Shown: piece after piece, positions 1 through 64,000 of the stretch
Numbering within the stretch: position 1 is the first letter of the stretch
Layout of the letters: every line of letters starts with the position of its first letter
Assembly (NCBI RefSeq): GCF_000374165.1
Contig: NZ_KB893761.1
Coordinates: 36,741 to 100,740, forward strand
DNA length: 64,000 nucleotides
From: Parafrankia elaeagni
Lineage (GTDB): Bacteria; Actinomycetota; Actinomycetes; Frankiales; Frankiaceae
Direction: 5' to 3'
Position numbers and translations under genes: made by a program
The notes under the pieces: generated by a model
What the model was told of the DNA's origin: nothing
Seen by the model: only the letters and a program-made list of their open reading frames with translations
The model's database searches: none

Positions 1-3000
1 GGCCAGCAGCCGCTGATGGTCGCGTCGCATCTCCTCGTCAATGACGTGAACCTCATGCCCGTTCAGGAGCCAGAACAGTTGCTCCCACGAGGCATCAAAG
101 GAGAAGGACGTCGTGTGCGCGATCTTCAACCGGCGCCCGCGCTGGTGGTCCACCACCCGATCGAAGATCTTCTCGACGTGATTGAAGTACATATTTGTCA
201 GTCCGCGGTAGCCGACGGCAACTCCCTTGGGCCGTCCGGTGGTCCCCGAGGTGAAGATGATGTACGCGAGGTTGTCGAGCGAGATCTGCCCACCTCGTTC
301 CGCTGCCGTGACCGGAGCTACGGCAAGCTGTGCGAGGCGGTCCACCGTCGTTGCGGAATCCAGGTTGATCACCTTGCCGACGGTGCCGGCGAGCCGATCC
401 ACGTCACGGCCGGTCACCAGAGTGACGGTCGGTTCAGCGACCTCGAGCATGTAGCCGATCCGTTGGTCCGGCAGTTCAGTGTCCACCGGGACGTAGGCAG
501 CTCCGATGACGAACACCGCGAACATCGCGATGACCGTGCGCTCGTCGCGCGGCAGCAGCAGTGCGACCCGATGTTCTGGGCACACTCCCTCTGCAAGGAG
601 CAGGCGGGCGTAGCTGTTCACCTCGGCGAAGAACTCCGCAAAGGTGAACTGGCGATCGCCGGCGACAAGCGCCGTCTCCGACCCGGACAGCAGCACCTGC
701 CGGTGCAGCAGCTCGGCGACCGTGACCGGTTCGATGTCGCGGATGAGATCAGCGGCGATACCCGTGTGCGGGGCAGTCTCGTCCGGCAACAGGGCGGACA
801 ACATACCAACGGGCTCGTCGAGCCGGCGAACAAGAGAAGCGAGTATCTGGACGTAGCGCTTGAGCAACAGCTCCGCGGCCGGGGCATCGAACATGTCCCG
901 GCGGTAGGACAGGCGCACATGCACGGTCGCCGCGCCGTCGCGTTCTTCTGGGTCGACCGCGAACGTCACTGGGTAGTGCGTCGCGTCATCGACCTTTGCG
1001 TCGACGACCTGCAACCCGGTTGTGTCCTGCCCCGCGGCCTCGCCGAGCGGCATGTTCTGCACCACGAACAGCGTGTCGAACAGAACAGGAACGCCTGCAT
1101 TGATCTGGATCTGTGTCAGAGCGGCCTGCGGATGGTCGATGACGAGCAGCTGCTCGGACTGGACCTGGGCGAGCACCTGCCGAGTCGTTTCGAACGGGGG
1201 CAGAACCACCCGCATCGGGACCGTGTTGAACAGCAGCCCGATGATTCGGTCAGCGTCGGGCAACGACGGCGGCCGACCGGAAACCGTGTTACCGAACACA
1301 ACGTCGTTGCTGCCGATGAGCCGGCTGAGCACGATCCCCCAGGCAGTCTGCAGCAGGGTACCCACCGTGACCTTGGCGTCCCGTGCGGCACCGAACACCA
1401 TCGCGGCCTCTGCCGGGCTGAGGTCGAGGTGAAGTTCACCGGTCTCGCTCTGCGCATCACCGAGGTCGACGAAGCCAGGGCACAGCAACGTCGGACCAGT
1501 CAGTTCCGCAAGGTAGCCGTCCCAGGCACGATAGGCGGCAGCGGGATCCTGGTCGTCGACCCAGTCCAGGTAGGAGCGGAAAGACGCCGGTCGCACGCGA
1601 TCGACGTATCCGTCATCGGCGTAGATGCTGAGGATTTCGGCGAGCAACGCGTTGATGGACCAGCCATCCAGCAGGATGTGCTCAAAACTCATGACCAGTG
1701 TCCACGCCCGGTGGCCGTGTTCGAGCAGTGTGAACCGGATCAGCGGCGGGACCTCGAAGTCGAACGGCTCACCTCGCTCGGCCGCCAGGAACTGCTCCAC
1801 ATCGACCCCGAGGCCACCCCACTCGTCCAGTCGGATGACCCGCACCGGGACTTCGACACCGGCCGGGATCACCTGTACGTCCCCGGGAGGGACGAACGCT
1901 GCCTGGAGGTTGGGGTACCTCTCCATGGCACTGGCGATGGCGGTCGTCATCCGCTCGGGGTCGAGATCTCCCGCAATCTGTCGGGTGATCTGCGCGACGT
2001 AGGTGTTGTGGTCGTCGGATTCCTGGGACCGCAGTAGATGGTAGAACAACCCGCGCTGCAGGGGGGAAAGCGGAAGGATCTGGGCGTCGTGCCCGTAGCG
2101 AGCTCGGATGGATTCCTCTTCGCCGGGCGTCAACGTGACCCGGTCGGCGCGACGCAGCGTGAATGGCTCTCGACGCTCGCGGCCGGCGGCAGGAACTCCA
2201 GCTCCGGCAATCTCTTCGGAGATGACGGCGGCCAGTGCCTCGGCGTTGACATCAACGGTGTCCGCCGACTCCACCCAGACGCGGACGACGCAGTCATCGG
2301 GCCCACGACCCGCGATGAGGACATGGATGTCGAGTCCATCCCCCGGTACGCCGACACCCGCAGCAGGCTCGGTGATCAGCTCCGCGTTGCTGCGGAACAC
2401 ACCTACACGGATCCGTGGGATCGGAAGATCATCGAAGAAGCGGCTGAACCGGGGGTGCCCGGCCAGCGCGGCATATTCGGCCGCTCGCTCCGGGCTCAGT
2501 CCGATGACATCACCATCATCAAGCAGCACGGGGAATCTACGCGCCATCAGGGGACCGTCGGACTCGTGGAGCTCCACGAGCAGATCACCTTCAGCGATCT
2601 CGGTCAGGGCCTTGGCCACGGCCGCCAGGACAACGGACCGCAGCGAGGTCTGGTCTGCGGCGGGAGCCGCTCGTCCAGCTGTGGTGCCTGATGCTCCTGA
2701 AGCTACCGAGTCACCTCGCTGCCGCAGCACAGTGGCGGTCGCATCAGCGAGCTGATCTACCCAGTCCTCCCAGAACGGATCGTCAAGGACAGCCGCCAGT
2801 TCGTCGTCCTTGTATCCAGACGCGGCCCGAGTGGACGTGACGACGACCATCGGAATTTTTGCCTGATATGCGGCGACCAGCTCGGTGAGCTTCTCCCTGA
2901 CCGCATCCAGCATCGCAGGATTGCCGGTCTCGGCGACCAGTTCACCGGCGCCGCTGTCGCGGATCGCCAACCGCAAGGCGAGGCTTGATCCCGACAGGGC

Positions 3001-6000
3001 GTGACTGACGTGGTCGATCGCCGCCCGCCAGAGCGGAGCCACGCTGATGTCGAAATCTTCAAGCGGCAGCTGGAAGCGGCGAATGTCACCGACGTTGTTG
3101 TCGGCTTTGATCCGGCCCTCGTCACCGGCACGAACGATCTGGGCAAGTTGCCTGACCGTCAGATCCGGATACTTGGATCCAAGTACGAGGAAGCGTGCCG
3201 TGCTCCGCAACAGTCGTGATGTGGTTTCCGCCGAGAACAACTCACGGGCCGCGTTCAGATTCATTCCGAACGCGCCGCTGTCAAGTCTTTCGATACTCGA
3301 CACGAGATCGAACAGCGCAGGTTGGGATGCCAGCGGGCCATCCGCAGTGGTCGAGGCGTAGTTGGTGAGCGGTGACTCCGCGCCCGAATCTCCACCGCGA
3401 TCCACGTAGGCGGCCATCACCTGGAAAAGCGGACTGATCCCAACCCGCCGCAGCGGGTTCACCGCCTCGACGACGTGCTCGAACGGAACGAGCTTGTGGT
3501 CAGCAGCTTCGAGCATGCGATCGCGGCAACGGAGCAGCGTCTGCGCGAACCCGGTTGCGGCATCGATGTCGACGCGCACCACGACGGTGTTCACGAAATA
3601 CCCGATGAGGTCCTGCAACTCGGGCTGGTCGCGCAGACTGGCCGGGGTGCCGACAGGTACCGTGTCGTCGGCACCTTCATTCCAGAGCGCCAGGGAAAAT
3701 GCCGCGATCAACGCCTGCAGTGGTGTTGCCCTGTGCTCGACCATGAATTCGTCGACCGTGGCTGTCTCATGGCTGGTGAGGGACGTGGTGGCAGGTCGTA
3801 TGGTTCGTTTTTCGGATTTTTCGCGTGGCTGGTCGAGGGGTAGGACGGTTTCCGTCGGGAGATCTGACAGTGTGTCCTGCCAGTACCGCAGGTCCGCCTG
3901 ATAGCGAGACTCCGGATCTTTACGGCTGCCCAGCACATGTCGCTGCCAGACCGCGAAGTCGGCATACTGAATCGACAATGGTGCGACTTCTGTGGAATTG
4001 CCGGAAGCCGATTCGAGATAGAACTTGTTCAGCTCGTCAACGAGAATCACAAAGGAATCTGCATCGATAACCATGTGATGCCCGTAGGCTACCAGCACAT
4101 CGCCATCGGAATGACGCAACAAATGAAACTTCAGTCCGAACTCGGAGGTGAAGTCAAGCGGCAGTGCGGCAACCCGAGCGATCTCGTCGCCGAGCGGCTC
4201 GGGGCCGACGTGTTCGACCTCCAGGACCTTGGTGTCGTCGTCGGGTTTCGCGCAGATGACCTGGCGGAGCGATGAGGTCTCCTCGTCCGGCACGAGGATC
4301 GTATGCAAGATCTCGTGACGAGCGACTACCCGGCGTACCGCCGTTGCCAATGCATCCAGATCGAGCCGCACGCCTGCTTGCAGCACGATTTCAGTGCGAT
4401 AGATCGAACGCCCTGCGATCTGCTCTGTGAACCAGAGTGCTTGTTGTCCGTATGAGACTGGTAGGGCGGTGGGGCGTGGTAGGTCGCCGATGCGTGTGCT
4501 GGATGTCTTGGTGGTGGTGGTGGTGGCGGTGGTGGTGTCGGCGATGTGGGCGAGGTCGCTGATGCGGGGGTGGTCGAAGACGTCGCGGAGTGTGAGTGCG
4601 GTGCCGAGTTGTGCGTTGGCGCGTGCGACGACGCGTGTGGCGAGTAGTGAGTGTCCGCCGAGGCGGAGGAAGTTGCTGTCTACGCCGAGATCGGTGTCGT
4701 CGGTGAGGTGTAGTACGTCGCGGAAGATGGCGGCGAGGGTGATCTCGGTGTTGGTTTCTGGTGGCCGGCCGTGGGCTGTTTCCGTGCCGAGGTCTGGTTG
4801 TGGGAGGGCGTGGCGGTCTAGTTTCCCGTTGGCGGTGACGGGGAGTCGGTCCAGGTGTGTGAACGTTGCGGGGATCATGTAGTCCGGCAGTGATTGTGTC
4901 AGGTGTTCGCGGAGTGCGTCGATCGGTATTGTGTCGGTGGTGCTGGTGGTGGTGATGTATGCGGCGAGGTATTTTCCGCCGGCGGGGTGGTCCAGGGCGG
5001 TGATGACGGCGCCTGATACTGCTGGGTGTTGTTCGAGGACGGCGCGGATTGCGCCGGGTTCGATCCGGTATCCGCGTATTTTCACCTGGTCGTCGTTGCG
5101 GCCGAGGTATTCCAGCTGTCCTTGGGAGTTCCATCGCACGACATCGCCGGTGCGATACAGCCGTGTGCCGTTGTTACTGAACGGATCAGCCACGAACCGG
5201 TCGGCGGTCAGGCCCGCGCGTGCGACGTATCCGTGGGCGAGTTGCACTCCGCCCAGGTAGAGCTCACCTGCGACACCGGCCGGTACTGGGCGCAGCCACG
5301 CGTCGAGGACGTGCGCTGTGGTGTTCGTGACCGGTGTGCCGATGGGGGTGTTGTCGGTGATGATGGCTGCCGTGCCATCGCCGGTGACTTCGGTTGAGCC
5401 GTAGAAGTTGTGGAGTGCTGCCTGTGGCGTGGTGGTCCGCAGGGTGGTTGCGGTGCCGGGGGTGAGTGCTTCGCCGGAGGAGACCCAGGACCGGATCGTG
5501 GTGAGCGATGTGGGTGCGTCGTCGTGGCGGACGAGGACGTCGGCCAGGCTGGGCACGGTCAGGAGATGGGTGACGTGGTGTCGGGCGATGGTGTCGAGCA
5601 GGCCGGCTGGGTCCTGCGCGGTTTCTGGGGGCACGACCACGGTTCGGGCACCGGCGATCATCGGCCCGAACAGCTCGGTCACGGCGTCGACGAAACCGAC
5701 ACCACTTTTCGAGAGCGCCACACTGTCCGGTGTGTAGTCCAGTACCTGTTGACCCCAGGTGAGGCGGTTCACCAGGCCGCGGTGCGAAACGGTGACGCCT
5801 TTCGGGTTGCCTGTCGTTCCTGAGGTGAAGATCACGACGGCTGCGTCAAGGTCGTTCAATGGCCGTGTCAGAGCAGGGGCGGCTTCCTGGCCGGTGGCCA
5901 GCCGTCGCTGTACTTCGTGGTCGTGGATCCGCAGTGCTGGTGTGCGGTGTTCACCCAGTACGTGTCGATGCGTTTCTGCGGTGTGCTGGTCGATGATGAC

Positions 6001-7683
6001 CAGCGCGGGTGTGGCGTTGTCGATGATGTGTTTGACGTGTTCTGTGGGGTATCCCGGATCGATCGGTACGTAGGCCGCTCCCACGCGGATCACTCCGGTG
6101 AGTGCCACGACCAGGTCGACCGAGCGCTTCATCGCGATCGCGACGCGGTCCCCGACCCGCACGCCCTCATCGATCAGGAGGTGAGCGACAGCGTTGACCT
6201 GTGCATCGAACTGGCTGTAGGTGAGTTCGGTGCCGTCGTCGGCGACGACCGCGACCGCGTCCGGATCGGCCGCGACCCGGCGGCGCACCAGCGCGTCCAC
6301 CGTTACCGACGCGCCTACCGTCGCCGGCGCGATATCAAATGTCTCGCCTTGCGCCCACGACGGATCCGGGCCGTCGGTATCGGGTGTGAATCCGGCGCTC
6401 AGGTCGTGCAGGGTTCGGGCCGGGGACCCGTCGAGGACGGCGTTGAGGAAACGGCTGAAGTGTTCGGCGTGCAGGAACGGATCGCTCGTGGCGGATCCTG
6501 TGGATAGCTCTAGCCGGATTCCGGTGTCGGGGTGGCGGTAGATCGCGAGGTCGAGTGATCCGACCGGGCCGGTGCTGATCGTTTCGGAGACCGCGGCGGT
6601 GTCGCCGAGGTGCGGTGTTGAGTCGAAGAGCCTGATGTTGATTGTTGGGAGTGTGAGGTAGGAGGCTTGGCCATCTGGCCAGAGGCGGGCGATCTGGTGG
6701 TCTTCGACGGTCGTGTGGCGCCGGGACGTCTTCAGCTGGTTCGCGACGGTCTCGAGGATGTGTTCGAAGGTGTGGTACGGGCGGATCTCGGTGACGACCG
6801 GGATCGCCCGTGAGATCGCGCTTGGTGTTTTCAGTGATTCGCGGTCGTCGCGCATCATCAGAGGAACCCGGACCGCTACACAGTCACGACCGTCGACCAG
6901 AGCGGTGTAGACGCCCCACAGCGCGATCAGGGAATCGGTCCAGGAGACCCGTGCGGTGCGGGCGACCTGCTGAACCTTCGAGTAGGTGTCGTCGGGTATC
7001 GGGACGACCACGGGCCGACTGGAGGACACGAAGACCTCGGACAGGTCTTCCGCGTTCCCGTGGCCGGTCTGCTCGATGCCGAGGATGCCACTCCAGTAGG
7101 CGACACCTTCTTCGGTCCTGGAACCGCTGGAGTTCCTGGCGTCTGTGACGGTCTTCAGGCTGCCGAACCAGCGGTCCGGGACCGCGTCGCCGGCGTGCGT
7201 CGCGGAGTAGACCTCGGCGACGCGGCGGATGAACAGAGAAATGCTGTAGCCGTCAACGAGCAGGATGTTGGTGATCAGGATCCATGCCCAGGTGCCGCTC
7301 TCGCGGCGTATCAGGGTCGAGCAGGTCGTCGGTTCTCCGGTGGTGGCCGGTGGTCCGGTGAGTTGTTCGCGGGCCAGGACTCGGATCTGGTCGTCGCCGT
7401 GCCCGGCGTCGATGATCTCTGTGGTGATTGTCGTGGTGGTGTCGACGTACTGGAAAGGGACACCGTCGTCGTCACTGAAACGTACCCGCAGCGCGTCGGT
7501 CTCGGTAAATACAGCACTGACCGAGGACGCGAACAGCGTCGGATCGACCGGGCCGTCCAGCCACATCAACTGGCCCGCGCAGAACACCGATGAGTCGGGG
7601 GCGAGCCTCCGAGCCACCCAGTTGCCTCGCTGGCTCGCAGTCAACTCCACACGATCGGAAGCTGTCAACGGAAGCACACCCAC
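1..7683 (-). CDS. Non-ribosomal peptide synthetase, C*-A(beta-Ala)-T-C-E*-C-A..., 3' end beyond the window
   Basis: One frame stays open on the minus strand from GTG 7683 to the left edge (2561 codons), so the product is C-terminally incomplete. Domains by residue: condensation-like (10-430) with NILLVDG in place of HHxxxDG; adenylation (463-960); carrier domain LGGHSLLA near 1014; condensation (1081-1480) with HHMVIDA; an epimerase-like stretch (1510-1830) recognisable by its C-terminal half; condensation (1857-2280) with EHILLDG; then an adenylation domain cut by the edge. Binding-pocket residues of the first A domain read V235 D236 T239 L278 V299 S301 F322 G330 D331, a beta-alanine-type code. 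The second condensation domain has no A-T partner before the epimerase-like part. Two in-frame GTGs (7683, 7677) follow AAGAGGGG; the second has better spacing. It is divergent from the exporter operon with an iron box between. I infer peptide siderophore assembly. Confidence 0.93.
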   Translation of the reverse strand, partial: MGVLPLTASDRVELTASQRGNWVARRLAPDSSVFCAGQLMWLDGPVDPTLFASSVSAVFTETDALRVRFSDDDGVPFQYVDTTTTITTEIIDAGHGDDQIRVLAREQLTGPPATTGEPTTCSTLIRRESGTWAWILITNILLVDGYSISLFIRRVAEVYSATHAGDAVPDRWFGSLKTVTDARNSSGSRTEEGVAYWSGILGIEQTGHGNAEDLSEVFVSSSRPVVVPIPDDTYSKVQQVARTARVSWTDSLIALWGVYTALVDGRDCVAVRVPLMMRDDRESLKTPSAISRAIPVVTEIRPYHTFEHILETVANQLKTSRRHTTVEDHQIARLWPDGQASYLTLPTINIRLFDSTPHLGDTAAVSETISTGPVGSLDLAIYRHPDTGIRLELSTGSATSDPFLHAEHFSRFLNAVLDGSPARTLHDLSAGFTPDTDGPDPSWAQGETFDIAPATVGASVTVDALVRRRVAADPDAVAVVADDGTELTYSQFDAQVNAVAHLLIDEGVRVGDRVAIAMKRSVDLVVALTGVIRVGAAYVPIDPGYPTEHVKHIIDNATPALVIIDQHTAETHRHVLGEHRTPALRIHDHEVQRRLATGQEAAPALTRPLNDLDAAVVIFTSGTTGNPKGVTVSHRGLVNRLTWGQQVLDYTPDSVALSKSGVGFVDAVTELFGPMIAGARTVVVPPETAQDPAGLLDTIARHHVTHLLTVPSLADVLVRHDDAPTSLTTIRSWVSSGEALTPGTATTLRTTTPQAALHNFYGSTEVTGDGTAAIITDNTPIGTPVTNTTAHVLDAWLRPVPAGVAGELYLGGVQLAHGYVARAGLTADRFVADPFSNNGTRLYRTGDVVRWNSQGQLEYLGRNDDQVKIRGYRIEPGAIRAVLEQHPAVSGAVITALDHPAGGKYLAAYITTTSTTDTIPIDALREHLTQSLPDYMIPATFTHLDRLPVTANGKLDRHALPQPDLGTETAHGRPPETNTEITLAAIFRDVLHLTDDTDLGVDSNFLRLGGHSLLATRVVARANAQLGTALTLRDVFDHPRISDLAHIADTTTATTTTTKTSSTRIGDLPRPTALPVSYGQQALWFTEQIAGRSIYRTEIVLQAGVRLDLDALATAVRRVVARHEILHTILVPDEETSSLRQVICAKPDDDTKVLEVEHVGPEPLGDEIARVAALPLDFTSEFGLKFHLLRHSDGDVLVAYGHHMVIDADSFVILVDELNKFYLESASGNSTEVAPLSIQYADFAVWQRHVLGSRKDPESRYQADLRYWQDTLSDLPTETVLPLDQPREKSEKRTIRPATTSLTSHETATVDEFMVEHRATPLQALIAAFSLALWNEGADDTVPVGTPASLRDQPELQDLIGYFVNTVVVRVDIDAATGFAQTLLRCRDRMLEAADHKLVPFEHVVEAVNPLRRVGISPLFQVMAAYVDRGGDSGAESPLTNYASTTADGPLASQPALFDLVSSIERLDSGAFGMNLNAARELFSAETTSRLLRSTARFLVLGSKYPDLTVRQLAQIVRAGDEGRIKADNNVGDIRRFQLPLEDFDISVAPLWRAAIDHVSHALSGSSLALRLAIRDSGAGELVAETGNPAMLDAVREKLTELVAAYQAKIPMVVVTSTRAASGYKDDELAAVLDDPFWEDWVDQLADATATVLRQRGDSVASGASGTTAGRAAPAADQTSLRSVVLAAVAKALTEIAEGDLLVELHESDGPLMARRFPVLLDDGDVIGLSPERAAEYAALAGHPRFSRFFDDLPIPRIRVGVFRSNAELITEPAAGVGVPGDGLDIHVLIAGRGPDDCVVRVWVESADTVDVNAEALAAVISEEIAGAGVPAAGRERREPFTLRRADRVTLTPGEEESIRARYGHDAQILPLSPLQRGLFYHLLRSQESDDHNTYVAQITRQIAGDLDPERMTTAIASAMERYPNLQAAFVPPGDVQVIPAGVEVPVRVIRLDEWGGLGVDVEQFLAAERGEPFDFEVPPLIRFTLLEHGHRAWTLVMSFEHILLDGWSINALLAEILSIYADDGYVDRVRPASFRSYLDWVDDQDPAAAYRAWDGYLAELTGPTLLCPGFVDLGDAQSETGELHLDLSPAEAAMVFGAARDAKVTVGTLLQTAWGIVLSRLIGSNDVVFGNTVSGRPPSLPDADRIIGLLFNTVPMRVVLPPFETTRQVLAQVQSEQLLVIDHPQAALTQIQINAGVPVLFDTLFVVQNMPLGEAAGQDTTGLQVVDAKVDDATHYPVTFAVDPEERDGAATVHVRLSYRRDMFDAPAAELLLKRYVQILASLVRRLDEPVGMLSALLPDETAPHTGIAADLIRDIEPVTVAELLHRQVLLSGSETALVAGDRQFTFAEFFAEVNSYARLLLAEGVCPEHRVALLLPRDERTVIAMFAVFVIGAAYVPVDTELPDQRIGYMLEVAEPTVTLVTGRDVDRLAGTVGKVINLDSATTVDRLAQLAVAPVTAAERGGQISLDNLAYIIFTSGTTGRPKGVAVGYRGLTNMYFNHVEKIFDRVVDHQRGRRLKIAHTTSFSFDASWEQLFWLLNGHEVHVIDEEMRRDHQRLLA

Positions 7684-7738
7684 CCCTCTTGAGACCAGAT
7701 CGAGCCGACCGAGGCAACGATCACTACACCCTCAACGA

Positions 7739-7758
7739 AGGGTAGGTTAACCTTGCCT
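7739..7758. promoter_or_regulatory. IdeR/DmdR-type iron box between NRPS and exporter operon
   Basis: GGTAGGTTAACCTTGCC contains the perfect palindrome AGGTTAACCT (7744-7753) and matches the core of the actinobacterial iron-box consensus TTAGGTTAGGCTAACCTAA. It lies 56 bp upstream of the NRPS start on one side and just before the exporter operon on the other, so one site could repress both when iron is plentiful. This is a pattern match only. Confidence 0.75.
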
Positions 7759-7759
7759 C

Positions 7760-7972
7760 ATGCCACCACCCATACCGCCGCCCGACCGAGGAGAGGTCTT
7801 CATCAGGTACGACAAGCGTCTCGCGACGACGGCCTGTCGGTGTTCGATCCCGGGCAGGTCGTTCCAGGATGAGGAACTCTCCGGAGCCCGGCAGCGGCGA
7901 GCGTGGGTGGCTGCGGCGCTCACGCAGCGCACTGACATCCTGCTGCTGGGCACGGACCGGGGGCGGCCATGA
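7760..7972 (+). pseudogene. Internally deleted ferric-siderophore ABC ATPase (FepC-like) remnant
   Basis: This 70-codon frame starts directly behind the iron box and overlaps the exporter gene by ATGA. Its first part (IRYDKRLATTACRCSIPGRSF) follows the N-terminal strand of the intact FepC-like ATPase at 32574-33455 (IGYDRRVISRDLSVVIPDESF). It then jumps to ELSGARQRRAWVAAALTQ and DILLL, the signature and Walker B region of the same family. The Walker A segment and everything between are missing, and the Walker B aspartate-glutamate is lost (LLLGTDR instead of LLLDEPT). It cannot bind ATP normally. It may still be translated as a leader peptide coupled to the next gene. Confidence 0.72.
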
Positions 7973-9720
7973 GGAACGCCTCACACTCCGACCCGTCGGG
8001 GCTGGGGCGGGCACCTCTGGCCCGTCGGTTGCCTGTGCTCTGGCAGGCACCCACCGATCCGCCCGAGGTCCAGCCGTTCGAGGTCGGCCCGGGGACCACG
8101 GCCGGTCGATTCCTGTTGCACGCGATCCTCTCGGTGCCGCGGGTCTCCGTTCCCGCGGCGCTGACCTCGGCCCTGTGGCAGGTGGGCGAAGCCGCGGTCC
8201 CAGTGGTGATGGGCCTTGCGATCGACCGGGCGTTGGCAACCGGGAACGCGGGGCAGTTGGCGCTGTGGCTTGGCGTACTGGTGGCCTTGTACATCGTGTT
8301 GACGGTGGCGGCGAAGTTCGCCGTCCAGCTGACCGCGTATGCGATACAGCTGCTGCAGCACCGACTCCGGAGCACCCTCTCGACCGGCGTACTGCATCCG
8401 GTCGGCGGCAGCGTCCACGCGCCGGGCGGCGGCGTCGTCTCGGTGATGACCAACGACGTCGCCCGCATGGGGAACGGGGTCCAGCTCGTGATCATGCCGA
8501 TCGCGAGGATCACGACCATCGGATTCATCGCTGTGTCGCTGTTGACGACGCACTGGCTACTCGGGCTTGCGGTGCTGGTGGGGGCGCCGGCGGCGGTGTG
8601 GTTGATGGGCATCCTCAGCGAGCGGCTGTCCCGGGACACCCGCGAGTACCAGGGACTGCTGGCCACCACAGTCGGACTGGCCACGGATGTCGTGGCCGGC
8701 TACCGGGTGGTCAAGGGGATACGCGCCGAGGACGAGGCGACCAGAAGGTACCGGCAGGCAAGCCAGGAGACGCTGGTCGGCGCCAAGCGCAATGCCGGAC
8801 TGCTGGGGGGCTTCCTGATGGGCTCCGGTGTGGTCACCGGCACATTCGTCGCAGGGGTGATGGGGCTGGCGGGCTGGTTCGCCGTGGACGGGCGGCTGAG
8901 CATCGGCGAGCTGATCGCCACCGTCGGCCTTGCTCAGGCGCTGCTGCCGCAGATCCAGTCGATCGCATACGACTCCATCCCCAACCTCGCCGGATCCCGC
9001 GCCGCGTCCGCGCACATTCTCGACGTGCTCAGAACCGACGTCGCCGTGACGCCCGAGCCTGACGAGGTGGCGCGGCCGGTGGTTCTTCAGCAGCTGCCGG
9101 TGCTGGAGGTGTCGACGCCCAGCGCGACGATCCGGGTAAAGCCCGGCGAACTCGTGGGAGTGCGCACCGACGACCTGACTGCTGCCCGCGTCGCCGAGGC
9201 GCTGCTGGATCCGCGTGGGTCTGGCAGCGAGGTGGAGGTGCGGCTGGACGGGATCGCCGCGCGGGAGTTGACCGCGCAGGAGTACCGTTCCTGGGTCACG
9301 CTCACGCCACACCGAGTCATGCTGTTCAGCGGAACGATCCGCGACAATCTCACCACCACTGCGGCCGCCCCCGAGCTGGTGGCAGCTGCGGTGCGGGCTG
9401 CGGCATGCGGTGATTTCGCCACCGATCTCGACCTCCCGGTCGGCGAGGACGGCAATCGCTTCTCCGGCGGCCAGCTCCAGCGACTCGCGCTTGCCCGCGC
9501 CCTGGCCAGCGACGCGCCGGTGCTCGTGCTGCATGACCCGACCACGGCGGTCGACTCGGTCACCGAACACACGATCGCGAAGCGGCTGCGCGACGTCCGC
9601 GCGGGCCGCTCGACCCTGCTGATCACCTCGTCACCCGCGTTGCTGGGCAGCTGCGACCGCGTCGTCGACCTGCTCGCGGAGGCAGCGGAGGCACCAGTGC
9701 ACGCAAGGACAACATCATGA
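7969..9720 (+). CDS. ABC exporter half-transporter A with degenerate ATP site
   Basis: 583 residues with an N-terminal exporter-type membrane domain (about residues 40-330) fused to a nucleotide-binding domain (about 360-575). The signature motif FSGGQLQRLALARAL is intact. The P-loop position reads LVGVRTDDLTAARV with no GK(S/T), and Walker B is VLVLHDPTT, with proline where the catalytic glutamate should be. The next gene overlaps by ATGA and encodes the complementary half. Together they make a heterodimer with one sound and one dead ATP site. Position in an iron-box-controlled operon beside the NRPS suggests siderophore export, or YbtPQ/IrtAB-like import; sequence alone does not separate these. 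Confidence 0.9.
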   Translation: MRNASHSDPSGLGRAPLARRLPVLWQAPTDPPEVQPFEVGPGTTAGRFLLHAILSVPRVSVPAALTSALWQVGEAAVPVVMGLAIDRALATGNAGQLALWLGVLVALYIVLTVAAKFAVQLTAYAIQLLQHRLRSTLSTGVLHPVGGSVHAPGGGVVSVMTNDVARMGNGVQLVIMPIARITTIGFIAVSLLTTHWLLGLAVLVGAPAAVWLMGILSERLSRDTREYQGLLATTVGLATDVVAGYRVVKGIRAEDEATRRYRQASQETLVGAKRNAGLLGGFLMGSGVVTGTFVAGVMGLAGWFAVDGRLSIGELIATVGLAQALLPQIQSIAYDSIPNLAGSRAASAHILDVLRTDVAVTPEPDEVARPVVLQQLPVLEVSTPSATIRVKPGELVGVRTDDLTAARVAEALLDPRGSGSEVEVRLDGIAARELTAQEYRSWVTLTPHRVMLFSGTIRDNLTTTAAAPELVAAAVRAAACGDFATDLDLPVGEDGNRFSGGQLQRLALARALASDAPVLVLHDPTTAVDSVTEHTIAKRLRDVRAGRSTLLITSSPALLGSCDRVVDLLAEAAEAPVHARTTS

Positions 9721-11480
9721 GCGGGGCATCTGCGGCAACCGGGCACGCGCTGCCGGTCGCGGGCGGCGGGGAGACAGCCAGAGAGGTGTGGCGGCTCAGC
9801 CGCGGGCACCGGCTCCGGCTCGTCGCTGTCGGAGTGCTGGGGATAGTCAGCACCGGCATCAACGTGATCCCGGCCTTGATCGTCGGTTACCTCGTCGACC
9901 GAGTGCAGGACGGTACCGCTGACTCCGGCACCGTGCTGACGGTCACGGCCGTCATGGTGCTCTCGGCAGTTCTCGGCGCGGTCGGCACCGCGGTGACGAT
10001 CGTCATGGCCACCCGCGTCTACCACACCATCCTCGCCGCGCTGCGTGAACAGCTCGTGGGCCGCGCCATGACGCTCCCGCAGCACATCGTCGAACGCGCC
10101 GGGACCGGGGACCTGATCTCCCGGACCAGCGACGACGTCACCGCCGTAGCCGATGCCGCACCCGCCGTGATCCCCGCGCTCACTGTCAGCGGGTTCTCCA
10201 TCGTCGCGTCGCTGGGCGGGCTTGCGGCACTGGAATGGCCGTACGCCGTCGCGTTCGCCGTCGTACTGCCCGTCTACCTACTCGTCATGCGCTGGTATCT
10301 CCGCGTCGCTCCGCAGGTATATGGCGCCGAACGTGCGGCGATGAGCGCGCGGGCACAGCAGATCCTCGAGTCCCAGCGGGGCTACGCGACCGTACTCGGG
10401 CTCGGGCTCACCGAGCAGCGGCACCACACGGTGATGGCCACGTCCTGGGTTGTCGCGGTGCGCACACTCCGCGCGCGCACCGTGATGGCCATGCTCAGCC
10501 TCCGCCTGAACCTCGGGGAATGTCTGAGTCTGGCCACCGTCCTCATCGTCGGCTTCGTCCTGATCGATGCGGACGCATCCACCGTCGGCGGCGCCACCGC
10601 CGCGACGTTGATCGTCCTGCGTCTGCTCGGACCGCTCAACGAGCTGCTGTACGTCGTTGACGACCTCCAGTCGGCCCTCGCATCGCTCAGCCGCATTATC
10701 GGGGTCGCCACCATCCCGGAGGAAGCGGGCGAGCTGACAGCGACAGCGGGCACGGGCATCGCCGTGCGGCTTCACGAGGTCGCATTCAGCTATGACGGCG
10801 GCCCCCGTGTGCTTGACAACCTCACCTTTGACGTCCCCGCCGGTCAGCGCGTCGCTGTGGTCGGCGCCTCCGGGGCCGGCAAGACGACGCTCGCCGGCGT
10901 CATCGCCGGCATCCACCTACCCGACACCGGGGCGGTGGCCCAGCCCGTCCGAACTACGTTGATCACCCAAGAGACGTACGTGTTCGCCGGCACCCTGCGG
11001 GACAATCTGACGCTCGGCGCCCCCAGCGCCACCGACCACGACATCCGTGCAGCGCTGGACGCCACCGGGGCGGCCGGTCTGCTCGACCTGCTGCCGGACG
11101 ATCTCAACACGATCATCGGGACCGGCGGGCATCCGCTCACCGATGCACAGGCTCAACAGCTCGCCCTCGCCCGACTACTGCTCGCCGACCCGGAACTGGC
11201 GATCCTCGACGAGGCGACCGCCGAGGCCGGCTCCACCCATGCGGGGTTGTTGGACCGTGCCGCCGAGGCGGTTCTGCGTGGTCGCACCGGGTTGGTGATC
11301 GCGCATCGCCTCTCCCAGGCCGCCACCTGTGACCGGATCATCGTCATGGAGCACGGCCGGATCATCGAGACCGGAACACATGACGAGCTGGTCGCCGCTG
11401 GTGGCGTGTACGGCGGGCTGTGGAGCGCGTGGGAGGCCGGGCGGAGTATGAACAACAAGTCCGGGAAGGACTACTCATGA
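9717..11480 (+). CDS. ABC exporter half-transporter B with intact Walker motifs
   Basis: 587 residues. The membrane domain covers about residues 30-320 and the ATPase domain 345-575. Walker A is GASGAGKTT, Walker B is LAILDEAT with its glutamate, and the H-loop is LVIAHRLSQ. The signature is degenerate (PLTDAQAQQLALAR in place of LSGGQ). In the head-to-tail ATPase dimer, this Walker A/B pairs with the good signature of half A. The start overlaps the stop of half A (ATGA) and the stop overlaps the methyltransferase start, so translation is probably coupled. Fragments of a second copy of both halves lie at 31.8-32.6 kb. Confidence 0.92.
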   Translation: MSGASAATGHALPVAGGGETAREVWRLSRGHRLRLVAVGVLGIVSTGINVIPALIVGYLVDRVQDGTADSGTVLTVTAVMVLSAVLGAVGTAVTIVMATRVYHTILAALREQLVGRAMTLPQHIVERAGTGDLISRTSDDVTAVADAAPAVIPALTVSGFSIVASLGGLAALEWPYAVAFAVVLPVYLLVMRWYLRVAPQVYGAERAAMSARAQQILESQRGYATVLGLGLTEQRHHTVMATSWVVAVRTLRARTVMAMLSLRLNLGECLSLATVLIVGFVLIDADASTVGGATAATLIVLRLLGPLNELLYVVDDLQSALASLSRIIGVATIPEEAGELTATAGTGIAVRLHEVAFSYDGGPRVLDNLTFDVPAGQRVAVVGASGAGKTTLAGVIAGIHLPDTGAVAQPVRTTLITQETYVFAGTLRDNLTLGAPSATDHDIRAALDATGAAGLLDLLPDDLNTIIGTGGHPLTDAQAQQLALARLLLADPELAILDEATAEAGSTHAGLLDRAAEAVLRGRTGLVIAHRLSQAATCDRIIVMEHGRIIETGTHDELVAAGGVYGGLWSAWEAGRSMNNKSGKDYS

Positions 11481-12334
11481 CGGGAAATATTGTCGGCACG
11501 CCGGACAACACAGCGGTACGGACCGCATTGTGGCGCGCCCTGCACACACAGGTGGACGAGCCGCCGCACGTCCTTGAGGACGTGCTGGGTGCCCGGCTGG
11601 CGCAGGACGACGACGGATGGCGCGAGCGCAAGGACATGGTCCCCGGCGACTCGCGAGGAAAGCGCGCCACGGTCGTCGGGCGGGCGCGGTTGACCGAGGA
11701 GCTGGTGGCGCAGGCCGCGAGCCGCGGCGTGGGTCAGTACGTGATTCTCGGCGCAGGCCTGGACACCTACGCCCAGCGTCATCCCGATGCGGGGTCGACC
11801 ATGACCGTCTTCGAGATCGACCAGCCGGAGACGCAGGGATGGAAGCGGAGCCGGCTGATCGAACTCGGATATGACATCCCTGACTGGTTGCGCCTGGTCC
11901 CGGTCGATTTCGAAGCGAATGACGACTGGTGGGATCGGCTGCAGGCGGCGGGATTCGATACCTCACGTCCCGCGGTGGTGTCCTGGCTGGGGGTCACCAT
12001 GTATCTGACCGAACAGGCCACGATGGCGACCCTCAAGCGGGTGGCGAGTCTGCCATCCGGCTCCTCGCTGATCCTCACGTTCTTCCGTCATATCGAAGAT
12101 CTCGCACCCGAGGACGTACAGATTCGGCGAGCCTCCAGGGAGGGTGCTCGGCGGGCCGGTACGCCGTTCATCAGCTTTTACACTCCCGACCAGATCATCG
12201 AACTGGCACGACAGGCAGGTTTCGCCGATGCCGAACACGTCTCGGCGGCCGACCTGGCCGATCGCTACTTCGCGGGCCGGGCCGACGGCCTGCGGCCGTA
12301 CAGCGGCGAGGAAGCGCTGATCGCCACCGTGTGA
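11477..12334 (+). CDS. Class I SAM-dependent methyltransferase, leucine carboxyl methyltransferase-like family
   Basis: 285 residues from ATG 11477, which overlaps the preceding stop (ATGA) and has GGGAAGGA upstream. The glycine-rich SAM loop is QYVILGAGLDTYAQR, followed by the acidic FEIDQPETQGWKR segment typical of the actinobacterial TIGR00027-like family. SWLGVTMYL is the usual central motif. Families of this type methylate carboxyl or hydroxyl groups of small molecules. In this operon it may tailor the siderophore, or its aryl or hydroxamate part. The substrate cannot be read from sequence. Confidence 0.88.
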   Translation: MTGNIVGTPDNTAVRTALWRALHTQVDEPPHVLEDVLGARLAQDDDGWRERKDMVPGDSRGKRATVVGRARLTEELVAQAASRGVGQYVILGAGLDTYAQRHPDAGSTMTVFEIDQPETQGWKRSRLIELGYDIPDWLRLVPVDFEANDDWWDRLQAAGFDTSRPAVVSWLGVTMYLTEQATMATLKRVASLPSGSSLILTFFRHIEDLAPEDVQIRRASREGARRAGTPFISFYTPDQIIELARQAGFADAEHVSAADLADRYFAGRADGLRPYSGEEALIATV

Positions 12335-12390
12335 CACAGCCGGCTGGAACTGTCAGAAGAGGTTGGGCAAGCAATGAACGAGGAGTCCCG

Positions 12391-12642
12391 ATGAGCCTGA
12401 ACACCGAGCAGTTGATCGCCGATGTCGCCGACGTGTTGTACCTCGAACCCGCGGAGATCGACTACGAGTTGAGCCTCCGCGACCAGGGGATGGACTCGGT
12501 GCGCCTCATGGATCTGGTGGAGCGGTGGCGCACCGCGGGGGTGGACCGGATCGACTTCATCACCCTGGCCGAGGACTCGCGACTGGGTCACTGGATCGAG
12601 GTCATGGAGAAACTCCAAGCTGGTGACGAAGTGGCTTCATGA
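12391..12642 (+). CDS. Stand-alone carrier protein, aryl-carrier (ArCP) type
   Basis: 83 residues starting at ATG 12391 behind GAGGAG. The phosphopantetheine site is DQGMDSVRLMDLVERWR, with the attachment serine in DSVRLM. This DSVR-LVE-WR pattern is that of the aryl carrier domain of EntB/DhbB-type proteins rather than of ordinary peptidyl carriers (LGGHS/LGGDS). It would hold an activated aryl acid such as salicylate or 2,3-dihydroxybenzoate as a thioester. No aryl-acid synthase or stand-alone aryl-AMP ligase is visible in the window; these may lie to the left. It is the last gene of the exporter operon. Confidence 0.85.
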   Translation: MSLNTEQLIADVADVLYLEPAEIDYELSLRDQGMDSVRLMDLVERWRTAGVDRIDFITLAEDSRLGHWIEVMEKLQAGDEVAS

Positions 12643-12662
12643 CCCTGCGGTAGGGGCGGTCG

Positions 12663-12686
12663 CCGGGCTCGTCGTGGACGACCCGG
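12663..12686. terminator. Hairpin between convergent genes
   Basis: CCGGG-ct-CGTC-gtg-GACG-a-CCCGG forms a nine-pair stem with a three-base loop, located between the carrier-protein stop (12642) and the stop of the minus-strand reductase fusion (12719). There is no T-run, so this would be a GC-rich, actinomycete-style bidirectional terminator at best. Confidence 0.45.
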
Positions 12687-12718
12687 CCGGACCGCTCGGT
12701 GGGCCCATCATCCTCAGG

Positions 12719-14569
12719 TCACGGCGCCAGCACTCGCAACGTGTTACCCCACCCCACGAGCGACGTCGCGATCACTTTCAATCCGGCGTCGGCGATGACC
12801 GCCTCCAGTTCGTCCTCGGTGCGGTATCCAGACCCGTGGAGCGTCAGGCGCAGAATATCGAGTTCTGCGTCATGTTCATCCAACTCGTCGAGATCGAAGG
12901 TGTCCTCCACCAGTAGCACCCGACCACCGGGGCCCAGGCTCGCGGCGGCCCGCTGAAGAATGAGCTTCGCCTCCGCGTCACGATGTTGTCCGAGCGTGTC
13001 GATGATCAGCACGGCGTCCGCGGATTCGGTCTTTTCGAACACCGACTGCTCGACAATCCGTATACGGTCGCGTCGCGTCGCATCTGCAATGCTCATCGGA
13101 ATGTCCCTGCGGAACCAGTCCGCCGCGGTGGGGAGCGCCACGATGGTCACCGTCGCCTCCAGATGCCCCGCGGTGAGGTAGTCGGCGTGGACCACTGCGC
13201 TATCTGCGTGGACAACCATCTTGCCGACGCCCTCGAGCACGGGTGACTTCGCGAGCGGCTCGGCGAGTACCTGCGCGAACCGGGACCTGTTCTCCAGATG
13301 CTTGTTCTCAAAGGTCGCATCGCTGCGGAGGGCGTCCCAGTCCTTGCCGGTCACCGACTCCAACACCGGATGATCGTGGCGGACCGCCGCTTCAAGACCG
13401 TAGAACGCCTGCGACATGCGGAATTCGACCCCGCCGGAAACCAGGTGATCGAGCGCGGACTCGTCGGTCAGAAACTCGCCGGTCTCACTGAGCCTGTATT
13501 CATCGCCTTCTTGTTCCAGGAGTCCGATCGCCTGCAGGTACCGCAGGAACTTCGCCAGGGAGCGTTCGTTCGCGCCGGTGTGCAGTGCGAGCGCCGGTAT
13601 GGTGCGCACCCCGCGGCTGATGCAGTCGGCGATGCCGAGATTCGCGGCCGCCCGAATCGCCAACGGCGGAAGCAACTCGGACATCTCGTGGAACTTCCCG
13701 AAGGCCTCGTCGTTGCGCTCGGGGTCCGGCATGGCGGGGTCGTCGTCCAACGCCACAACCTCTGCGCGCCGCCAGTAGCCGGTGAAGTCGATGTCGGACC
13801 TGTCGACACCGCGTTCCTCGATGAGATGCCGCCGCAGATCGCGTACGACGGACTGTTCCCCGGCGAGCCAGGCGAACATCGAGCCCTCTCGCCAGCGGGC
13901 CTCGCGTACCGCCTGTAGCAGCAATGGCCTGGATCCCGCTGCCAGGCCGTCCCGCACGACCCAGGTCACCTCGACACCGGGACGTGCCGGGAAGTCGATC
14001 CGGTGCGACTCCTCGGCCACCTCGATGTAGACGTCGGCCTGTGCTTCGTCGGGCAGTTCCCCGAGCAACCGGCCGATCGCCGGGATGGCCGTGTCGTCGC
14101 CGACAACGAGGTACCAGTCGTAACCTTCGGGCCACCTGGTGGAGGTCGAAGGCCCCCCGACGTGGAGGCGATCACCGGGGTTCGCCCGGTACGCCCACGT
14201 CGTCGCGACGCCCACACCGTGTTTCACGAAGTCGATGTCGAGTTCGCGAGCCTGCGCGTCGTGACGTCGTACCGTGTAGACCCGCCACAGCGCCGGAGGG
14301 GCGGCCGGCCACCTGTACTTGCCGTCCTTGTGGACCGGGAGCACCGGCTCGCTTTCGCCAGGGTACGGAAAGATCAACCGAACATTGTCGTCGAAACCCT
14401 CGCTGGCAAACTCGGGGAAGATCGTGTCGTCGCTTCCGGTAAACGATCCCAGCTGATCACCGGTCAGGGTCACACGGCGCAGCCCGGGAGTGATATCGAC
14501 AACCCGCGCCACCTCCAACTCCCGCAGGACAATGGTGTGTACGACGGTCGGGCGGGCGTGACGCGGCAC
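12719..14569 (-). CDS. Siderophore-interacting FAD reductase fused to a degenerate O-methyltransferase-like domain (copy 1)
   Basis: 616 residues. Residues 1-280 are a siderophore-interacting protein (ViuB/SIP) domain: RVYTVRR binds FAD, ELDIDFVKHG is the family motif, and YLVVGDDTAIPAIGRLL is the NAD(P)H-side segment. This domain reduces ferric siderophores to release iron. Residues 285-616 follow a Methyltransf_2-like layout with an N-terminal winged-helix part (PALALHTGANERSLAKFLR). The SAM loop, however, reads KMVVHADSAVVHADYL without the GGGxG pattern, so methyl transfer is doubtful. It has its own iron box at 14630-14650. A paralogue with the same fusion is at 36632-38497. Confidence 0.87.
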   Translation of the reverse strand: MPRHARPTVVHTIVLRELEVARVVDITPGLRRVTLTGDQLGSFTGSDDTIFPEFASEGFDDNVRLIFPYPGESEPVLPVHKDGKYRWPAAPPALWRVYTVRRHDAQARELDIDFVKHGVGVATTWAYRANPGDRLHVGGPSTSTRWPEGYDWYLVVGDDTAIPAIGRLLGELPDEAQADVYIEVAEESHRIDFPARPGVEVTWVVRDGLAAGSRPLLLQAVREARWREGSMFAWLAGEQSVVRDLRRHLIEERGVDRSDIDFTGYWRRAEVVALDDDPAMPDPERNDEAFGKFHEMSELLPPLAIRAAANLGIADCISRGVRTIPALALHTGANERSLAKFLRYLQAIGLLEQEGDEYRLSETGEFLTDESALDHLVSGGVEFRMSQAFYGLEAAVRHDHPVLESVTGKDWDALRSDATFENKHLENRSRFAQVLAEPLAKSPVLEGVGKMVVHADSAVVHADYLTAGHLEATVTIVALPTAADWFRRDIPMSIADATRRDRIRIVEQSVFEKTESADAVLIIDTLGQHRDAEAKLILQRAAASLGPGGRVLLVEDTFDLDELDEHDAELDILRLTLHGSGYRTEDELEAVIADAGLKVIATSLVGWGNTLRVLAP

Positions 14570-14629
14570 GGCGACTCCTCTTCGAGCAGGTGGCGTACCG
14601 AAACTCGGTGTGCCAGTAGTCAGATGTCA

Positions 14630-14650
14630 AAGCTTAGCATTGCCTAACAT
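14630..14650 (-). promoter_or_regulatory. IdeR/DmdR-type iron box upstream of SIP fusion copy 1
   Basis: Read on the minus strand, the site is TGTTAGGCAATGCTAAGC, matching the TTAGGN(5-7)CTAA half-sites of the iron-box consensus. It lies about 65 bp upstream of ATG 14569. Confidence 0.68.
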
Positions 14651-14911
14651 AAGAGCGTGTCTTGTGCGGCTGCTCTGGGTGCATATTGATCGAGAATATG
14701 ATGGAGAGCAGCCCTGCCGGGCGGCTGGTCCCGGGCGAGTTCGGGGTGCCGATGCCGACGGCGACGGCGACGGCATACCGCCCGGTTCCAGGAGTGGACC
14801 CGGGCAGGTGCCCGGCCCCGGCTCGGCTCCACCGCAGGATCCTGGACATGCATGGTGCGGCCGGGAAAGAAACTTCCGCACCTGATACGAGAGACGCTCC
14901 AACGACATTCC

Positions 14912-17900
14912 TCACCTCGACCCGAGGGGTTGAGGGGAGAGCTGACGTTCGACGGCGGCCCGACGGAGTTGGTCTGTCAGAGTTGCTCGAAGATCGGCGG
15001 CCACTTTTTCCGCGAAGCCCAGGAAAGTGATCGTTGTCGTGTCCGGGTCGATGTGATAACGGACAGTCGCGCGATACAACTGCTCGGTGCCCTCTGGGGT
15101 TGGTGACCCGCGGTCCGGCCCATAGACCCGCGTGAGGAGCACCGCGGGAGAGGGGGCACGCCGCAGTGCTCGGCGTCCGGCCTTGTTGTGGTAGCGCAGC
15201 AGTGCCAGCTCGGCGGTACCGGTCGACTCGGTCTCGTCGAGAGCGATGGTGGCGGCCGCGGTGAACGGACCGACTGACATCGTGTTGTCATCGGGAGTCA
15301 GTGGGACGTCTTCGTCGACCACGCCGCCGATCAGCGATGCGATTCCTGTTGAGTGGAAGGCGTTGCGGATGGCTTTGCTGACGACTCCTTCGGTGAGGGA
15401 GCTGTCCCAGCGGAAGGTGGCGACGGTGGCAGGGGCAAAGGTGGGTATGTCGATCGTCCGGGCTCGGGCGAGAAGGCCCTTCCAGCGATCGAGGCTGTCC
15501 GTGGCGACCGCGTCGCCGGCTGCTTCGATGGCTTCGAGGGCAGGGGCGAGCGATGGTGGGCGGAACACTTCCACTACGCCGGACACTGCCTGCTGAAGTG
15601 CCTCCGCAAGACGGTGCAGCGAGGCTCGGTCGACGGTTGCCGCGTGGACGGCGAGCACGGCAACCGTCTGTTCGGGGTTGTGTGTGAACACGAGGGCAGC
15701 CGGGCGGCCGGTCGAGATGTCAACGAGATCAACGGCGGCCGCCCTGATCGCGTCCACGTCCACGTCCACGTCGACGTTCGTGTCGGCGGTCAACTCCACG
15801 GTCTGGGGCTGGACTGTTTCCGGAGGTAGGAGGTAGGTGAACCAGAGCCGCCGGCCGGTAGCGTCAACTGACAGGCGAAGCGCGTCCGTGTTGGCGACGA
15901 GTGAGCGGAAAGACGAGGTGACCGATTCGCTCGTCGACCGCGCGGGCAAGTTGACGATCTCGGTGAAGACGTACTCATCGGGCGCGGGGTCCGCCTCGCG
16001 CAGCCGCTCGAGGGCAGCAGAAGTCGGTACAAGAACCGGCTCGGCCACAGTGGTGCCGTGTGTCGACGGTGCAAGCAGCGCGGCGAGGGCGCCAATAGTC
16101 CGTCGGACGAACACCTCAGACAGTTTGAACGTCAGATCGTGCTCACGAGCGCAGGCAACGAGTCGTGCCGCGGAAATACTGTCGCCGCCCAGGCGGAAGA
16201 AGTCGTTGTCCACACCGAGGTCGACGTCGTCGCTGAGGTGCAGTACGTCGCGGAAGATGCCGGCGAGGGCGATCTCGACGTCGGTTTCCGGTGGCCGGCC
16301 GTCGGCTGTGCCGGCAGCCAGGGTCGGTTGCGGCAACGCGCGGCGATCCAGTTTCCCGTTCGCCGTGACCGGGAATCGGTCCAGGCGCAGGAACGCCGTG
16401 GGCACCATGTAGTCCGGCAGCGACTGTGCGAGATGCTCGCGTAGCGCGTCGAACAGCACCGCGTCCTCGGCTGTCGTGGCACTGGCCGTGGTCACGTATG
16501 CCGCGAGGTACTTTCCACCGGCCGGGTGATCCAAGGTGGCGATCGCCGCACCCGACACTTCTGGATGCTGTTCGAGGACGGCGCTGATTTCGCCGGGTTC
16601 GATCCGGTATCCGCGTATTTTCACCTGATCATCGCTGCGGCCAAGGTATTCCAGCTGCCCTTGGGAGGTCCACCGCACCACATCACCCGTGCGATACAAC
16701 CGTGCGCCCTTGTCGCTGAACGGATCGGCCACGAAGCGGCCAGCGGTCAGGCCCGTGCGAGCCACATATCCATCCGCGAGTTGTACCCCGCCCAGGTAGA
16801 GCTCACCTGCCACACCGATCGGCACCGGACGCAACCAGGTGTCAAGAACACGCGCTGTTGTGTTCGCCACCGGAACACCGATCGGTACCCCTACCGCATC
16901 GACGAGATCGGCCTGAACCACCGGGTGAGCGGTCACATCCACGGCCGCCTCCGTCGGCCCGTAGAGATTGTGCAGGTGCGCGTTCTCGAACAGCGCAACG
17001 GCACCGGTGGCAGAAGACACGGGCAATGCCTCGCCGGAGCAGAAAATTCGTCGTACCGAACGCACCGACGCCCGGTTCGGATCCGAGGTGAGGAAGGCCT
17101 GCAGCATCGACGGAACAAAATGAGTGACCGTCACCGCGTGGCGGTCAATCACTTCCAGCAGATATTGTGGATCCTTGTGTCCGCCCTCCTGTGCCACGAT
17201 TACCGCTGCACCGGTGACCAGCGGCAGGAAGAACTCCCACACCGACACGTCAAACGTGAACGGGGTCTTCAGAAGCACCCGATCCGGCGCATCGATCTGG
17301 TAGAGATCGCGCATCCACCACAGTCGGTTGACTATTGCTCGGTGGGTGATCTGAACGCCTTTGGGGCGTCCGGAGGTGCCGGAAGTGAAGATCACGTACG
17401 CGGGATCCGCCGGGAGCAGTGGACGCGAGACCTGCGGTGGGTCGATCATGCTGGTACTGAGGTGTTGCCGCACCAGTTCGTCGTCGATGAACAGGAGGCG
17501 CACAGGGTGCTCGGTGAACACGTGATGATGAGCAGCGGCGGTGTGCCGGTCTGTGATCACCGTTCCTGGTTCGGCGTCCGCAAGAATGTGCCTGACGCGT
17601 TCGGCAGGGTAGTCGGGGTCGATCGGCACATACGCCGCCCCGGCACGGATCACCCCGGCCAAAGCGACCACCAGATCGGCCGAGCGCGGCAGTGCGACCG
17701 CGACCCGATCCCCGACCCGCACGCCCTCCTCAACGAGAAGGTGGGCGAGAACGTTGACCCGCCTATCAAGGTCGCCATAGGTAAGTTCAGTGCTGTCATC
17801 GGCGATGACCGCGGCCGCGGCCGGGCTCGCCGCGACCTGCCGGCGCATCAACTCGTCAAGAGTCGTCCCGGGAACCTCGGGCGTCTCACCACACGACCAC

Positions 17901-20900
17901 GCATCGATTTGTCGCGACTCCGGTGCGGGCAACAGGTCCATGCCACCGACCCGCGCCTCTGGACCGGCAGCGATCGTCTCCAACACCGACTTGAAGACGG
18001 CGACAAACCGCTCGGCAGTATCACCATCGAACAGATCGGTCGCGTAGGCGAGTTTCCCCTTCAGCTTGTTGAGTGAATCCAAGATGTCAAGGTCGAGATC
18101 GGTCTTGACCGCGCCCACCGCCGCGGGACTCGGTGTTGTCGTGACATTCCCGATGCGCAGGCCGTTCGCACGGCGGCGGTCAGCGACGCGGTGGGTGAGC
18201 ATGATCTGGAAGAGCGGGTTACGACCAGCGGATCGCTCGGTGCCTAGCGCACGGGTGATTTCCTCGAAGGGTGCAGCCTGGTGCTCGAACCCGCCGAGTA
18301 CCGTTCGTCTGGTGTTCTGCAGAACATCGGTGATCGAGTCACCGGCGTGGAGCCGATGGCGGATCGGCAGTGTGTTCACGAAGTATCCGACCAGATCTTC
18401 CAGGCCGTCCTCGGTGCGTCCACCGACCGGTGAACCGATCACCACATCCGTACCGGCGCCCAGCGCCGAAACGGTCAACGCGGTCGCGGACTGGAGCATC
18501 ATGAACATGCTCACGCCCTGCTCATCCGCGACCCGACGCAGGCCGGTCACGACCTGTGGATCAATGGTGAACCACAGATCCGCGCCGAGATGGGTCGGTG
18601 TCACCGGTCGGGCCCGGTCCAGCGTGATCGTGGACTCCTCGGGCGCATCCGCGAGGACGTCACGCCAATAAGCAAGATGCCTGGAAAGCAGTGAACGCGA
18701 ATCCGACGCCTCACCCAGGACGTTGCGTTGCCAGATCGCGTAGTCCGCGTACTGGGCCCGCAACGGGGCCCATCCGGGCTCCTGCCCTGCGGCCCGCGCC
18801 TGATAAGCGGTCGACAGGTCGCTCAGCAGCGACGGGAACGACCATTCATCCACTGCGTGGTGGTGTACCGCGACAACGAACACCCAGTCGTCGGCGCCGG
18901 CGCGTAGCAGCGCGACACGGATCGGGATGTCGACCGCGAGATCAAACCTGGCCTGCACCACCGCGCCCACCCGCGCATCCACGCCGGCAGCATCCGCACC
19001 CGTGGCATCCTCAACGAGCAGAGTGAGCCTGTCGGCCGTTTCGCTCGCTGGAACGATGACCTGACGTAGCGTGCCGTCTTTCTCCGCCAGGAGCGTGCGC
19101 AGTGCCTCGTGACGAGACACCACATCCCGTATCGCCATGATCAGAACATCAGGATCAAGATCGCTGCCCAGACGCAGCACCACCGGAACCACATACCGCC
19201 CACCCGGCCCACCCAGCTGATCAATCAGCCAGAGTGCTTGTTGTCCGTATGAGACTGGTAGGACGGTGGGGTGTGGCAGGTCGCCGATGCGTGTGCTGGG
19301 GGTCTTGGTGATGGCGGTTGTGGTGGTGGTGTCGGCGATGCGGGCGAGTTCGCTGATGCGGGGGTGGTCGAAGACGTCGCGGAGTGTGAGTGCGGTGCCG
19401 AGTTGTGCGTTGGCGCGTGCGACGACGCGTGTGGCGAGTAGTGAGTGTCCGCCGAGGCGGAGGAAGTTGCTGTCCACGCCGAGGTTGGTGTCGTCGGTGA
19501 GGTGTAGTACGTCGCGGAAGATGGCGGCGAGGGTGATTTCGGTGTTGGTTTCTGGTGGCCGGCCGTCGGCTGTTTCCGTGCCGAGGTCTGGTTGTGGCAG
19601 GGCGTGGCGGTCCAGTTTCCCGTTGGCGGTGAGGGGGAATCGTTCCAGGTGTGTGAAGGTGGTGGGGACCATGTAGTCCGGCAGTGCTTGTGTCAGGTGT
19701 TCGCGGAGTGCTTCGATCGGCATGGCACCGCTGCCGTTGGTGGTGATGTATGCGGCGAGGTATTTTCCGCCGGCGGGGTGGTCCAGGGTGGTGATGGCGG
19801 CGCCTGATACTGCTGGGTGTTGTTCGAGGGTGGCGCGGATTTCGCCGGGTTCGATGCGGTAGCCGCGTATTTTCACCTGGTCGTCGTTGCGGCCGAGGTA
19901 TTCCAGTTGTCCTTGGGGGTTCCAGCGGGCGACGTCGCCGGTGCGGTACAGCCGTGTGCCGTTGTCGCTGAAGGGGTTGGCGACGAATCGGTCGGCGGTC
20001 AGGCCTGCGCGTGCGACGTAGCCGTGGGCGAGTTGTGCTCCGCCGAGGTAGAGCTCGCCTGCGACGCCGGCGGGTACTGGGCGCAGCCATGTGTCGAGGA
20101 CGTGCGCTGTGGTGTTCGGGACCGGTGTGCCGATGGGGGTGCTGGTCGGGGTGCCGGTCGTGGTGATGGTGGCTGCTGTGCCGTCGCCGGTGACTTCGGT
20201 GGAGCCGTAGAAGTTGTGGAGTGTTGCCTGGGGTGTGGTCGTTCGCAGGGTGGTCGCGGTGCTGGGGGTGAGTGCTTCTCCGGAGGAGATCCAGGACCGG
20301 ATCGTGGTGAGTGAGGTGGGTGCGTTGTCGTGGCGGACGAGGGCGTCGGCCAGGCTGGGCACGGTGAGGAGGTGGGTGACGTGGTGTCGGGTGATGGTGT
20401 CGAGTAGGCGGGCTGGGTCCTGCGCGGTTTCTGGGGGCACGACCACGATGCGGGTGCCGGCGATCATTGGTCCGAGCAGTTCGGTGACGGCGTCGACGAA
20501 ACCGACGCCGCTTTTCGAGAGCGCCACGCTGTCTGGTGTGTAGTTCAGTACCTGTTGGCCCCAGGTGAGGCGGTTCACCAGGCTGCGGTGTGAAACGGTG
20601 ACGCCTTTCGGGGTGCCTGTCGTTCCCGAGGTGAAGATGACGACGGCTGTGTCGAGGTCGTTCAGTGGCCGTGTCAGGGTGGGGGCGGTTTCCTGGCTGG
20701 TGGCCAGTCGTCGCTGTACTTCGTGGTCGTTGATCTGCAGTGCTGGTGTGCGGTGTTCACCCAGGGCGTGGTGATGTGTTTCTGCGGTGTGCTGGTCGAT
20801 GATGACCAGTGCGGGTGCGGCGTTGTCGATGATGTGTGTGACGCGTTCTGTGGGGTGTTCCGGGTCGATCGGTACGTAGGCTGCTCCGGCGCGGATCACT

Positions 20901-22492
20901 CCGGTGAGTGTCACGACCAGGTCGACTGAGCGTTTCATGGCGATCGCGACGCGGTCCCCGACGTGGATGCCTTTGTCGATCAGGAGGTGAGCGATGGCGT
21001 TGACCTGTGCGTCGAACTGGCTGTAGGTGAGTTCGACGCCGTCGTTGTCGGCGACGACCGCGACCGCGTCCGGATCGGCCGCGACCCGGCGGCGCACCAG
21101 TGTGTCCACCGTTACCGACGTGTCTGCTGTCGCCGGTGCGATGTCGGGTGTGTCGCTGTGCGCCGATGACGGATCCGGGTTGTCGGTATCGGGTGTGAGT
21201 CCGGTGCTCAGGTCGTGCAGGGTTCGGGTGGGGGGCCCGTTGAGGGCGGTGTTGAGGAAACGGCTGAAGTGTTCGGCGTGCTGGAGCGGATCGTTGGTGG
21301 TGGATCCTGTGGAGAGTTCCAGTCGGATTCCGGTGGCGGGGTGGCGGTAGATCGCGAGGTCGAGTGATCCGACCGGGCCGGTGCTGATTGTTTCGGAGAC
21401 CGTGGGGGTGTCGCCCAGGTGTGGTGTTGAGTCGAAGAGTCTGATGTTGATGGTCGGGAGCGTGAGGTACGAGGCCTGGCCGTCTGGCCAGAGGCGGGCG
21501 ATCTGGTGGTCTTCGGCGGTGGTGTGGCGCCGGGACGTCCTGAGTTGGTGTGCGACGGTCTCGAGGATGTGTTCGAAGGTGTGGTAGGGGCGGATCTCGG
21601 TGACGACCGGGATCGCCCGTGAGATCGCGCTGGGTGTTTTCAGTGATGCGGGGTCGTCGCGCAGCATCAGGGGAACCCGGACCGCTACACAGTCACGGCC
21701 GTCGGCCAGGGCGGTGTAGACGCCCCACAGTGCGATCAGGGAGTCGGTCCAGGAGACCCGTGTCGTGCGGGCGAGCTGCTGGACCTTCGAGTAGGTGTCG
21801 TCGGGTGTCGGGACGACCACTGGCCGGCTGGAGGACACGAAGACCTCGGACAGGTCTCCCGTGTTCCCGTGGCCGGTCTGTTCGATGCCGAGGATGCCAC
21901 TCCAGTAGGCGGTACTTTCCTCGGTGCTGGAACCGTTGGGGTTCCTGGTGTCCGTGACGGTTTTCAGGTTGCCGAACCAGGGGTCCGGGACCGTGTCGCC
22001 GGCGTGTGTCGCGGAGTAGACCTCGGTGACGCGGCGGATGAACAGGGAAATGCTGTAGCCGTCGACGAGCAGGATGTTGGTGATCAGGATCCAGGCCCAG
22101 GTGCCGCTCTCACGACGGATCAGGGTCGAGCAGGTCGTCGGTTCTCCGGTGGTGGCTGTCGGTCCGGTGAGTTGTTCGCGGGCCAGTACCCGGATCTGAT
22201 CATCGTCGTGGCCCGTGTCGACGATCTCTGTGGTGATCGTCGTGGTGGTGTCGACGTACTGAAAGGGAACACCGTCGTCGTCGCCGAAACGTACTCGCAG
22301 TGCGTCGGTCTCCGCGGCAACGGTACTGACCGAGGACGCGAACAGGGCCGGGTCGACCGGGCCGTTCAGCCACATCAACTGGCCCGCGCAGAACACCGAG
22401 GACTCAGGGGCAAGCCTCCGCGCCACCCAGTTGCCTCGCTGGCTCGCACTCAACTCCACGCGCTCGGAAGCCGTCAACGGAAGCACACCCAC
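14912..22492 (-). CDS. Non-ribosomal peptide synthetase, C*-A(beta-Ala)-T-C-A(Ser)-T-E*
   Basis: 2526 residues, complete. Domains: condensation-like 10-430 with NILLVDG instead of HHxxxDG; adenylation 462-960; carrier LGGHSLLA near 1018; condensation 1084-1520 with HHHAVDE; adenylation 1534-2050; carrier [10 protein letters not shown] near 2104; and a C-superfamily terminus 2154-2526 with VHAATVD at the active site. The first A code is V235 D236 T239 L278 I299 S301 F322 G330 D331, beta-alanine-like. The second is D V W H F S L V D, the standard serine code. GGDS carriers usually precede epimerase domains, which fits the last domain, but its second histidine is alanine. There is no thioesterase, so the chain must pass to another enzyme. 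Start candidates are GTG 22492 and GTG 22486, behind AAGAG. An iron box lies upstream. Confidence 0.95.
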
Positions 22493-22545
22493 TTCTCTTG
22501 AGACCAGATCGAGCCGGCCGAGGCAACGATCACTGCAACCCTAAT

Positions 22546-22564
22546 GAAGGTTAGGCTAACCTCG
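22546..22564. promoter_or_regulatory. IdeR/DmdR-type iron box upstream of the second NRPS
   Basis: GAAGGTTAGGCTAACCTCG matches the inner 15 bases of TTAGGTTAGGCTAACCTAA exactly (AGGTTAGGCTAACCT, 22548-22562). It is the best match of the six boxes in the window and sits 56 bp from GTG 22492, the same spacing as at the first NRPS. Confidence 0.85.
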
Positions 22565-22757
22565 CAAGGAGGTGTCGCCCCTAGGTACTGTCGAAGCCCT
22601 GTCCAGGAAACGCGAGGCACGGTGGGTCGGGGGTTTGCGTTGGGGGACACGTGGTGGCCGTTTCTTGATCGTGACTGTGGGGTGTGGATGATCTGGTGGT
22701 GGGACTCCGACGCCAGGGCTGGTCTGGTAAGCGTCGATCAGCTCACGGTCGTCGGAG

Positions 22758-23012
22758 GCGATCGACGCCACCGGCGTCCTCGACGGGTTCACCGGCTACC
22801 TGACCCGCGACGACTACGCCGGCTGGCACCAGGACGACCGACCCTCGCCGGGGTGCAGCTGTGCTGCGCGGCTGCGCGCACCTCGTCTCCGCCCGCGACC
22901 CCGGCCTGGCCGCCGCCTGACCGCGATCGACGCGATCCGCCGTGCTCTCGCGGGCGACCCCTGGATGCCGGCCCGCCAGGCGACCCGTCCCGCGCCTGCC
23001 CTCACCGCCTAA
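22758..23012 (+). mobile_element. Decayed IS66-type transposase C-terminal fragment
   Basis: The translation reads AIDATGVLDGFTGYLTRDDY, then loses frame, and ends in AIRRALAGDPWMPARQ. These segments parallel IDALGVLTGFTGVVVHDAW and ALRRLAEGRPWMPA of the longer IS66-like copy at 25.9-27.2 kb. The stretch between is frameshifted. The rest of 22565-23358 holds no gene that I can support. Confidence 0.62.
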
Positions 23013-23044
23013 GCCAACATCAAACAGGTTTGTCCAAGCCGCCA

Positions 23045-23180
23045 CCCGTGAATGGATGGACACACCCGAACCCTACGGTCCAATCAATCGCTTTACACCA
23101 ACACCCCGGGACCGTCAAGCTATCAAAGAGTCCCAGTCGGCCGGGGAACCAACCGTGGGAGATCTACGAGATCTGACCAG
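23045..23180 (+). repeat. IS66-derived end, inverted relative to 25820-25945
   Basis: GGACACACCCGAACCCTACG (23058 on) and the following stretch with CCGGGACCGTCAAG, TCCCAGTCGGCCGGG and ATCTACGAG align with the reverse complement of 25820-25945. I see roughly two-thirds identity by eye over about 125 bp. The two copies enclose the FAD dehydrogenase and a transposase remnant. Confidence 0.6.
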
Positions 23181-23358
23181 TTACCATTGCTGCAGGCTGA
23201 GCTGCGGATCAAGGACCGGCTGCGGCTCGCACGGATAGTGCCGCCGCTCGGCCTGGCCACGGTCGATGCCGGCTGGTCGGGTTATCGGTGGCAATTCATC
23301 TGGGTTGACGAGGCAGCTTGACTGCCGAAGAAATGTGGCTGTCGCTGGGGAGGCGGAC

Positions 23359-24807
23359 ATGCGCGATCCGGAGATTGTTGTGGTGGGCGGAGGAAACGCC
23401 GGTTACTGCGCGGCTCACGCGGCGGCCGAGCGTGGGCGACGCGTAGTGCTGCTGGAGAAGGCGCCGCGGGCGCATGCCGGTGGGAACAGCTACTACACCC
23501 TGGGTTCGACCCGGATGGTGCACGACGGGCTCGGCGATCTGCTCGAGGTCCTGGCGCCTGATGAGCGTCACGCGCGTACTGAGGTCCCGCCGTATCCGGC
23601 GGCGGAGTTCCTGGCCGATCTGGAGCGGGTCACCGAAGGGCGGGGCGACAAGGAACTCGCCGAGGCAGTCGTCGAAGGCTCGCGTGACGCTGTCCGCTGG
23701 CTGCATACATTGGGGCTGCGATTCCAGCTGATGTACGAGCGGCAGGCTCACGAGCATCCCGACGGGACCTTCGTGTTCTGGGGTGGATCGCACGTGTGTA
23801 ACGTCGACGGCGGACCTGGGCTGATGTCGTTCCATGAGCGCGCCGCATCACGACTCGGAGTCGAGGTGCACTACAACTGCTCGGTCACGGGGCTGATGAC
23901 TGATGGTGGTTCGGTCGTTGGCGTTCGGATAGGCGATCAGGAGCTTCCAGCGGAGTCGGTGGTGATCGCCAGCGGCGGTTTCGAGGCGAATGCGCAATGG
24001 CGTCAGCGATATCTGGGAGACGGCTGGCAGCACGCGAAGGTGCGTGGCACGCCGTACAACACCGGGGACCTGATCGGCGCGGCGCTGGAGATAGGTGCAG
24101 ACCGTGGAGGCGACTGGTCGACCTGCCATAGTGTTCCGTGGGACGCGTCATTTCCCGGGAACGAGAGCAATCGTGCCCTGACGAACCGGCTCAGCCGGTA
24201 CGGCTATCCGCTCGGCATCGTTGTCAACCGCCGGGGTCGACGGTTCTTCGATGAAGGCGCGGACTTTCGCAACTATACGTACGCGAAGTACGGCAAGGTG
24301 ATCCTCGAACAGCCGGGTTCGGTGGCGTTTCAGATATTCGATGCGAAGTCGCGCCCGATGCTGGCGGGGTACGAGTACGAGATGCCCGGGATCGTCCCGT
24401 TTGTCGCCGACAGTCTCGAAGAGCTCGCCGCGGCCATGGATGTCGACGTCGACGGATTCGTTCAGACGGTTCGGGAGTTCAATTCATCGATCGACACCAC
24501 CCATCCGTTCGATCCGACGATCAAGGATGGCCGCAGCGCAGCGGTGGAGCCCGTCAAGAGCAATTGGGCATCGGCGATCGAGGCCCCGCCGTACTACGCG
24601 TATCCGGTGACTTGTGGAATCAGTTTCACCTTCGGTGGCCTTCGCGGTGACGTTGATGGCCGGGTGCTTGATCGGTCGGGTAAGCCCATCCCCGGACTCT
24701 TCGTGTGCGGTGAATCGCTCGGCGGGCTCTTCAGCGCGAACTACCCGACAGGTGCTGGCCTGATCGCGGGAATGGTGATCGGGCGACGTGCCGGCTCGCT
24801 CGCCTGA
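23359..24807 (+). CDS. FAD-dependent dehydrogenase, fumarate reductase/tricarballylate dehydrogenase (TcuA)-like
   Basis: 482 residues from ATG 23359, preceded by GGGGAGG. An earlier ATG at 23266 would add 31 unsupported residues. The FAD-binding motif VVVGGGNAGYCAAHAAAE is at the N-terminus. ASGGFEAN, a central capping-domain region and the closing GLFVCGESLGGLFSANYPTG with GAGLIAG are typical of the flavoprotein family that includes TcuA, which oxidises tricarballylate to aconitate. The substrate is uncertain; 3-ketosteroid dehydrogenases share the fold. No partner TcuB is present. It lies alone between inverted IS66-derived ends, so it may have arrived with the mobile element. A link to siderophore synthesis is not shown. 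Confidence 0.8.
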   Translation: MRDPEIVVVGGGNAGYCAAHAAAERGRRVVLLEKAPRAHAGGNSYYTLGSTRMVHDGLGDLLEVLAPDERHARTEVPPYPAAEFLADLERVTEGRGDKELAEAVVEGSRDAVRWLHTLGLRFQLMYERQAHEHPDGTFVFWGGSHVCNVDGGPGLMSFHERAASRLGVEVHYNCSVTGLMTDGGSVVGVRIGDQELPAESVVIASGGFEANAQWRQRYLGDGWQHAKVRGTPYNTGDLIGAALEIGADRGGDWSTCHSVPWDASFPGNESNRALTNRLSRYGYPLGIVVNRRGRRFFDEGADFRNYTYAKYGKVILEQPGSVAFQIFDAKSRPMLAGYEYEMPGIVPFVADSLEELAAAMDVDVDGFVQTVREFNSSIDTTHPFDPTIKDGRSAAVEPVKSNWASAIEAPPYYAYPVTCGISFTFGGLRGDVDGRVLDRSGKPIPGLFVCGESLGGLFSANYPTGAGLIAGMVIGRRAGSLA

Positions 24808-24951
24808 GCCGCTGCCCAGGACGCGTGCGCACGTGCCGTCGGAAGCCGCCGTGCGGCCCGCATGCCTCGGGGTGAGCGGTCGGCCGCCGAGCGGACTGGC
24901 GATCTCCTCAGTTTGATTTTTAACCCTTTCCTTGCTGGTGGGTGGTCACGG

Positions 24952-25800
24952 TCAGGTCCCGTCGGGTGATTTTTCCGACGTCGCGGTGGGGCGCGGGTCT
25001 GCAGTTGTGGGAGCCGGGAGGGCGTCCGGGGCCGGGTCTGGTGGGTTTCGATGCGCTGGCGGGCAGGAGATGATCGCGCGGAGGTTTCGGAATCCTCGTC
25101 GGATGCGGGCGGGGGTGAGTCGTCCTGATGGGGCTGGTTGCTCCCAGGGCTGCGTAGGTCGTGGGCGAGTGGTCGGGCGAGGCGGAGCTGGGTGCGGACG
25201 GTGATGATCAGCCAGGTCCAGCGGTCGGTGGCCTGCGGGGTGCGGATCTTCGGGCGGGTCCAGCCGAGGGTCTGTTTGAACAGTCGGCAGGCGTGCGCCA
25301 GGTCGAAGCGGCGCAGGAACGCCTGCCAGGCGCGGTCGATGTTGGTGGCGGTGGCGCCGGTGGCCGACGACCACAGCCAGACGGGCTTGGGATCGCGGTC
25401 GCCGGGCAGGTGGTCGATCTGTAGGCGGATGAGGGTCCCTTCGATGGTCGGGAGGTCGCCGGGGTGGTCGAGCCAGCAGGTGCGGTGGGTCAGCCGGGGA
25501 TGGAGCCGGTCCCAGTGGGCGGCGGTGGCCTGCCGGTAGCGGGTTGGTGTTGGTGGTCGTGGTGTGCCCCGGTTCGGGTGTCAACGGCCAGGTCGTGGGC
25601 CTGTCGAGGGCGAACTCGGGGCCGTGCTGGGTGGACGGTCGTGGACATGGCAGAACAGCCGCTGCGCGCTGGTCGGCGCGTCCGAGCGCAGCCATTCCGC
25701 TGACATCGACGGCCAGCACGAGCCGTCCATCGGCCGCTGTGGGCGGCGGAAGATCCGTGAGGGCACGCCGCGGCCGGGTGATCTCTATCTGGCTGCTGTT
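24952..25800 (-). mobile_element. Decayed transposase pseudogene, type common in Frankia-like genomes
   Basis: Minus-strand frames give RRALTDLPPPTAADGRLVLA, then in another frame LRSDAPTSAQRLFCHVHD. Further shifts give DRLHPRLTHRTCWLDHPGDL, AFLRRFDLAHACRLFKQTLG and RWTWLIITVRTQLRLARPLA. These run in order along one transposase lineage that I recall from Frankia and Streptomyces genomes. There are at least three frameshifts, and a central block carrying catalytic residues is missing. The family name is from memory; the frame breaks are visible. The gap 24808-24951 holds nothing recognisable. Confidence 0.6.
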
Positions 25801-25819
25801 CAGCCCGTCGTGCGTAACT

Positions 25820-25945
25820 GGTCCCATTAGGCCTCGTAGATTGTTTGTTTTCGTTTCCTGGCCGGCTGGGACGCTGTGGTGGCCATGCGGTCCCGGAGTG
25901 TTGGCATAGTGTGGTTCATCGGCCCGTAGGGTCCGGGTGTGTCCG
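25820..25945 (-). repeat. IS66-derived end, inverted partner of 23045-23180
   Basis: The reverse complement (GGACACACCCGGACCCTACG, then ACTCCGGGACCGCATG, TCCCAGCCGGCCAGG, ATCTACGAGGC) aligns with 23045-23180. It lies immediately upstream of the IS66-like transposase remnant. Both copies also give matching short translations (TPxPYGPxN...RDR), so the conserved part could be coding. Confidence 0.58.
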
Positions 25946-27178
25946 ATGACCCGCCCGCGCCGCCCGTGGCGTCGTATGACGAGCTCACGGCGCTGGTGGT
26001 GGAGCAGGCGGCCTGATCACACAGTTGCGGGCCGAGCCGGAACAGGCCCGGGCGCGGATCGCCGAGCTGGAAGCCCAGGTCGCGAAGACGCCACGGAACT
26101 CCTCGAAGCCCCAGAGTTCGGACGGGCTGGCGAAGCCGGCCCCGAAGTCGTTGCGGACGAAGACCGGTCGGCGGCCTGGCGGGCAGGCCGGCCATCCCGG
26201 GGCGACGCTGCGGATGGTCGACGATCCTGATGTGCGTGTCACACACGAGCCCGGGCCGTGTGGCGGGCGCGGGACGTCGCTTGCGGGCCGGCCGGTGACC
26301 CGCCTCGAACGCCGGCAGGTGTTCGACCTGCCCGAACTACGCCCCCACGTCACCGAACATCAGCTCGTCGAGCGGGAATGCGGCTGCAGGACACGCACAA
26401 AGGCGACCGTACCGGCGATCTACCTGTACTCCGGGCAGTTCCTGTCGACCGAGCGGACCGCGATCGCGCTCGCGCTCGCGCTCGCCGAGCTGGTTGGGAT
26501 ACCGCTGTCCGCGGGCACGGTCGCGGCGATGACCGCCCGGACAGCCGCCGGGATCGACGCGTTGGGGGTGCTGACCGGCTTCACCGGGGTCGTGGTCCAC
26601 GACGCCTGGGCGCCGTACGACACCTACACCTACACCTGCGCCACCCACCAACTGTGCGTCGCCCACCTGCTCCGCGAGCTGCAGGCCGTGAGTGACACCG
26701 CCCCGGCCGGCACCTGGTGCTGGGCGGCCCAGGCCGCCGACGCCCTCGTCGCTCTGCACCGCCTCACCGTCGACGCCACCACCACCGGCAATCCCGGCCG
26801 ACCCGAAGACGCTGGCAGCCCACACCCAGGCGCTGCGTCACGCCGCCCACATCGGGATCAGCCAGACCTCACCGCGGGGCACGAAACTCATGGCCGCCCG
26901 CCACGCCCTGGCCTGCCGGCTCGTCGACCGCGAAGCCGACTACCTGCGGGTTCACCCACGACCTGCGGGTCCCCGCGGACAACAACGGCTGTGACCGCGA
27001 CATCCGCATGATCAAACTACGGCAGAAAGTCTCCGGGTGCCTCCGCACCCTCACCGGCGCCCGCCAGTTCTGCGCGATCCGAAGCTACCTGTCCACCGCC
27101 ACCAAACACGGCATCAGCCAGTTCGACGCCCTCCGCCGCCTGGCCGAGGGCCGCCCCTGGATGCCCGCAACCACCTGA
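25938..27178 (+). mobile_element. Decayed IS66-family transposase
   Basis: The N-terminal DELTALVVEQAA is followed by a one-base deletion near 26014. The frame then continues through the zinc-finger-like segment (TRLERRQVFDLPELRP, ECGCRTRTK), VHDAWAPYDTY, HQLCVAHLLRELQAV and, after shifts near 26790 and 26950, RVPADNNGCDRDIRMIKLRQ and ALRRLAEGRPWMPA. The block between TARTAAG and IDALGVLTGF, which should hold the first catalytic aspartate, is missing. With one deletion and at least three frameshifts it is inactive. It ends about 30 bp before the iron box of the hydroxylase gene. Confidence 0.82.
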
Positions 27179-27207
27179 CCCAAGATCAAAAAAGTACTTG
27201 ACTGGTT

Positions 27208-27226
27208 ACGTTAGGTTTACCTAAGT
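27208..27226. promoter_or_regulatory. IdeR/DmdR-type iron box upstream of the N-hydroxylase operon
   Basis: ACGTTAGGTTTACCTAAGT contains the near-perfect inverted repeat TTAGGT-tt-ACCTAA (27211-27224). It follows directly after the IS66 remnant, so the operon has kept its own regulation at the junction. A 16-codon frame (27238-27288) lies between box and hydroxylase start. Confidence 0.78.
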
Positions 27227-27313
27227 TCTTGGTGCTATGGTTGGCCTTCGATGGGGGATGACCGGCCCTTGCGCCGTTCGTTCGTGACCTGTGGCAAAAG
27301 GGGCCATTGCTGG

Positions 27314-28690
27314 ATGACGAAGGATGAGTTGATCAATTGCGGTGACCGTCGTCTCGGATCGGGAGATTGTGTCGGCGGCGAGGTCGACATTCTTGGTATC
27401 GGTTTCAGGTCGTCGGATCTGAGCCTGGCGAGCGCGATTGAGGAACTCAATGGTGGTCGTCGTACGGGCTGGCGGCTGACGGCGAGTTTTGTCGATGTCC
27501 GGCGGCGGTTCGGGTGGCATGGCGGGATGTTGTTTCCGGGCACGACCATGCAGATCGGTTTCCTGAAAGATCTCATCTCGCTGCGGAACCCGACCAGTCT
27601 GTCCACGTTTCTGAACTATCTGCATGAGCAGGGGCGGGTGTACGACTTCATCAATCTCAAGACGTTCTTCCCGACGAGACGTGAGTTCCACGGGTACCTG
27701 AGCTGGGCCGCGAGTCGGATCGACCTTCCGGCCTCTTACGGTACGAGGACGACCTGTATCGACTGGAGTGGCGGGAGGTTCGAGGTCGCGCTCGAGTCCG
27801 TAGGCGACGGCTCGGAGGTGACGAGGGTCGCGGCACGTCATGTGGTGATCGGCTCCGGTGGCCGGCCGGTGCTACCGGAGGGGATCGTGCCGGGAGCCAG
27901 GGTGTTCCACAACCATCACTTGCTGAACAGGCTCGCCGAGTTGCCCTCGCGGCCGCACGGCCGTTTCCTTGTCGTAGGGTCCGGGCAAAGTGCGGCGGAG
28001 GTCGCTGCGTACCTGCACGATTCGTATCCCGATGCCGAAATACACGCGTCCTTCCGCCGGTACGGCTATACTCCGTCCGATGGCACGCCCTACACCAACC
28101 GCATCTTCGATCCGGGGGCGGTTGACGCGTTCTACACGGCACCGCCGGAGCTCAGGCAGCAATTGCTGGACTATCACTGGCAGACCAACTACTCCGCCGT
28201 CGATGCCGACCTCATCAAGGATCTCTACCGGCGTGAGTACGCCGAAAGCACGCGTGGTGTGCGTCGGCTGATCGTGCACCGGGTCACCGGGATCGAGCAT
28301 CTGAGCGAGGGCTCCGACGGGGTTACAGTGACGATCCGTGACCTGGGAAACCGGGGCAGCGCCACGCTCGAGGTCGACGCTGCCATCTTCGCCACCGGGT
28401 TCCGTCCCGCGGACACCCGCAGCATGCTTGGGCCGAGCATTGACGGGTCATCCTCGTCCGAGGGGGATCTCCCGATCGTCGAGCGTGACTACCGGCTGCG
28501 TCTGCGCAGCGTTCTCGAACGGATCTTCCTCAACGGAGGGTTCCTGCGCAGTCACGGGTTGACCTCGTCCCTGCCGTCCAACGTCGCGATCCGCGCCGCC
28601 GACATTCTGCGTGCGATCACCAGCGAGCAGCCCGGTCACCCCTCCGCCCAGCAACGATTGCCTGCTGCGATCCGGACCGACTCCCGATAG
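27314..28690 (+). CDS. L-ornithine/L-lysine N-monooxygenase (SidA/PvdA/IucD family)
   Basis: 458 residues from ATG 27314; an upstream ATG at 27251 in frame would add 21 poorly conserved residues. The family block [38 protein letters not shown] and [15 protein letters not shown] is intact. So are the NADPH-binding [12 protein letters not shown] and the closing [10 protein letters not shown]. These flavoenzymes hydroxylate the side-chain amine to make hydroxamate precursors. The FAD loop reads [12 protein letters not shown] where family members have GIGFGPSNLALA: three usually fixed residues are changed, which may weaken flavin binding. Ornithine versus lysine cannot be settled by eye. The MbtH gene follows 21 bp later. 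Confidence 0.9.
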
Positions 28691-28711
28691 TAACAACGAG
28701 GAGCAACACTC

Positions 28712-28987
28712 ATGGCCCAGAATCCGTTCGACGACGACAACGGTTCCTTCTACGCGCTGATCAACCGCGAGGAGCAGCACTCGTTGTGGCCGACGTTCAA
28801 GCCGGTGCCGGCCGGTTGGAGCATCGCGTACGGCGAACCCGGCGGCAGACCGCGCCAGGAAGTACTCGACTGGATCCACGAGCACTGGACCGACATCCGC
28901 CCGAAGTCGTTGCGCGATCACATTTTCCGGTACGAGACACACAACGCCAACAAGGCCGCTGGCGCATCCGACGCCGCCCTTGCGTAG
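28712..28987 (+). CDS. MbtH-like NRPS activator protein
   Basis: 91 residues. The family signature is complete: [15 protein letters not shown], and [17 protein letters not shown] with its tryptophans and WTDxRP. MbtH proteins bind adenylation domains and are often required for their folding and activity. It is in the hydroxylase-panD operon, 21 bp behind the hydroxylase and 74 bp before panD, with GAGGAG upstream. It presumably serves the two NRPSs of this locus. Confidence 0.95.
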
Positions 28988-29061
28988 CAAGGCGGCCCGA
29001 AGATCATCGACTGATCCACAGAACCCACCCCGCACAACTCATAGAGGAAGAGGAGCCGGAC

Positions 29062-29475
29062 ATGCTTCGCGAAGTCCTGGCCGGAAAAATCCACCGCGCC
29101 ACCGTCACTCAGGCCGACTTGCACTACGTGGGTTCGCTGACACTCGATGAAGACCTCGCGCGTGCCGCGGGCCTGACCGAAGGTGAGAAAGTTCAAGTCG
29201 TCGACATCACCAACGGAGCCCGTCTCGAGACCTACATCATTGTCGGGCCCGCTGGAAGTGGCGACATCTGTATTAACGGCGCGGCGGCACATCTCGTCCA
29301 CCCCGGCGACCTCGTGATCATCATGTCTTTCGTGCTGGCCGAGGAGTTCGAACTGGCCGGCTTCCAGCCCAAGGTCGTACACGTCGACGCCACCAACCGC
29401 ATCATCGCCTTGGGTAACGACCTCGCCGAGCCGGTCCCAGGGGCGGACGATCAGGTTTCTTCTCGCATGAGATGA
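29062..29475 (+). CDS. panD: Aspartate 1-decarboxylase, pyruvoyl enzyme making beta-alanine
   Basis: 137 residues from ATG 29062, with AGAGGAAGAGGAG upstream. [18 protein letters not shown] is the conserved start. The self-cleavage site YVGS gives Gly24-Ser25, the serine becoming the pyruvoyl group. NGARLETY supplies Arg54, Thr57 and Tyr58, and [10 protein letters not shown] is the expected central loop. The enzyme converts aspartate to beta-alanine, normally for pantothenate. Here it is the last gene of an iron-boxed operon with a hydroxylase and MbtH, near two NRPSs whose first A domains carry beta-alanine-type codes, so it most likely supplies siderophore building blocks. The tail ([15 protein letters not shown]) is a little longer than usual. 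Confidence 0.95.
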
Positions 29476-29664
29476 GCCTTCGACACCAAGCTGGTGATAT
29501 CGCGAACGGGTGCTTGTGGACGGCATGATTCTCCACCGGCAACTGCAGTGGCCCACTGAACTTGAGCCGGCCACCGGCACCCGACTCGACCAGTGTGGTT
29601 TCGCAGGCGAGTCCCGACACCACCGGTTGGTGGCAGGCTCCTTCGGGTCTGTCGGTGGAGGCGG

Positions 29665-29820
29665 GTATGTCGCCGGTTCTGAAGGTCGATCTCTACGCCG
29701 CGATCCGTCGTGAGCTCGTGCTGGGCTGACGAATCGGGCGTGGCGGCGTGAGTACGGGGTGGGCTACTGCGCGGCCGCTTCGGCGTTGAAGCCGGTGTGG
29801 CCTTCGCCACGCAAGCAGTG
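29665..29820 (+). mobile_element. IS21-type transposase (IstA) N-terminal remnant
   Basis: MSPVLKVDLYAAIRRELVLG, then a frame break, then WRREYGVGYCAAASALKPVW with PSPRKQ correspond to the N-terminal helix-turn-helix region of IstA proteins. The remainder is missing. The flanks 29476-29664 and 29821-29880 contain nothing I recognise. Confidence 0.5.
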
Positions 29821-29880
29821 TCAAGCTGGCCAGCACGCAGGTCACACGCTACAGATCTTGAATGGTCGGGGTCTGTTTGA

Positions 29881-30324
29881 TCATGTCCGGGAAACGGGTA
29901 GCACCTCGTATGACACCCAATGGCCGTAGGTCAAGTGATCGTTGTGTTGGTAGGTTTGGCCGGTGGGGCATGACGGAAGTGAGGGGCTGTCGCCGGAGGG
30001 CTGGTTGCCGGACCGGGTGACGGTGAGCACACCGTCGGGTTGGCCGAGAGTCTCGGTGACATAGTCACGGAGATCGTGACGAAGGGCGTCGTCGTCCCAC
30101 ACGGCCTTCGTCAGGAAGTGCTGCATCGGTCCTGGCCGGTCCTCGCCCATGTCTTCGGCGAGTGTGCGGCAGTTGATTCTTTGCAGCTCGCTCATCATGC
30201 CGCGCAGGAAACGTCGCAGGCGCATCCGCGACTCGATCCGGGGGAACCGGCGATCAGGTCGGGCCGCGAGGGCCTCGAACTCGTCGCTCCATCGGTCCGG
30301 GTCGACACTGGGGCACGAAGCCAT
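29881..30324 (-). mobile_element. IS701-type transposase N-terminal remnant
   Basis: From ATG 30324 the product begins MASCPSVDPDRWSDEFEALA and contains RFPRIESRMRLRRFLRGMMS, RTLAEDMGEDRPGPMQHFLT, VWDDDALRHDLRDYV and LGQPDGVLTVT. This is the N-terminal part of IS701-family transposases. It then departs from the family (VTRSGNQ instead of VDETGFLKKG) and stops, so the catalytic core is absent. Confidence 0.65.
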
Positions 30325-30477
30325 CGGTTGGTCTTTGCCGGTCGTCACAAACCGTAATGATCGCCGATGGCTTTTTCGTGCCCTGACCTGCACCGGAACG
30401 CGCCAGCCCGATCGCCTACCGTCAGCCCGCAGGACACGGTTGATCACAAAGGTCGAGTTGGAGTACTGACCGAACGC

Positions 30478-30771
30478 CCTTGCTGTGCTGGGACAACCTG
30501 GGCACCCACCGCAGCGCCGCCATGCGCGTGTTCCTCGCCCGCCGCGCCCACTGGCTCACCGTCGTGTCCCTGCCCGCCTACGCCCCCGACCTCAACCCCG
30601 TCGAGGCATGTGGGCCCACGTCGAACGCGGCCTGGGCAACCACTTCCGCGTCACCGTCGACCAGCTCACCGTAACGATCAAGGCCCTGCTCAAACACATC
30701 CAGTACCGGCCCGGCCTCATCACCGGGTTCCTCGGCCAGACCGACCTGCCCCTGGATCCTCGGCCCCCGTA
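30478..30771 (+). mobile_element. IS630-type transposase C-terminal remnant
   Basis: LLCWDNLGTHRSAAMRVFLA and VVSLPAYAPDLNPVEA, then after a frameshift near 30603 MWAHVERGLGNHFRVTVDQL. This is the C-terminal catalytic end (D...LNPxE) of IS630-type transposases. Only the last third remains. The stretch 30772-30890 has no gene I can support. Confidence 0.7.
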
Positions 30772-30894
30772 ACCAGGCCCCGACCGTTCAAGCTCTGGTA
30801 GCGCCTGCGCCGCTGAAGCAGCTTGCGGCATCCAGATCCGCCCCGCTCGCAGATCCCGTCCGTGTGACTCAGGCACTGGAGCTGGGCGGTCAAC

Positions 30895-30912
30895 ATAGGT
30901 TAGGCTAACCAT
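30895..30912 (+). promoter_or_regulatory. IdeR/DmdR-type iron box overlapping the -10 of a leaderless dapB promoter
   Basis: ATAGGTTAGGCTAACCAT contains AGGTTAGGCTAACC, a full-strength iron-box core. TAGGCT (30901-30906) fits a TANNNT -10 element six bases before ATG 30913, so transcription probably starts at or next to the initiation codon. Repressor binding would then cover the promoter directly. Confidence 0.75.
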
Positions 30913-31659
30913 ATGAATCGAGTTGCTGTGTTGGGGGCCCGTGGGCGGATGGGCGTGGCGTCGGTCCGCGCAATCGAGGCCAGCTCCGACTTGACCGTGG
31001 TTGCCGAGATCGATGTTGAGGACGACGTGCAGGACATCGTCGACCGCAACGCTGATGTCGTGCTCGTGTTCTCGCCACCGGACGTTGCTCACGAGCAGGT
31101 CCAGTGGTGCATCAAGCAAGGGATTCATGTGGTGGTGGGGACGTCCGGCTTCGACGAGCGGGCTGTGGAGCAGATCCGCGCCGCGCTGGTCGACCATGGT
31201 GACGTCAGCGTGTTCGTCGTTCCGAACTTCTCGGTCGGTGCGGTGCTGATGACCAAGTTCGCCGCAAAGGCAGCCCCGTTCTTCGAGTCTGTCGAGATCA
31301 TCGAGATGCATCATCCTGGCAAGGTGGACGCGCCATCGGGAACGGCGCTGCACACGGCCGAACTGATCGGTCGCGCTCGCGCCGAAGCGGGCTGCGCCCC
31401 ATCACCCGATGCCACCTACCTTGACCCACATGGCGTGCGGGGCGGGCGGATCGAGGGAGTCTCCGTACACTCGGTCCGAGTCCGTGGCTTCATGTCGTCG
31501 CAAGAGGTGCTGTTCGGCGTCGACGGCGAAATTCTCAAGCTGCGATACGACTCCGTAACACGCGAGTCCCTCATGCCCGGAGTGCTCACCGCACTACGCG
31601 CCGTCCCAAATCTCACCGGAGTGACGGTCGGGCTCGACGTCGTACTGGGCCTGGACTGA
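30913..31659 (+). CDS. dapB: 4-hydroxy-tetrahydrodipicolinate reductase (DapB), iron-box controlled
   Basis: 248 residues. NAD(P)H-binding VAVLGARGRMG is at the N-terminus. The catalytic block EMHHPGKVDAPSGTA is complete, as are TSGF and GVRGGRIEGVSVHSVRVRG. The enzyme reduces the dipicolinate intermediate in the diaminopimelate/lysine pathway. No other lysine gene is adjacent, and the gene sits directly under an iron box with no room for a ribosome-binding site. This looks like a second, siderophore-linked copy that raises lysine or diaminopimelate supply in iron starvation. That role is inference; a housekeeping dapB should exist elsewhere. Confidence 0.92.
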   Translation: MNRVAVLGARGRMGVASVRAIEASSDLTVVAEIDVEDDVQDIVDRNADVVLVFSPPDVAHEQVQWCIKQGIHVVVGTSGFDERAVEQIRAALVDHGDVSVFVVPNFSVGAVLMTKFAAKAAPFFESVEIIEMHHPGKVDAPSGTALHTAELIGRARAEAGCAPSPDATYLDPHGVRGGRIEGVSVHSVRVRGFMSSQEVLFGVDGEILKLRYDSVTRESLMPGVLTALRAVPNLTGVTVGLDVVLGLD

Positions 31660-31684
31660 AACGAAGCAACGACAGGGCAACGTA

Positions 31685-31850
31685 TGGACCTTGCACCCGG
31701 TCCTGGCTCTGGTCGGCGCCGGATACCGGGTGACGACCTTCGATGCCCGCGGGATTAGCCCGATGCCTCGGCAGGCAGATTCCGACTTTCGCCGCATGAC
31801 GATCAACGACCTGGCCGACGATGTCGCGAAACTGATACAGATCTTGAGGT
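31685..31850 (+). pseudogene. Alpha/beta hydrolase N-terminal fragment
   Basis: HPVLALVGAGYRVTTFDARG, ISPMPRQADS and MTINDLADDVAKLIQIL match the first strands of alpha/beta hydrolases of the type often found beside siderophore NRPS genes. The catalytic serine (GxSxG) and everything after are missing; the sequence runs into transporter debris. Confidence 0.55.
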
Positions 31851-32215
31851 GGACCGGGTGCTGGCCACCGCCGTGCCAGCGGTGCCAAGGACCGCCGAGA
31901 CCATCATGACCGCCCTGAGCACCAGGCCCAGCAGATCGTCGAGTCCCAGCGCGGCTACGCCACCGTGCTCGGCTTCGGACTCGCAGAGCAGCGACACCAC
32001 GCCGTGATGACCGCCGCGCGTTCGGCGCGATACACCGCCGGTCCGGTGCGCAGTACCACCGCCTCCTGGAGCGTCGCGGTGCAGGCGCTGAAGGCCCGCA
32101 CCGTGCAGAGCATGTTCAACCGCCGGCTGAACCTCGGTGAATGCTTGAGCGAGTTCACCGGGCTCGACCTGGACGCGCATGCCCCCACCGACGACGTCCA
32201 GCGTGGGTACCGCTG
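31845..32215. pseudogene. Scrambled fragment of an ABC exporter half B
   Basis: On the plus strand (31920-32215) the translation QQIVESQRGYATVLGFGLAE, QALKARTVQSMFNRRLNLGE follows residues in the second half of the membrane domain of the intact exporter at 9717-11480. On the minus strand (about 31910-31845) AVMMVSAVLGTAGTAVA matches an earlier helix of the same protein. The two parts are in opposite orientation, so the copy was rearranged as well as truncated. Confidence 0.6.
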
Positions 32216-32239
32216 ACGTGGACGCCGGGGGTCGACCAC

Positions 32240-32560
32240 TCGGTAGCCGGCGACCAGGTCAGTCGCTTGCCCGACCGTGGCGGCGAGCAGGGCCTGGTAC
32301 TCGCGGTTGTCCCGGGACAGTCGCTCGCTGAGCATGCCCATCAGCCAGACCGCGACCGGCGCCCCGAACAGCACCACGAGTCCGAGCAGCCAGTGCGTCG
32401 CCAGCAGCGAGGCGGCGATGAACCCGATGGCGGCGATCCTCGCGATCGGCATGATCGCGAGGATCGCCGCGTTGGACAGGCGTCCGACGTCGCCCGGTCA
32501 TGAGCGACACGACGTCGCCGTCCGGTGCGTACGTGTCTGGGACGACCCGCCGCACCGGCA
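32240..32560 (-). pseudogene. Fragment of an ABC exporter half A
   Basis: The minus-strand translation gives PIARIAAIGFIAASLLATHW, GAPVAVWLMGMLSERLSRDN and LLAATVGQATDLVAGYRVV, close to residues 160-250 of the intact half A at 7969-9720. An out-of-frame TYAPDGDVVSLMT precedes it. With 31845-32215 this shows that a second exporter pair once stood here. Confidence 0.65.
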
Positions 32561-32573
32561 TCCTCCACGCCCG

Positions 32574-33455
32574 TCACGGCTGTCCCGCGGGCCGGTCCCT
32601 GCCCAGGGGCACCACGTGTGGTGTGCCGGTAACCGGGTCGGGGACGACGAGGCAGCGCAGCCCGAAGACGTCCTCGACGAGCTCGGCTGTCACGATCTGG
32701 GACGGCGCCCCCTCGGCGACCACGGCGCCGTCCTTCATCGCGATCAGGTGTGTGCCGTAGCGGGCGGCCTGGTTCAGGTCGTGCAGCACGGCGACCAGGG
32801 TGTGGCCGGCGTGGTGCAGGTCGGTGAACAGCTCCATCAGTTCGATCTGATGGGTGATGTCGAGGAAGGTGGTCGGCTCGTCCAGCAGCAGGATGCTGGT
32901 GTGCTGCGCGAGCGCCATCGCCACCCACACCCGCTGCCGCTGGCCACCCGACAGCTCGTCCACCAGGCGGCCGGACAGGTCGGTGACCGCGGTCTGGTCC
33001 ATCGCCCTGGCCACAGCCTGCTCGTCGGCCTCGGTCCACTGCCGGATGAACCCCTGATACGGGTACCGGCCCCGGGCCACCAGGTCCGCCACGGTGATCC
33101 CGTCTGGCGCGATCGAAGTCTGTGGCAGCAGCCCGACTCGCTGCGCCACCTCCTTGGTCTTGAAGGAGCTGATGTCGGCGCCGTCGAGGAGGACCTGCCC
33201 GGCCAGTGGTTTCAACAGTCGCGACAGCCCGCGTAGCAGGGTGGACTTGCCGCACGCGTTCGGGCCGACGATGACCGTGAACGACTCGTCGGGGATCACC
33301 ACGGACAGGTCGCGGGAGATGACCCTCCTGTCGTACCCGATCGTCGCCGCCTCCACGCGCAGGCGTGCGCCGCGCGCTGGCGGAGCGCACAGATGCGGGT
33401 CGCTCTCGGCTGCGTCGGCCGCGGGACCGGCGATGAGGCCGGTATGGGTGTTCAC
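32574..33455 (-). CDS. Ferric-siderophore ABC importer ATPase (FepC/FhuC type)
   Basis: 293 residues from GTG 33455, which overlaps the permease stop (GTGA) and has AGGAGG five bases upstream. The frame is open further upstream, but that part lies inside the permease gene. Walker A is GPNACGKST, the signature ELSGGQRQRVWVAMALAQ, Walker B ILLLDEPTTFLD, and the H-loop VLHDLNQAARY: all intact. It powers uptake of the ferric siderophore at the cytoplasmic membrane. It is the last gene of a five-gene minus-strand operon. Confidence 0.95.
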   Translation of the reverse strand: MNTHTGLIAGPAADAAESDPHLCAPPARGARLRVEAATIGYDRRVISRDLSVVIPDESFTVIVGPNACGKSTLLRGLSRLLKPLAGQVLLDGADISSFKTKEVAQRVGLLPQTSIAPDGITVADLVARGRYPYQGFIRQWTEADEQAVARAMDQTAVTDLSGRLVDELSGGQRQRVWVAMALAQHTSILLLDEPTTFLDITHQIELMELFTDLHHAGHTLVAVLHDLNQAARYGTHLIAMKDGAVVAEGAPSQIVTAELVEDVFGLRCLVVPDPVTGTPHVVPLGRDRPAGQP

Positions 33456-34561
33456 AAGCGCCTCCTGGCTTCGGTGAACAGCAGGTAGCCGAGGTAGCCG
33501 CCGCCGAGCATGACGGTGACGATCCCCACCGGCAGGGGCCTGGGTGCGGCGTGCTGGGCGACGTAGTCCGCCGACAGGCACAGCAGCGCGCCGACGAACG
33601 CGGCGGGCGCGAGGGTGATCCCAGCGGTGCGGGCGAGCCGGCGGGCGATCTGCGGCGCGACCAGGGAGATGAACGTGATGGGCCCGGACGCGGCGGTGAC
33701 GGTCGCCGTCAGCGCCACGCCCACCACGATCAGGCCGAGGCGTACGGGCGAGGCCCGTACGCCCTGGGAGGCGGCAGCGTCGTCGCCGAGCTCCAGCTGT
33801 CGCATCGGCCGGCCCAGCATCGCCGCCGCCAGCAGCAGCACAGCGATGCAGGCGCCGCCGATGACGACCTGATGCCAGGCAATCGCGTTGAGTGACCCGG
33901 CGCGCCACGCGGCGGCGGCCATCGCCTCGTCCAGGTCGGCTTTGAGGATCAGCCAGGTGTTCAGCGAGTCCAGCATCGCCGAGACGCCGATGCCGATGAC
34001 GATCAGCCGGAATCCCTGCACGCCTCGCCGGTAGGCGAGCACGTACACGAGCAGGGCGGTGGCCATCCCGCCGAGCAGCGCCCCGCCGACCAGTTGCAGG
34101 TAGCTTCCGTGGATGACCAGGACCACGATCAGCGCGCCGGTGTAGGAGCCCTGGGAGAAACCGATGATGCCGGGGTCCGCGAGCGGGTTGCGCAGCAGGG
34201 ACTGGAACACCGCGCCGCTCACCCCGAGCGCGGCACCGAACACCACTGCCGCGGCCACCCGGGGCAGCCGCCACTCGACCACGATGTCGCGCACCAGCCC
34301 GGTCTCACCGCCGGCCAGCGCGGAGATCACCTGCCCGGGGCCCAGCGAGTAGGAGCCGGTCATCAGCGCGAGCACCGCCAGGCAGGCGATGACGAGCGCG
34401 AGAACGGCGCAGACGATGACCGAACGCCAGGCGAGCCGCACCGCGACCCGCCGGCGCCGCAGCGTCAACACCCGCCACCCGAAGTCCACCCGCTCTCCGA
34501 GGACCGGGCCGGTCGGGCGAGTACCAGCCGCCCGTGACCCGGACGAGACGTCGATGCTCAT
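33452..34561 (-). CDS. Ferric-siderophore ABC importer permease (FecCD/FepG family)
   Basis: 369 residues with a long N-terminal cytoplasmic extension (about 45 residues) and then some nine membrane segments. LPRVAAAVVFGAALGVSGAV, FQSLLRNPLADPGIIGFSQG, GPITFISLVAPQIARRL and PLPVGIVTVMLGGGYLGYLL are the FecCD family motifs. The ATG overlaps the stop of the upstream permease (ATGA). It pairs with the product of 34558-35601 to form the channel. Confidence 0.95.
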   Translation of the reverse strand: MSIDVSSGSRAAGTRPTGPVLGERVDFGWRVLTLRRRRVAVRLAWRSVIVCAVLALVIACLAVLALMTGSYSLGPGQVISALAGGETGLVRDIVVEWRLPRVAAAVVFGAALGVSGAVFQSLLRNPLADPGIIGFSQGSYTGALIVVLVIHGSYLQLVGGALLGGMATALLVYVLAYRRGVQGFRLIVIGIGVSAMLDSLNTWLILKADLDEAMAAAAWRAGSLNAIAWHQVVIGGACIAVLLLAAAMLGRPMRQLELGDDAAASQGVRASPVRLGLIVVGVALTATVTAASGPITFISLVAPQIARRLARTAGITLAPAAFVGALLCLSADYVAQHAAPRPLPVGIVTVMLGGGYLGYLLFTEARRRL

Positions 34562-35601
34562 AGTTTGCTCGCCTTGTTGCGGCGGACGAGGACTATGAGA
34601 ACGGGGGCACCGATGAAGGCTGTCACGATGCCCACGGGAATCTCACCGGGCCGCATCACGACCCTCCCGAGGATGTCGGCGGCCAGCAGCAGGATCGGGG
34701 CGAGCAGGATGCTGTAGGCGAAGATCCAGCGCTGGTGCGGGCCGACGAGCCAGCGGGCCACGTGCGGCACCATGAGCCCCACGAACGTGATGGGTCCGGC
34801 GACGGCCGTCGCCCCTCCGGTGAGCAGCGTCAGCGCGATCACCGCAAGCAGGCGGGTGCGTACCAGGCGAACCCCCTGGGTGACAGCCAGCTCGTCGCCC
34901 AGGGCCATGGCGTCGAGCGAACCCGACACCGCGAAGGCCACGATAACGGCCACTCCGAGGAACGGCAGGATCGGCCACACCACGTCGAGCGGGCGGCCCG
35001 CGATCGAACCGGCGTCCCAGGATCGGATCGCGTCGAAGGCGTCCGGGTTGGTCAGCTGGAGCGCGTCCCGGACGCCCCCGAGCACCGCGCCGACGCAGAT
35101 CCCGGCGAGCACCATCACCACCGGTGACTGGCCCTGGCGCGTCGACCCGAGGGCGAGCACCATGAGCGTGACGACCAGTGCTCCCACGAAGGCGAACCAC
35201 ATGTAGCCCCGGACGTCGCGGATGCCGAACAGCCCCACGGCGACGGTCACCGCGAGGGACGCGCCGGCGTGGACGCCGAGAAGGCCCGGATCGGCCAGCG
35301 GGTTGCGGACAAGCGCCTGGATCAGCGCGCCCGACAGGCCGAGCGCGACGCCGACGACGAGACCCACGACCGTGCGCGGCAGCCGGAAGTCGCGGATCGC
35401 GAACTGGTCGATGCCGGCCGACGAGTGGACCAGCGCGTCCCACACCACGGACGGCGCGATCGCCGTCGATCCGATCATCACGCTCAGCACCAGCAGGACC
35501 AGCAGGACCACCAGCGCCACGATTAGGCCGAGCAGACGACGACGCGGTCCGGGCACCGTGACGGTGCCCGGACCGGTTCGCCGCAGGGCGAGGACTGTCA
35601 C
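34558..35601 (-). CDS. Ferric-siderophore ABC importer permease (FecCD/FepD family)
   Basis: 347 residues from GTG 35601, which overlaps the binding-protein stop (GTGA). Upstream open frame inside the preceding gene is ignored. Motifs: LPRTVVGLVVGVALGLSGAL, IQALVRNPLADPGLLGVHAG, GPITFVGLMVPHVARWL and GEIPVGIVTAFIGAPVLIVL. It is the second channel subunit, encoded in translationally coupled order with the binding protein and the other permease. Confidence 0.95.
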   Translation of the reverse strand: MTVLALRRTGPGTVTVPGPRRRLLGLIVALVVLLVLLVLSVMIGSTAIAPSVVWDALVHSSAGIDQFAIRDFRLPRTVVGLVVGVALGLSGALIQALVRNPLADPGLLGVHAGASLAVTVAVGLFGIRDVRGYMWFAFVGALVVTLMVLALGSTRQGQSPVVMVLAGICVGAVLGGVRDALQLTNPDAFDAIRSWDAGSIAGRPLDVVWPILPFLGVAVIVAFAVSGSLDAMALGDELAVTQGVRLVRTRLLAVIALTLLTGGATAVAGPITFVGLMVPHVARWLVGPHQRWIFAYSILLAPILLLAADILGRVVMRPGEIPVGIVTAFIGAPVLIVLVRRNKASKL

Positions 35602-36593
35602 GCCCCGTCTGGGAGGGTCGCCAGCGCCTTGTCGAGCGAGTCCAGGTATCGGATGACGGATCCGTAGGAGTTGTTGCCGGGGCAGAAGACTCCGAGCGCA
35701 TGACCGGAGGTCACGGCCGGCAGCGCCTTCCAGGTGTTGGTCTCGACCACCGGCTTGAAGGGCTCTGTCGGCTGGCCCTCGGCGTCGACGGGGTACGTGA
35801 TCACGTCGTACTGGGACAGCTCGCCGAGCTGCTCGAACGGCAGCGACGTCCAGGCCAGGGGGTCGGCACCGGCGGCCGCCTCCGGAAGGTCCAGGCCGAC
35901 CTCGTCCCTGGCGATCTCGGAGCAGCCGATGTCGGCGATGGCGAACGTGCCGGCATCGGACGACGACCAGCGGATGACGTCGACGAACGAGGTGCCCTCG
36001 ATGGCCGCGCCGCGCTCCTCCTTGATGGCGGCAAGGCGCGTGTCGAACTCCGCCTTCTGCTCGCCCAGCCTGTCCGTCAGGCCACCGGCCGCCGCCACTC
36101 CGTCGGCAAGGGCCTTCCACTCGGTGTCAAGCCCGAAGAACGCCGTCGGGGCGATCGCCTCCAGCCGCGCCTTGAGCGGCTCGAACTCGGAATCGGGTAT
36201 CTGGACCAGGATGAGGTCCGGGTTCAGGCCGGCGAGTTCCTCCAGGTCGACCTCGTCGGCACTGGCCGCGAGGATCGTGGCCGACTCGTACGTCGCCTGC
36301 TGGTCCTCGGGCAACTGCCCGACGTCGGAGGCCGATTCCTCCGTGACGCCGATCGGCTTCCCGCCGAGGTCGATGAACGGCAGAGTCGTGTTGCCGATCG
36401 TGGCCACGCGCTGCGGGTCGGCGGGGACCTCGATCGTGCCGTTGTCGGCCTGGATGCTGCGCGTCCCGCCGGCTGCGCCGCCGGTGTCGTCGCCGTCACC
36501 GTCGTCACCGCCGCAGGCGGAAAGAACGAGTGCGGCACTCAACAGGCCGGCCGCCAGGGCCGCGCCGCGTCGCCTCAGCGATGTCATGATCAT
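35598..36593 (-). CDS. Ferric-siderophore-binding lipoprotein (FepB/FecB type)
   Basis: 331 residues. The signal peptide MIMTSLRRRGAALAAGLLS runs into the lipobox LSAC, so the mature protein is lipid-anchored at about Cys27, followed by an Asp/Gly-rich linker. The periplasmic-binding-protein fold is indicated by PADPQRVATIG, LAGLNPDLILVQ and the helix between lobes. It captures the loaded siderophore outside the membrane. It starts 38 bp after the SIP-methyltransferase fusion and is coupled to the permease that follows. Confidence 0.93.
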   Translation of the reverse strand: MIMTSLRRRGAALAAGLLSAALVLSACGGDDGDGDDTGGAAGGTRSIQADNGTIEVPADPQRVATIGNTTLPFIDLGGKPIGVTEESASDVGQLPEDQQATYESATILAASADEVDLEELAGLNPDLILVQIPDSEFEPLKARLEAIAPTAFFGLDTEWKALADGVAAAGGLTDRLGEQKAEFDTRLAAIKEERGAAIEGTSFVDVIRWSSSDAGTFAIADIGCSEIARDEVGLDLPEAAAGADPLAWTSLPFEQLGELSQYDVITYPVDAEGQPTEPFKPVVETNTWKALPAVTSGHALGVFCPGNNSYGSVIRYLDSLDKALATLPDGA

Positions 36594-36631
36594 GGATATC
36601 TTCTTCTTTCGTATCGTCGTCGGGGTGAAGG

Positions 36632-38497
36632 TCAGTGGGTGTCCACGGGTGTGAGTTCGTGGACGGTGGTGCCCCAGCCGACGGTGTGGGCGGCGCTCTG
36701 TTCGAGGCCGGCTCGGGTGATGACGGCGTCGAGCTCGGCGGCGGTGCGCAGACCGGAGCCGTGCACGGTGAGGGCGAGCAGGTCGGCTTCGCCGTCGTGT
36801 TCGTCGAGGGCGTCGGTGTCGAAGAGGTCTTCGACCAGGAGGACCCGGCCGTGGGGGAGGAGGTTCTCGGCTGCTCGGCGCAGCGCGTGGGCGGCATCCG
36901 CGTCGGCGAGGCTCTTGAAGGCGCGGATGACGAACACGGCGTCGGCGGCGGGGCTGGGCTCGAAGACCGACTGTTCGACCACGCTGACCCGGTCGCGCTG
37001 CCGCTCGTCGGGGATGGTGGCGGGCAGGTCGCGGCGCAGCCAGTCCGCCTGTGCGGGCAGCGCGCAGATCGTGATCCGCAGGTCGGGGTGGGCGGCGACG
37101 AACTCGCGGGCCTGGGCGCCGGCGCCGCCGGAGTGGAGCACCAGGTGCCGGACTCCGGCGAGCAGGTCGGACTTGGCGATCGGCTCGGCCAGCGTGGCCT
37201 GGAACGGCGCCAGGCGTTCCAGGTAGCGATCCTCGTAGTCCTGGTCGGCCCGCACCTCGGTGAAGGTCTGGCCCGTGACCGAGGGGTACGAGGCGCGGCC
37301 GGTGCGGATCGACTCGGTGAGCCCGTAGATGCCGAGCATCTCGCGCCCCGTCACCGCGGCGGAGTGCAGAGCCCCCGCGACGAACTCGACGGTCAGAACC
37401 TCACCGACCGGCGTCAGGCCGTAGTGGCCCGGTGCGGTCTCGGTCAGGACGTCGAGGGTGTGCAGGTAGCGCAGCAGCTTGCCCAGCGCCCGTTCGTCGG
37501 TGTCCGTTCTGCCGGCCAGCTCCGCGACGCCGGTGACGCCGCGGGAGACCAGCTCGGGAACGTCCAGCTCGACGGCGGTGCGGATCGCGATCGGTGCGAT
37601 CAGCTCGGTCAGCTGGTGGAGTTTCTCGAACGGGGTCTTCGTCTTCTCGAGGTCGGGCACCGCCTCATCGGCCTCCAGCGCGACGACCTCGCCGCGACGC
37701 CAGTACCCGGTGAAGTCGATGTCCTCCTTGGGCACTGCGCGGTCCTCCACCAGATGGCGCCGGAGGTCCCGCACCGCCGTCTGCTCCCCGGCGAGCCACG
37801 CGAACGGCCGGCCTTCCCACCAGCCGCAGTTCCTGACCGCATCCACCAGGTGGGCGGTCGTGCCGGCCGCGGCGCCGTCGCGCACGAGCCAGGTGACCTC
37901 GACGCCGGGCAGCGCACGCAGCTCCTGGCGGTGTTCCTTCTCGGCGACCTCGATGAACACCTGTGCCCTCGTGCCCTCGGGCAGCTCGTCGAGTAAGCGG
38001 CCGATCGCGGGGATCGCCGTGTCGTCGCCGGCGACCAGCAGCCAGTCCGCGTCCTGCGGGAGCGTCCGCGACGAGGCCGGGCCGGAGAAATGGACGCGGT
38101 CGCCGACCTGGGCGCGGTGCGCCCAGGTGGTGCCGACGCCGATGCCGTGCCGGACGAAGTCGATGTCCAGCTCGCCGGTCGCGGGCGCCCAGCGACGCAC
38201 GGAGTAGGCCCTCGACAGCCGTCGCGGATCTCTGGGCAGGTCCAGGCCCGTCGCCGTCTGCACCGGCAGCACCGGCTCGGACTCGCCGGGGTAGGCGAAC
38301 GCCAGCCGGATGTAGTCGTCGAAGCCCGTCGAGTCGAACGCCGGCTGAGCGAAACCGTTCGCCGAGGTGAACGCGCCCAGCTGCGCACCGGCCAACGTGA
38401 TCCGCCGCATCCCCGGCGTCAGGTCCCGCACACATACGACCTCGGCCTCACGCAAGGTCAACGGGCGCACGGTGATCCGGCGTGAGGTCTTCGGCAT
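36632..38497 (-). CDS. Siderophore-interacting FAD reductase fused to an O-methyltransferase-like domain (copy 2)
   Basis: 621 residues with the same architecture as 12719-14569. The SIP domain (1-280) has RAYSVRR for FAD, ELDIDFVRHGIGVGTTWAHR and LLVAGDDTAIPAIGRLLDEL. The C-terminal 330 residues follow the Methyltransf_2 layout; the SAM loop reads LVLHSGGAGAQAREF, closer to a working GGxGA loop than in copy 1. It is the first gene of the uptake operon behind an iron box, so iron release from the imported complex is a sound prediction. Whether the second domain methylates anything is open. Confidence 0.88.
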   Translation of the reverse strand: MPKTSRRITVRPLTLREAEVVCVRDLTPGMRRITLAGAQLGAFTSANGFAQPAFDSTGFDDYIRLAFAYPGESEPVLPVQTATGLDLPRDPRRLSRAYSVRRWAPATGELDIDFVRHGIGVGTTWAHRAQVGDRVHFSGPASSRTLPQDADWLLVAGDDTAIPAIGRLLDELPEGTRAQVFIEVAEKEHRQELRALPGVEVTWLVRDGAAAGTTAHLVDAVRNCGWWEGRPFAWLAGEQTAVRDLRRHLVEDRAVPKEDIDFTGYWRRGEVVALEADEAVPDLEKTKTPFEKLHQLTELIAPIAIRTAVELDVPELVSRGVTGVAELAGRTDTDERALGKLLRYLHTLDVLTETAPGHYGLTPVGEVLTVEFVAGALHSAAVTGREMLGIYGLTESIRTGRASYPSVTGQTFTEVRADQDYEDRYLERLAPFQATLAEPIAKSDLLAGVRHLVLHSGGAGAQAREFVAAHPDLRITICALPAQADWLRRDLPATIPDERQRDRVSVVEQSVFEPSPAADAVFVIRAFKSLADADAAHALRRAAENLLPHGRVLLVEDLFDTDALDEHDGEADLLALTVHGSGLRTAAELDAVITRAGLEQSAAHTVGWGTTVHELTPVDTH

Positions 38498-38573
38498 GCT
38501 GAGCCACAGCCCTTCCCGATCGTTACGAGGGTGACGAGGCCGCGCTCCACCATCGGCAGGAGGGCCGGTGCTA

Positions 38574-38593
38574 ATGTTAGGCGAACCTAATCT
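38574..38593. promoter_or_regulatory. IdeR/DmdR-type iron box between uptake operon and AraC regulator
   Basis: AATGTTAGGCGAACCTAATC contains TTAGG-cga-ACCTAA (38577-38590). It lies 80 bp upstream of ATG 38497 (minus) and 42 bp upstream of ATG 38632 (plus), so it could govern both divergent units. Confidence 0.78.
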
Positions 38594-38631
38594 TTATTGG
38601 TGTGCGTAAATCGCCACATGGTTAGGACGGG

Positions 38632-40212
38632 ATGGGTGTGGATCTACCGCCACCGGGCACGGGCCGACCGCCGCCGATTCCTCGAGTGCGATCAAGCGGC
38701 TCCTGGGACCAGCCCGAGCATCTCCTGCTCTGGGTCCGGACGGGTGCGGTGTGCGTCCGGATCGAAGACGATCCGGAGGTTCGGCTCACCGCAGGCGAGG
38801 GGGTCTGGATTCCGGCGGCCCCCGGCAACCACTGGACGGTCGTCACCGAGCCAGGCACGGTCGCCTTCCCGCTGCTGACACATCCGAGCATCGCGGCCGA
38901 GAGCTCGTCCAGGCCGCGGCGTTTCGTGGTTCCCCATGGCTGGCAGGACTGGCTGATCCAGCACTTCAACCTCATGGTCACGCCGCTGACCGGCCACGGG
39001 TACTCCCAGGACGCGCTCGTCGGTCTTCTCCACGGCTCCGGTCGGCGACCACCCGCGCGAAGCGGGGACGTCCAGCCGTACGCGGTCGATCCGCCGGTCA
39101 GGCCGAAAGCCAGCGGAGCCCGAGAAGTGGCCGACGAACTGCTTCGGAACCCCGCGCTCGACCGCACCGTCGCCGAATGGGCGGCCCAGGTGCTGTCCAG
39201 CCCGCGCACCCTGCTCCGCGACTTCCGCGCCGACACCGGGCTCACCTTCGAGCAGTGGCGGCTGCGCTGCCGACTGCACGCGGCCCTCGAACTCCTGGCC
39301 GCCGGCTGTGGCGTCGACCAGATGGCGGCACGAGTGGGTTTCGCCACGCACAACGGTTTCACCCGCGCGTTCAAGCAGCAGTTCGGGCTGACCCCGCACG
39401 AGTTCGGCCGGAACCTCTCCGCCCGGCCTGTCGCATGTGAGCCGACGCAACGCGCGGCGGCACGCCAGGCCGACGACCTGCTGCGCATGATGCACGCGCA
39501 GAACACCCCCGCCATGCCCGGCCTGCTGGCCGCGGCTCGCACACCGTTGCACACGAACAACGTCCACGTGCTCATCTGGACGTATCGCGGCAGCGGATAC
39601 CTGGAAATCGGCGATCACCGTTACGAACAGGAACGAGGCGTCGCGACCTGGATCCCCGCGGGCTCGGAGCACACCACGGGTGTGCGCGAGAACTCGATCT
39701 CCCTGCCGCTCGGGGACGCCAGCGCCGGCGACCTCCAGCTGACCGAGCCGCTGCAGGCCGAGTTCTCGCCCGCCTGGGACGACTACCTGATGTTCTGCTC
39801 CATCAGCGCCCGCACCCCACTGCGTCCGGACGACTACGACCCCGGCCATATCCTCGACCTGTTCGCCGATCAGGTCGCCGCGCAGCGAGCGCTGTCGGTA
39901 CCGATGCCGACCGACTCCCGTGCCCGGGGAGTGGCGATGGACTACTTGCGCCGCATCGGTACTTCCGGCGGGTCAGGGCTCGACGTGCCCGCCGACATCC
40001 ACCGAGCGTTCCGTGACGAGACGGGCATGACCTTCGCCCGGTGGTGCTACGCCGCCCGCATGCGCATAGCCCGCGACCTGCTCACCGGCGGTGCCAAACC
40101 CAGCGCCGTCGCCCGCCGCGTCGGCTACGCCCACCTACCCACCTTCAGCGCCGCCTTCACCCGCTTCCACGGACTCTCACCACGGGACTACCGGGAACGC
40201 GAATCCGGCTAA
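38632..40212 (+). CDS. Tandem-fused AraC-family regulator (cupin-HTH-cupin-HTH)
   Basis: 526 residues, about twice the usual length. Residues 20-100 form a cupin-like sensor (LTAGEGVWIPAAPGNHWTVV); 175-265 an AraC DNA-binding domain (LSSPRTLLRDFRADTGLTFE, then VGFATHNGFTRAFKQQFGLT); 285-400 a second cupin (RYEQERGVATWIPAGSEHTT); 430-522 a second AraC domain (AVARRVGYAHLPTFSAAFTR, FHGLSPRDYR). The first helix-turn-helix of the second DNA-binding domain seems shortened. It is divergent from the uptake operon across an iron box and is probably an activator that senses the siderophore, as YbtA or PchR do. That role is inferred from position. Confidence 0.88.
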   Translation: MGVDLPPPGTGRPPPIPRVRSSGSWDQPEHLLLWVRTGAVCVRIEDDPEVRLTAGEGVWIPAAPGNHWTVVTEPGTVAFPLLTHPSIAAESSSRPRRFVVPHGWQDWLIQHFNLMVTPLTGHGYSQDALVGLLHGSGRRPPARSGDVQPYAVDPPVRPKASGAREVADELLRNPALDRTVAEWAAQVLSSPRTLLRDFRADTGLTFEQWRLRCRLHAALELLAAGCGVDQMAARVGFATHNGFTRAFKQQFGLTPHEFGRNLSARPVACEPTQRAAARQADDLLRMMHAQNTPAMPGLLAAARTPLHTNNVHVLIWTYRGSGYLEIGDHRYEQERGVATWIPAGSEHTTGVRENSISLPLGDASAGDLQLTEPLQAEFSPAWDDYLMFCSISARTPLRPDDYDPGHILDLFADQVAAQRALSVPMPTDSRARGVAMDYLRRIGTSGGSGLDVPADIHRAFRDETGMTFARWCYAARMRIARDLLTGGAKPSAVARRVGYAHLPTFSAAFTRFHGLSPRDYRERESG

Positions 40213-40479
40213 CGGGCGGCCGCCAGCCGGGGGACTGTCTCTTTCAAGGCGAGCGGACTCCGTCCGAGCACATACGCCGAACGCCGGGGCCGCTCGGTCC
40301 GTGCCGGGTGCCCCCGTGAATCTTGGTTGCGGAGCGTAGTTTCGGGGATTGGTCGGCGGCGGCTGCGGCGCTGACGCGTGGGTGCCAGGTGAGGGGGCCG
40401 TGGCCGAGGTCGTGTTCGAACCGGTCGCCGAGGTCTCCGGGGCCTGTGAAGGCAGCTTCGAGGATCGTGCCGTTTTAGG

Positions 40480-41400
40480 TCAGGGTGGGGTGAGGCCGCG
40501 GAAGGCGGCACGGACCAGAGAGCGGCCCCGCGCCGGGGATATCGCGCGACTCTGGCCGGCCATGGTTTCGGCCCGGTAGGTGGTGATGCCTTTCAGTTCG
40601 CCGTTGGGGCCGAACGGCACAGCTTCGACCACCAGGTCGACGAGCGCGCCGTCGGGCAGGTGCACCAGCGTGTCGGGATCGCCGGTCAGTGGCCTGCCGT
40701 CAACGTTCAGCCGGTAACGGAAGCGGAAGCCGAAGCGGCCGTCGGCGCCGACTTGCTCGTCGGGCAGCGAGAGTTCGTCGCGGATGCACCGAAGAAGCTG
40801 CCAGACGGTCACGGCCGGGGGCACTGGAAGCACGATCGCGAAACCCAGGTCGCGGTTGCGGACCCGCATGGTGTGGGCCGCCACGAGGCGACCGATGTCA
40901 CCGCTGGCACCCATACCGGAGGGGCCGATCGTGATCATGGTGGCGGCGTGGCGGGGTGGTGAAACAGCCCCGGCGGGCGGATCCCAGCCGCCCCGCGCAA
41001 TCGCGGCCAGTTCGTTCGCCACATCGTCCCAGCGGCCATGGCATGCGTCCAGGTTCCGGTACGGCGCCATCAGCGGCGGCAGTGGGCTGTCGTCGAGCCG
41101 GATGACGAGTAGTGACAGGCTGCGGTCGTTCAGCTCGCGGGCCAGCGCCGCGGACCATTCGGCCCGGGCCAGTCCCGGATCGAGGCTCGCCGATGCCGAC
41201 CACAGCAGTGCGTAGCAGTCGAACTGGGTTAACGCATCGTTGATCCACAGCACCCAGTTGGTTCCGGCCGGGATCTGTCGGTTCTGCCGGGCATCGATAC
41301 CCTCCCGCAGAAGCTGCGCGGTCAGGTAGTCACCGACCTTCTGGTCGGCGTCGACGCAGCTGAGATACACCATGGGCGCACCGGTGGACGTGCCCGGCAT
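40480..41400 (-). CDS. TIR-domain protein with ubiquitin-like C-terminal domain
   Basis: 306 residues from ATG 41400, four bases after the CHAT gene stop; the upstream open frame lies inside that gene. Residues 8-140 are TIR-like: MVYLSCVDADQKVGDYLTAQ, ALLWSASASLDPGLARAEWS with the glutamate expected in NADase TIRs. Residues 175-270 (TVWQLLRCIRDELSLP, YRLNVDGRPL, DTLVHLPDGALVDLVVEA) have the pattern of a beta-grasp ubiquitin-like fold; this is my reading of the strand pattern. It is probably the effector or signalling part of a conflict system with the CHAT protease. It is convergent with the AraC gene; 40213-40479 holds nothing recognisable. Confidence 0.82.
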   Translation of the reverse strand: MPGTSTGAPMVYLSCVDADQKVGDYLTAQLLREGIDARQNRQIPAGTNWVLWINDALTQFDCYALLWSASASLDPGLARAEWSAALARELNDRSLSLLVIRLDDSPLPPLMAPYRNLDACHGRWDDVANELAAIARGGWDPPAGAVSPPRHAATMITIGPSGMGASGDIGRLVAAHTMRVRNRDLGFAIVLPVPPAVTVWQLLRCIRDELSLPDEQVGADGRFGFRFRYRLNVDGRPLTGDPDTLVHLPDGALVDLVVEAVPFGPNGELKGITTYRAETMAGQSRAISPARGRSLVRAAFRGLTPP

Positions 41401-41404
41401 CCGG

Positions 41405-44254
41405 TCATCTCCGTTCTTTTCGATCACTGCCGTCTGTGCCGCTCGTGGCTCGGCGTATCCTGCGCCGGACAGGGCCGGCGGTGGTCTGCCAGCCGGCATC
41501 GCCGAACAGAGTCCAGCAGGCCCAGCGCGCGGGATGACCGGGAGCCGCCACCTCTCCCCCCTCGCGGCGCACCGTACCTGCCCCTGCATCCGTGGGTACA
41601 CCGGCGTGGATCTCACGCTGGGCCTGGCGCAGCGCGAGGTCGCGGGGCAGGTGGCGCAGATGGTGGCAGAAGCGGTCGAGGAGCACGGCCGCGACCGGGT
41701 CAGCCGCCACCCACCGGGCAGCCACCACCGCGGCGGCGCCGGCGTGCAGGCCGGCCCGCACGAAGCCGGTCCGCTCGTCCCGGCCGACCCGGGTGGCCAT
41801 GCCGGACTCGCAGGCGCCGAGCACCAGTGTCCCGCAGCCGCTGAGATCCATCGCCTGCAGGTTCTCGGGCGACAGCCGGCCGGCCGGGCCGGCGGGTGCG
41901 AGCTGCAGCCAGGCGTCCCGCGGGCCGTACTCACCGTGGCAGTCGAGGCGGACCAGCCGGTGTCGGCGTTGGCCAAGCGTCGCCCGCAGCCGGTCCGGCG
42001 TCGCCGCGGCACCGTCGAGCACACTGCTGTGACGCCCGCGGGCTGGTGTGAGCCCCTCGGCGGGTGGGCTGACCAACAGGTCCCGTTCGCCGCGCACCGC
42101 GAGGGAGCGCCGGGCGAGCGGTCGACGCGCGGACAGGCAGGGCAGATCGGACAGCGCGATCCGAAGCCCCAGCGGCAGTGCCGGGTCGGGGTGGGTGTCG
42201 ACGGCTCGGTGGCCGCCGGCCCGGAACCCGCCGGACACGGATCCGGCAGCCGTGGGCAGAGCGGCGAAGGGTATGTCGGCGAGGACATCACCGGCGACGA
42301 GCGTGAGTCTGCGCACCCGCGGCGGCAGCCGCCACAGGACGTCGGCGAGCCCGATCAGTCCGGCGATCCGCGCGGTGGCGGCGTCGAACATGTCCCGCCC
42401 GACCGGCGACTCCAACACCTCCCCGCTCCAACAGCCGGTCAGCTCGTCGACAGCCTCAGTCAGCTCGTCGCGTCGGCAGTCGACGCCGACGTGGTACAGC
42501 TGACGCCGGCCGAGCACGGCGTGGTGCAGCCGGAAGGGCGTCGCGTGCATCAGCCACACCGCCTGGTCACGGGGCAGGTGGTTCGCGGTCGCCCGGATCC
42601 ACTCCCAGGCGGACGCGTCGTCGTCGGGGGCGGGCAGCTGACGTAGCCGGCCTTCCTCGGCGGGCAGGATCCGCCCGAGGAGCGCGGCGCCGCGCGCGGC
42701 CTCCATGGCGACGACGAGCGAGGCCACCGCGGCGGCACCCCGCTCATCACCCTGTTCACCCGGACCGCCGCGTGGGACGGCCCGTTCGGCGGCGAGACGG
42801 ATGCGTTCGTCGTGCTCGTCGGCGACGGACTGCAGCATGCCGACCCGGACCGCGTCGCTGATCTGCCGGCCGGCGATCTGTTCCTCGATGTCATGGGCTT
42901 CGGCCCAGCAACGGACCGCCTGGTCGTACTCGGTCAACCGGTGCCGGGCCTCGCCGAGCAGCCGCAGCGCACGGGCTCTGATCCCGGCCAGCCCGGGCCG
43001 CCGCGCGTGTCGCACCGCTCGCTCGAACTCCGCGACGGCGGCATGAGCATGCCGCGGTTGCCGGTTCTGCCGGCACCTGGCCAGGTGCAGCTCGCCGGTG
43101 GTCAGGTGCCACAGTGCGAGGTCCCGGTCCGCGGCCGCCCGCAGCGTCTCGGCGCCGATTCCATCGATTCCACCGGCCCCACCGATCCCACCGGCCTGCA
43201 GCCGGTTGAGCGCGGTCTGGGCCTCGTCCAGGAGCCCATCGGCGATCAGTGCCTGGACATGGCGCACCGCTCGGTCGAACGCCACCACGGTGCCTGCCCG
43301 CGGCCCGGTGGTCGGGCCGGCTGTGCTGCCGGTTCGATCGAGGTCCTCGGGGACGGTCGCGTAGGCACGCGCGATCCACCGAGTGGCCTCGGCTGGGTCC
43401 GGCCATCGGGTCGCCGCCTCGTCCAGCCGCGGACGCAGCGCCAGAGCGTCCCTGTCCCGGCGCATCGCCAACAGCAGGGTGGTGAGCTCGACGTACACCG
43501 GAAGCCGAAGTGCCTCGTCGAGGTCGGGGTTGCGGACGAGAGCCAGCATGACCTGGGCGGCGGCCTCGTAGTGCAGCTGTCGGCGCAGGGCGAGCGCCAG
43601 CTGGAACTGGCCGGCGACGGTGTTCGGGCGTGGGGCGGCGAGGACGCCCGCGATCTCCGTCTCGACCCCTGCCCGCACCGCGAGCAGCATGCGGTCCTGC
43701 TCGATGATCGAGAAGGTGGGATCGCCGGCCGCACGCAGGTCCCGCTCGGCCTCGTCAAGCAGGTGGATGGCGGTGGCGCGGTCGCCGGCGTCCGCCGCGG
43801 CCAGCGCCTCCATCCGTCGCAGCCGGCCACGGGCCGCCACGGACAGCGGCGTGCGGAGGCCGGCCGCACGCACGGCTGCCGCGTCCGCGCCGGCCCCGCG
43901 CAGGTCGCCGGTCGCCGCCCGCAGCTGTGCCCGTTCCAGCAGCAGCTGGCGAGGGTCAACGCCGGTCGCGCTGGCCTGCGCGAGGTAACGCTCGGCGTGT
44001 TGCAGGCCCCGGCTCAGCGCGCCTACCTGCCGCAGGGCGGCGAGATGATCGGCGGTGAGCAGCACCCACAGGTCCGCCTCGCGGGCGTCGGCGGAGCCCG
44101 CGGCGGCGTCCGCACCGGCAGCCGCTGCCAGGCCGACGGCGGTCAGGTAGGCGGTATCGATCCCGGCCGTGTTGCCTTCGCGCAGCGCGTGGGCGCCGGC
44201 TTCGACCGCCCGGCTGAGCGGTGTTCCCCGCGGAATCCTCAGCACGTCGGCCAT
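41405..44254 (-). CDS. TPR-CHAT (caspase-like) protein
   Basis: 949 residues. The first 500 are alpha-helical, Ala/Leu/Arg-rich and repeat-like (for example RALRLLGEARHRLTEYDQAV), as in TPR arrays. The C-terminal 330 residues form a CHAT protease domain: the histidine is in VRLDCHGEYG and the cysteine in LVLGACESGM, both present, with ADIPFAALP earlier in the domain. CHAT proteases act in bacterial immunity and cell-death circuits. The TIR gene begins four bases downstream, so both are almost certainly co-translated. The lipoprotein gene ends 67 bp upstream. Confidence 0.9.
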   Translation of the reverse strand: MADVLRIPRGTPLSRAVEAGAHALREGNTAGIDTAYLTAVGLAAAAGADAAAGSADAREADLWVLLTADHLAALRQVGALSRGLQHAERYLAQASATGVDPRQLLLERAQLRAATGDLRGAGADAAAVRAAGLRTPLSVAARGRLRRMEALAAADAGDRATAIHLLDEAERDLRAAGDPTFSIIEQDRMLLAVRAGVETEIAGVLAAPRPNTVAGQFQLALALRRQLHYEAAAQVMLALVRNPDLDEALRLPVYVELTTLLLAMRRDRDALALRPRLDEAATRWPDPAEATRWIARAYATVPEDLDRTGSTAGPTTGPRAGTVVAFDRAVRHVQALIADGLLDEAQTALNRLQAGGIGGAGGIDGIGAETLRAAADRDLALWHLTTGELHLARCRQNRQPRHAHAAVAEFERAVRHARRPGLAGIRARALRLLGEARHRLTEYDQAVRCWAEAHDIEEQIAGRQISDAVRVGMLQSVADEHDERIRLAAERAVPRGGPGEQGDERGAAAVASLVVAMEAARGAALLGRILPAEEGRLRQLPAPDDDASAWEWIRATANHLPRDQAVWLMHATPFRLHHAVLGRRQLYHVGVDCRRDELTEAVDELTGCWSGEVLESPVGRDMFDAATARIAGLIGLADVLWRLPPRVRRLTLVAGDVLADIPFAALPTAAGSVSGGFRAGGHRAVDTHPDPALPLGLRIALSDLPCLSARRPLARRSLAVRGERDLLVSPPAEGLTPARGRHSSVLDGAAATPDRLRATLGQRRHRLVRLDCHGEYGPRDAWLQLAPAGPAGRLSPENLQAMDLSGCGTLVLGACESGMATRVGRDERTGFVRAGLHAGAAAVVAARWVAADPVAAVLLDRFCHHLRHLPRDLALRQAQREIHAGVPTDAGAGTVRREGGEVAAPGHPARWACWTLFGDAGWQTTAGPVRRRIRRATSGTDGSDRKERR

Positions 44255-44321
44255 CGGTACCGCCGGGTGGAAGGCCGGCCTGGGCTCGGCCGGCCCAGTG
44301 CGTCACAGCAGCTCCGCCGGT

Positions 44322-47300
44322 TCACGTCGGGTCGCAGTCGTCAGCGTGTTCGCCGGTGGCCGGGCAGACCAGCACCACCGTGCTGACGGGCTGGTCGACC
44401 GGCCCGGTCGTAGCCGGGCTCGGGCGGGCCGGCGCGGCCGAAGCGAGCGTCTGGAGTGGTCTGAGCGGCGGAGTCGACCCGGGTGAGGCGGACGGCGTCG
44501 ATGTCTGCAGGGATGTCTGCAGGGCTTGGGGGGGCACCATCACTGTTCGTGTCCAACTTGCGCCTCCATGTGCCAGGACGTCGGGGCGGGCAGCCGCGTT
44601 GTGGGTAGCCGCGGTCACGGCGGTCACGGCGGTCACCGTCACCCGCATGCCCTGCGCCTGGCTGTCGGCGATGAACAGGCCGTCCTGCGCGGTGACCGAC
44701 GAACGCAGGCCCTCGTGCAGGTAGACGGCGACTTCGTCACCCGCGTCGGTGAGCACTTCGCCCAGGGTGCGGTCACGCTGAACCGAGCCGGCCAGCACCG
44801 ACAGTGGACCGGCGTCGACGTACACGATGGCCTCGCCGTCCAGACGCAGGGTTGGGGCCGTGGACCGGGGGGCGGCGGCGACGATGCGGTGCACCCGGGC
44901 GGCCCGGGGATCGTCCGCGGCGAGCAGCCGAACCTCGTGCTCGTCGACGAGCGCGGCTGCGCCGTCCGGCAGCGCGAGCCCGCGTAGGAGGCCGTCATGT
45001 GCCTTCACCGCCTCGGCCATCACCGGGATGACCTGGTCGAGGTGGGCCAGCAGCGCCGCGCCCTCAGCACTGCCGTCGGGCCCGAAGGTCCGGTCACCGG
45101 CAGGCACCCACGACTCGCCGGTCGACGCGGTGCCGGCAAGGACGACCTCGGTGGTGCGACCGTCCGGATCGATCACCGTGATGGTTCGGTCCCGGTTCGT
45201 CGGTGGGGGGGTGAAGCTGGACGTCGCGTCGTTGTGGTCCGAGGCGGCCACCGTATGCCACCAGGTGTGGCCGTCGTCGGGTGGCTTCGGGGCCGCGGTC
45301 AGGGTCGCCTCGGCGAACGCGGTCTGCTCATATGTCAGGTTGCCGCGGGTCACGGAGGTCGGCCCGCCGATACGGAACGCCAGGTCCGCCCCCGGCGGGT
45401 GGTTGCCGGTGCCGTAGGTGAGCCAGGGCTCGCCCGGGCCGCCCACCTTGATGAACAGCTGGCCGGCGGAATCACGGTAGGTGGTCAGCGTGGTGTCGGG
45501 CCCGGGGGCGGGCGGCGCCGGCCCGGGCTTCGCGTTCCAGCGATCCTGCGCCGACTGGAGCACTCGGCGGGCTTGATCGACGAGGCTCCACCGCCAGTGG
45601 ATGTCCACGGTGTCGACGGTGGCCCAGGCATCGAGCCTGCCGAGCTCGTGGCCCGCGTAGGTGACGTGCTGGGAGACCCGTCCGTCACCGGCGGTCACGG
45701 TGCTGGACATCGCCCGGGGCGTGGTGCCGGAACGCCAGATCCTGACCCCGCCCATCGGGATGACCTCGCGGGGCGAGGCGTCGATCCGGATCTCGGTCTG
45801 GTCGCCGTGCGTGGTGAGCGTGCGGGTGACTTTCTCGCTGACCGTGGCCGGTTTGCCGTCGCGCTGCTGGGTACCGATGCTGACCTCGGTGATGTGGCCG
45901 TCGCCGTGCTCGTCGATCTTCGAATCAGGATCGAGCAGTCCGGCGCGGCGCAGCGGAGACGGCAGATCCGCCTGGTAGTCGGCGTTCCCGATACGTGCGT
46001 TGAGATCGCCGAGCGAGACCCCCCCTCTGATCAGCAGCTGGCTGCAGGAGCTGTAGGTCTTCGTCGGGGTCTGGACCAGGGCCTGAGCCTCGCCGGTCGA
46101 GCCCGGGGCGAGGAAGGGGATCGGTGCCCGTTCTCGAAGCTGGTTGTTCGTGCGGTACCAGTCGGGGAAGGTCGGGCTCGCCGACCGCGTCTGGTCCGCG
46201 GGCAGCGTGGGCAGGGAGCCACCCTGATCGCGCAGCCATTCCAGTGCGCCGCTCCAGCGCATGATCTGCTCGAGCCGGGCGTACTGCGGCTCGTAGTCGG
46301 CGATCGCCTGGTAGTTCTGGTCCCAGAAGTGCAGTCCGCGGCTGGATGCGTAGCTCGGCTCGACCTCGCTGCCGTTCTCACCATCGGTGCGTGTGAACAG
46401 CCGGGTGGCCTGGGCACCGAGATCGATCCGGTCGTCGGACCTGGCGAAGGCCCGGTCGTTCTGCCCGAACCACAGCCGGCCGCTCTTCGCGCTCGCATCG
46501 GTCGTCGGCTCGCACTGGCTCCACGGAATGGACGCCTGGACGTCCGGGACGAATCCACCGACCGCCGCGGTCGGTATGCCGCTGCCGGTGCCGACCACCC
46601 AGCTTTTGGCGACGTAGTCGGTGTAGAAGAGCGTCATCCCGATGTCCGTGTTCTCGAGCCCGCCGTCATAGCGGGCCTGGCTGTAGACGGGTCCGCCGTC
46701 GACCAGGCGGCTCACCGACCACAGCTGGGTTCGGTCCTTCGGCAGGCCCTGCCTGGTCAGATCCGCGTCCGAGCGCGCATTCCGGAAAAGCGCCGCGTCC
46801 AGCTCGCCGCGGATCCTTTGCCGCGCGGCCGGATCATCGATGATCTTCATGGTGAGGTCGCGGTCCAGGTCGGGGATCGCCGCGTGCAGCGCGCTGAGGC
46901 CCGGGGGGTCCGCGGTCGGCAGGGGCCCCGGGTCAAGGGAGAATCCGGGCGGGACGGCCCCGCCTGCGGCCGGGTAGGCCCTCTGCAGTACGGAGACATC
47001 TGCCGGGGTCACCGGTGCCTGAGGTGGGCCCGGCCACTGCCAGCCGCTCGCCCAGACCTGTGATCCCCGCAGGGTCAACTGCGAGAGATCCTGAGTGGTG
47101 GCGAGGAATTTGGCCAGCTCATCCGGACTGTCCACGCGCATGGTGCGGTAACCGAAGTCGGATCGCACATCAGAGGTCGGGCGCGGCGAGCCGTCGATCA
47201 TCTCGATCGTGTCCAGCTCTGGCCGCAACCAGTAGTGGTCGATGGTGACCCGGGCAGGGTCCGCGCCGTGGTCCGCGCGGTACTGGTCGAGCAGCAGGCC

Positions 47301-47795
47301 AACGGTCCGCGCCTCGTTCGGATCCTCCGTCGGCACCAGAACGTGCACGACTCCCTGGCCGTCGGTCAACAGTCGGCCCGGGCCGACCTGCTGGCGGGCG
47401 AGGTCCGCGAAGCCCGGATCCCGGACCGGCAGTGTGTCGTAGGCCGTGTGGACGAACGTCGCCGTGTCCAGGTTCAGATGCGCGGCCAGTCCGATCAACG
47501 CCCAGTCGCGTAGCTGCTCGTCGGAGTCGGAACGGCCGAGCCCGTCGAGCCGACCGGCAGCCCCGGCGTAGGAGATGTCGTAGCGTGCCAGCGCCGCCGC
47601 ATGATCGATGGGTGGCGGCGGGTGGTGACTATCGCAGGCCGCCAGCGGCAGAGCCAGAGCAGAGACACAGCCGAGGACCGCCACCAACCTCGCCCGGCCC
47701 GCTCCACCCCCGTCCGGCGGGGCACCCGCGGTAACCCGCTGTCGCCTCCGACCCGAACTGAACGTCCACAGTCTCCCGTACCTGCTTCCGGCCAA
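44322..47795 (-). CDS. Large secreted lipoprotein of unknown function
   Basis: The frame runs from ATG 48038, but that start adds 81 residues covering a tandem repeat and no signal. TTG 47795, behind AGGAAAGGG, gives an 1157-residue product with a signal ending in SALALPLAAC, a clear lipobox. The mature protein is large and soluble-looking; I recognise no domain. Visible elements are WSLVDQARRVLQSAQDRW in the middle, PDGRTTEVVLAGTASTGESW, and a low-complexity VTAVTAVTA stretch before a Pro/Ser/Thr-rich tail. It is 67 bp upstream of the CHAT gene in the same direction. It may be a surface sensor for that system, or unrelated. Confidence 0.78.
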   Translation of the reverse strand: MAGSRYGRLWTFSSGRRRQRVTAGAPPDGGGAGRARLVAVLGCVSALALPLAACDSHHPPPPIDHAAALARYDISYAGAAGRLDGLGRSDSDEQLRDWALIGLAAHLNLDTATFVHTAYDTLPVRDPGFADLARQQVGPGRLLTDGQGVVHVLVPTEDPNEARTVGLLLDQYRADHGADPARVTIDHYWLRPELDTIEMIDGSPRPTSDVRSDFGYRTMRVDSPDELAKFLATTQDLSQLTLRGSQVWASGWQWPGPPQAPVTPADVSVLQRAYPAAGGAVPPGFSLDPGPLPTADPPGLSALHAAIPDLDRDLTMKIIDDPAARQRIRGELDAALFRNARSDADLTRQGLPKDRTQLWSVSRLVDGGPVYSQARYDGGLENTDIGMTLFYTDYVAKSWVVGTGSGIPTAAVGGFVPDVQASIPWSQCEPTTDASAKSGRLWFGQNDRAFARSDDRIDLGAQATRLFTRTDGENGSEVEPSYASSRGLHFWDQNYQAIADYEPQYARLEQIMRWSGALEWLRDQGGSLPTLPADQTRSASPTFPDWYRTNNQLRERAPIPFLAPGSTGEAQALVQTPTKTYSSCSQLLIRGGVSLGDLNARIGNADYQADLPSPLRRAGLLDPDSKIDEHGDGHITEVSIGTQQRDGKPATVSEKVTRTLTTHGDQTEIRIDASPREVIPMGGVRIWRSGTTPRAMSSTVTAGDGRVSQHVTYAGHELGRLDAWATVDTVDIHWRWSLVDQARRVLQSAQDRWNAKPGPAPPAPGPDTTLTTYRDSAGQLFIKVGGPGEPWLTYGTGNHPPGADLAFRIGGPTSVTRGNLTYEQTAFAEATLTAAPKPPDDGHTWWHTVAASDHNDATSSFTPPPTNRDRTITVIDPDGRTTEVVLAGTASTGESWVPAGDRTFGPDGSAEGAALLAHLDQVIPVMAEAVKAHDGLLRGLALPDGAAALVDEHEVRLLAADDPRAARVHRIVAAAPRSTAPTLRLDGEAIVYVDAGPLSVLAGSVQRDRTLGEVLTDAGDEVAVYLHEGLRSSVTAQDGLFIADSQAQGMRVTVTAVTAVTAATHNAAARPDVLAHGGASWTRTVMVPPQALQTSLQTSTPSASPGSTPPLRPLQTLASAAPARPSPATTGPVDQPVSTVVLVCPATGEHADDCDPT

Positions 47796-47816
47796 GTTCC
47801 CTTTCCTGTCTGCGTT

Positions 47817-47875
47817 CTCGCCAACAAACGTCTGTGTCGTTGCCGACAAATGTCTGTGTCTTCGCCGACAAACTC
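47817..47875. repeat. Tandem 22-bp repeats upstream of the lipoprotein gene
   Basis: Two 22-bp units (47817-47838 and 47839-47860), consensus TCGCCRACAAAYGTCTGTGTC, are followed by a partial third (47861-47875, TTCGCCGACAAACTC). They lie 22 bp upstream of the proposed TTG start, where direct-repeat operators sit. If ATG 48038 is the true start, they are inside the coding region. Confidence 0.7.
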
Positions 47876-48249
47876 CCCGAGTTTGCCGCCCCGCCCTCGG
47901 ATCCCAGTCACGGTCGACAGCCGGGGCAGTACGACCATCGTCAACGGTCGACCGGGCCGGATACACACCGGGTGCGTCGCAAACAGCTGTGGAAGACTGG
48001 TGTTGAGAGGTTGCTGAGCCTTGACCTCGATCTTTCATGTGACGGGGTCGGCTGATCGCAGGTGTCTCCCCGGCCTCGTTGGCATGGGGTTGGGTTGGGC
48101 TGGGTCGGGCCGTGGTCTGGGTGCCCCGACAGGCCGACGGTGGAGACCTCGCCGTTCAGTCGTTCCTGCGGGTTGGATGACCAGACCTGCTTCCAGATCT
48201 GCCGCGGGTAGCCGGTGAACGCGAGCAGGTCGGCTTTCGCGTCAGAGAG

Positions 48250-49060
48250 ATGATCCGCCGCCTTGGGAAGTTTCTCGGTGAGGGGTCCGAGGTTCTCGGC
48301 TTCGGTGTCGAGATTTCCACGGATCACGATTTCGGCCCCCGCGTGCAGCTGTTCGTCCCGCCAGGTTTCGACGCCACGCCGATCGACGCCGCTCTGGGGG
48401 TACCCGCGCGGTTCGATGGTTTCCCGGTCGTCTACCCCGACAGCGATCGACACGGCGGCCGGCCACACCATCAGGTGGAGGTGACCACCGCGCAGGCGTT
48501 CTTCGTCGACCGGATCGGCGTCGACCCCGCCGACGGGATGAAACTGACGGACTGGCTGCTGGCCCCGACCCAGATCCTGGCCGGCCTCACCGGCGGCGTG
48601 GTCCTGCATGACCCGCTCGATCTGCTCACCAAGCGGCGACGGCCTCGGCTCGCGGATGCTCGTGGCCCGCGTGGCCCGTGACCTCGTTCGGAGCGGATTT
48701 CTCCTCGAACGCCGCTGGGCTCCCTACGGCGAATGGCCGACCGCCGCGTTCGCGCAGCTGACCCTCGCCGACCAGATCGGTGAGCACCTGCACCACGCGC
48801 TGCGCGCGACGCGGTGGCGGGAACGCGATGCGGCACTGTGTGCCGCGGCCAGTCATCTCGCCGCCGCCACGAACCGGCCTGGTCTGGCCGAGCCCGTCGA
48901 CCCCGCGCGAGCCTTCCTCGTCGACCGGGTTGGCATCGACCCCGCCGACGGGACTTCAGAGGCACGGACCGGCAGTTCCCAATCGCGCTGGCCCGCACAT
49001 CATCCGGCCGCGGAGTGGCACCACACGACATCTACCGCGGAGGGCATCCGCAGCTGCGGT
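48250..49060 (+). pseudogene. DUF4037-type nucleotidyltransferase-like pseudogene
   Basis: The first frame reads FLGEGSEVLGFGVEISTDHD, FGPRVQLFVPPGF, FFVDRIGVDPADGMKLTDWL, APTQILAGLTGGVVLHDPL. After a break near 48640 the next frame gives LVARVARDLVRSGFLLERRW, APYGEWPTAAFAQL and DQIGEHLHHAL. These are in the order seen in DUF4037 proteins, which begin with a nucleotidyltransferase-like GSxxxGxxxxxSDHD pattern. The block that should join them is deleted, and a copy of the DRVGIDPADGT segment recurs near 48920. The gene is broken; assignment is from memory of the family. Confidence 0.6.
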
Positions 49061-49235
49061 TAGACCGGATTTGGCCACCGTCGGTTTGGGATTGGCCCCG
49101 CGGGACGACCACGACACGCCATATGCCCATGCGGCCTGACACCTCGGGAGGCGCGTGGCTCGGGTCCGCGTCGCTGCGTAAGGATTTCCCTCGTACGAAT
49201 CGAACCGATCTCTCCCATGTCCCAAGGAGGCTCCC

Positions 49236-49484
49236 TTGACCGACACGAACACCTACGCGTACGTCGACGCTGACACCCTCGACGTCCGGATCATCCGTGG
49301 TGAGGCTGACACGGAAGGCACCATCGTCGGCCGCCTCGACGCCGCCGACCTCCCCGCCCTCAGCGAGGCCGCCGACAAGCTGCTCGCGACCCTCGGCATC
49401 CGCCCCGTCAGCGACTGGCGTGATGTTGAGGGTGGCCTGTTCACCGTCGTCGAGGAGACCGCGGCGGTGCCGACGGCCGGCTGA
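49236..49484 (+). CDS. Small acidic protein of unknown function
   Basis: 82 residues from TTG 49236, with AAGGAGG (49224-49230) at ideal spacing; no ATG fits. The product is acidic, predicted soluble, with AYVDADTLDVRIIRGEADTE, DAADLPALSEAADKLLATLG and WRDVEGGLFTVVEE. I do not recognise a family. It lies between the two CHAT loci and is convergent with the EAD1-like gene that ends at 49683. The strong ribosome-binding site supports it as real. Confidence 0.68.
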   Translation: MTDTNTYAYVDADTLDVRIIRGEADTEGTIVGRLDAADLPALSEAADKLLATLGIRPVSDWRDVEGGLFTVVEETAAVPTAG

Positions 49485-49682
49485 CCGGCGACCACGAGCG
49501 CCCCGGTCTGGGTCCAGGCCGGGGTTTCTCTTCGCCAGCTACCTGTTCCGCCGCCGCCGCCGACGGCCGCCCGGTCGGTGCCATCGCCCGGCTCGGCTCG
49601 ATCGGCGTGCACATCGACCGTGCCGTCCCGGGCCGAGGTCGACAACGACGACGACGACAACGGCGGGGGGCGATAAGCGAGG

Positions 49683-51128
49683 TCAGCCGTAGCGGCGGGC
49701 CAGGTCGGTGAACGTCTCGTTGTGGGGGTAGCGGTCGAGAGCGGCGGCCAGGAGGCGGCGGTACGGGTGGGCGACGAGGCCGTTGTCGAGATCGTTGAGG
49801 ATCTCGGTCCAGACGAGGTCCGGGGCGGCACGGTCGATGTTGCGGCGCAGCTCGACCGGGAAGCCGACGGCGTCCAGCACCGCTGAGGCAGCGGATTCCG
49901 AGCCAAAGGCTCGGGCCAGCGCGCGGCGGAACAGCGACCGGTCGGGCTCCGCGAAGGCGATGTCCGCCCGGTCCCGCTCCGGTCCGGGAGTGACCGGCAA
50001 AGGGGCGGGGATGCCGCCGAACACCGACTGGCCGAGGCGGCTGTATGCGGCGGCGCGATCCCGGGCCGTACGCAGGTAGCCGATGTCCTCGGCGAGTTGG
50101 CGTGTGAACCACGCGCAGAGCTCGCGGTCGTCGGCGAACAGGCCGCCGGCGTCCCGCCAGCGGACGGACTGCTCGGCCCACGCGGCCAGGTTCTGGACGG
50201 AGCCACGAACGGAGCGATGTATGTCCTGGACGTCGGCCAGGACGCGGGACACTCGGCCGCGGGCGACGTCCAGCGCCAGCAGCCGTTCCCGGAGAACGGC
50301 CAGATCGCCGAGCGGGGCGGAGCCGCCGCCGGACGGGACGACGGAGTCGGCGGCGTCGACGGCGGCGTCGAGATGGCGGCGCAGGTCCTGGGTCGGCTGG
50401 CCGTCTGCCCACAGCCGCAGGTGATGGCGGACCTTCGCCGCGTGCATGAGGTAGCGGGCCAGCGGGGTGAGGACGGAGTCGCCGCGGGACCAGGTCCAGG
50501 CGCTGAGCTCGGCGTCCTGATCGAGGCCGCCGATGACGACGATTTGCCGTTCGGCACGGGTGTCGGGCGCGGGGCCGGGCTCCCAGACCATGAACCCGGC
50601 GTCCGTTGTCACGAACCGGTCAGCCGGCTCGGCCATGACCGGGACGAGCGGTGGCCGGGCGCTGACACCACCGGTCGAGCCGACGTCAGCCCGCCCCAGG
50701 TAAAGGCGGGCGCCGCCAAGCAACGCGCCGGCCTGGCCGTCACCGACAATCCCGGTCCAGGCGTCGTCGAGCTGCCGCCAGTCACCTTCGCCGGCCGGCG
50801 GCGCGAGCATCGCCGAGAAGCACAGCACGTCCCGCACTCGGCGGAGCAATGCCTGGTAGACACCCGGCCGCCGGCATTCCTGGGCGGCGATCAGACCAGA
50901 TTCCATCGCGGGTGAAGCGGTGGGCGGCAGGGCGGCGGGAACTCCGAAGGCGCGGATCGGCTCATCCATCATGAACTCACGGCGCAGCCCCGCCCAAAGG
51001 TTCCGGATCGTGTCGTAGCCGGCGGACGCCCGCGCGCCATGGACCGGGGCGTAGACATGGGCGACGAACTCCTGGCCGGTCAGGTCCGGCGACGCGATCC
51101 CCGAGCTGATATCCGCCCCGACGACCAT
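49683..51128 (-). CDS. CATRA-type conflict-system protein with C-terminal EAD1-like domain
   Basis: 481 residues from ATG 51128. The opening QEFVAHVYAPVHGARASAGY, IRNLWAGLRREFMMDEPIRA and LCFSAMLAPPAGEGDWRQLD resemble proteins annotated as CATRA (caspase/TPR-associated) conflict-system components. The last 85 residues (RALARAFGSESAASAVLDAV, LVWTEILNDLDNGL, LDRYPHNETFTDL) match the effector-associated domain EAD1 pattern, an adaptor that recruits a partner carrying the same domain. A TATTAT -10 lies six bases before ATG with no ribosome-binding site, so the mRNA is probably leaderless. It faces the small CATRA protein across a short divergent region. Confidence 0.85.
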   Translation of the reverse strand: MVVGADISSGIASPDLTGQEFVAHVYAPVHGARASAGYDTIRNLWAGLRREFMMDEPIRAFGVPAALPPTASPAMESGLIAAQECRRPGVYQALLRRVRDVLCFSAMLAPPAGEGDWRQLDDAWTGIVGDGQAGALLGGARLYLGRADVGSTGGVSARPPLVPVMAEPADRFVTTDAGFMVWEPGPAPDTRAERQIVVIGGLDQDAELSAWTWSRGDSVLTPLARYLMHAAKVRHHLRLWADGQPTQDLRRHLDAAVDAADSVVPSGGGSAPLGDLAVLRERLLALDVARGRVSRVLADVQDIHRSVRGSVQNLAAWAEQSVRWRDAGGLFADDRELCAWFTRQLAEDIGYLRTARDRAAAYSRLGQSVFGGIPAPLPVTPGPERDRADIAFAEPDRSLFRRALARAFGSESAASAVLDAVGFPVELRRNIDRAAPDLVWTEILNDLDNGLVAHPYRRLLAAALDRYPHNETFTDLARRYG

Positions 51129-51134
51129 GAAACG

Positions 51135-51140
51135 ATAATA
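51135..51140 (-). promoter_or_regulatory. -10 element of a leaderless promoter
   Basis: Minus-strand TATTAT is followed by CGTTTC and ATG 51128. Spacing of six bases from -10 to the start codon, and absence of any purine-rich ribosome-binding site, are typical of leaderless actinobacterial genes. Confidence 0.5.
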
Positions 51141-51237
51141 GGTATGGCCACCGGGCCTCGTCGGGGACGACGCGGAAACCGTGCGCTGGCCGCCAGCGTT
51201 ACCCAGGCCCAGGACAGGACCAACCAGGGAGGCTCCG

Positions 51238-51522
51238 GTGCACCTGCCCGCTGTCCATGAGGAGTTCCGCGATGATGCCGCCGACCTGCTCGACCACGTC
51301 CCGTTCTGGGAGCTGACGCCGGAGGGGTGGGGCAGGGCGGAGAACGCGGTTCTAGCGATCGCCGCCGCCGGCGACGACACAGAGGCGCTGCGGGACGCGG
51401 TGGCGTCGCTGGACGTCCTGGACCCCAGACGGGGCACGAAGGCGGGCACCGAACCGGAGGTCCCGATCCCCAAGCGGGTCCGCGAGACCGTCACCGAGAC
51501 CAAGGACAAGCTGGGCCACTGA
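51238..51522 (+). CDS. Small CATRA-system-associated protein
   Basis: 94 residues from GTG 51238, with AGGGAGG at good spacing. DAADLLDHVPFWELTPEGWG, AVLAIAAAGDDTEALRDAVA and VPIPKRVRETVTETKDKLGH are like the short proteins annotated as CATRA system-associated. The role is unknown. It is divergent from the EAD1-like gene and convergent with the CHAT gene, the usual three-gene neighbourhood. Confidence 0.8.
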   Translation: MHLPAVHEEFRDDAADLLDHVPFWELTPEGWGRAENAVLAIAAAGDDTEALRDAVASLDVLDPRRGTKAGTEPEVPIPKRVRETVTETKDKLGH

Positions 51523-51695
51523 CCAGGCCGGCGGCGAAACTCCAGGCGCCGCGGTGGATGTGGGCGGCCCAGGCGGACGACATGTCCCACCGCCGCAGCC
51601 GGCGAATCCGCCGGGTGGCCGGATGCGGGGCCTCGGCCGTGTGGGCCCCGGAACCGGCCCCGGAACCGGAGCCAGCAGTTCGTCACGCCGGGCAG

Positions 51696-51743
51696 TCACC
51701 ATGCCGCCCGATCACCATGCCGCCCGATCACCATGCCGTCGGG
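51696..51743. repeat. Three tandem 16-bp repeats abutting the CHAT stop codon
   Basis: TCACCATGCCGCCCGA occurs twice in perfect tandem (51696-51711, 51712-51727), and a third copy differs at its last four bases (51728-51743). The next base begins the stop codon of the minus-strand CHAT gene. The array is intergenic, between convergent genes. Confidence 0.85.
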
Positions 51744-54700
51744 TCACGGACCGAGGTGGACGTGGGCGGCCCACCGTGACGGCTGCCGGCGATAGCGAGA
51801 GCGTAGTCGGACAGTGGCCGCGTGCACCGCCTGCGCCGGGCCCCGGCCGGCGATCTCCGGATACGTCCAGCCGGCGGCCTGCCTGCCGGCCCGGTCGCGG
51901 ATCTCCCACAGTGTCCCGACCACATGCGGATAGCCGGCGATCTGGAAGGCCGACGACACGTGGATCGCCTCGTCGACCAGACCAGTGCCGCCGAATGCCG
52001 TGGTGCACGCGGACAGAAATGCGAACGTGGCCGTCCGCCCCGGCAACGCGGTGATCTCGCGGACGGTCAGCCGGCCGTCGACCAGGACCAGGTGGCTGTC
52101 GAACGGGTCGGTGGCGTCCGTCGTCGCGTGGCAGGCGAAGTGGGCCCAGTCTGCGGTGGCCAGCCCGGCGAGCACTCGGTCGCGGCCGGCGTGAGGGCCG
52201 TCGAGAAGCGTCGCGGCGTCGGTGAGGTCGCGGACGGTGGTGCCCTCCCGGTCCGCGCCGGGCAGCGGCCGGTAGCCCGGCGCCGTCGGGACGGCGACGA
52301 CCAGGCCTCGCTCGCCCAGGCCGGAGCGGTTGTCGCGGCCACGAGCGTGAGCGAGGGTGCGCAGGGTCGGGGCGTAGGACGACACCGCGCGGTCCAGCGC
52401 GGCCGGCGGGTCGTCGCCGGTCTCCGTCGGACGCGGGCCGGCGCAGTGCAGGGGCAGGACGGCCAGCGGACCGGTCGGGATCCACCAGACGCGGGGCGGA
52501 CCGGCGTCGGGGTCGGCGCCGGGCGGGGGCGGCGCCGGTAGGCCGAGCTCGTCGAGGACGTCGGCGACGAACGTCGTCCACATCCACTCCAGTACGCCTT
52601 CCAGGGCCTTCTCGGCGTCCGGGCCGCCCTCGTCAGCCGTGGCGAGCAGGATGTTCGCCTGCCGCGTCGCCTCGGCGTGGGTGAGCCGGGGCAGCTCGAC
52701 CGAGCGGACGCCGGCCGGGGTGACCAGCAGCGCGTCGCAGCGGTGGGCCGCGAGGTTCAGCACGGCGACCGGGCCGTCGACCGGGCAGCGGGTCAGATCC
52801 TGCTCCTCTTCGGGCGGGAGCTGGAACCGCCGGAAACCGGGCTCGGCGCGGATCCTGGTAAGCAGCCGCGCCCGCTCGGTCAGCAACCGGGCCCGGCGGG
52901 CCGCGCGGGCGGACGTCCACGGCTGGTCGGGCGAGGCGCCCCGGTCGAGCTCGCGTCCGGTCCGGACGACGGCGGCGGCCAGGTCCGGGTGGCTCGCCGC
53001 GAGGGCTGTCAGCTCGTCACGGGAGTTCAGTAGCTGGGCGAGCAGCACCCCCCGGCCGCGTTCGAGCAGGTCGAGCGCGCGTAACGCCCCCGGGCCGGAC
53101 AGCGCCTCCGGGCCGGACAGCGCGGCCGCCGCGGCCGCGCTGCCCAGGTTGGCCAGCTCCAGAAGGTGCCGGCCTTGGTCCCGGCTGGACAGACGGATGT
53201 CGGTGACGGCGTGCAGCAGGGCGATGGCCTGCTCGAACGCGTCGACCGCCGCGTCAGTCTGGCCCAGCTCCGCGAGGATGCCGCCGCTCTGGTGCGCGCT
53301 GATCGCCCGGACCAGTGGCGGGGCGGACGTCGTCCCGGCCGCGTCCCGGTAGACCGCGGCGGCTCGCTCCCGGTCGCCGGGTCCGTCCCGGCGCAGCAGG
53401 GCCAGCGCGGCGTTGGCCAGGATCGCCGCCCGGCCGGGGTCGTCGGGGCGGACGAGCCGAGCCGCCGTCTGGCCGGCCTCGACCGCCGCGTCCCGGTTCG
53501 ACGCCTGGTCCGGGCCGGTGGCGTCCGCGCCCGTGTCGGCGCACAGGTCGGCGCGGCGGGACAGCGCGGCGCACAGGTTGGACTGGTAGCGCGCCGCCGC
53601 CGGTCCGTCCGCCGAGACAAGGCTGATCGCCTGACGCGACGCGTCCACCGCCTCGTCCAGGTCGCGCCGGGCCGGCTCCGGCGCGCCGGCCAGCGGGTGG
53701 CTCGACGCCCGTACCCGCAGCGCTGACGCCAGGTTCGACAGGTGGCCCGCGCGTTCCACCGGTACCGCGGCCGGATCGCCGGCGGCGTCGCGGAGCAGGT
53801 CGACGGCCTCGTCGAGGTCAGCGCGGCTCGGATCCCGCTGGTGGCGGGACCGCAGTGCCAGGGCCAGGTTGTTGCGCATGACGTGACCGTTGGCCGGGTC
53901 GTCCCCGGCGATCCGCACGGCCTCGCGGGCGACGTCCACGGCGAGCTCGAGATCGGCGCCGTCGCCACTGTCCGTGTACCGGCTCAACAGCGCCGCGGCC
54001 TGGTTCGACAGGCACTCGGCCTGACTCGCCGGGTCCGGAGCCAGGACGGCGGCCTCGGCGAGCAGCTCGATCGCCTCGGTCATGTCGCGCTGGTCGCCGC
54101 CGATGAGGAAGCGGCTGCCCAGAGCGGCGGCCAGGTTCGACATCCGGCCGACCTCGTTCGCCCCGGCGGCCGGGCCATCGGTGGTGGTGGTGGTGGTGGT
54201 GGCGGTGGTGCGCAGGGTTTCGACGGCCTGGTCGAGGTCGGACGGCTCGCCGCTGAACGCGAACCGCGCGGTGTACGACACACCGAGGTTGGACCGGAAC
54301 GAGCGCCGAGCCGTTTCGGTGACGGCCGTCTCGACAGCCAGCCGGCCGACCCTGACGGCCTCGTCGATATCGCCGAGCAGCCCACTGCGCCGGCCGCGGG
54401 TCCGTAGCGCCAGCCCCAGATTGGTCAGATAGCCGGCGCGGCGGTCGGGGTCCGCGGTGGCGCCGCCGGGGTCCGCGAGGGATGGCACGGCATCGGCGTG
54501 TTCCACCACCAGCCGCAGCAGGCCGACGGCGTCGTCCACGATGTCAAGATCGCCCGTCACCCGGCCCCGGGCGATGAGCACGGTGGCCCGGGAGTTCCAC
54601 GCCGCCACGAACTCCGCCCGCGGCGGCGTCATCGTCGCGCACACCTCGAACAGACCGTCCGGTAGCAGGTCCGGAGCGAGCTGGTAGACGGTGGCGAACC

Positions 54701-54998
54701 GGCTCAGTGCGGCCGCGACGTCTTCGAGGCTCGACGGCCCACCCGCACGCGGCTCGGCGGCGATCACCCGGTAGTGGAAGAACAGGCCCAGCGTGTAGTC
54801 GGCCGTCAGCCGGAAGTCGCCTTCGGCCAGGTCAGCGGCGTCGGCCGCCGCTTCGAGGCGGCGGGCACGGCCCAGCGCCTCCTCAGCCAGCACCGCGTCG
54901 CCGTCTCTGGTCGAAGTGAACCGCTCGACACACTCGTCGACAGCGGCGACCAGCCGAGCCAGGGAATCTCTCCCGCCCGGGCTTTCCTCATGGGGCAC
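51744..54998 (-). CDS. Large TPR-CHAT (caspase-like) protease of the CATRA locus
   Basis: 1084 residues. Residues 90-640 form a TPR-like array with repeated YLTNLGLALRTRGRRSGLLG / RSNLGVSYTAR / MSNLAAALGSRFL units. The CHAT domain fills residues 760-1084: WWIPTGPLAVLPLHCAG, the catalytic histidine in DWAHFACHATTD and the cysteine in FAFLSACTTAFGG, then VVGTLWEIRD. The dyad is intact, so it should be an active protease. A Thr run (TTTTTTT, near residue 270) interrupts the array. The neighbours 49683-51522 are its likely system partners. Confidence 0.93.
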   Translation of the reverse strand: MPHEESPGGRDSLARLVAAVDECVERFTSTRDGDAVLAEEALGRARRLEAAADAADLAEGDFRLTADYTLGLFFHYRVIAAEPRAGGPSSLEDVAAALSRFATVYQLAPDLLPDGLFEVCATMTPPRAEFVAAWNSRATVLIARGRVTGDLDIVDDAVGLLRLVVEHADAVPSLADPGGATADPDRRAGYLTNLGLALRTRGRRSGLLGDIDEAVRVGRLAVETAVTETARRSFRSNLGVSYTARFAFSGEPSDLDQAVETLRTTATTTTTTTDGPAAGANEVGRMSNLAAALGSRFLIGGDQRDMTEAIELLAEAAVLAPDPASQAECLSNQAAALLSRYTDSGDGADLELAVDVAREAVRIAGDDPANGHVMRNNLALALRSRHQRDPSRADLDEAVDLLRDAAGDPAAVPVERAGHLSNLASALRVRASSHPLAGAPEPARRDLDEAVDASRQAISLVSADGPAAARYQSNLCAALSRRADLCADTGADATGPDQASNRDAAVEAGQTAARLVRPDDPGRAAILANAALALLRRDGPGDRERAAAVYRDAAGTTSAPPLVRAISAHQSGGILAELGQTDAAVDAFEQAIALLHAVTDIRLSSRDQGRHLLELANLGSAAAAAALSGPEALSGPGALRALDLLERGRGVLLAQLLNSRDELTALAASHPDLAAAVVRTGRELDRGASPDQPWTSARAARRARLLTERARLLTRIRAEPGFRRFQLPPEEEQDLTRCPVDGPVAVLNLAAHRCDALLVTPAGVRSVELPRLTHAEATRQANILLATADEGGPDAEKALEGVLEWMWTTFVADVLDELGLPAPPPPGADPDAGPPRVWWIPTGPLAVLPLHCAGPRPTETGDDPPAALDRAVSSYAPTLRTLAHARGRDNRSGLGERGLVVAVPTAPGYRPLPGADREGTTVRDLTDAATLLDGPHAGRDRVLAGLATADWAHFACHATTDATDPFDSHLVLVDGRLTVREITALPGRTATFAFLSACTTAFGGTGLVDEAIHVSSAFQIAGYPHVVGTLWEIRDRAGRQAAGWTYPEIAGRGPAQAVHAATVRLRSRYRRQPSRWAAHVHLGP

Positions 54999-55154
54999 GC
55001 GACAGATCTATCACCACGCCGCCGGCCGGACAGCGGATTCGGAACCATCGGCTGGTGCTCCGGCCCTGCCCGGCTGCTCCCGAGGGGGACGCCGACGCGT
55101 ATGCCGATCCGGAAGAGAACGAATGCCGATCGTACTTCCTACTGTTCACTTGAC

Positions 55155-55174
55155 TTCCTAATGCCATTAGGGAA
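55155..55174. promoter_or_regulatory. Palindromic operator of the TetR gene
   Basis: TTCCTAATGCCATTAGGGAA is a near-perfect inverted repeat (CCTAATG/CATTAGG) ending ten bases before ATG 55185. TetR repressors typically bind such sites over their own promoter. Confidence 0.72.
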
Positions 55175-55184
55175 ACCTGGGGTC

Positions 55185-55853
55185 ATGCCAACCGTTCCCG
55201 CTGCCAACGTCGACCGCCGGCAGCGTCGACGCCTCGAGACCATCGAGGAGGCGATCGACGCTGCCATCGCGATCATGGGCGAGCAGGGTGCGGCGGGGCT
55301 GTCGCTGGGCGAGGTCGCCCGGCGGATGGGTATTCGTCCGCCGTCCCTGTACGTGTACTTCGCGAGCAAGAACGCGCTCTACGACGAGATCTTCGCCCGT
55401 GGCTGGCGTGCGCTGTCGGCGGCGGTCGAGACGCCCGGCGTCCCCGAGGGGCGTGCCGAGCTGCGTGCGTTCCTGGGCGGGCGCGCCGAGGCGTTCACCA
55501 GGTGGGCCATCGAGAACCCCGCTTCCGCGCAGCTGATGTTCTGGCGGCCGGTGCCCGGCTACCGGCCGTCCGACCAGGCGTACGAGCCGGCCGTGCGCCA
55601 CATCGACTGGCTCGGCGAGATGTTCACGAGCCTGCGCGAACGCTCGCTGCTCACCGCCGACACGCCCGTGGACGAGGTGATCCGGCTCTGGAGCGTCCTG
55701 ATCGCCGGCGTCATCAGCCAGCAGCTCGCGAACGCCCCCCACGAGGACTTCGACAACGGCGCGTTCACCACGTTGCTTCCCACCCTCATCGACGTCTTCG
55801 TCGCCCGGTTCGCCGTGGCACCAGACGCCTCCCGAACGGAGTCCCAGCCATGA
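55185..55853 (+). CDS. TetR-family transcriptional regulator
   Basis: 222 residues from ATG 55185; an earlier in-frame ATG at 54774 lies inside the opposing CHAT gene. The helix-turn-helix is LSLGEVARRMGIRPPSLYVYF with FASKNALYDEIFARGW. The C-terminal part is of the WHG/TetR type with VIRLWSVLIAGVISQQLANA. It overlaps the metallo-hydrolase gene by ATGA, so it most likely controls that enzyme and itself through the palindrome upstream. The ligand is unknown. Confidence 0.92.
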   Translation: MPTVPAANVDRRQRRRLETIEEAIDAAIAIMGEQGAAGLSLGEVARRMGIRPPSLYVYFASKNALYDEIFARGWRALSAAVETPGVPEGRAELRAFLGGRAEAFTRWAIENPASAQLMFWRPVPGYRPSDQAYEPAVRHIDWLGEMFTSLRERSLLTADTPVDEVIRLWSVLIAGVISQQLANAPHEDFDNGAFTTLLPTLIDVFVARFAVAPDASRTESQP

Positions 55854-56617
55854 CCACCACCCACGAGATCGCTCCGGGTATCCACCGGATCTCGACCTAC
55901 GTGCCGGACGTCGGCCCGCGCGGCTTCACCTTCAACCAGTTCCTCATCGAGGCCGACGAGCCGCTGATCTACCACACCGGGATGCACGCGCTGTTCGGTG
56001 CCGTGTCCGAGGCGGTGGCCCGGATCGTCCCGCTGTCCGAGCTGAGGTGGATCGCCAGCGGGCACTTCGAGGCCGACGAGTGCGGGGCCATGAACGACTT
56101 CCTGGCCGTCGCCCCCGCTGCGCAGGTCGTGCACAGCACCATCGGGGTCCTGACGTCGTTCGGTGACGCGGCGGCCCGGCCGCCGCGTGCCCTCGCGGAC
56201 GGTGAGGAGCTTGACCTCGGCGGTGCCGGGAACGCGGCCGGCCGGCGGCGTGTCCGCCATCTCGACACCCCGCACGTGCCGCACAACTGGGAGTCCCGGA
56301 TGCTGTTCGAGACGGAGACCGGGACGCTGTTCTGCGGCGACCTCGGCGCCCAGGACGGCAACCCGGCGGCGCTGACCTCGGATTCGGTCGTCGACGCCGC
56401 GATGCGGACCGAGGAGCTGTTCAGATCGAGCTCGCTCGGGCCGGCTGTGCCCGCGACTCTGCGACGTCTCGCCGACCTCAACCCGACGACCTTGGCGATC
56501 ATGCACGGGTCGAGCTTCCACGGGGACGGCGCCGGCCTGCTCCGCGCCCTCGCCGATGCCTACGAGACGACGTTTCCGCAGACCCGCGCCGTCGCCGAGC
56601 CGTCGCACGCCGCCTGA
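55850..56617 (+). CDS. Metallo-beta-lactamase-fold protein, flavodiiron ODP-like
   Basis: 255 residues from ATG 55850, coupled to the TetR gene. The metal ligands appear as SGHFEADECGAMNDF (HxExDE), TPHVPHNWES, FCGDLGAQ and AIMHGSSFHG. HxExDE in place of HxHxDH is typical of the oxygen-binding di-iron (ODP) branch. It lacks a flavodoxin domain, so it is not a complete flavodiiron reductase. A redox or detoxification role, with an electron partner elsewhere, is plausible. Confidence 0.85.
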   Translation: MTTTHEIAPGIHRISTYVPDVGPRGFTFNQFLIEADEPLIYHTGMHALFGAVSEAVARIVPLSELRWIASGHFEADECGAMNDFLAVAPAAQVVHSTIGVLTSFGDAAARPPRALADGEELDLGGAGNAAGRRRVRHLDTPHVPHNWESRMLFETETGTLFCGDLGAQDGNPAALTSDSVVDAAMRTEELFRSSSLGPAVPATLRRLADLNPTTLAIMHGSSFHGDGAGLLRALADAYETTFPQTRAVAEPSHAA

Positions 56618-56645
56618 CGGCCGGGCAGCGAAACAAGCGCCATCC

Positions 56646-56693
56646 CAGCAGGGCATCACCTCAGCAGGGCACCACCTCAGCAAGGCACCACCT
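56646..56693. repeat. Three tandem 16-bp repeats upstream of the isomerase-family gene
   Basis: CAGCAGGGCATCACCT, CAGCAGGGCACCACCT and CAGCAAGGCACCACCT follow one another, each differing by one or two bases. They end 40 bp before ATG 56734, in the promoter region. Confidence 0.8.
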
Positions 56694-56733
56694 CCGCCGG
56701 GCGGACCGGGGAGCGACGACATGGGGGAGCCAC

Positions 56734-57516
56734 ATGACCACGCCGGATGACAGCCCTGCCGTTCTGACGCACAGGCCGCTGGAGCGAGACGACGCCGCGC
56801 GGGTCACGGAGGCCGAGACCGCCGCGTTCCGCGCTCTCGTGGCGTCGCTGGACGATGTCGACTGGCAGCGGGACACCGCCAGTGCCGGCTGGCGGGTCCG
56901 GGAGGTCGTCGCGCATGTCGGGGGCCAGTACGAGGAGTTCGCCCGGGTCGGGACACTGCTGCGCCGGCTGTGGGTCGCCCGCCGCCGCTACCGCGACCGC
57001 ATCGTGCTCGACGGCCACAACCAGGTCCAGCTCGACGACACCGCCGACCGGAGCAACGCGCAGGTCGCCGCCCAGCTCGACGTGTTCGCCGCGGCCGGGA
57101 TCCGCGCGGTCCGGCGGATGCCGGCTCCCGTCCGGCGCGCACCGGTGCGGTTGTTCTTCCCCGAGCCGCCGCTGCCGGAGAAGGGGATGCGGTACGTCTT
57201 CGACATCCTGGCCGCCCGTGACACCTGGATGCACCGGCTCGAGGTGGCGCGGGCCACCGACCGTGAGTTCGTGGTGGGTGACCACGACCACGAGATCGTC
57301 GCCCAGGTCGTCCGTGACCTGGACCGGCAGTGGCCCGGCCCGGCCGTCACCCTCGCCCTCGACGGCCCGGCCGGCGGTACCTGGCAGGTCGGATCAGGCC
57401 CGAGCGCAGGCATCGTCCGGGCCGACGCGGTCGAGATGATGCTGCACCTGTCCGGCCGCGCCGGCCTCGACCTGCCCCCGGACAGCCCGTTCGGCAACGC
57501 TCGGGTGGTGTTCTGA
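56734..57516 (+). CDS. Maleylpyruvate isomerase/DinB-family, mycothiol-dependent enzyme-like protein
   Basis: 260 residues. The DinB-like four-helix start has WRVREVVAHVGGQYEEFARV, with the histidine of the metal site; YVFDILAARDTWMHRLEVAR gives the second histidine; the C-terminal DAVEMMLHLSGRA is a further conserved segment. Members use mycothiol as cofactor or act as anti-sigma-like or transferase proteins. The substrate is unknown. It stands alone between repeats and the SDR locus; 57517-57665 holds nothing recognised. Confidence 0.82.
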   Translation: MTTPDDSPAVLTHRPLERDDAARVTEAETAAFRALVASLDDVDWQRDTASAGWRVREVVAHVGGQYEEFARVGTLLRRLWVARRRYRDRIVLDGHNQVQLDDTADRSNAQVAAQLDVFAAAGIRAVRRMPAPVRRAPVRLFFPEPPLPEKGMRYVFDILAARDTWMHRLEVARATDREFVVGDHDHEIVAQVVRDLDRQWPGPAVTLALDGPAGGTWQVGSGPSAGIVRADAVEMMLHLSGRAGLDLPPDSPFGNARVVF

Positions 57517-57665
57517 ACCGGGCGCCGAAGTCGGGCACCGGCGCGGGCGGGGCTGGTCGGTTCTCGAAGGCGCGCAGTTCGTCCCGCGACTGGAAGCGCC
57601 GCGGCGAACGGCTCGTGCGCGCGAGCGGGCTGCCGTACACGATCAGGTGCACGACCCCTACATCG

Positions 57666-58502
57666 TCAGGCTGGTGTGCCGGAGGTTCGCTTGATGAAGG
57701 CGTCGAAGATCCGGTCCGGCAGAACCCGGCTGAGCAGGATGAGCGGGCGGGCGCCGTAGCCGGCGGTGTATCGGGTGCGGGGGCGACGGGCGGTCGCGGC
57801 CTTCGCCACGGCGTCGGCGATGACGGTGGGCGGCGAGGTCCGCCGCGCGTCGGGTCGTGAGCCGCCCTCCAACGATGCGGCCATGGCGCCGGCCTGTTCT
57901 GCGTAGGGGCCGTGTCCCGAGGTGGCACGAAGCTTGTCGGCGGCGATGGCGCCCCATTCCGTTCGGATCAGGCCGGGCTCGACGAGGACGACGTCGAGGC
58001 CGAAGCGCTTCAGTTCCAGGCGCATCGCGTCGCTGAGACCTTCGACGGCGAACTTGCTGGCGTGGTACCAGGCGCCCAGGGGAGTGGCGAACCGACCGCC
58101 CATCGAGCTGATGTTGATGATGGTGCCGCTGCCCTGGGCGCGCATGATCGGCAGCACCGTCCGCGTGAGTTGCGCGAGCCCGAAGAGGTTGACGTCGAAC
58201 TGGGCGCGGGCCTCGGACATCGGGACGTCCTCCACCGCGCCGTACGAGCCGTAGCCGGCATTGTTGACGAGCACGTCGACGCGGCCCTCGGCCGCGAGGA
58301 TCTCGGTGACAGCCTGCTGGGTGGAGGCTTCGTCGGTGACGTCGAGGGCGATGGTGCGCACGCCCGCGGCGGCGAGCTCCGCCATCCGCTCGACGCGTCG
58401 AGCGGCGCCGTACACGACGAAGCCGGCCCCGTGCAGGCGACGGGCGGTGGCATCACCGATGCCTGAGGAGGCGCCGGTGACCAGGGCGACCTTGTGAGCC
58501 AT
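57666..58502 (-). CDS. Short-chain dehydrogenase/reductase
   Basis: 278 residues from ATG 58502; the longer open frame upstream belongs to the opposing TetR gene region. TGASSGIGDATA is the NAD(P) loop, NNAGYGSYG the structural motif, INISSMGG supplies serine and WYHASKFAVEG the YxxxK pair. It is a classical SDR. A C-terminal segment (TSPPTVIADAVAKAATARRP) resembles those of the oxidoreductases often paired with TetR genes. It is divergent from the TetR gene at 58578. Confidence 0.93.
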   Translation of the reverse strand: MAHKVALVTGASSGIGDATARRLHGAGFVVYGAARRVERMAELAAAGVRTIALDVTDEASTQQAVTEILAAEGRVDVLVNNAGYGSYGAVEDVPMSEARAQFDVNLFGLAQLTRTVLPIMRAQGSGTIINISSMGGRFATPLGAWYHASKFAVEGLSDAMRLELKRFGLDVVLVEPGLIRTEWGAIAADKLRATSGHGPYAEQAGAMAASLEGGSRPDARRTSPPTVIADAVAKAATARRPRTRYTAGYGARPLILLSRVLPDRIFDAFIKRTSGTPA

Positions 58503-58577
58503 GACAGTTCCTTCCAACAGCGGACGGAGGGTGGCCGGTCGCCGAGGGCGGCAGCCTTCCAGCGCGCGAGGAGCGAG

Positions 58578-59231
58578 GTGCAGCGCACGGAACGCCGTGA
58601 GGGCATCCTCAGGACGGCGGCCGCGATGCTCGACGAGATGCCGGTGTCGGCAATGAGCCTCAACGAGCTCAGCCGCCGGGTGGGCCTGGCGAAGTCCAAC
58701 GTCCTGCGCTACTTCGAGTCGCGCGAGGCGGTCCTGCTCGACCTGCTGGCCGCCGCCGCCGCCGGGTTCCTGGTCGAGATCGCTGAGAAGCTCCCGCCGA
58801 CGGTCGACCCGTCGGCTCCGGTGTCCGTTCGGGCCGGCGACCTGGCGGCCGGGCTCGCCGCGTCGTTCGACGCCCATCCGATGCTGTGTGAACTCCTCAG
58901 CGCCCAGGCTGCCGTCCTGGAACGGAACGTCTCCACGGACGTGGCGCTTCGGTACAAGCGGGGGGCACGGGACAGCATGGTCGGGCTCGCCGCCCTGTTC
59001 CGCCGTCTCGTTCCCGAGCTCGACGAGCCGCGATCGGCGCAGGCGGCCGGTCTGCTCATCGCACTCGTCGGCGCGCTGTGGACCCGCGGCCATCCCGCGC
59101 CCGCCCTGGTCGCCGCCTACCAGGTCGAGCCGACTCTGGCCTTCATGAATCCGCCGTTCCGCGAGTCCCTCGACGCCGCCATCAGGACAGTCCTCCTCGG
59201 TTTGGCCGCGCAGAGCGACATCGCAGGGTAG
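58578..59231 (+). CDS. TetR-family transcriptional regulator, probable repressor of the SDR gene
   Basis: 218 residues from GTG 58578, which has AGGAG four bases upstream. GTG 58494 is also in frame but would overlap the SDR start. The helix-turn-helix is MSLNELSRRVGLAKSNVLRY followed by FESREAVLLDLL. The C-terminal part matches TetR regulators with DAHPMLCELLSAQAAVLERN. It is divergent from the SDR with about 75 bp between, the normal layout for repressor and target. Confidence 0.9.
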   Translation: MQRTERREGILRTAAAMLDEMPVSAMSLNELSRRVGLAKSNVLRYFESREAVLLDLLAAAAAGFLVEIAEKLPPTVDPSAPVSVRAGDLAAGLAASFDAHPMLCELLSAQAAVLERNVSTDVALRYKRGARDSMVGLAALFRRLVPELDEPRSAQAAGLLIALVGALWTRGHPAPALVAAYQVEPTLAFMNPPFRESLDAAIRTVLLGLAAQSDIAG

Positions 59232-59364
59232 CCACATACCACACGGCGGCTGTCCCCGACATGGCAGCGGTGTTCGACTGCGCGGCCGGCCTCGAAGGGC
59301 TGGGCCACCCGGCGGATCCAGCTCACGGACCTGTCCAGGTCAGGACCCTCGGTTTGGTCGTTGC

Positions 59365-60309
59365 TCAGTCGCCGGCTTCGAGCATCTCGTAGAGAACGGT
59401 CCAGTTCTCGGTGCCGCGGCCGGCGGCGATGGCTTTGTCGTAGTGCGCCCTGACGGCTTTCGGCAGCCGGGTGTCGATGCCCGCCTTCTCGCTCGTCCAC
59501 ACGATGTGGTCTGCTGTCGTGCCCATCATCCGCGCCGTGCTGAGGTCTCCGGGGTGTTCGCCGGCCTCCAGCCGTCGGGCGAGGTCCGCTCCGTCTCCGA
59601 TCATCGCCGGGATGGCGGTGAGGGTGTCCAGCGCACCGGGCAGGAAGTCGGCGGCCGGGACCCCGGCGGCGGTGACGAGCGCGGTCGCGTGGAGCAGGCT
59701 CGACAGGGCGGTGAGGAAGACGTCGAGATGCGCCTGGTAGAAGAGCTGGGCCAGCCCCGGGTCCTCCCCGAGGTACCTGGGCTCGCCGATCAGCCTGAGC
59801 ATCGGTTCGTGGGCGTCGAACACCGCGCGCGGCCCGCTGTAGAACACATATGCCCCGGGGCCGCCCACGGCGGGCGCGGGCACCATCACGCCTCCGGTCA
59901 CGAAGGTCGCGCCGTGTCCGGCTGCCCAGGCCGCCGCGTGCCGGGAGGCGTCGGGCGTGTCCGAGCTGAGATTGACCAGGACCCTGCCGTCAAGAACGCC
60001 GGAGCCGTCAGGAACGCCAGCGCGGTCAGGAACAGCGGAGGTCCCCGAACTCCCGGCGACCGGGCCGAGAACGTCGTACATCGACTGGTAGTCGGTGAGA
60101 CTGAGGATGGTCAGCTCACTGGCGGCGACCGCGGCCGCCGGGGTGGGTGCGAGCGTGGCGCCGCCGGCGACGAGGTCGTCGGCCCGCCGCGCGGTACGGT
60201 TCCACACCGTCACCGGATGGCCGGACCGCAGCAGGGACGCGGCCATCGCCCGGCCCATCGGGCCAAGGCCGATGACCGTCACAGGAGACAGGTCGCCCTC
60301 GCCGCTCAT
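59365..60309 (-). CDS. NAD(P)-dependent imine reductase/beta-hydroxyacid dehydrogenase-like enzyme
   Basis: 314 residues. VTVIGLGPMGRAMAASLL binds NADPH, VTVWNRTARRADDL gives phosphate specificity, and VLVNLSSDTPDASRHAAAWA with GAYVFYSGP is typical of the imine-reductase branch. A Gly/Ser/Asp-rich insertion (about residues 85-107) interrupts the Rossmann domain. Its ATG overlaps the stop of a shortened paralogue (ATGA). Regulation is probably by the divergent HxlR protein. Confidence 0.88.
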   Translation of the reverse strand: MSGEGDLSPVTVIGLGPMGRAMAASLLRSGHPVTVWNRTARRADDLVAGGATLAPTPAAAVAASELTILSLTDYQSMYDVLGPVAGSSGTSAVPDRAGVPDGSGVLDGRVLVNLSSDTPDASRHAAAWAAGHGATFVTGGVMVPAPAVGGPGAYVFYSGPRAVFDAHEPMLRLIGEPRYLGEDPGLAQLFYQAHLDVFLTALSSLLHATALVTAAGVPAADFLPGALDTLTAIPAMIGDGADLARRLEAGEHPGDLSTARMMGTTADHIVWTSEKAGIDTRLPKAVRAHYDKAIAAGRGTENWTVLYEMLEAGD

Positions 60310-60644
60310 CGGGTGCTCCTGAGTTCTTCGAAGATGCGGGCGGTGCCCTGCCGGCCGTGTCCGGCAGCGATCTGCCGGCGAACGATGTCGTGGACGGGCC
60401 GCAGCACGTCGACCTGGACGCCCGCTTCGAGGCTGGCCGTCACCAACGAGGCCAGCGCGGCTTCGGTGAACTCGAGGCTCTGCTGGCCGGCCCCGGCGTA
60501 GTCCTCGGCGTCCACCGTGGCGGCGAGCTCGCGGGCCTGGCCCGGTGTCGTCGTCGTCAGATTGATCATGGTGCGTCCGGCCGGGCCGGCGGCGAGCGCG
60601 CTGCCCATCGCGCCCAGGCCCAGGAAGGTCGTACGGGTAGTCAT
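60306..60644 (-). pseudogene. Internally deleted imine-reductase-like paralogue
   Basis: 112 residues against about 300 for the family. After MTTRTTFLGLGAMGSALAAG it jumps to RTMINLTTTTPGQARELAAT, then, after another gap, to LEFTEAALASLVTASLEAGV, DVLRPVHDIVRRQIAAGHGR and IFEELR. The frame is kept across both deletions, the ATG (60644) and stop are intact, and the stop overlaps the downstream gene. It may still be expressed as a small protein, but it lacks most of the cofactor and substrate domains. Confidence 0.75.
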
Positions 60645-60720
60645 GGAGTGTTCCTCGCTCTTGTTCGGTGGTCTGACTGGCGCGCCGTATCGACCCTCCC
60701 TGTGAACCCTTCCCGCCGGC

Positions 60721-60747
60721 AAGTACCTACTATTTTGTTCAGTACTT
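60721..60747. promoter_or_regulatory. Inverted repeat, probable HxlR operator
   Basis: AAGTAC (60721-60726) and GTACTT (60742-60747) form an inverted repeat with a 15-bp A/T-rich spacer, between the divergent reductase and HxlR genes. HxlR proteins commonly bind GTAC-type half-sites. Confidence 0.68.
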
Positions 60748-60788
60748 ACCTGGAAGTCAGTGTCCAGCTGGGCGGAGTGGAGGGTCTG

Positions 60789-61178
60789 ATGGTGACGAGT
60801 GCACGGCGCGGTCCCTACGTCTGTGGCATCGATGCCGGTATGGACGTGGTTTCCGGGAAATGGAAGTCACTGATCCTCTGGGAGCTGAACAGCCACGGAA
60901 CCCGGCGGTTCGGTGAACTGCGGCGCGGCCTTCCTGGCGTCAGCGAGAAAATGCTGGTCCAGCACCTGCGCGAGATGGAGGAGGACGGCCTGGTCCATCG
61001 CGAGGTGTATCGCGAGGTCCCGCCTCGGGTCGAGTACTCCCTCACCGAGCACGGCACGTCACTCAACGAGGCCCTCCGCCCACTGGGGGAGTGGGGAGGG
61101 CGACGCCGCGAACGTATTGCCGCCGAGGGTGCACCCGGCTCCGCCGCGGGCCCGCTGCTCAGGCCATCTCAGGCGTGA
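60789..61178 (+). CDS. HxlR-family winged-helix regulator
   Basis: 129 residues from ATG 60789. GKWKSLILWELNSHGTRRFG, GELRRGLPGVSEKMLVQHLR and YSLTEHGTSLNEALRPLGEW are the family landmarks, with the cysteine (YVCGID) near the N-terminus that often senses electrophiles or redox state. It is divergent from the imine-reductase pair across the inverted repeat and likely controls them. Confidence 0.9.
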   Translation: MVTSARRGPYVCGIDAGMDVVSGKWKSLILWELNSHGTRRFGELRRGLPGVSEKMLVQHLREMEEDGLVHREVYREVPPRVEYSLTEHGTSLNEALRPLGEWGGRRRERIAAEGAPGSAAGPLLRPSQA

Positions 61179-61290
61179 GCGTGCCGCTGCTTCCATCGGC
61201 ACGCCGGGACCAGCGGCACGCTCGCGTTACGCTGGCCGGTAGGAACTGAGCCGGTCGTGTCGGCTGAGGAGGTTCGTCATCGCCGGGGAG

Positions 61291-61845
61291 ATGATCGCTC
61301 CCGCCTGGATGCATGAGCAGATCACGGCCGAGCAGTACGACTCGTGGTCCGAGGAGCAGTGCGCGGGCATCGAGATCGTGGACGGGATGGTCGTCGTGGT
61401 TCCCAGTGCTTCCAGACGACACAACCGGCTCGCCAGGATCGTCGCGAACGCGCTGGACTCGGCCGGCGGGCCGCGGTGGAACGCCGACACCGACTTCGAT
61501 CTCCGTCTCCAGGACGTACCGCTTTCCAACCGCCGGCCGGACGTGCTCGTCTACCGCGCCGACACGATCGACATCATGCCGGCCCGCCCGGATCACGTGT
61601 TGCTCGTGGCCGAAATCGTCTCGCCGGGCTCCGAGTCCACCGACCGGTTCGTGAAGGCCGGAGAGTACGCGAGGGCCGGCATCACGTACTACTGGCGGAT
61701 CGAGCAGCCCGCCGGCGGTGTCCCGCTCGTCTACACCTACGTCCTCGATCCGGCCACCAGGATCTACCGGGACGGCGACGTCCACGCTGGCGTGGTCACG
61801 GTGTCGGCCCCCTTTCCCGCGACGATCGACCTCTCCCAGCTGTAG
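61291..61845 (+). CDS. Uma2-family (DUF820) PD-(D/E)XK-fold protein
   Basis: 184 residues. The acidic ligands are in SNRRPDVLVYRAD and LLVAEIVSPGSESTDRFVKA, followed by AGITYYWRIE: the E...K pair and RPD match the restriction-endonuclease-like Uma2 family. These proteins are frequent in cyanobacteria and actinomycetes, often in many copies; their role is not settled. It is a single-gene unit. Confidence 0.88.
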   Translation: MIAPAWMHEQITAEQYDSWSEEQCAGIEIVDGMVVVVPSASRRHNRLARIVANALDSAGGPRWNADTDFDLRLQDVPLSNRRPDVLVYRADTIDIMPARPDHVLLVAEIVSPGSESTDRFVKAGEYARAGITYYWRIEQPAGGVPLVYTYVLDPATRIYRDGDVHAGVVTVSAPFPATIDLSQL

Positions 61846-62176
61846 ATCATCGCCGAGGGCTCCGGAACACCGTACCCGCCGGGGGACCGAGGCCTCGCGC
61901 CGTAGGGCTCACTGCTGAAGACGTGGCAGTTCCTTTGCCGACGCAGCCGCGCTGACGAGACGGAGTACGCGAGAAAGCAAGGCCGTCGAGTGCGTTCGAC
62001 GCGTTGGTTATGGCGCCCGCTGGAGGCACCATCGGGTGATTGTCCGGCCTGCTCGGCAGCCCTATGCTCTCGCCTGATCATGACAATTTGGCATGGGGTG
62101 TCAGATGAGGGAGCTGGATTGAGCTCAGTGCTGCTACCTGATCGGGTCGGGGCGGTTATGGCAGGAAAGGAAACGG
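61846..62176. other. Intergenic region without recognised features
   Basis: 331 bp between the Uma2 gene and the CocE-type gene. It includes short open frames that are not conserved and lack ribosome-binding sites. A promoter for the downstream gene is expected here, but I see no convincing element. Confidence 0.5.
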
Positions 62177-64000
62177 ATGCCTAGGCAACGTCGGCGAGGC
62201 GTACGTCGATCCCGGGCAGCTGGGCGCATCGGGGCCGCTCTGGCGGTCACAGCCGCCATGGTGATGGCGTTGGCGGGCTGCTTACCCTCGGGCGGCGGCG
62301 AGGGCCCGGGCGGAACGCCCGGGGTCACGTCCGCGCCCTTGTCGAGCGTCACCCGGGCCTGGTGGGGTTACACCCGGGAGGCGACCTTCGCGTCGACGCG
62401 CTCCACGGTGTCGGTGCCCGTCACGGACGGCACCGCGCTCGACTGCTCGCTGCTGAGGCCGGCGACGAACGGCGCGCCTGCCGAGGGGAGGTTCCCCGGT
62501 CTGGTGGTCGAGTTCACGCCCTACGCGGAGCTTCGAACCTCCTACGAGGGCGAGGCGGAGTACTTCGTGACCCGGGGTTACAACACCCTGATCTGCAACG
62601 TCCGCGGCACCGGCAGGTCCGGGGGCACCTGGCAGAACGCGGGATCGGCGCAGGACCGGAAGGACGCCCGCGACCTGGTCGAGTGGCTGGCGGCCCAGCC
62701 GTTCTCCGACGGGCGGATCGGCATGTTCGGGGAGAGCTACGGCGGACAGACAAGCTACGGAGCGGCCATCGAGCAGGCCCCGCACCTGGTGGCCGTCGCC
62801 CCGCTCCAGTCGCCGGCCAGCCTTTACGACGACGTTATCTACCCCGGCGGTATCAAGACCACCGAGAACGGCGCGATCGACAACTGGCCGCCCACCGCCC
62901 AGTTCCTGAGCCAGGGCCGCATCGACGCCGCCGCCGAGTACGCCACCAACCGCCAGCACCCGACCTTCGACGACTACTGGCAGAGCCGGTCCTTCGCCGG
63001 CAGGTACGACCGAATCAAGGTGCCCGTACTCGCCATGGGCGGCTGGATTGACGGCTATTTCCGTTCCGGCACTCTTGCCAACATCGAAGGCGCCCTCGAC
63101 CGCACCTGGGCTGTCTACGGCCCGTGGCCGCACCGCTCGCCGATCGCCTTCCCCGGTTGCACCGGGCTCTGCGACCCGGCGGGTCTCGCCCCCGGCCTGC
63201 TGCTCGCCTGGTTCGACCACTGGGTGAAGAAGCTGCCCGCCATCCCCATTCCGCCCAGGCCGACCTTTGTCAGCTACGAGCGGCCCGACGCAGGTGGCGC
63301 CGGCTGGCGCGAGATCGTGAACTACAGCCCTCGCAACACCGTGGGCACCCGGACCCTTTCGCTCACCGCCGAGGGCACCCTGTCGGAACAGGCCGCCGGC
63401 CAGGGCACGGGCACGGGCACGGGTTCAGGCGCGGGTGTGGGCGCGGGCAGTGCGTCATCCGTTCCGGCGGAATCCGCCGGGGCGCCGACCTTTCACCAGC
63501 CGGCCGACCCCACGGCTCCCGGGGGCTCGGTCACCTTCCGGACCGCGCCGCTGACCGAGCCGAGGGCCATCTTCGGTCATCCGACACTGCGCCTACGCGC
63601 CTCGCTGTCGGGTGGCGACGCGAATCTCTATGTCGAACTCCTCGACGTGGCCGCGGACGGGACGACCACGCTGGTGAATGACGGGTTCCTCCGAGCGAGC
63701 CACCGGGCGTCGCACACGTCGCCGACTCCGGTGGCGGTCGGCGCGGTCACGACGTTCGAGATCGGTATCCGTGCGAACCACTACCAGTTCGCCGCCGGCC
63801 ACCGCGTCGCCGTCCGGATCTCGGGGGGCGCGGCCAACGCGCTGACCCCGAACGCCACACCGGTCGACGTCACCGTCGTCACCGGCGCGGAAGGGTCCGT
63901 CCTGCGGCTGCCGACCATCCCTCCGGCCTCCCCGGCCTCCCCGGCCTCCCCGGCCTCCCCGGCCTCCCCGGCCTCCCCGGCCTCCCCGGCCTCCCCGGCC
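62177..64000 (+). CDS. CocE/NonD-family secreted serine hydrolase (lipoprotein), 3' end beyond the window
   Basis: 608 residues are visible, open at the right edge. From ATG 62177, behind GGAAAGGAAA, a twin-arginine-like, Arg-rich start leads to a signal ending MVMALAGC, a lipobox. The catalytic serine is in FGESYGGQTSYG, aspartate in MGGWIDGYF and histidine in GPWPHRS, as in X-Pro dipeptidyl-peptidase/cocaine-esterase-type hydrolases. The C-terminal jelly-roll domain covers the last 200 residues, interrupted by a Gly/Thr/Ala-rich insertion, and ends in PAS repeats. It is probably anchored outside the membrane and cleaves ester or peptide bonds of unknown substrates. Confidence 0.92.
   Translation, partial: MPRQRRRGVRRSRAAGRIGAALAVTAAMVMALAGCLPSGGGEGPGGTPGVTSAPLSSVTRAWWGYTREATFASTRSTVSVPVTDGTALDCSLLRPATNGAPAEGRFPGLVVEFTPYAELRTSYEGEAEYFVTRGYNTLICNVRGTGRSGGTWQNAGSAQDRKDARDLVEWLAAQPFSDGRIGMFGESYGGQTSYGAAIEQAPHLVAVAPLQSPASLYDDVIYPGGIKTTENGAIDNWPPTAQFLSQGRIDAAAEYATNRQHPTFDDYWQSRSFAGRYDRIKVPVLAMGGWIDGYFRSGTLANIEGALDRTWAVYGPWPHRSPIAFPGCTGLCDPAGLAPGLLLAWFDHWVKKLPAIPIPPRPTFVSYERPDAGGAGWREIVNYSPRNTVGTRTLSLTAEGTLSEQAAGQGTGTGTGSGAGVGAGSASSVPAESAGAPTFHQPADPTAPGGSVTFRTAPLTEPRAIFGHPTLRLRASLSGGDANLYVELLDVAADGTTTLVNDGFLRASHRASHTSPTPVAVGAVTTFEIGIRANHYQFAAGHRVAVRISGGAANALTPNATPVDVTVVTGAEGSVLRLPTIPPASPASPASPASPASPASPASPASPA
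63920..64000 (+). repeat. Nine-base coding repeat (Pro-Ala-Ser)n
   Basis: CCCGGCCTC-type nine-base units follow one another with no visible variation up to the window end and encode a Pro-Ala-Ser tail of the lipoprotein hydrolase. Copy number is open at the edge and is likely variable by slippage. Confidence 0.9.

Follow-up and report, generated by a model that had tools for sequence, protein, structure and literature searches.

Does the aspartate 1-decarboxylase gene (panD) of an NRPS siderophore locus supply the beta-alanine that the locus itself consumes? The question is raised by the NRPS siderophore locus of Parafrankia elaeagni which, read from its genes alone, holds a beta-alanine supply gene of its own inside the same iron-boxed set. 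We examined it in a stretch of 64,000 nt (the window) and in a comparison of 14 genomes. As judged from sequence, this is very probably a siderophore gene cluster under iron repression that encodes its own supply of beta-alanine.

Organization of the locus and its iron boxes

Two large synthetases make up much of the locus. NRPS1 occupies positions 1..7683 on the reverse strand and continues past the window edge to contig position 34875 (3182 aa in all), with the domain order C0(no HH)-A(beta-Ala)-T-C-X1-C-A-T-TE. NRPS2 (14912..22492, reverse strand; 2526 aa) reads C0(no HH)-A(beta-Ala)-T-C-A(Ser)-T-X2, the substrates in both being predictions. To the right of NRPS1 in the window are two ABC exporter subunits (7969..9720 and 9717..11480, forward strand), an LCM-type SAM methyltransferase (11420..12334, forward) and the first of two paralogous fusions of a siderophore-interacting flavoprotein (SIP) with an O-methyltransferase-like domain (12719..14569, reverse); the second lies at 36632..38497 (reverse). 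Beyond NRPS2 follow a TcuA-like FAD dehydrogenase (23362..24807, forward), an amino acid N-hydroxylase of the Lys/Orn family (27332..28690, forward), an MbtH-like protein (28712..28987, forward), panD (29062..29475, forward), a second dapB encoding 4-hydroxy-tetrahydrodipicolinate reductase (30913..31659, forward), two FecCD ferric-siderophore permease genes (33452..36120, reverse) and an AraC-family regulator (38632..40212, forward). AMP-ligase and FAD-hydroxylase genes are placed to the left of the window. The cluster recurs in Streptomyces, Phytohabitans and Kribbella-like genomes, mostly at 70–97% identity. In the window, the genes up to about 40.2 kb include transport genes, which, like dapB, are not named in the preliminary description.

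In the window, iron-box-like 15-mers with up to 2 mismatches to AGGTWAGSCTWACCT number 6, at 5 sites, where 0.01 would be expected. The box before NRPS2 (22548..22562) has 0 mismatches and the one lying 1 bp before dapB (30897..30911) has 1. Two overlapping matches with 2 mismatches each lie between NRPS1 and the ABC genes (7739..7758), and boxes with 2 mismatches precede the hydroxylase-MbtH-panD operon (27208..27222) and separate the second SIP-methyltransferase gene from the AraC gene (38574..38588). The box 1 bp ahead of dapB is found in 7 of 8 cases. Iron boxes at promoters are the mark of an iron-repressed siderophore locus, and by their positions this locus appears to be one.

Start modules with a VD-type pocket

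The N-terminal A domains of the two synthetases (NRPS1, 4804..6291; NRPS2, 19598..21097; both reverse strand) share the stretch F-V-D-A-V-T-E-L, which gives V235, D236 and T239, followed by L278. The remaining pocket residues are V299 in NRPS1 or I299 in NRPS2, S301, F322, G330 and D331, so that the codes read VDTLVSFGD and VDTLISFGD. The pocket of the first NRPS2 A domain was placed by HMMER alignment to linear gramicidin synthetase; positions 299 and 301 were read by hand, with S301 directly before the conserved G-E, the automatic column being one off in domains of the G-E type. These residues confirm the preliminary description, which had read V235-D236, (I/V)299, S301 and D331 in both domains. 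They also agree with what we take to be the beta-alanine pattern, in which Asp is shifted from 235 to 236, a hydrophobic residue stands at 235 and D331 is retained. A published A-domain code list covers, in its available part, alpha-amino acids and has no VD code there, and a literature search for a classic beta-alanine A-domain code found none. We infer that the VD pocket selects beta-alanine and that each module is used once; the residue order and the transport roles given below are predicted in the same way.

The VD signature is rare. Written as a DNA pattern, it has 2 matches in the P. elaeagni genome, both inside the NRPSs. It matches 8 of 394 genomes of the class, and the translated matches of the other 7 are not A domains; among the matches listed, the reversed control pattern gave 0. 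By this exact pattern P. elaeagni is the only one of the 8 whose matches are A domains, too few for comparing panD copies with VD domains across the class.

The cluster has four A domains: two VD-type, one for serine and one, the last of NRPS1, with DAEDSGLIN. The second A domain of NRPS2 (16343..17845, reverse) yields the same residues as read earlier, DVWHFSLVD, and the code supports serine. The last NRPS1 domain was read by hand, the automatic pocket alignment having left out four such NRPS1 domains and one Kineosporia A domain.

The N-terminal C domains of the start modules resemble those of EntF and MxcG. In contrast to start modules of the EntF/MxcG type, the catalytic HHxxxDG is lost here and the A domain is predicted to take a beta-amino acid. 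In NRPS1 (C0 at 6304..7683, reverse) NILLVDGYS replaces HHxxxDG; none of the 12 C0 domains of the clade keeps the motif, nor does any of the 3 seen in two further genomes of the genus, G017 and G020. Elongating C domains are of the HH or EH type, and C0 reads NxxxxDxxS. This is near DxxxxDxxS, presumably the Cy (heterocyclisation) pattern, which C0 domains of the Actinomadura type match. Such a pair of nearly identical start modules, both with C domains lacking HH, is new here. Two further stretches are less clear: X1 of NRPS1 (about aa 1500–1880; 2044..3186, reverse) is conserved without a Pfam domain, and X2 at the C terminus of NRPS2 (14915..16045, reverse) has weak C-domain similarity (E 0.037), their structure models having mean pLDDT values of 38 and 42, respectively. 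Two C domains flank X1 in NRPS1, and the modules are therefore not simply convertible into residues.

Pairing of panD with VD-type A domains

The panD product scores 154.6 bits against TIGR00223 (cut-off 106) and retains the Y-V-G-S site of self-processing (G24-S25), which places it in the PanD family. That a complete panD stands in an iron-boxed hydroxylase-MbtH operon, as noted before, is borne out: it is the third gene, after those for the hydroxylase and MbtH. NRPS-associated PanD proteins form one separate clade (12 of 12 rows; support 99/95; 98% of 200 bootstrap trees) in a tree of 23 of 25 rows, which left out the P. elaeagni contig 78 copy and the second SID13031 copy; in a separate tree, with 6 of 25 rows left out, the contig 78 copy falls in this clade.

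VD-type A domains occur in 11 of the 14 genomes, most of which were found by likeness to the P. elaeagni VD module, so that VD presence is partly selected and panD presence is not. Clade-type panD lies on the same contig in 10 of these 11; in the eleventh, S. blattellae, the cluster is split over contigs. In Streptomyces S3, which has panD, the assembly lacks the A-domain site. G017 and G020, which carry a sister cluster, have a housekeeping panD only and no VD pattern. In G017 a single start module is assembled through the pocket, and it is D235-type; two start modules of this pair of genomes end at contig ends just before the pocket, making the negative control thin.

The pairing extends to clusters with NRPSs only about 41–49% like those of P. 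elaeagni. Beside MbtH-panD-AMP ligase, VD-type modules number 2 and 3 in two Actinomadura loci and 3 in an Actinocorallia locus; Kineosporia also has 3, its panD lying some 4 kb off. The survey for panD covered 14 of 27 loci, the less distant ones. A mycobacterial exochelin-type cluster shows the same pairing, and a Pseudonocardia plasmid annotated SIP-monooxygenase-MbtH-panD-NRPS shows it with I235-D236. Three of 295 plasmid records with a panD match were read. An Embleya plasmid record has panD next to an NRPS cluster in whose 40 kb read no VD domain was seen, and an S. cattleyicolor record has an NRPS without a VD domain about 10 kb from panD.

The last two records would fit a different role, in which the cluster panD would meet the need of the carrier domains for CoA and phosphopantetheine during iron starvation rather than provide a beta-alanine residue. 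PanD is the normal first step to pantothenate, and in Kribbella and Kineosporia the cluster-type gene is the sole panD found and therefore should serve pantothenate too. We nevertheless consider a CoA role very unlikely. P. elaeagni has a separate panD on contig 45. No other pantothenate gene is present among the cluster proteins scanned, and the sister clusters of G017 and G020 have NRPS genes with no second panD, the one readable G017 start module being other than VD-type.

The supply-and-use pairing proposed in the preliminary description is therefore supported by the comparison across related clusters, and we infer from the two modules that the product would contain two beta-alanines. Iron starvation would cause a repressor to leave the iron boxes, PanD would convert aspartate into beta-alanine, and the first A domains of NRPS1 and NRPS2 would each load one beta-alanine. 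NRPS2 would add serine, the last NRPS1 module a diamino acid that is probably N-hydroxylated, and the NRPS1 thioesterase would release the product. Export would be by the ABC proteins, and uptake and reduction by the FecCD permeases and SIP flavoproteins. If this is right, finding panD within such a siderophore cluster would serve as a genomic marker of beta-alanine residues, and the family could be followed through Streptomyces, Kribbella, Phytohabitans and relatives of the Actinomadura type.

The dapB gene set, the AMP ligase and the N-hydroxylase

The second dapB, the tcuA-like dehydrogenase gene and the FAD hydroxylase gene occur together in 9 of the 14 genomes, with none of them at the thresholds used in the other 5, and they co-occur with an aryl-AMP-ligase-like gene; such a set in such a cluster is new here. 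DapB belongs to its family (173.7 against TIGR00036, cut-off 122) and retains what we take to be the catalytic motif, HHxxKxDxPSGTA, in 9 of 9 cluster copies. The ligase scores 552.6 bits against TIGR02275 (2,3-dihydroxybenzoate/salicylate-AMP ligase), below the cut-off of 723.55, and departs from the DhbE pocket by having S, in 12 of 12, in place of Asn235, which presumably binds the 2-hydroxyl in DhbE. A plasmid collection contained no close AMP ligase (best 47.5%). Within the available part of the literature on dapB/dipicolinate or picolinic acid with siderophores, no description of the cluster was recognised. Combined with the HH-less start modules, this gene set could indicate an unusual starter acid and a two-armed product.

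The N-hydroxylase supports the hydroxamate residue claimed earlier, and its substrate may be Orn or Lys. It is missing or internally deleted in two related clusters, Kribbella and SID13031. A histamine N-hydroxylase label was rejected (135.9 of 700 bits).

What the second dapB supplies may be read in two ways. It could provide the lysine from which an N6-hydroxylysine residue is made; like panD, it would then be a gene for precursor supply, the second in the cluster, and not a source of starter acid. We regard this as possible, if somewhat doubtful. The gene is iron-boxed and stands no more than about 2.5 kb from the N-hydroxylase gene in 5 of 9 genomes (P. elaeagni, S. geranii, S. blattellae, G017 and G020), and in P. 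elaeagni and S. geranii it lies about 35 kb from the AMP ligase. By hand reading, DAEDSGLIN is near DMENLGLIN, which we take to be the hydroxyornithine code, and the changes are those expected for a longer side chain. The N-hydroxylase also scores best with MbtG, a lysine hydroxylase, above KtzI; we set this aside as a sign of lysine, since an exochelin-type hydroxylase, presumably acting on ornithine, gives the same preference and the score is non-discriminating. Against the lysine reading, Kribbella and SID13031 keep dapB beside the AMP ligase despite their N-hydroxylase losses, dapB and the hydroxylase of Phytohabitans are on different contigs, and lysine synthesis is not usually controlled at DapB.

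Alternatively, the three enzymes may make a pyridine carboxylic acid starter, tetrahydrodipicolinate being oxidized to an aromatic ring and hydroxylated, and the acid being activated by the AMP ligase. This route is a tentative one that we place on the unlikely side. It is favoured by the joint presence and absence of the three genes, by the intact DapB motif and by the ligase pocket. Moreover, in 6 of 9 genomes (G017, G020, Kribbella, SID13031, Phytohabitans and Streptomyces S3) no more than about 4 kb separates dapB from the AMP ligase or FAD hydroxylase gene, the gene run in G017 and G020 being MbtH-dapB-AMP ligase-tcuA-FAD hydroxylase. No salicylate or isochorismate synthase was found among all chorismate-binding proteins of P. 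elaeagni (5), S. geranii (5) and S. blattellae (3). Yet in these same three genomes dapB is near tcuA and the N-hydroxylase gene rather than the ligase gene, tcuA is apart from dapB in Phytohabitans, and isochorismate synthase is present in Kribbella, SID13031 and Phytohabitans. The curated NF006130 model for tricarballylate dehydrogenase, a different reaction, gives the TcuA-like protein a score of 562.2, above its cut-off of 369. As proof of a non-benzoate starter the altered pocket is weakened: ligases of three Actinomadura-type clusters, where none of the three genes is present, share it, and that of a Rhodococcus ligase is similar in part.

If the dapB set does make the starter acid, an iron-regulated branch would lead from lysine and cell-wall synthesis to an iron ligand, and the genes are directly testable. 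Extending the pyridine route to the whole product, each start module might use its HH-less C domain to join beta-alanine to the acid that DapB, the TcuA-like dehydrogenase and the FAD hydroxylase would make and the altered ligase would activate, and the two C domains of NRPS1 might attach both arms to one N-hydroxylated diamino acid. With both arms on that residue, the hydroxamate would need no separate acetyl- or formyltransferase, and iron would be held by two pyridine-type groups and one hydroxamate. This two-armed siderophore of a new type is a speculative and unlikely structure.

Relation to known siderophore systems

The use of panD for beta-alanine in a siderophore cluster is not new here: in the available sections of two papers, aspartate 1-decarboxylase is already assigned to beta-alanine supply in madurastatin clusters (PMC10779116, PMC10951976). 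The same sections describe the Actinomadura clusters mad, rene and mds, compared here by published description, as likewise combining NRPSs, aspartate 1-decarboxylase, an aryl-AMP ligase and an N-hydroxylase (PMC10779116, PMC10951976), with neighbouring numbers for the ligase and panD genes, Mad60/Mad61 (PMC10951976). Madurastatin itself consists, as given there, of salicylate, an oxazoline formed by a heterocyclisation domain, Ser, Gly, one beta-Ala and two hydroxyornithines (PMC10779116). The P. elaeagni locus shares panD and NRPS genes within a siderophore cluster, but differs in its two VD-type modules on two NRPSs, against one beta-Ala, in its NRPS layout and in the added dapB/TcuA/FAD-hydroxylase set. 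The A-domain set for Ser, Gly, beta-Ala and hydroxyornithine is not found, the Gly-type code, as we take it to be, being absent from all four cluster A domains. No salicylate synthase was detected in the genome, 5 of 5 chorismate-binding proteins scoring under the 325.15-bit cut-off of TIGR03494 (best 173.8 bits). Of the madurastatin-type relation suggested earlier, the common panD/beta-alanine logic stands, and the Actinomadura-type homologues also have MbtH-panD-AMP ligase in a row; this is not a madurastatin cluster, however, and it is extremely unlikely that it makes a madurastatin.

Kineochelin was compared and set aside. The available part of the literature on siderophores with panD, beta-alanine, aspartate decarboxylase or exochelin has no recognised description of the cluster. 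Exochelin MS reportedly contains one beta-alanine and exochelin MN two. In Mycolicibacterium sp. CH28, whose cluster is of the exochelin type, panD and the N-hydroxylase gene are immediate neighbours; the 40 kb read of this cluster shows no separate AMP ligase, dapB or TcuA-like gene, and its NRPSs are only 24–39% alike to those of P. elaeagni. For the kasichelins of Streptomyces, uracil breakdown is the suggested source of beta-alanine, and the available sections do not use the word decarboxylase (PMC12305651). According to those sections they differ in a phenolate or catecholate oxazoline starter, and have the beta-alanine linker and hydroxamate lactam in common (PMC12305651).

Adenylation pockets and panD

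Pocket residues of the adenylation (A) domains were read by hand on GrsA numbering. As the preliminary description had claimed, the first A domains of both NRPSs begin with V235-D236 instead of D235 (VD-type, predicted beta-alanine), the full codes being VDTLVSFGD in NRPS1 and VDTLISFGD in NRPS2. The serine code DVWHFSLVD was also confirmed, in the second A domain of NRPS2, for which serine is the predicted substrate. The second A domain of NRPS1 reads DAEDSGLIN, which we take to be intermediate between lysine-type and hydroxyornithine-type codes. The exochelin-type cluster of Mycolicibacterium sp. CH28 has the pockets VDTVISSAD, similar to the known beta-alanine code, and DMENLGLIN, identical to the known hydroxyornithine code.

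Fourteen genomes were compared: P. elaeagni, two of the same genus with a sister cluster (G017 and G020), and 11 found via related loci. Because these 11 were selected by likeness to the VD module, with CH28 included as the exochelin-type case, the presence of VD domains in them is partly by choice. The VD pattern occurs twice each in P. elaeagni, S. geranii, Phytohabitans maris, Kribbella albertanoniae, SID13031, S. blattellae and A. flavalba, three times each in A. craniellae, Actinocorallia and Kineosporia, once in CH28, and not at all in G017, G020 or Streptomyces S3, whose locus (L034) starts behind the VD site; the reversed pattern gave 0 matches in 14/14 genomes. Cluster-type panD (at least 75% alike) is present in every genome with two or three VD patterns and in Streptomyces S3. 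The panD of CH28, 62% alike, adjoins its hydroxylase, and G017 and G020 have a single panD each, 63% alike. NRPS-associated PanDs form one clade in the tree (12 rows, support 99/95), separate from 11 other rows, and panD of this clade lies on the same contig as a VD domain in 10 of the 11 VD-positive genomes, the exception being the fragmented assembly of S. blattellae. These results support the earlier proposal that beta-alanine supply and use are encoded together, a reading of panD and the VD modules that we consider very probable. G017 and G020 offer a partial control for the pairing: one of the two G017 start modules is assembled through the pocket and is D235-type (FDVSVPEFF), and in the other, as in the one seen in G020, the assembly ends just before the pocket.

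Three panD genes are found in P. elaeagni, on contig 45 (63% like the window gene), on contig 78 and in the window (29062-29475). Next to the contig 78 gene are an MbtH gene and a match to an AMP ligase without its N-terminal part. This second MbtH-panD-AMP-ligase group (40270-42128, L007) lies close to the contig end; it may be what is left of a further siderophore cluster that used beta-alanine, or may stem from contamination (5.46% for the draft).

Of 295 plasmid records that match panD, three were examined. Pseudonocardia sp. HH130630-07 plasmid pLS2-1 carries genes for a siderophore-interacting (SIP) protein, a monooxygenase, MbtH, panD and three NRPSs, with one A domain showing I235-D236. 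The Embleya sp. NBC_00896 record has hydroxylase, MbtH and panD genes near NRPS genes with hydroxyornithine-type codes, and no VD domain was seen within the 40 kb read. An NRPS about 10 kb from panD in the S. cattleyicolor record likewise showed no VD domain.

The published base for comparison comprised parts of PMC10779116, PMC10951976, PMC12305651, PMC12283262, PMC11444679 and PMC13238742. According to the parts of PMC10779116 and PMC10951976 used here, madurastatins contain salicylate, D-Ser, Gly, one beta-Ala, N-methyl-hydroxyornithine and cyclic hydroxyornithine, and the aspartate 1-decarboxylase mds23 (Mad61, ReneO) provides the beta-alanine, so the idea of panD alongside its user is already known. 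The window cluster resembles these clusters, as far as they are described there, in combining panD and its user in one siderophore cluster, but differs in having two VD modules and, in addition, a further set of genes. The more interesting parts of the cluster are this dapB set and the doubled start modules, whose C0 domains lack the HH motif.

The dapB gene set

A second dapB (at least 80%), a TcuA-like dehydrogenase (at least 85%) and an FAD hydroxylase (at least 82%) occur together in 9/14 genomes, at identity thresholds fixed after the hits were seen; at the same thresholds all three are absent from A. flavalba, A. craniellae, Actinocorallia, Kineosporia and CH28 (5/14). Kineosporia has an FAD hydroxylase of 41% likeness, below threshold. 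The set is uncoupled from panD: in G017 and G020 no second panD accompanies it, and conversely A. flavalba, A. craniellae, Actinocorallia and Kineosporia have cluster-type panD without the set.

In 6/9 genomes (G017, G020, Kribbella, SID13031, Phytohabitans, Streptomyces S3), no more than about 4 kb separates dapB from the AMP ligase or FAD hydroxylase; in 5/9 (P. elaeagni, S. geranii, S. blattellae, G017, G020) the N-hydroxylase is at most about 2.5 kb from dapB. The distance of dapB from the ligase is about 35 kb in P. elaeagni and S. geranii. Kribbella and SID13031 retain dapB with the cluster N-hydroxylase missing or internally deleted, and the Phytohabitans N-hydroxylase match contains one TGA. 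The internally deleted SID13031 gene is on contig 80, 410206-410715 (in L100), where panD, dapB, the ligase and both NRPS genes match at full length. The next closest hydroxylase encoded by SID13031 shows 45% likeness.

An iron box ends 1 bp upstream of the dapB start in 7/8 clusters (P. elaeagni, window 30897-30913; S. geranii, S. blattellae, Phytohabitans, Kribbella, G017, G020; Streptomyces S3 is outside the 8). No box stands 1 bp before dapB in SID13031, where dapB follows panD. The constant spacing suggests that the dapB transcript is leaderless and directly repressed.

The TcuA-like protein scores above the curated cut-off for tricarballylate dehydrogenase. Among proteins of solved structure it is closest to fumarate reductases, urocanate reductase and a ketosteroid dehydrogenase, and PnpA and the hydroxypyridine enzyme HspB are among the nearest to the FAD hydroxylase. 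The set may make a starter acid or may supply lysine, and we give the two about equal weight. No salicylate or isochorismate synthase was found among the chorismate-binding proteins of P. elaeagni (5/5), S. geranii (5/5) and S. blattellae (3/3). One isochorismate synthase each was found in Kribbella (2/3 such proteins scanned), SID13031 (2/3), Phytohabitans (4/5) and A. craniellae (2/3), where it could serve menaquinone synthesis.

Doubled start modules

The C domains with which both NRPSs start (C0) lack the HHxxxDG histidines in 12/12 examined, and in the 3/3 seen in G017 and G020. The 12 form one clade (100/100) separate from elongating C domains, in a tree whose long branches call for caution. 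In A. flavalba, A. craniellae and Kineosporia, the second NRPS starts with a C domain that should accept a peptide chain, and this domain keeps HH. On G017 contig 71 (L011), a start module combines an HH-less C0 with a D235-type A domain; the HH-less C0 is thus not tied to beta-alanine.

The start modules of NRPS1 (window 1-7683) and NRPS2 (14912-22492) pair within the genome (100/100 each) in P. elaeagni, S. geranii and Phytohabitans, and not in SID13031, so the two have been kept alike in 3/4 genomes. Identity is 88.1% between the two P. elaeagni modules and, between P. elaeagni and S. geranii, 82.6% (NRPS1) and 77.7% (NRPS2); the remainder of NRPS1 is 91.8% identical between these species. 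The modules look as if gene conversion had kept them similar, and their likeness would be consistent with a product that has two arms and two equal starts.

Downstream of its start module, NRPS1 continues C-X1-C-A-T-TE. X1 and the C-terminal NRPS2 stretch X2 are conserved at 68-92%, with no Pfam domain above cut-off and no reliable structure model. The 17 cluster proteins that served as search queries include no acetyl- or formyltransferase.

Locus layout

The window is contig 92, 36741-100740, of a 7.59 Mb draft (completeness 98.08%, contamination 5.46%). The complete NRPS1 gene (contig 34875-44423, 3182 aa) extends past the window edge; left of it, outside the window, are an FAD_binding_3 hydroxylase gene and the aryl-AMP-ligase-like gene, the latter with a separate iron box at contig 31900. 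Rightward, siderophore-type genes reach about 40.2 kb (FecCD permeases, second SIP-methyltransferase fusion, AraC regulator). GC is 0.64-0.69 over the first 32 kb versus 0.70-0.74 beyond, and the high-GC half contains the FecCD genes and the second SIP gene.

The nearest relatives of the cluster genes are Streptomyces copies (L016-L022, up to 97%), and the housekeeping panD clusters with its own genus, which suggests that the cluster was acquired by horizontal transfer.

Two proteins of the cluster (window 12719-14569 and 36632-38497) join an O-methyltransferase-like domain to a siderophore-interacting flavoprotein; homologues occur in related clusters, and one of 52% adjoins panD on pLS2-1. 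An IS66-type transposase remnant (26025-27178) lies immediately upstream of the hydroxylase-MbtH-panD operon. Transposase-like open frames, read by eye, occupy 30367-30790 between panD and dapB, a distance much shorter in Kribbella and SID13031.
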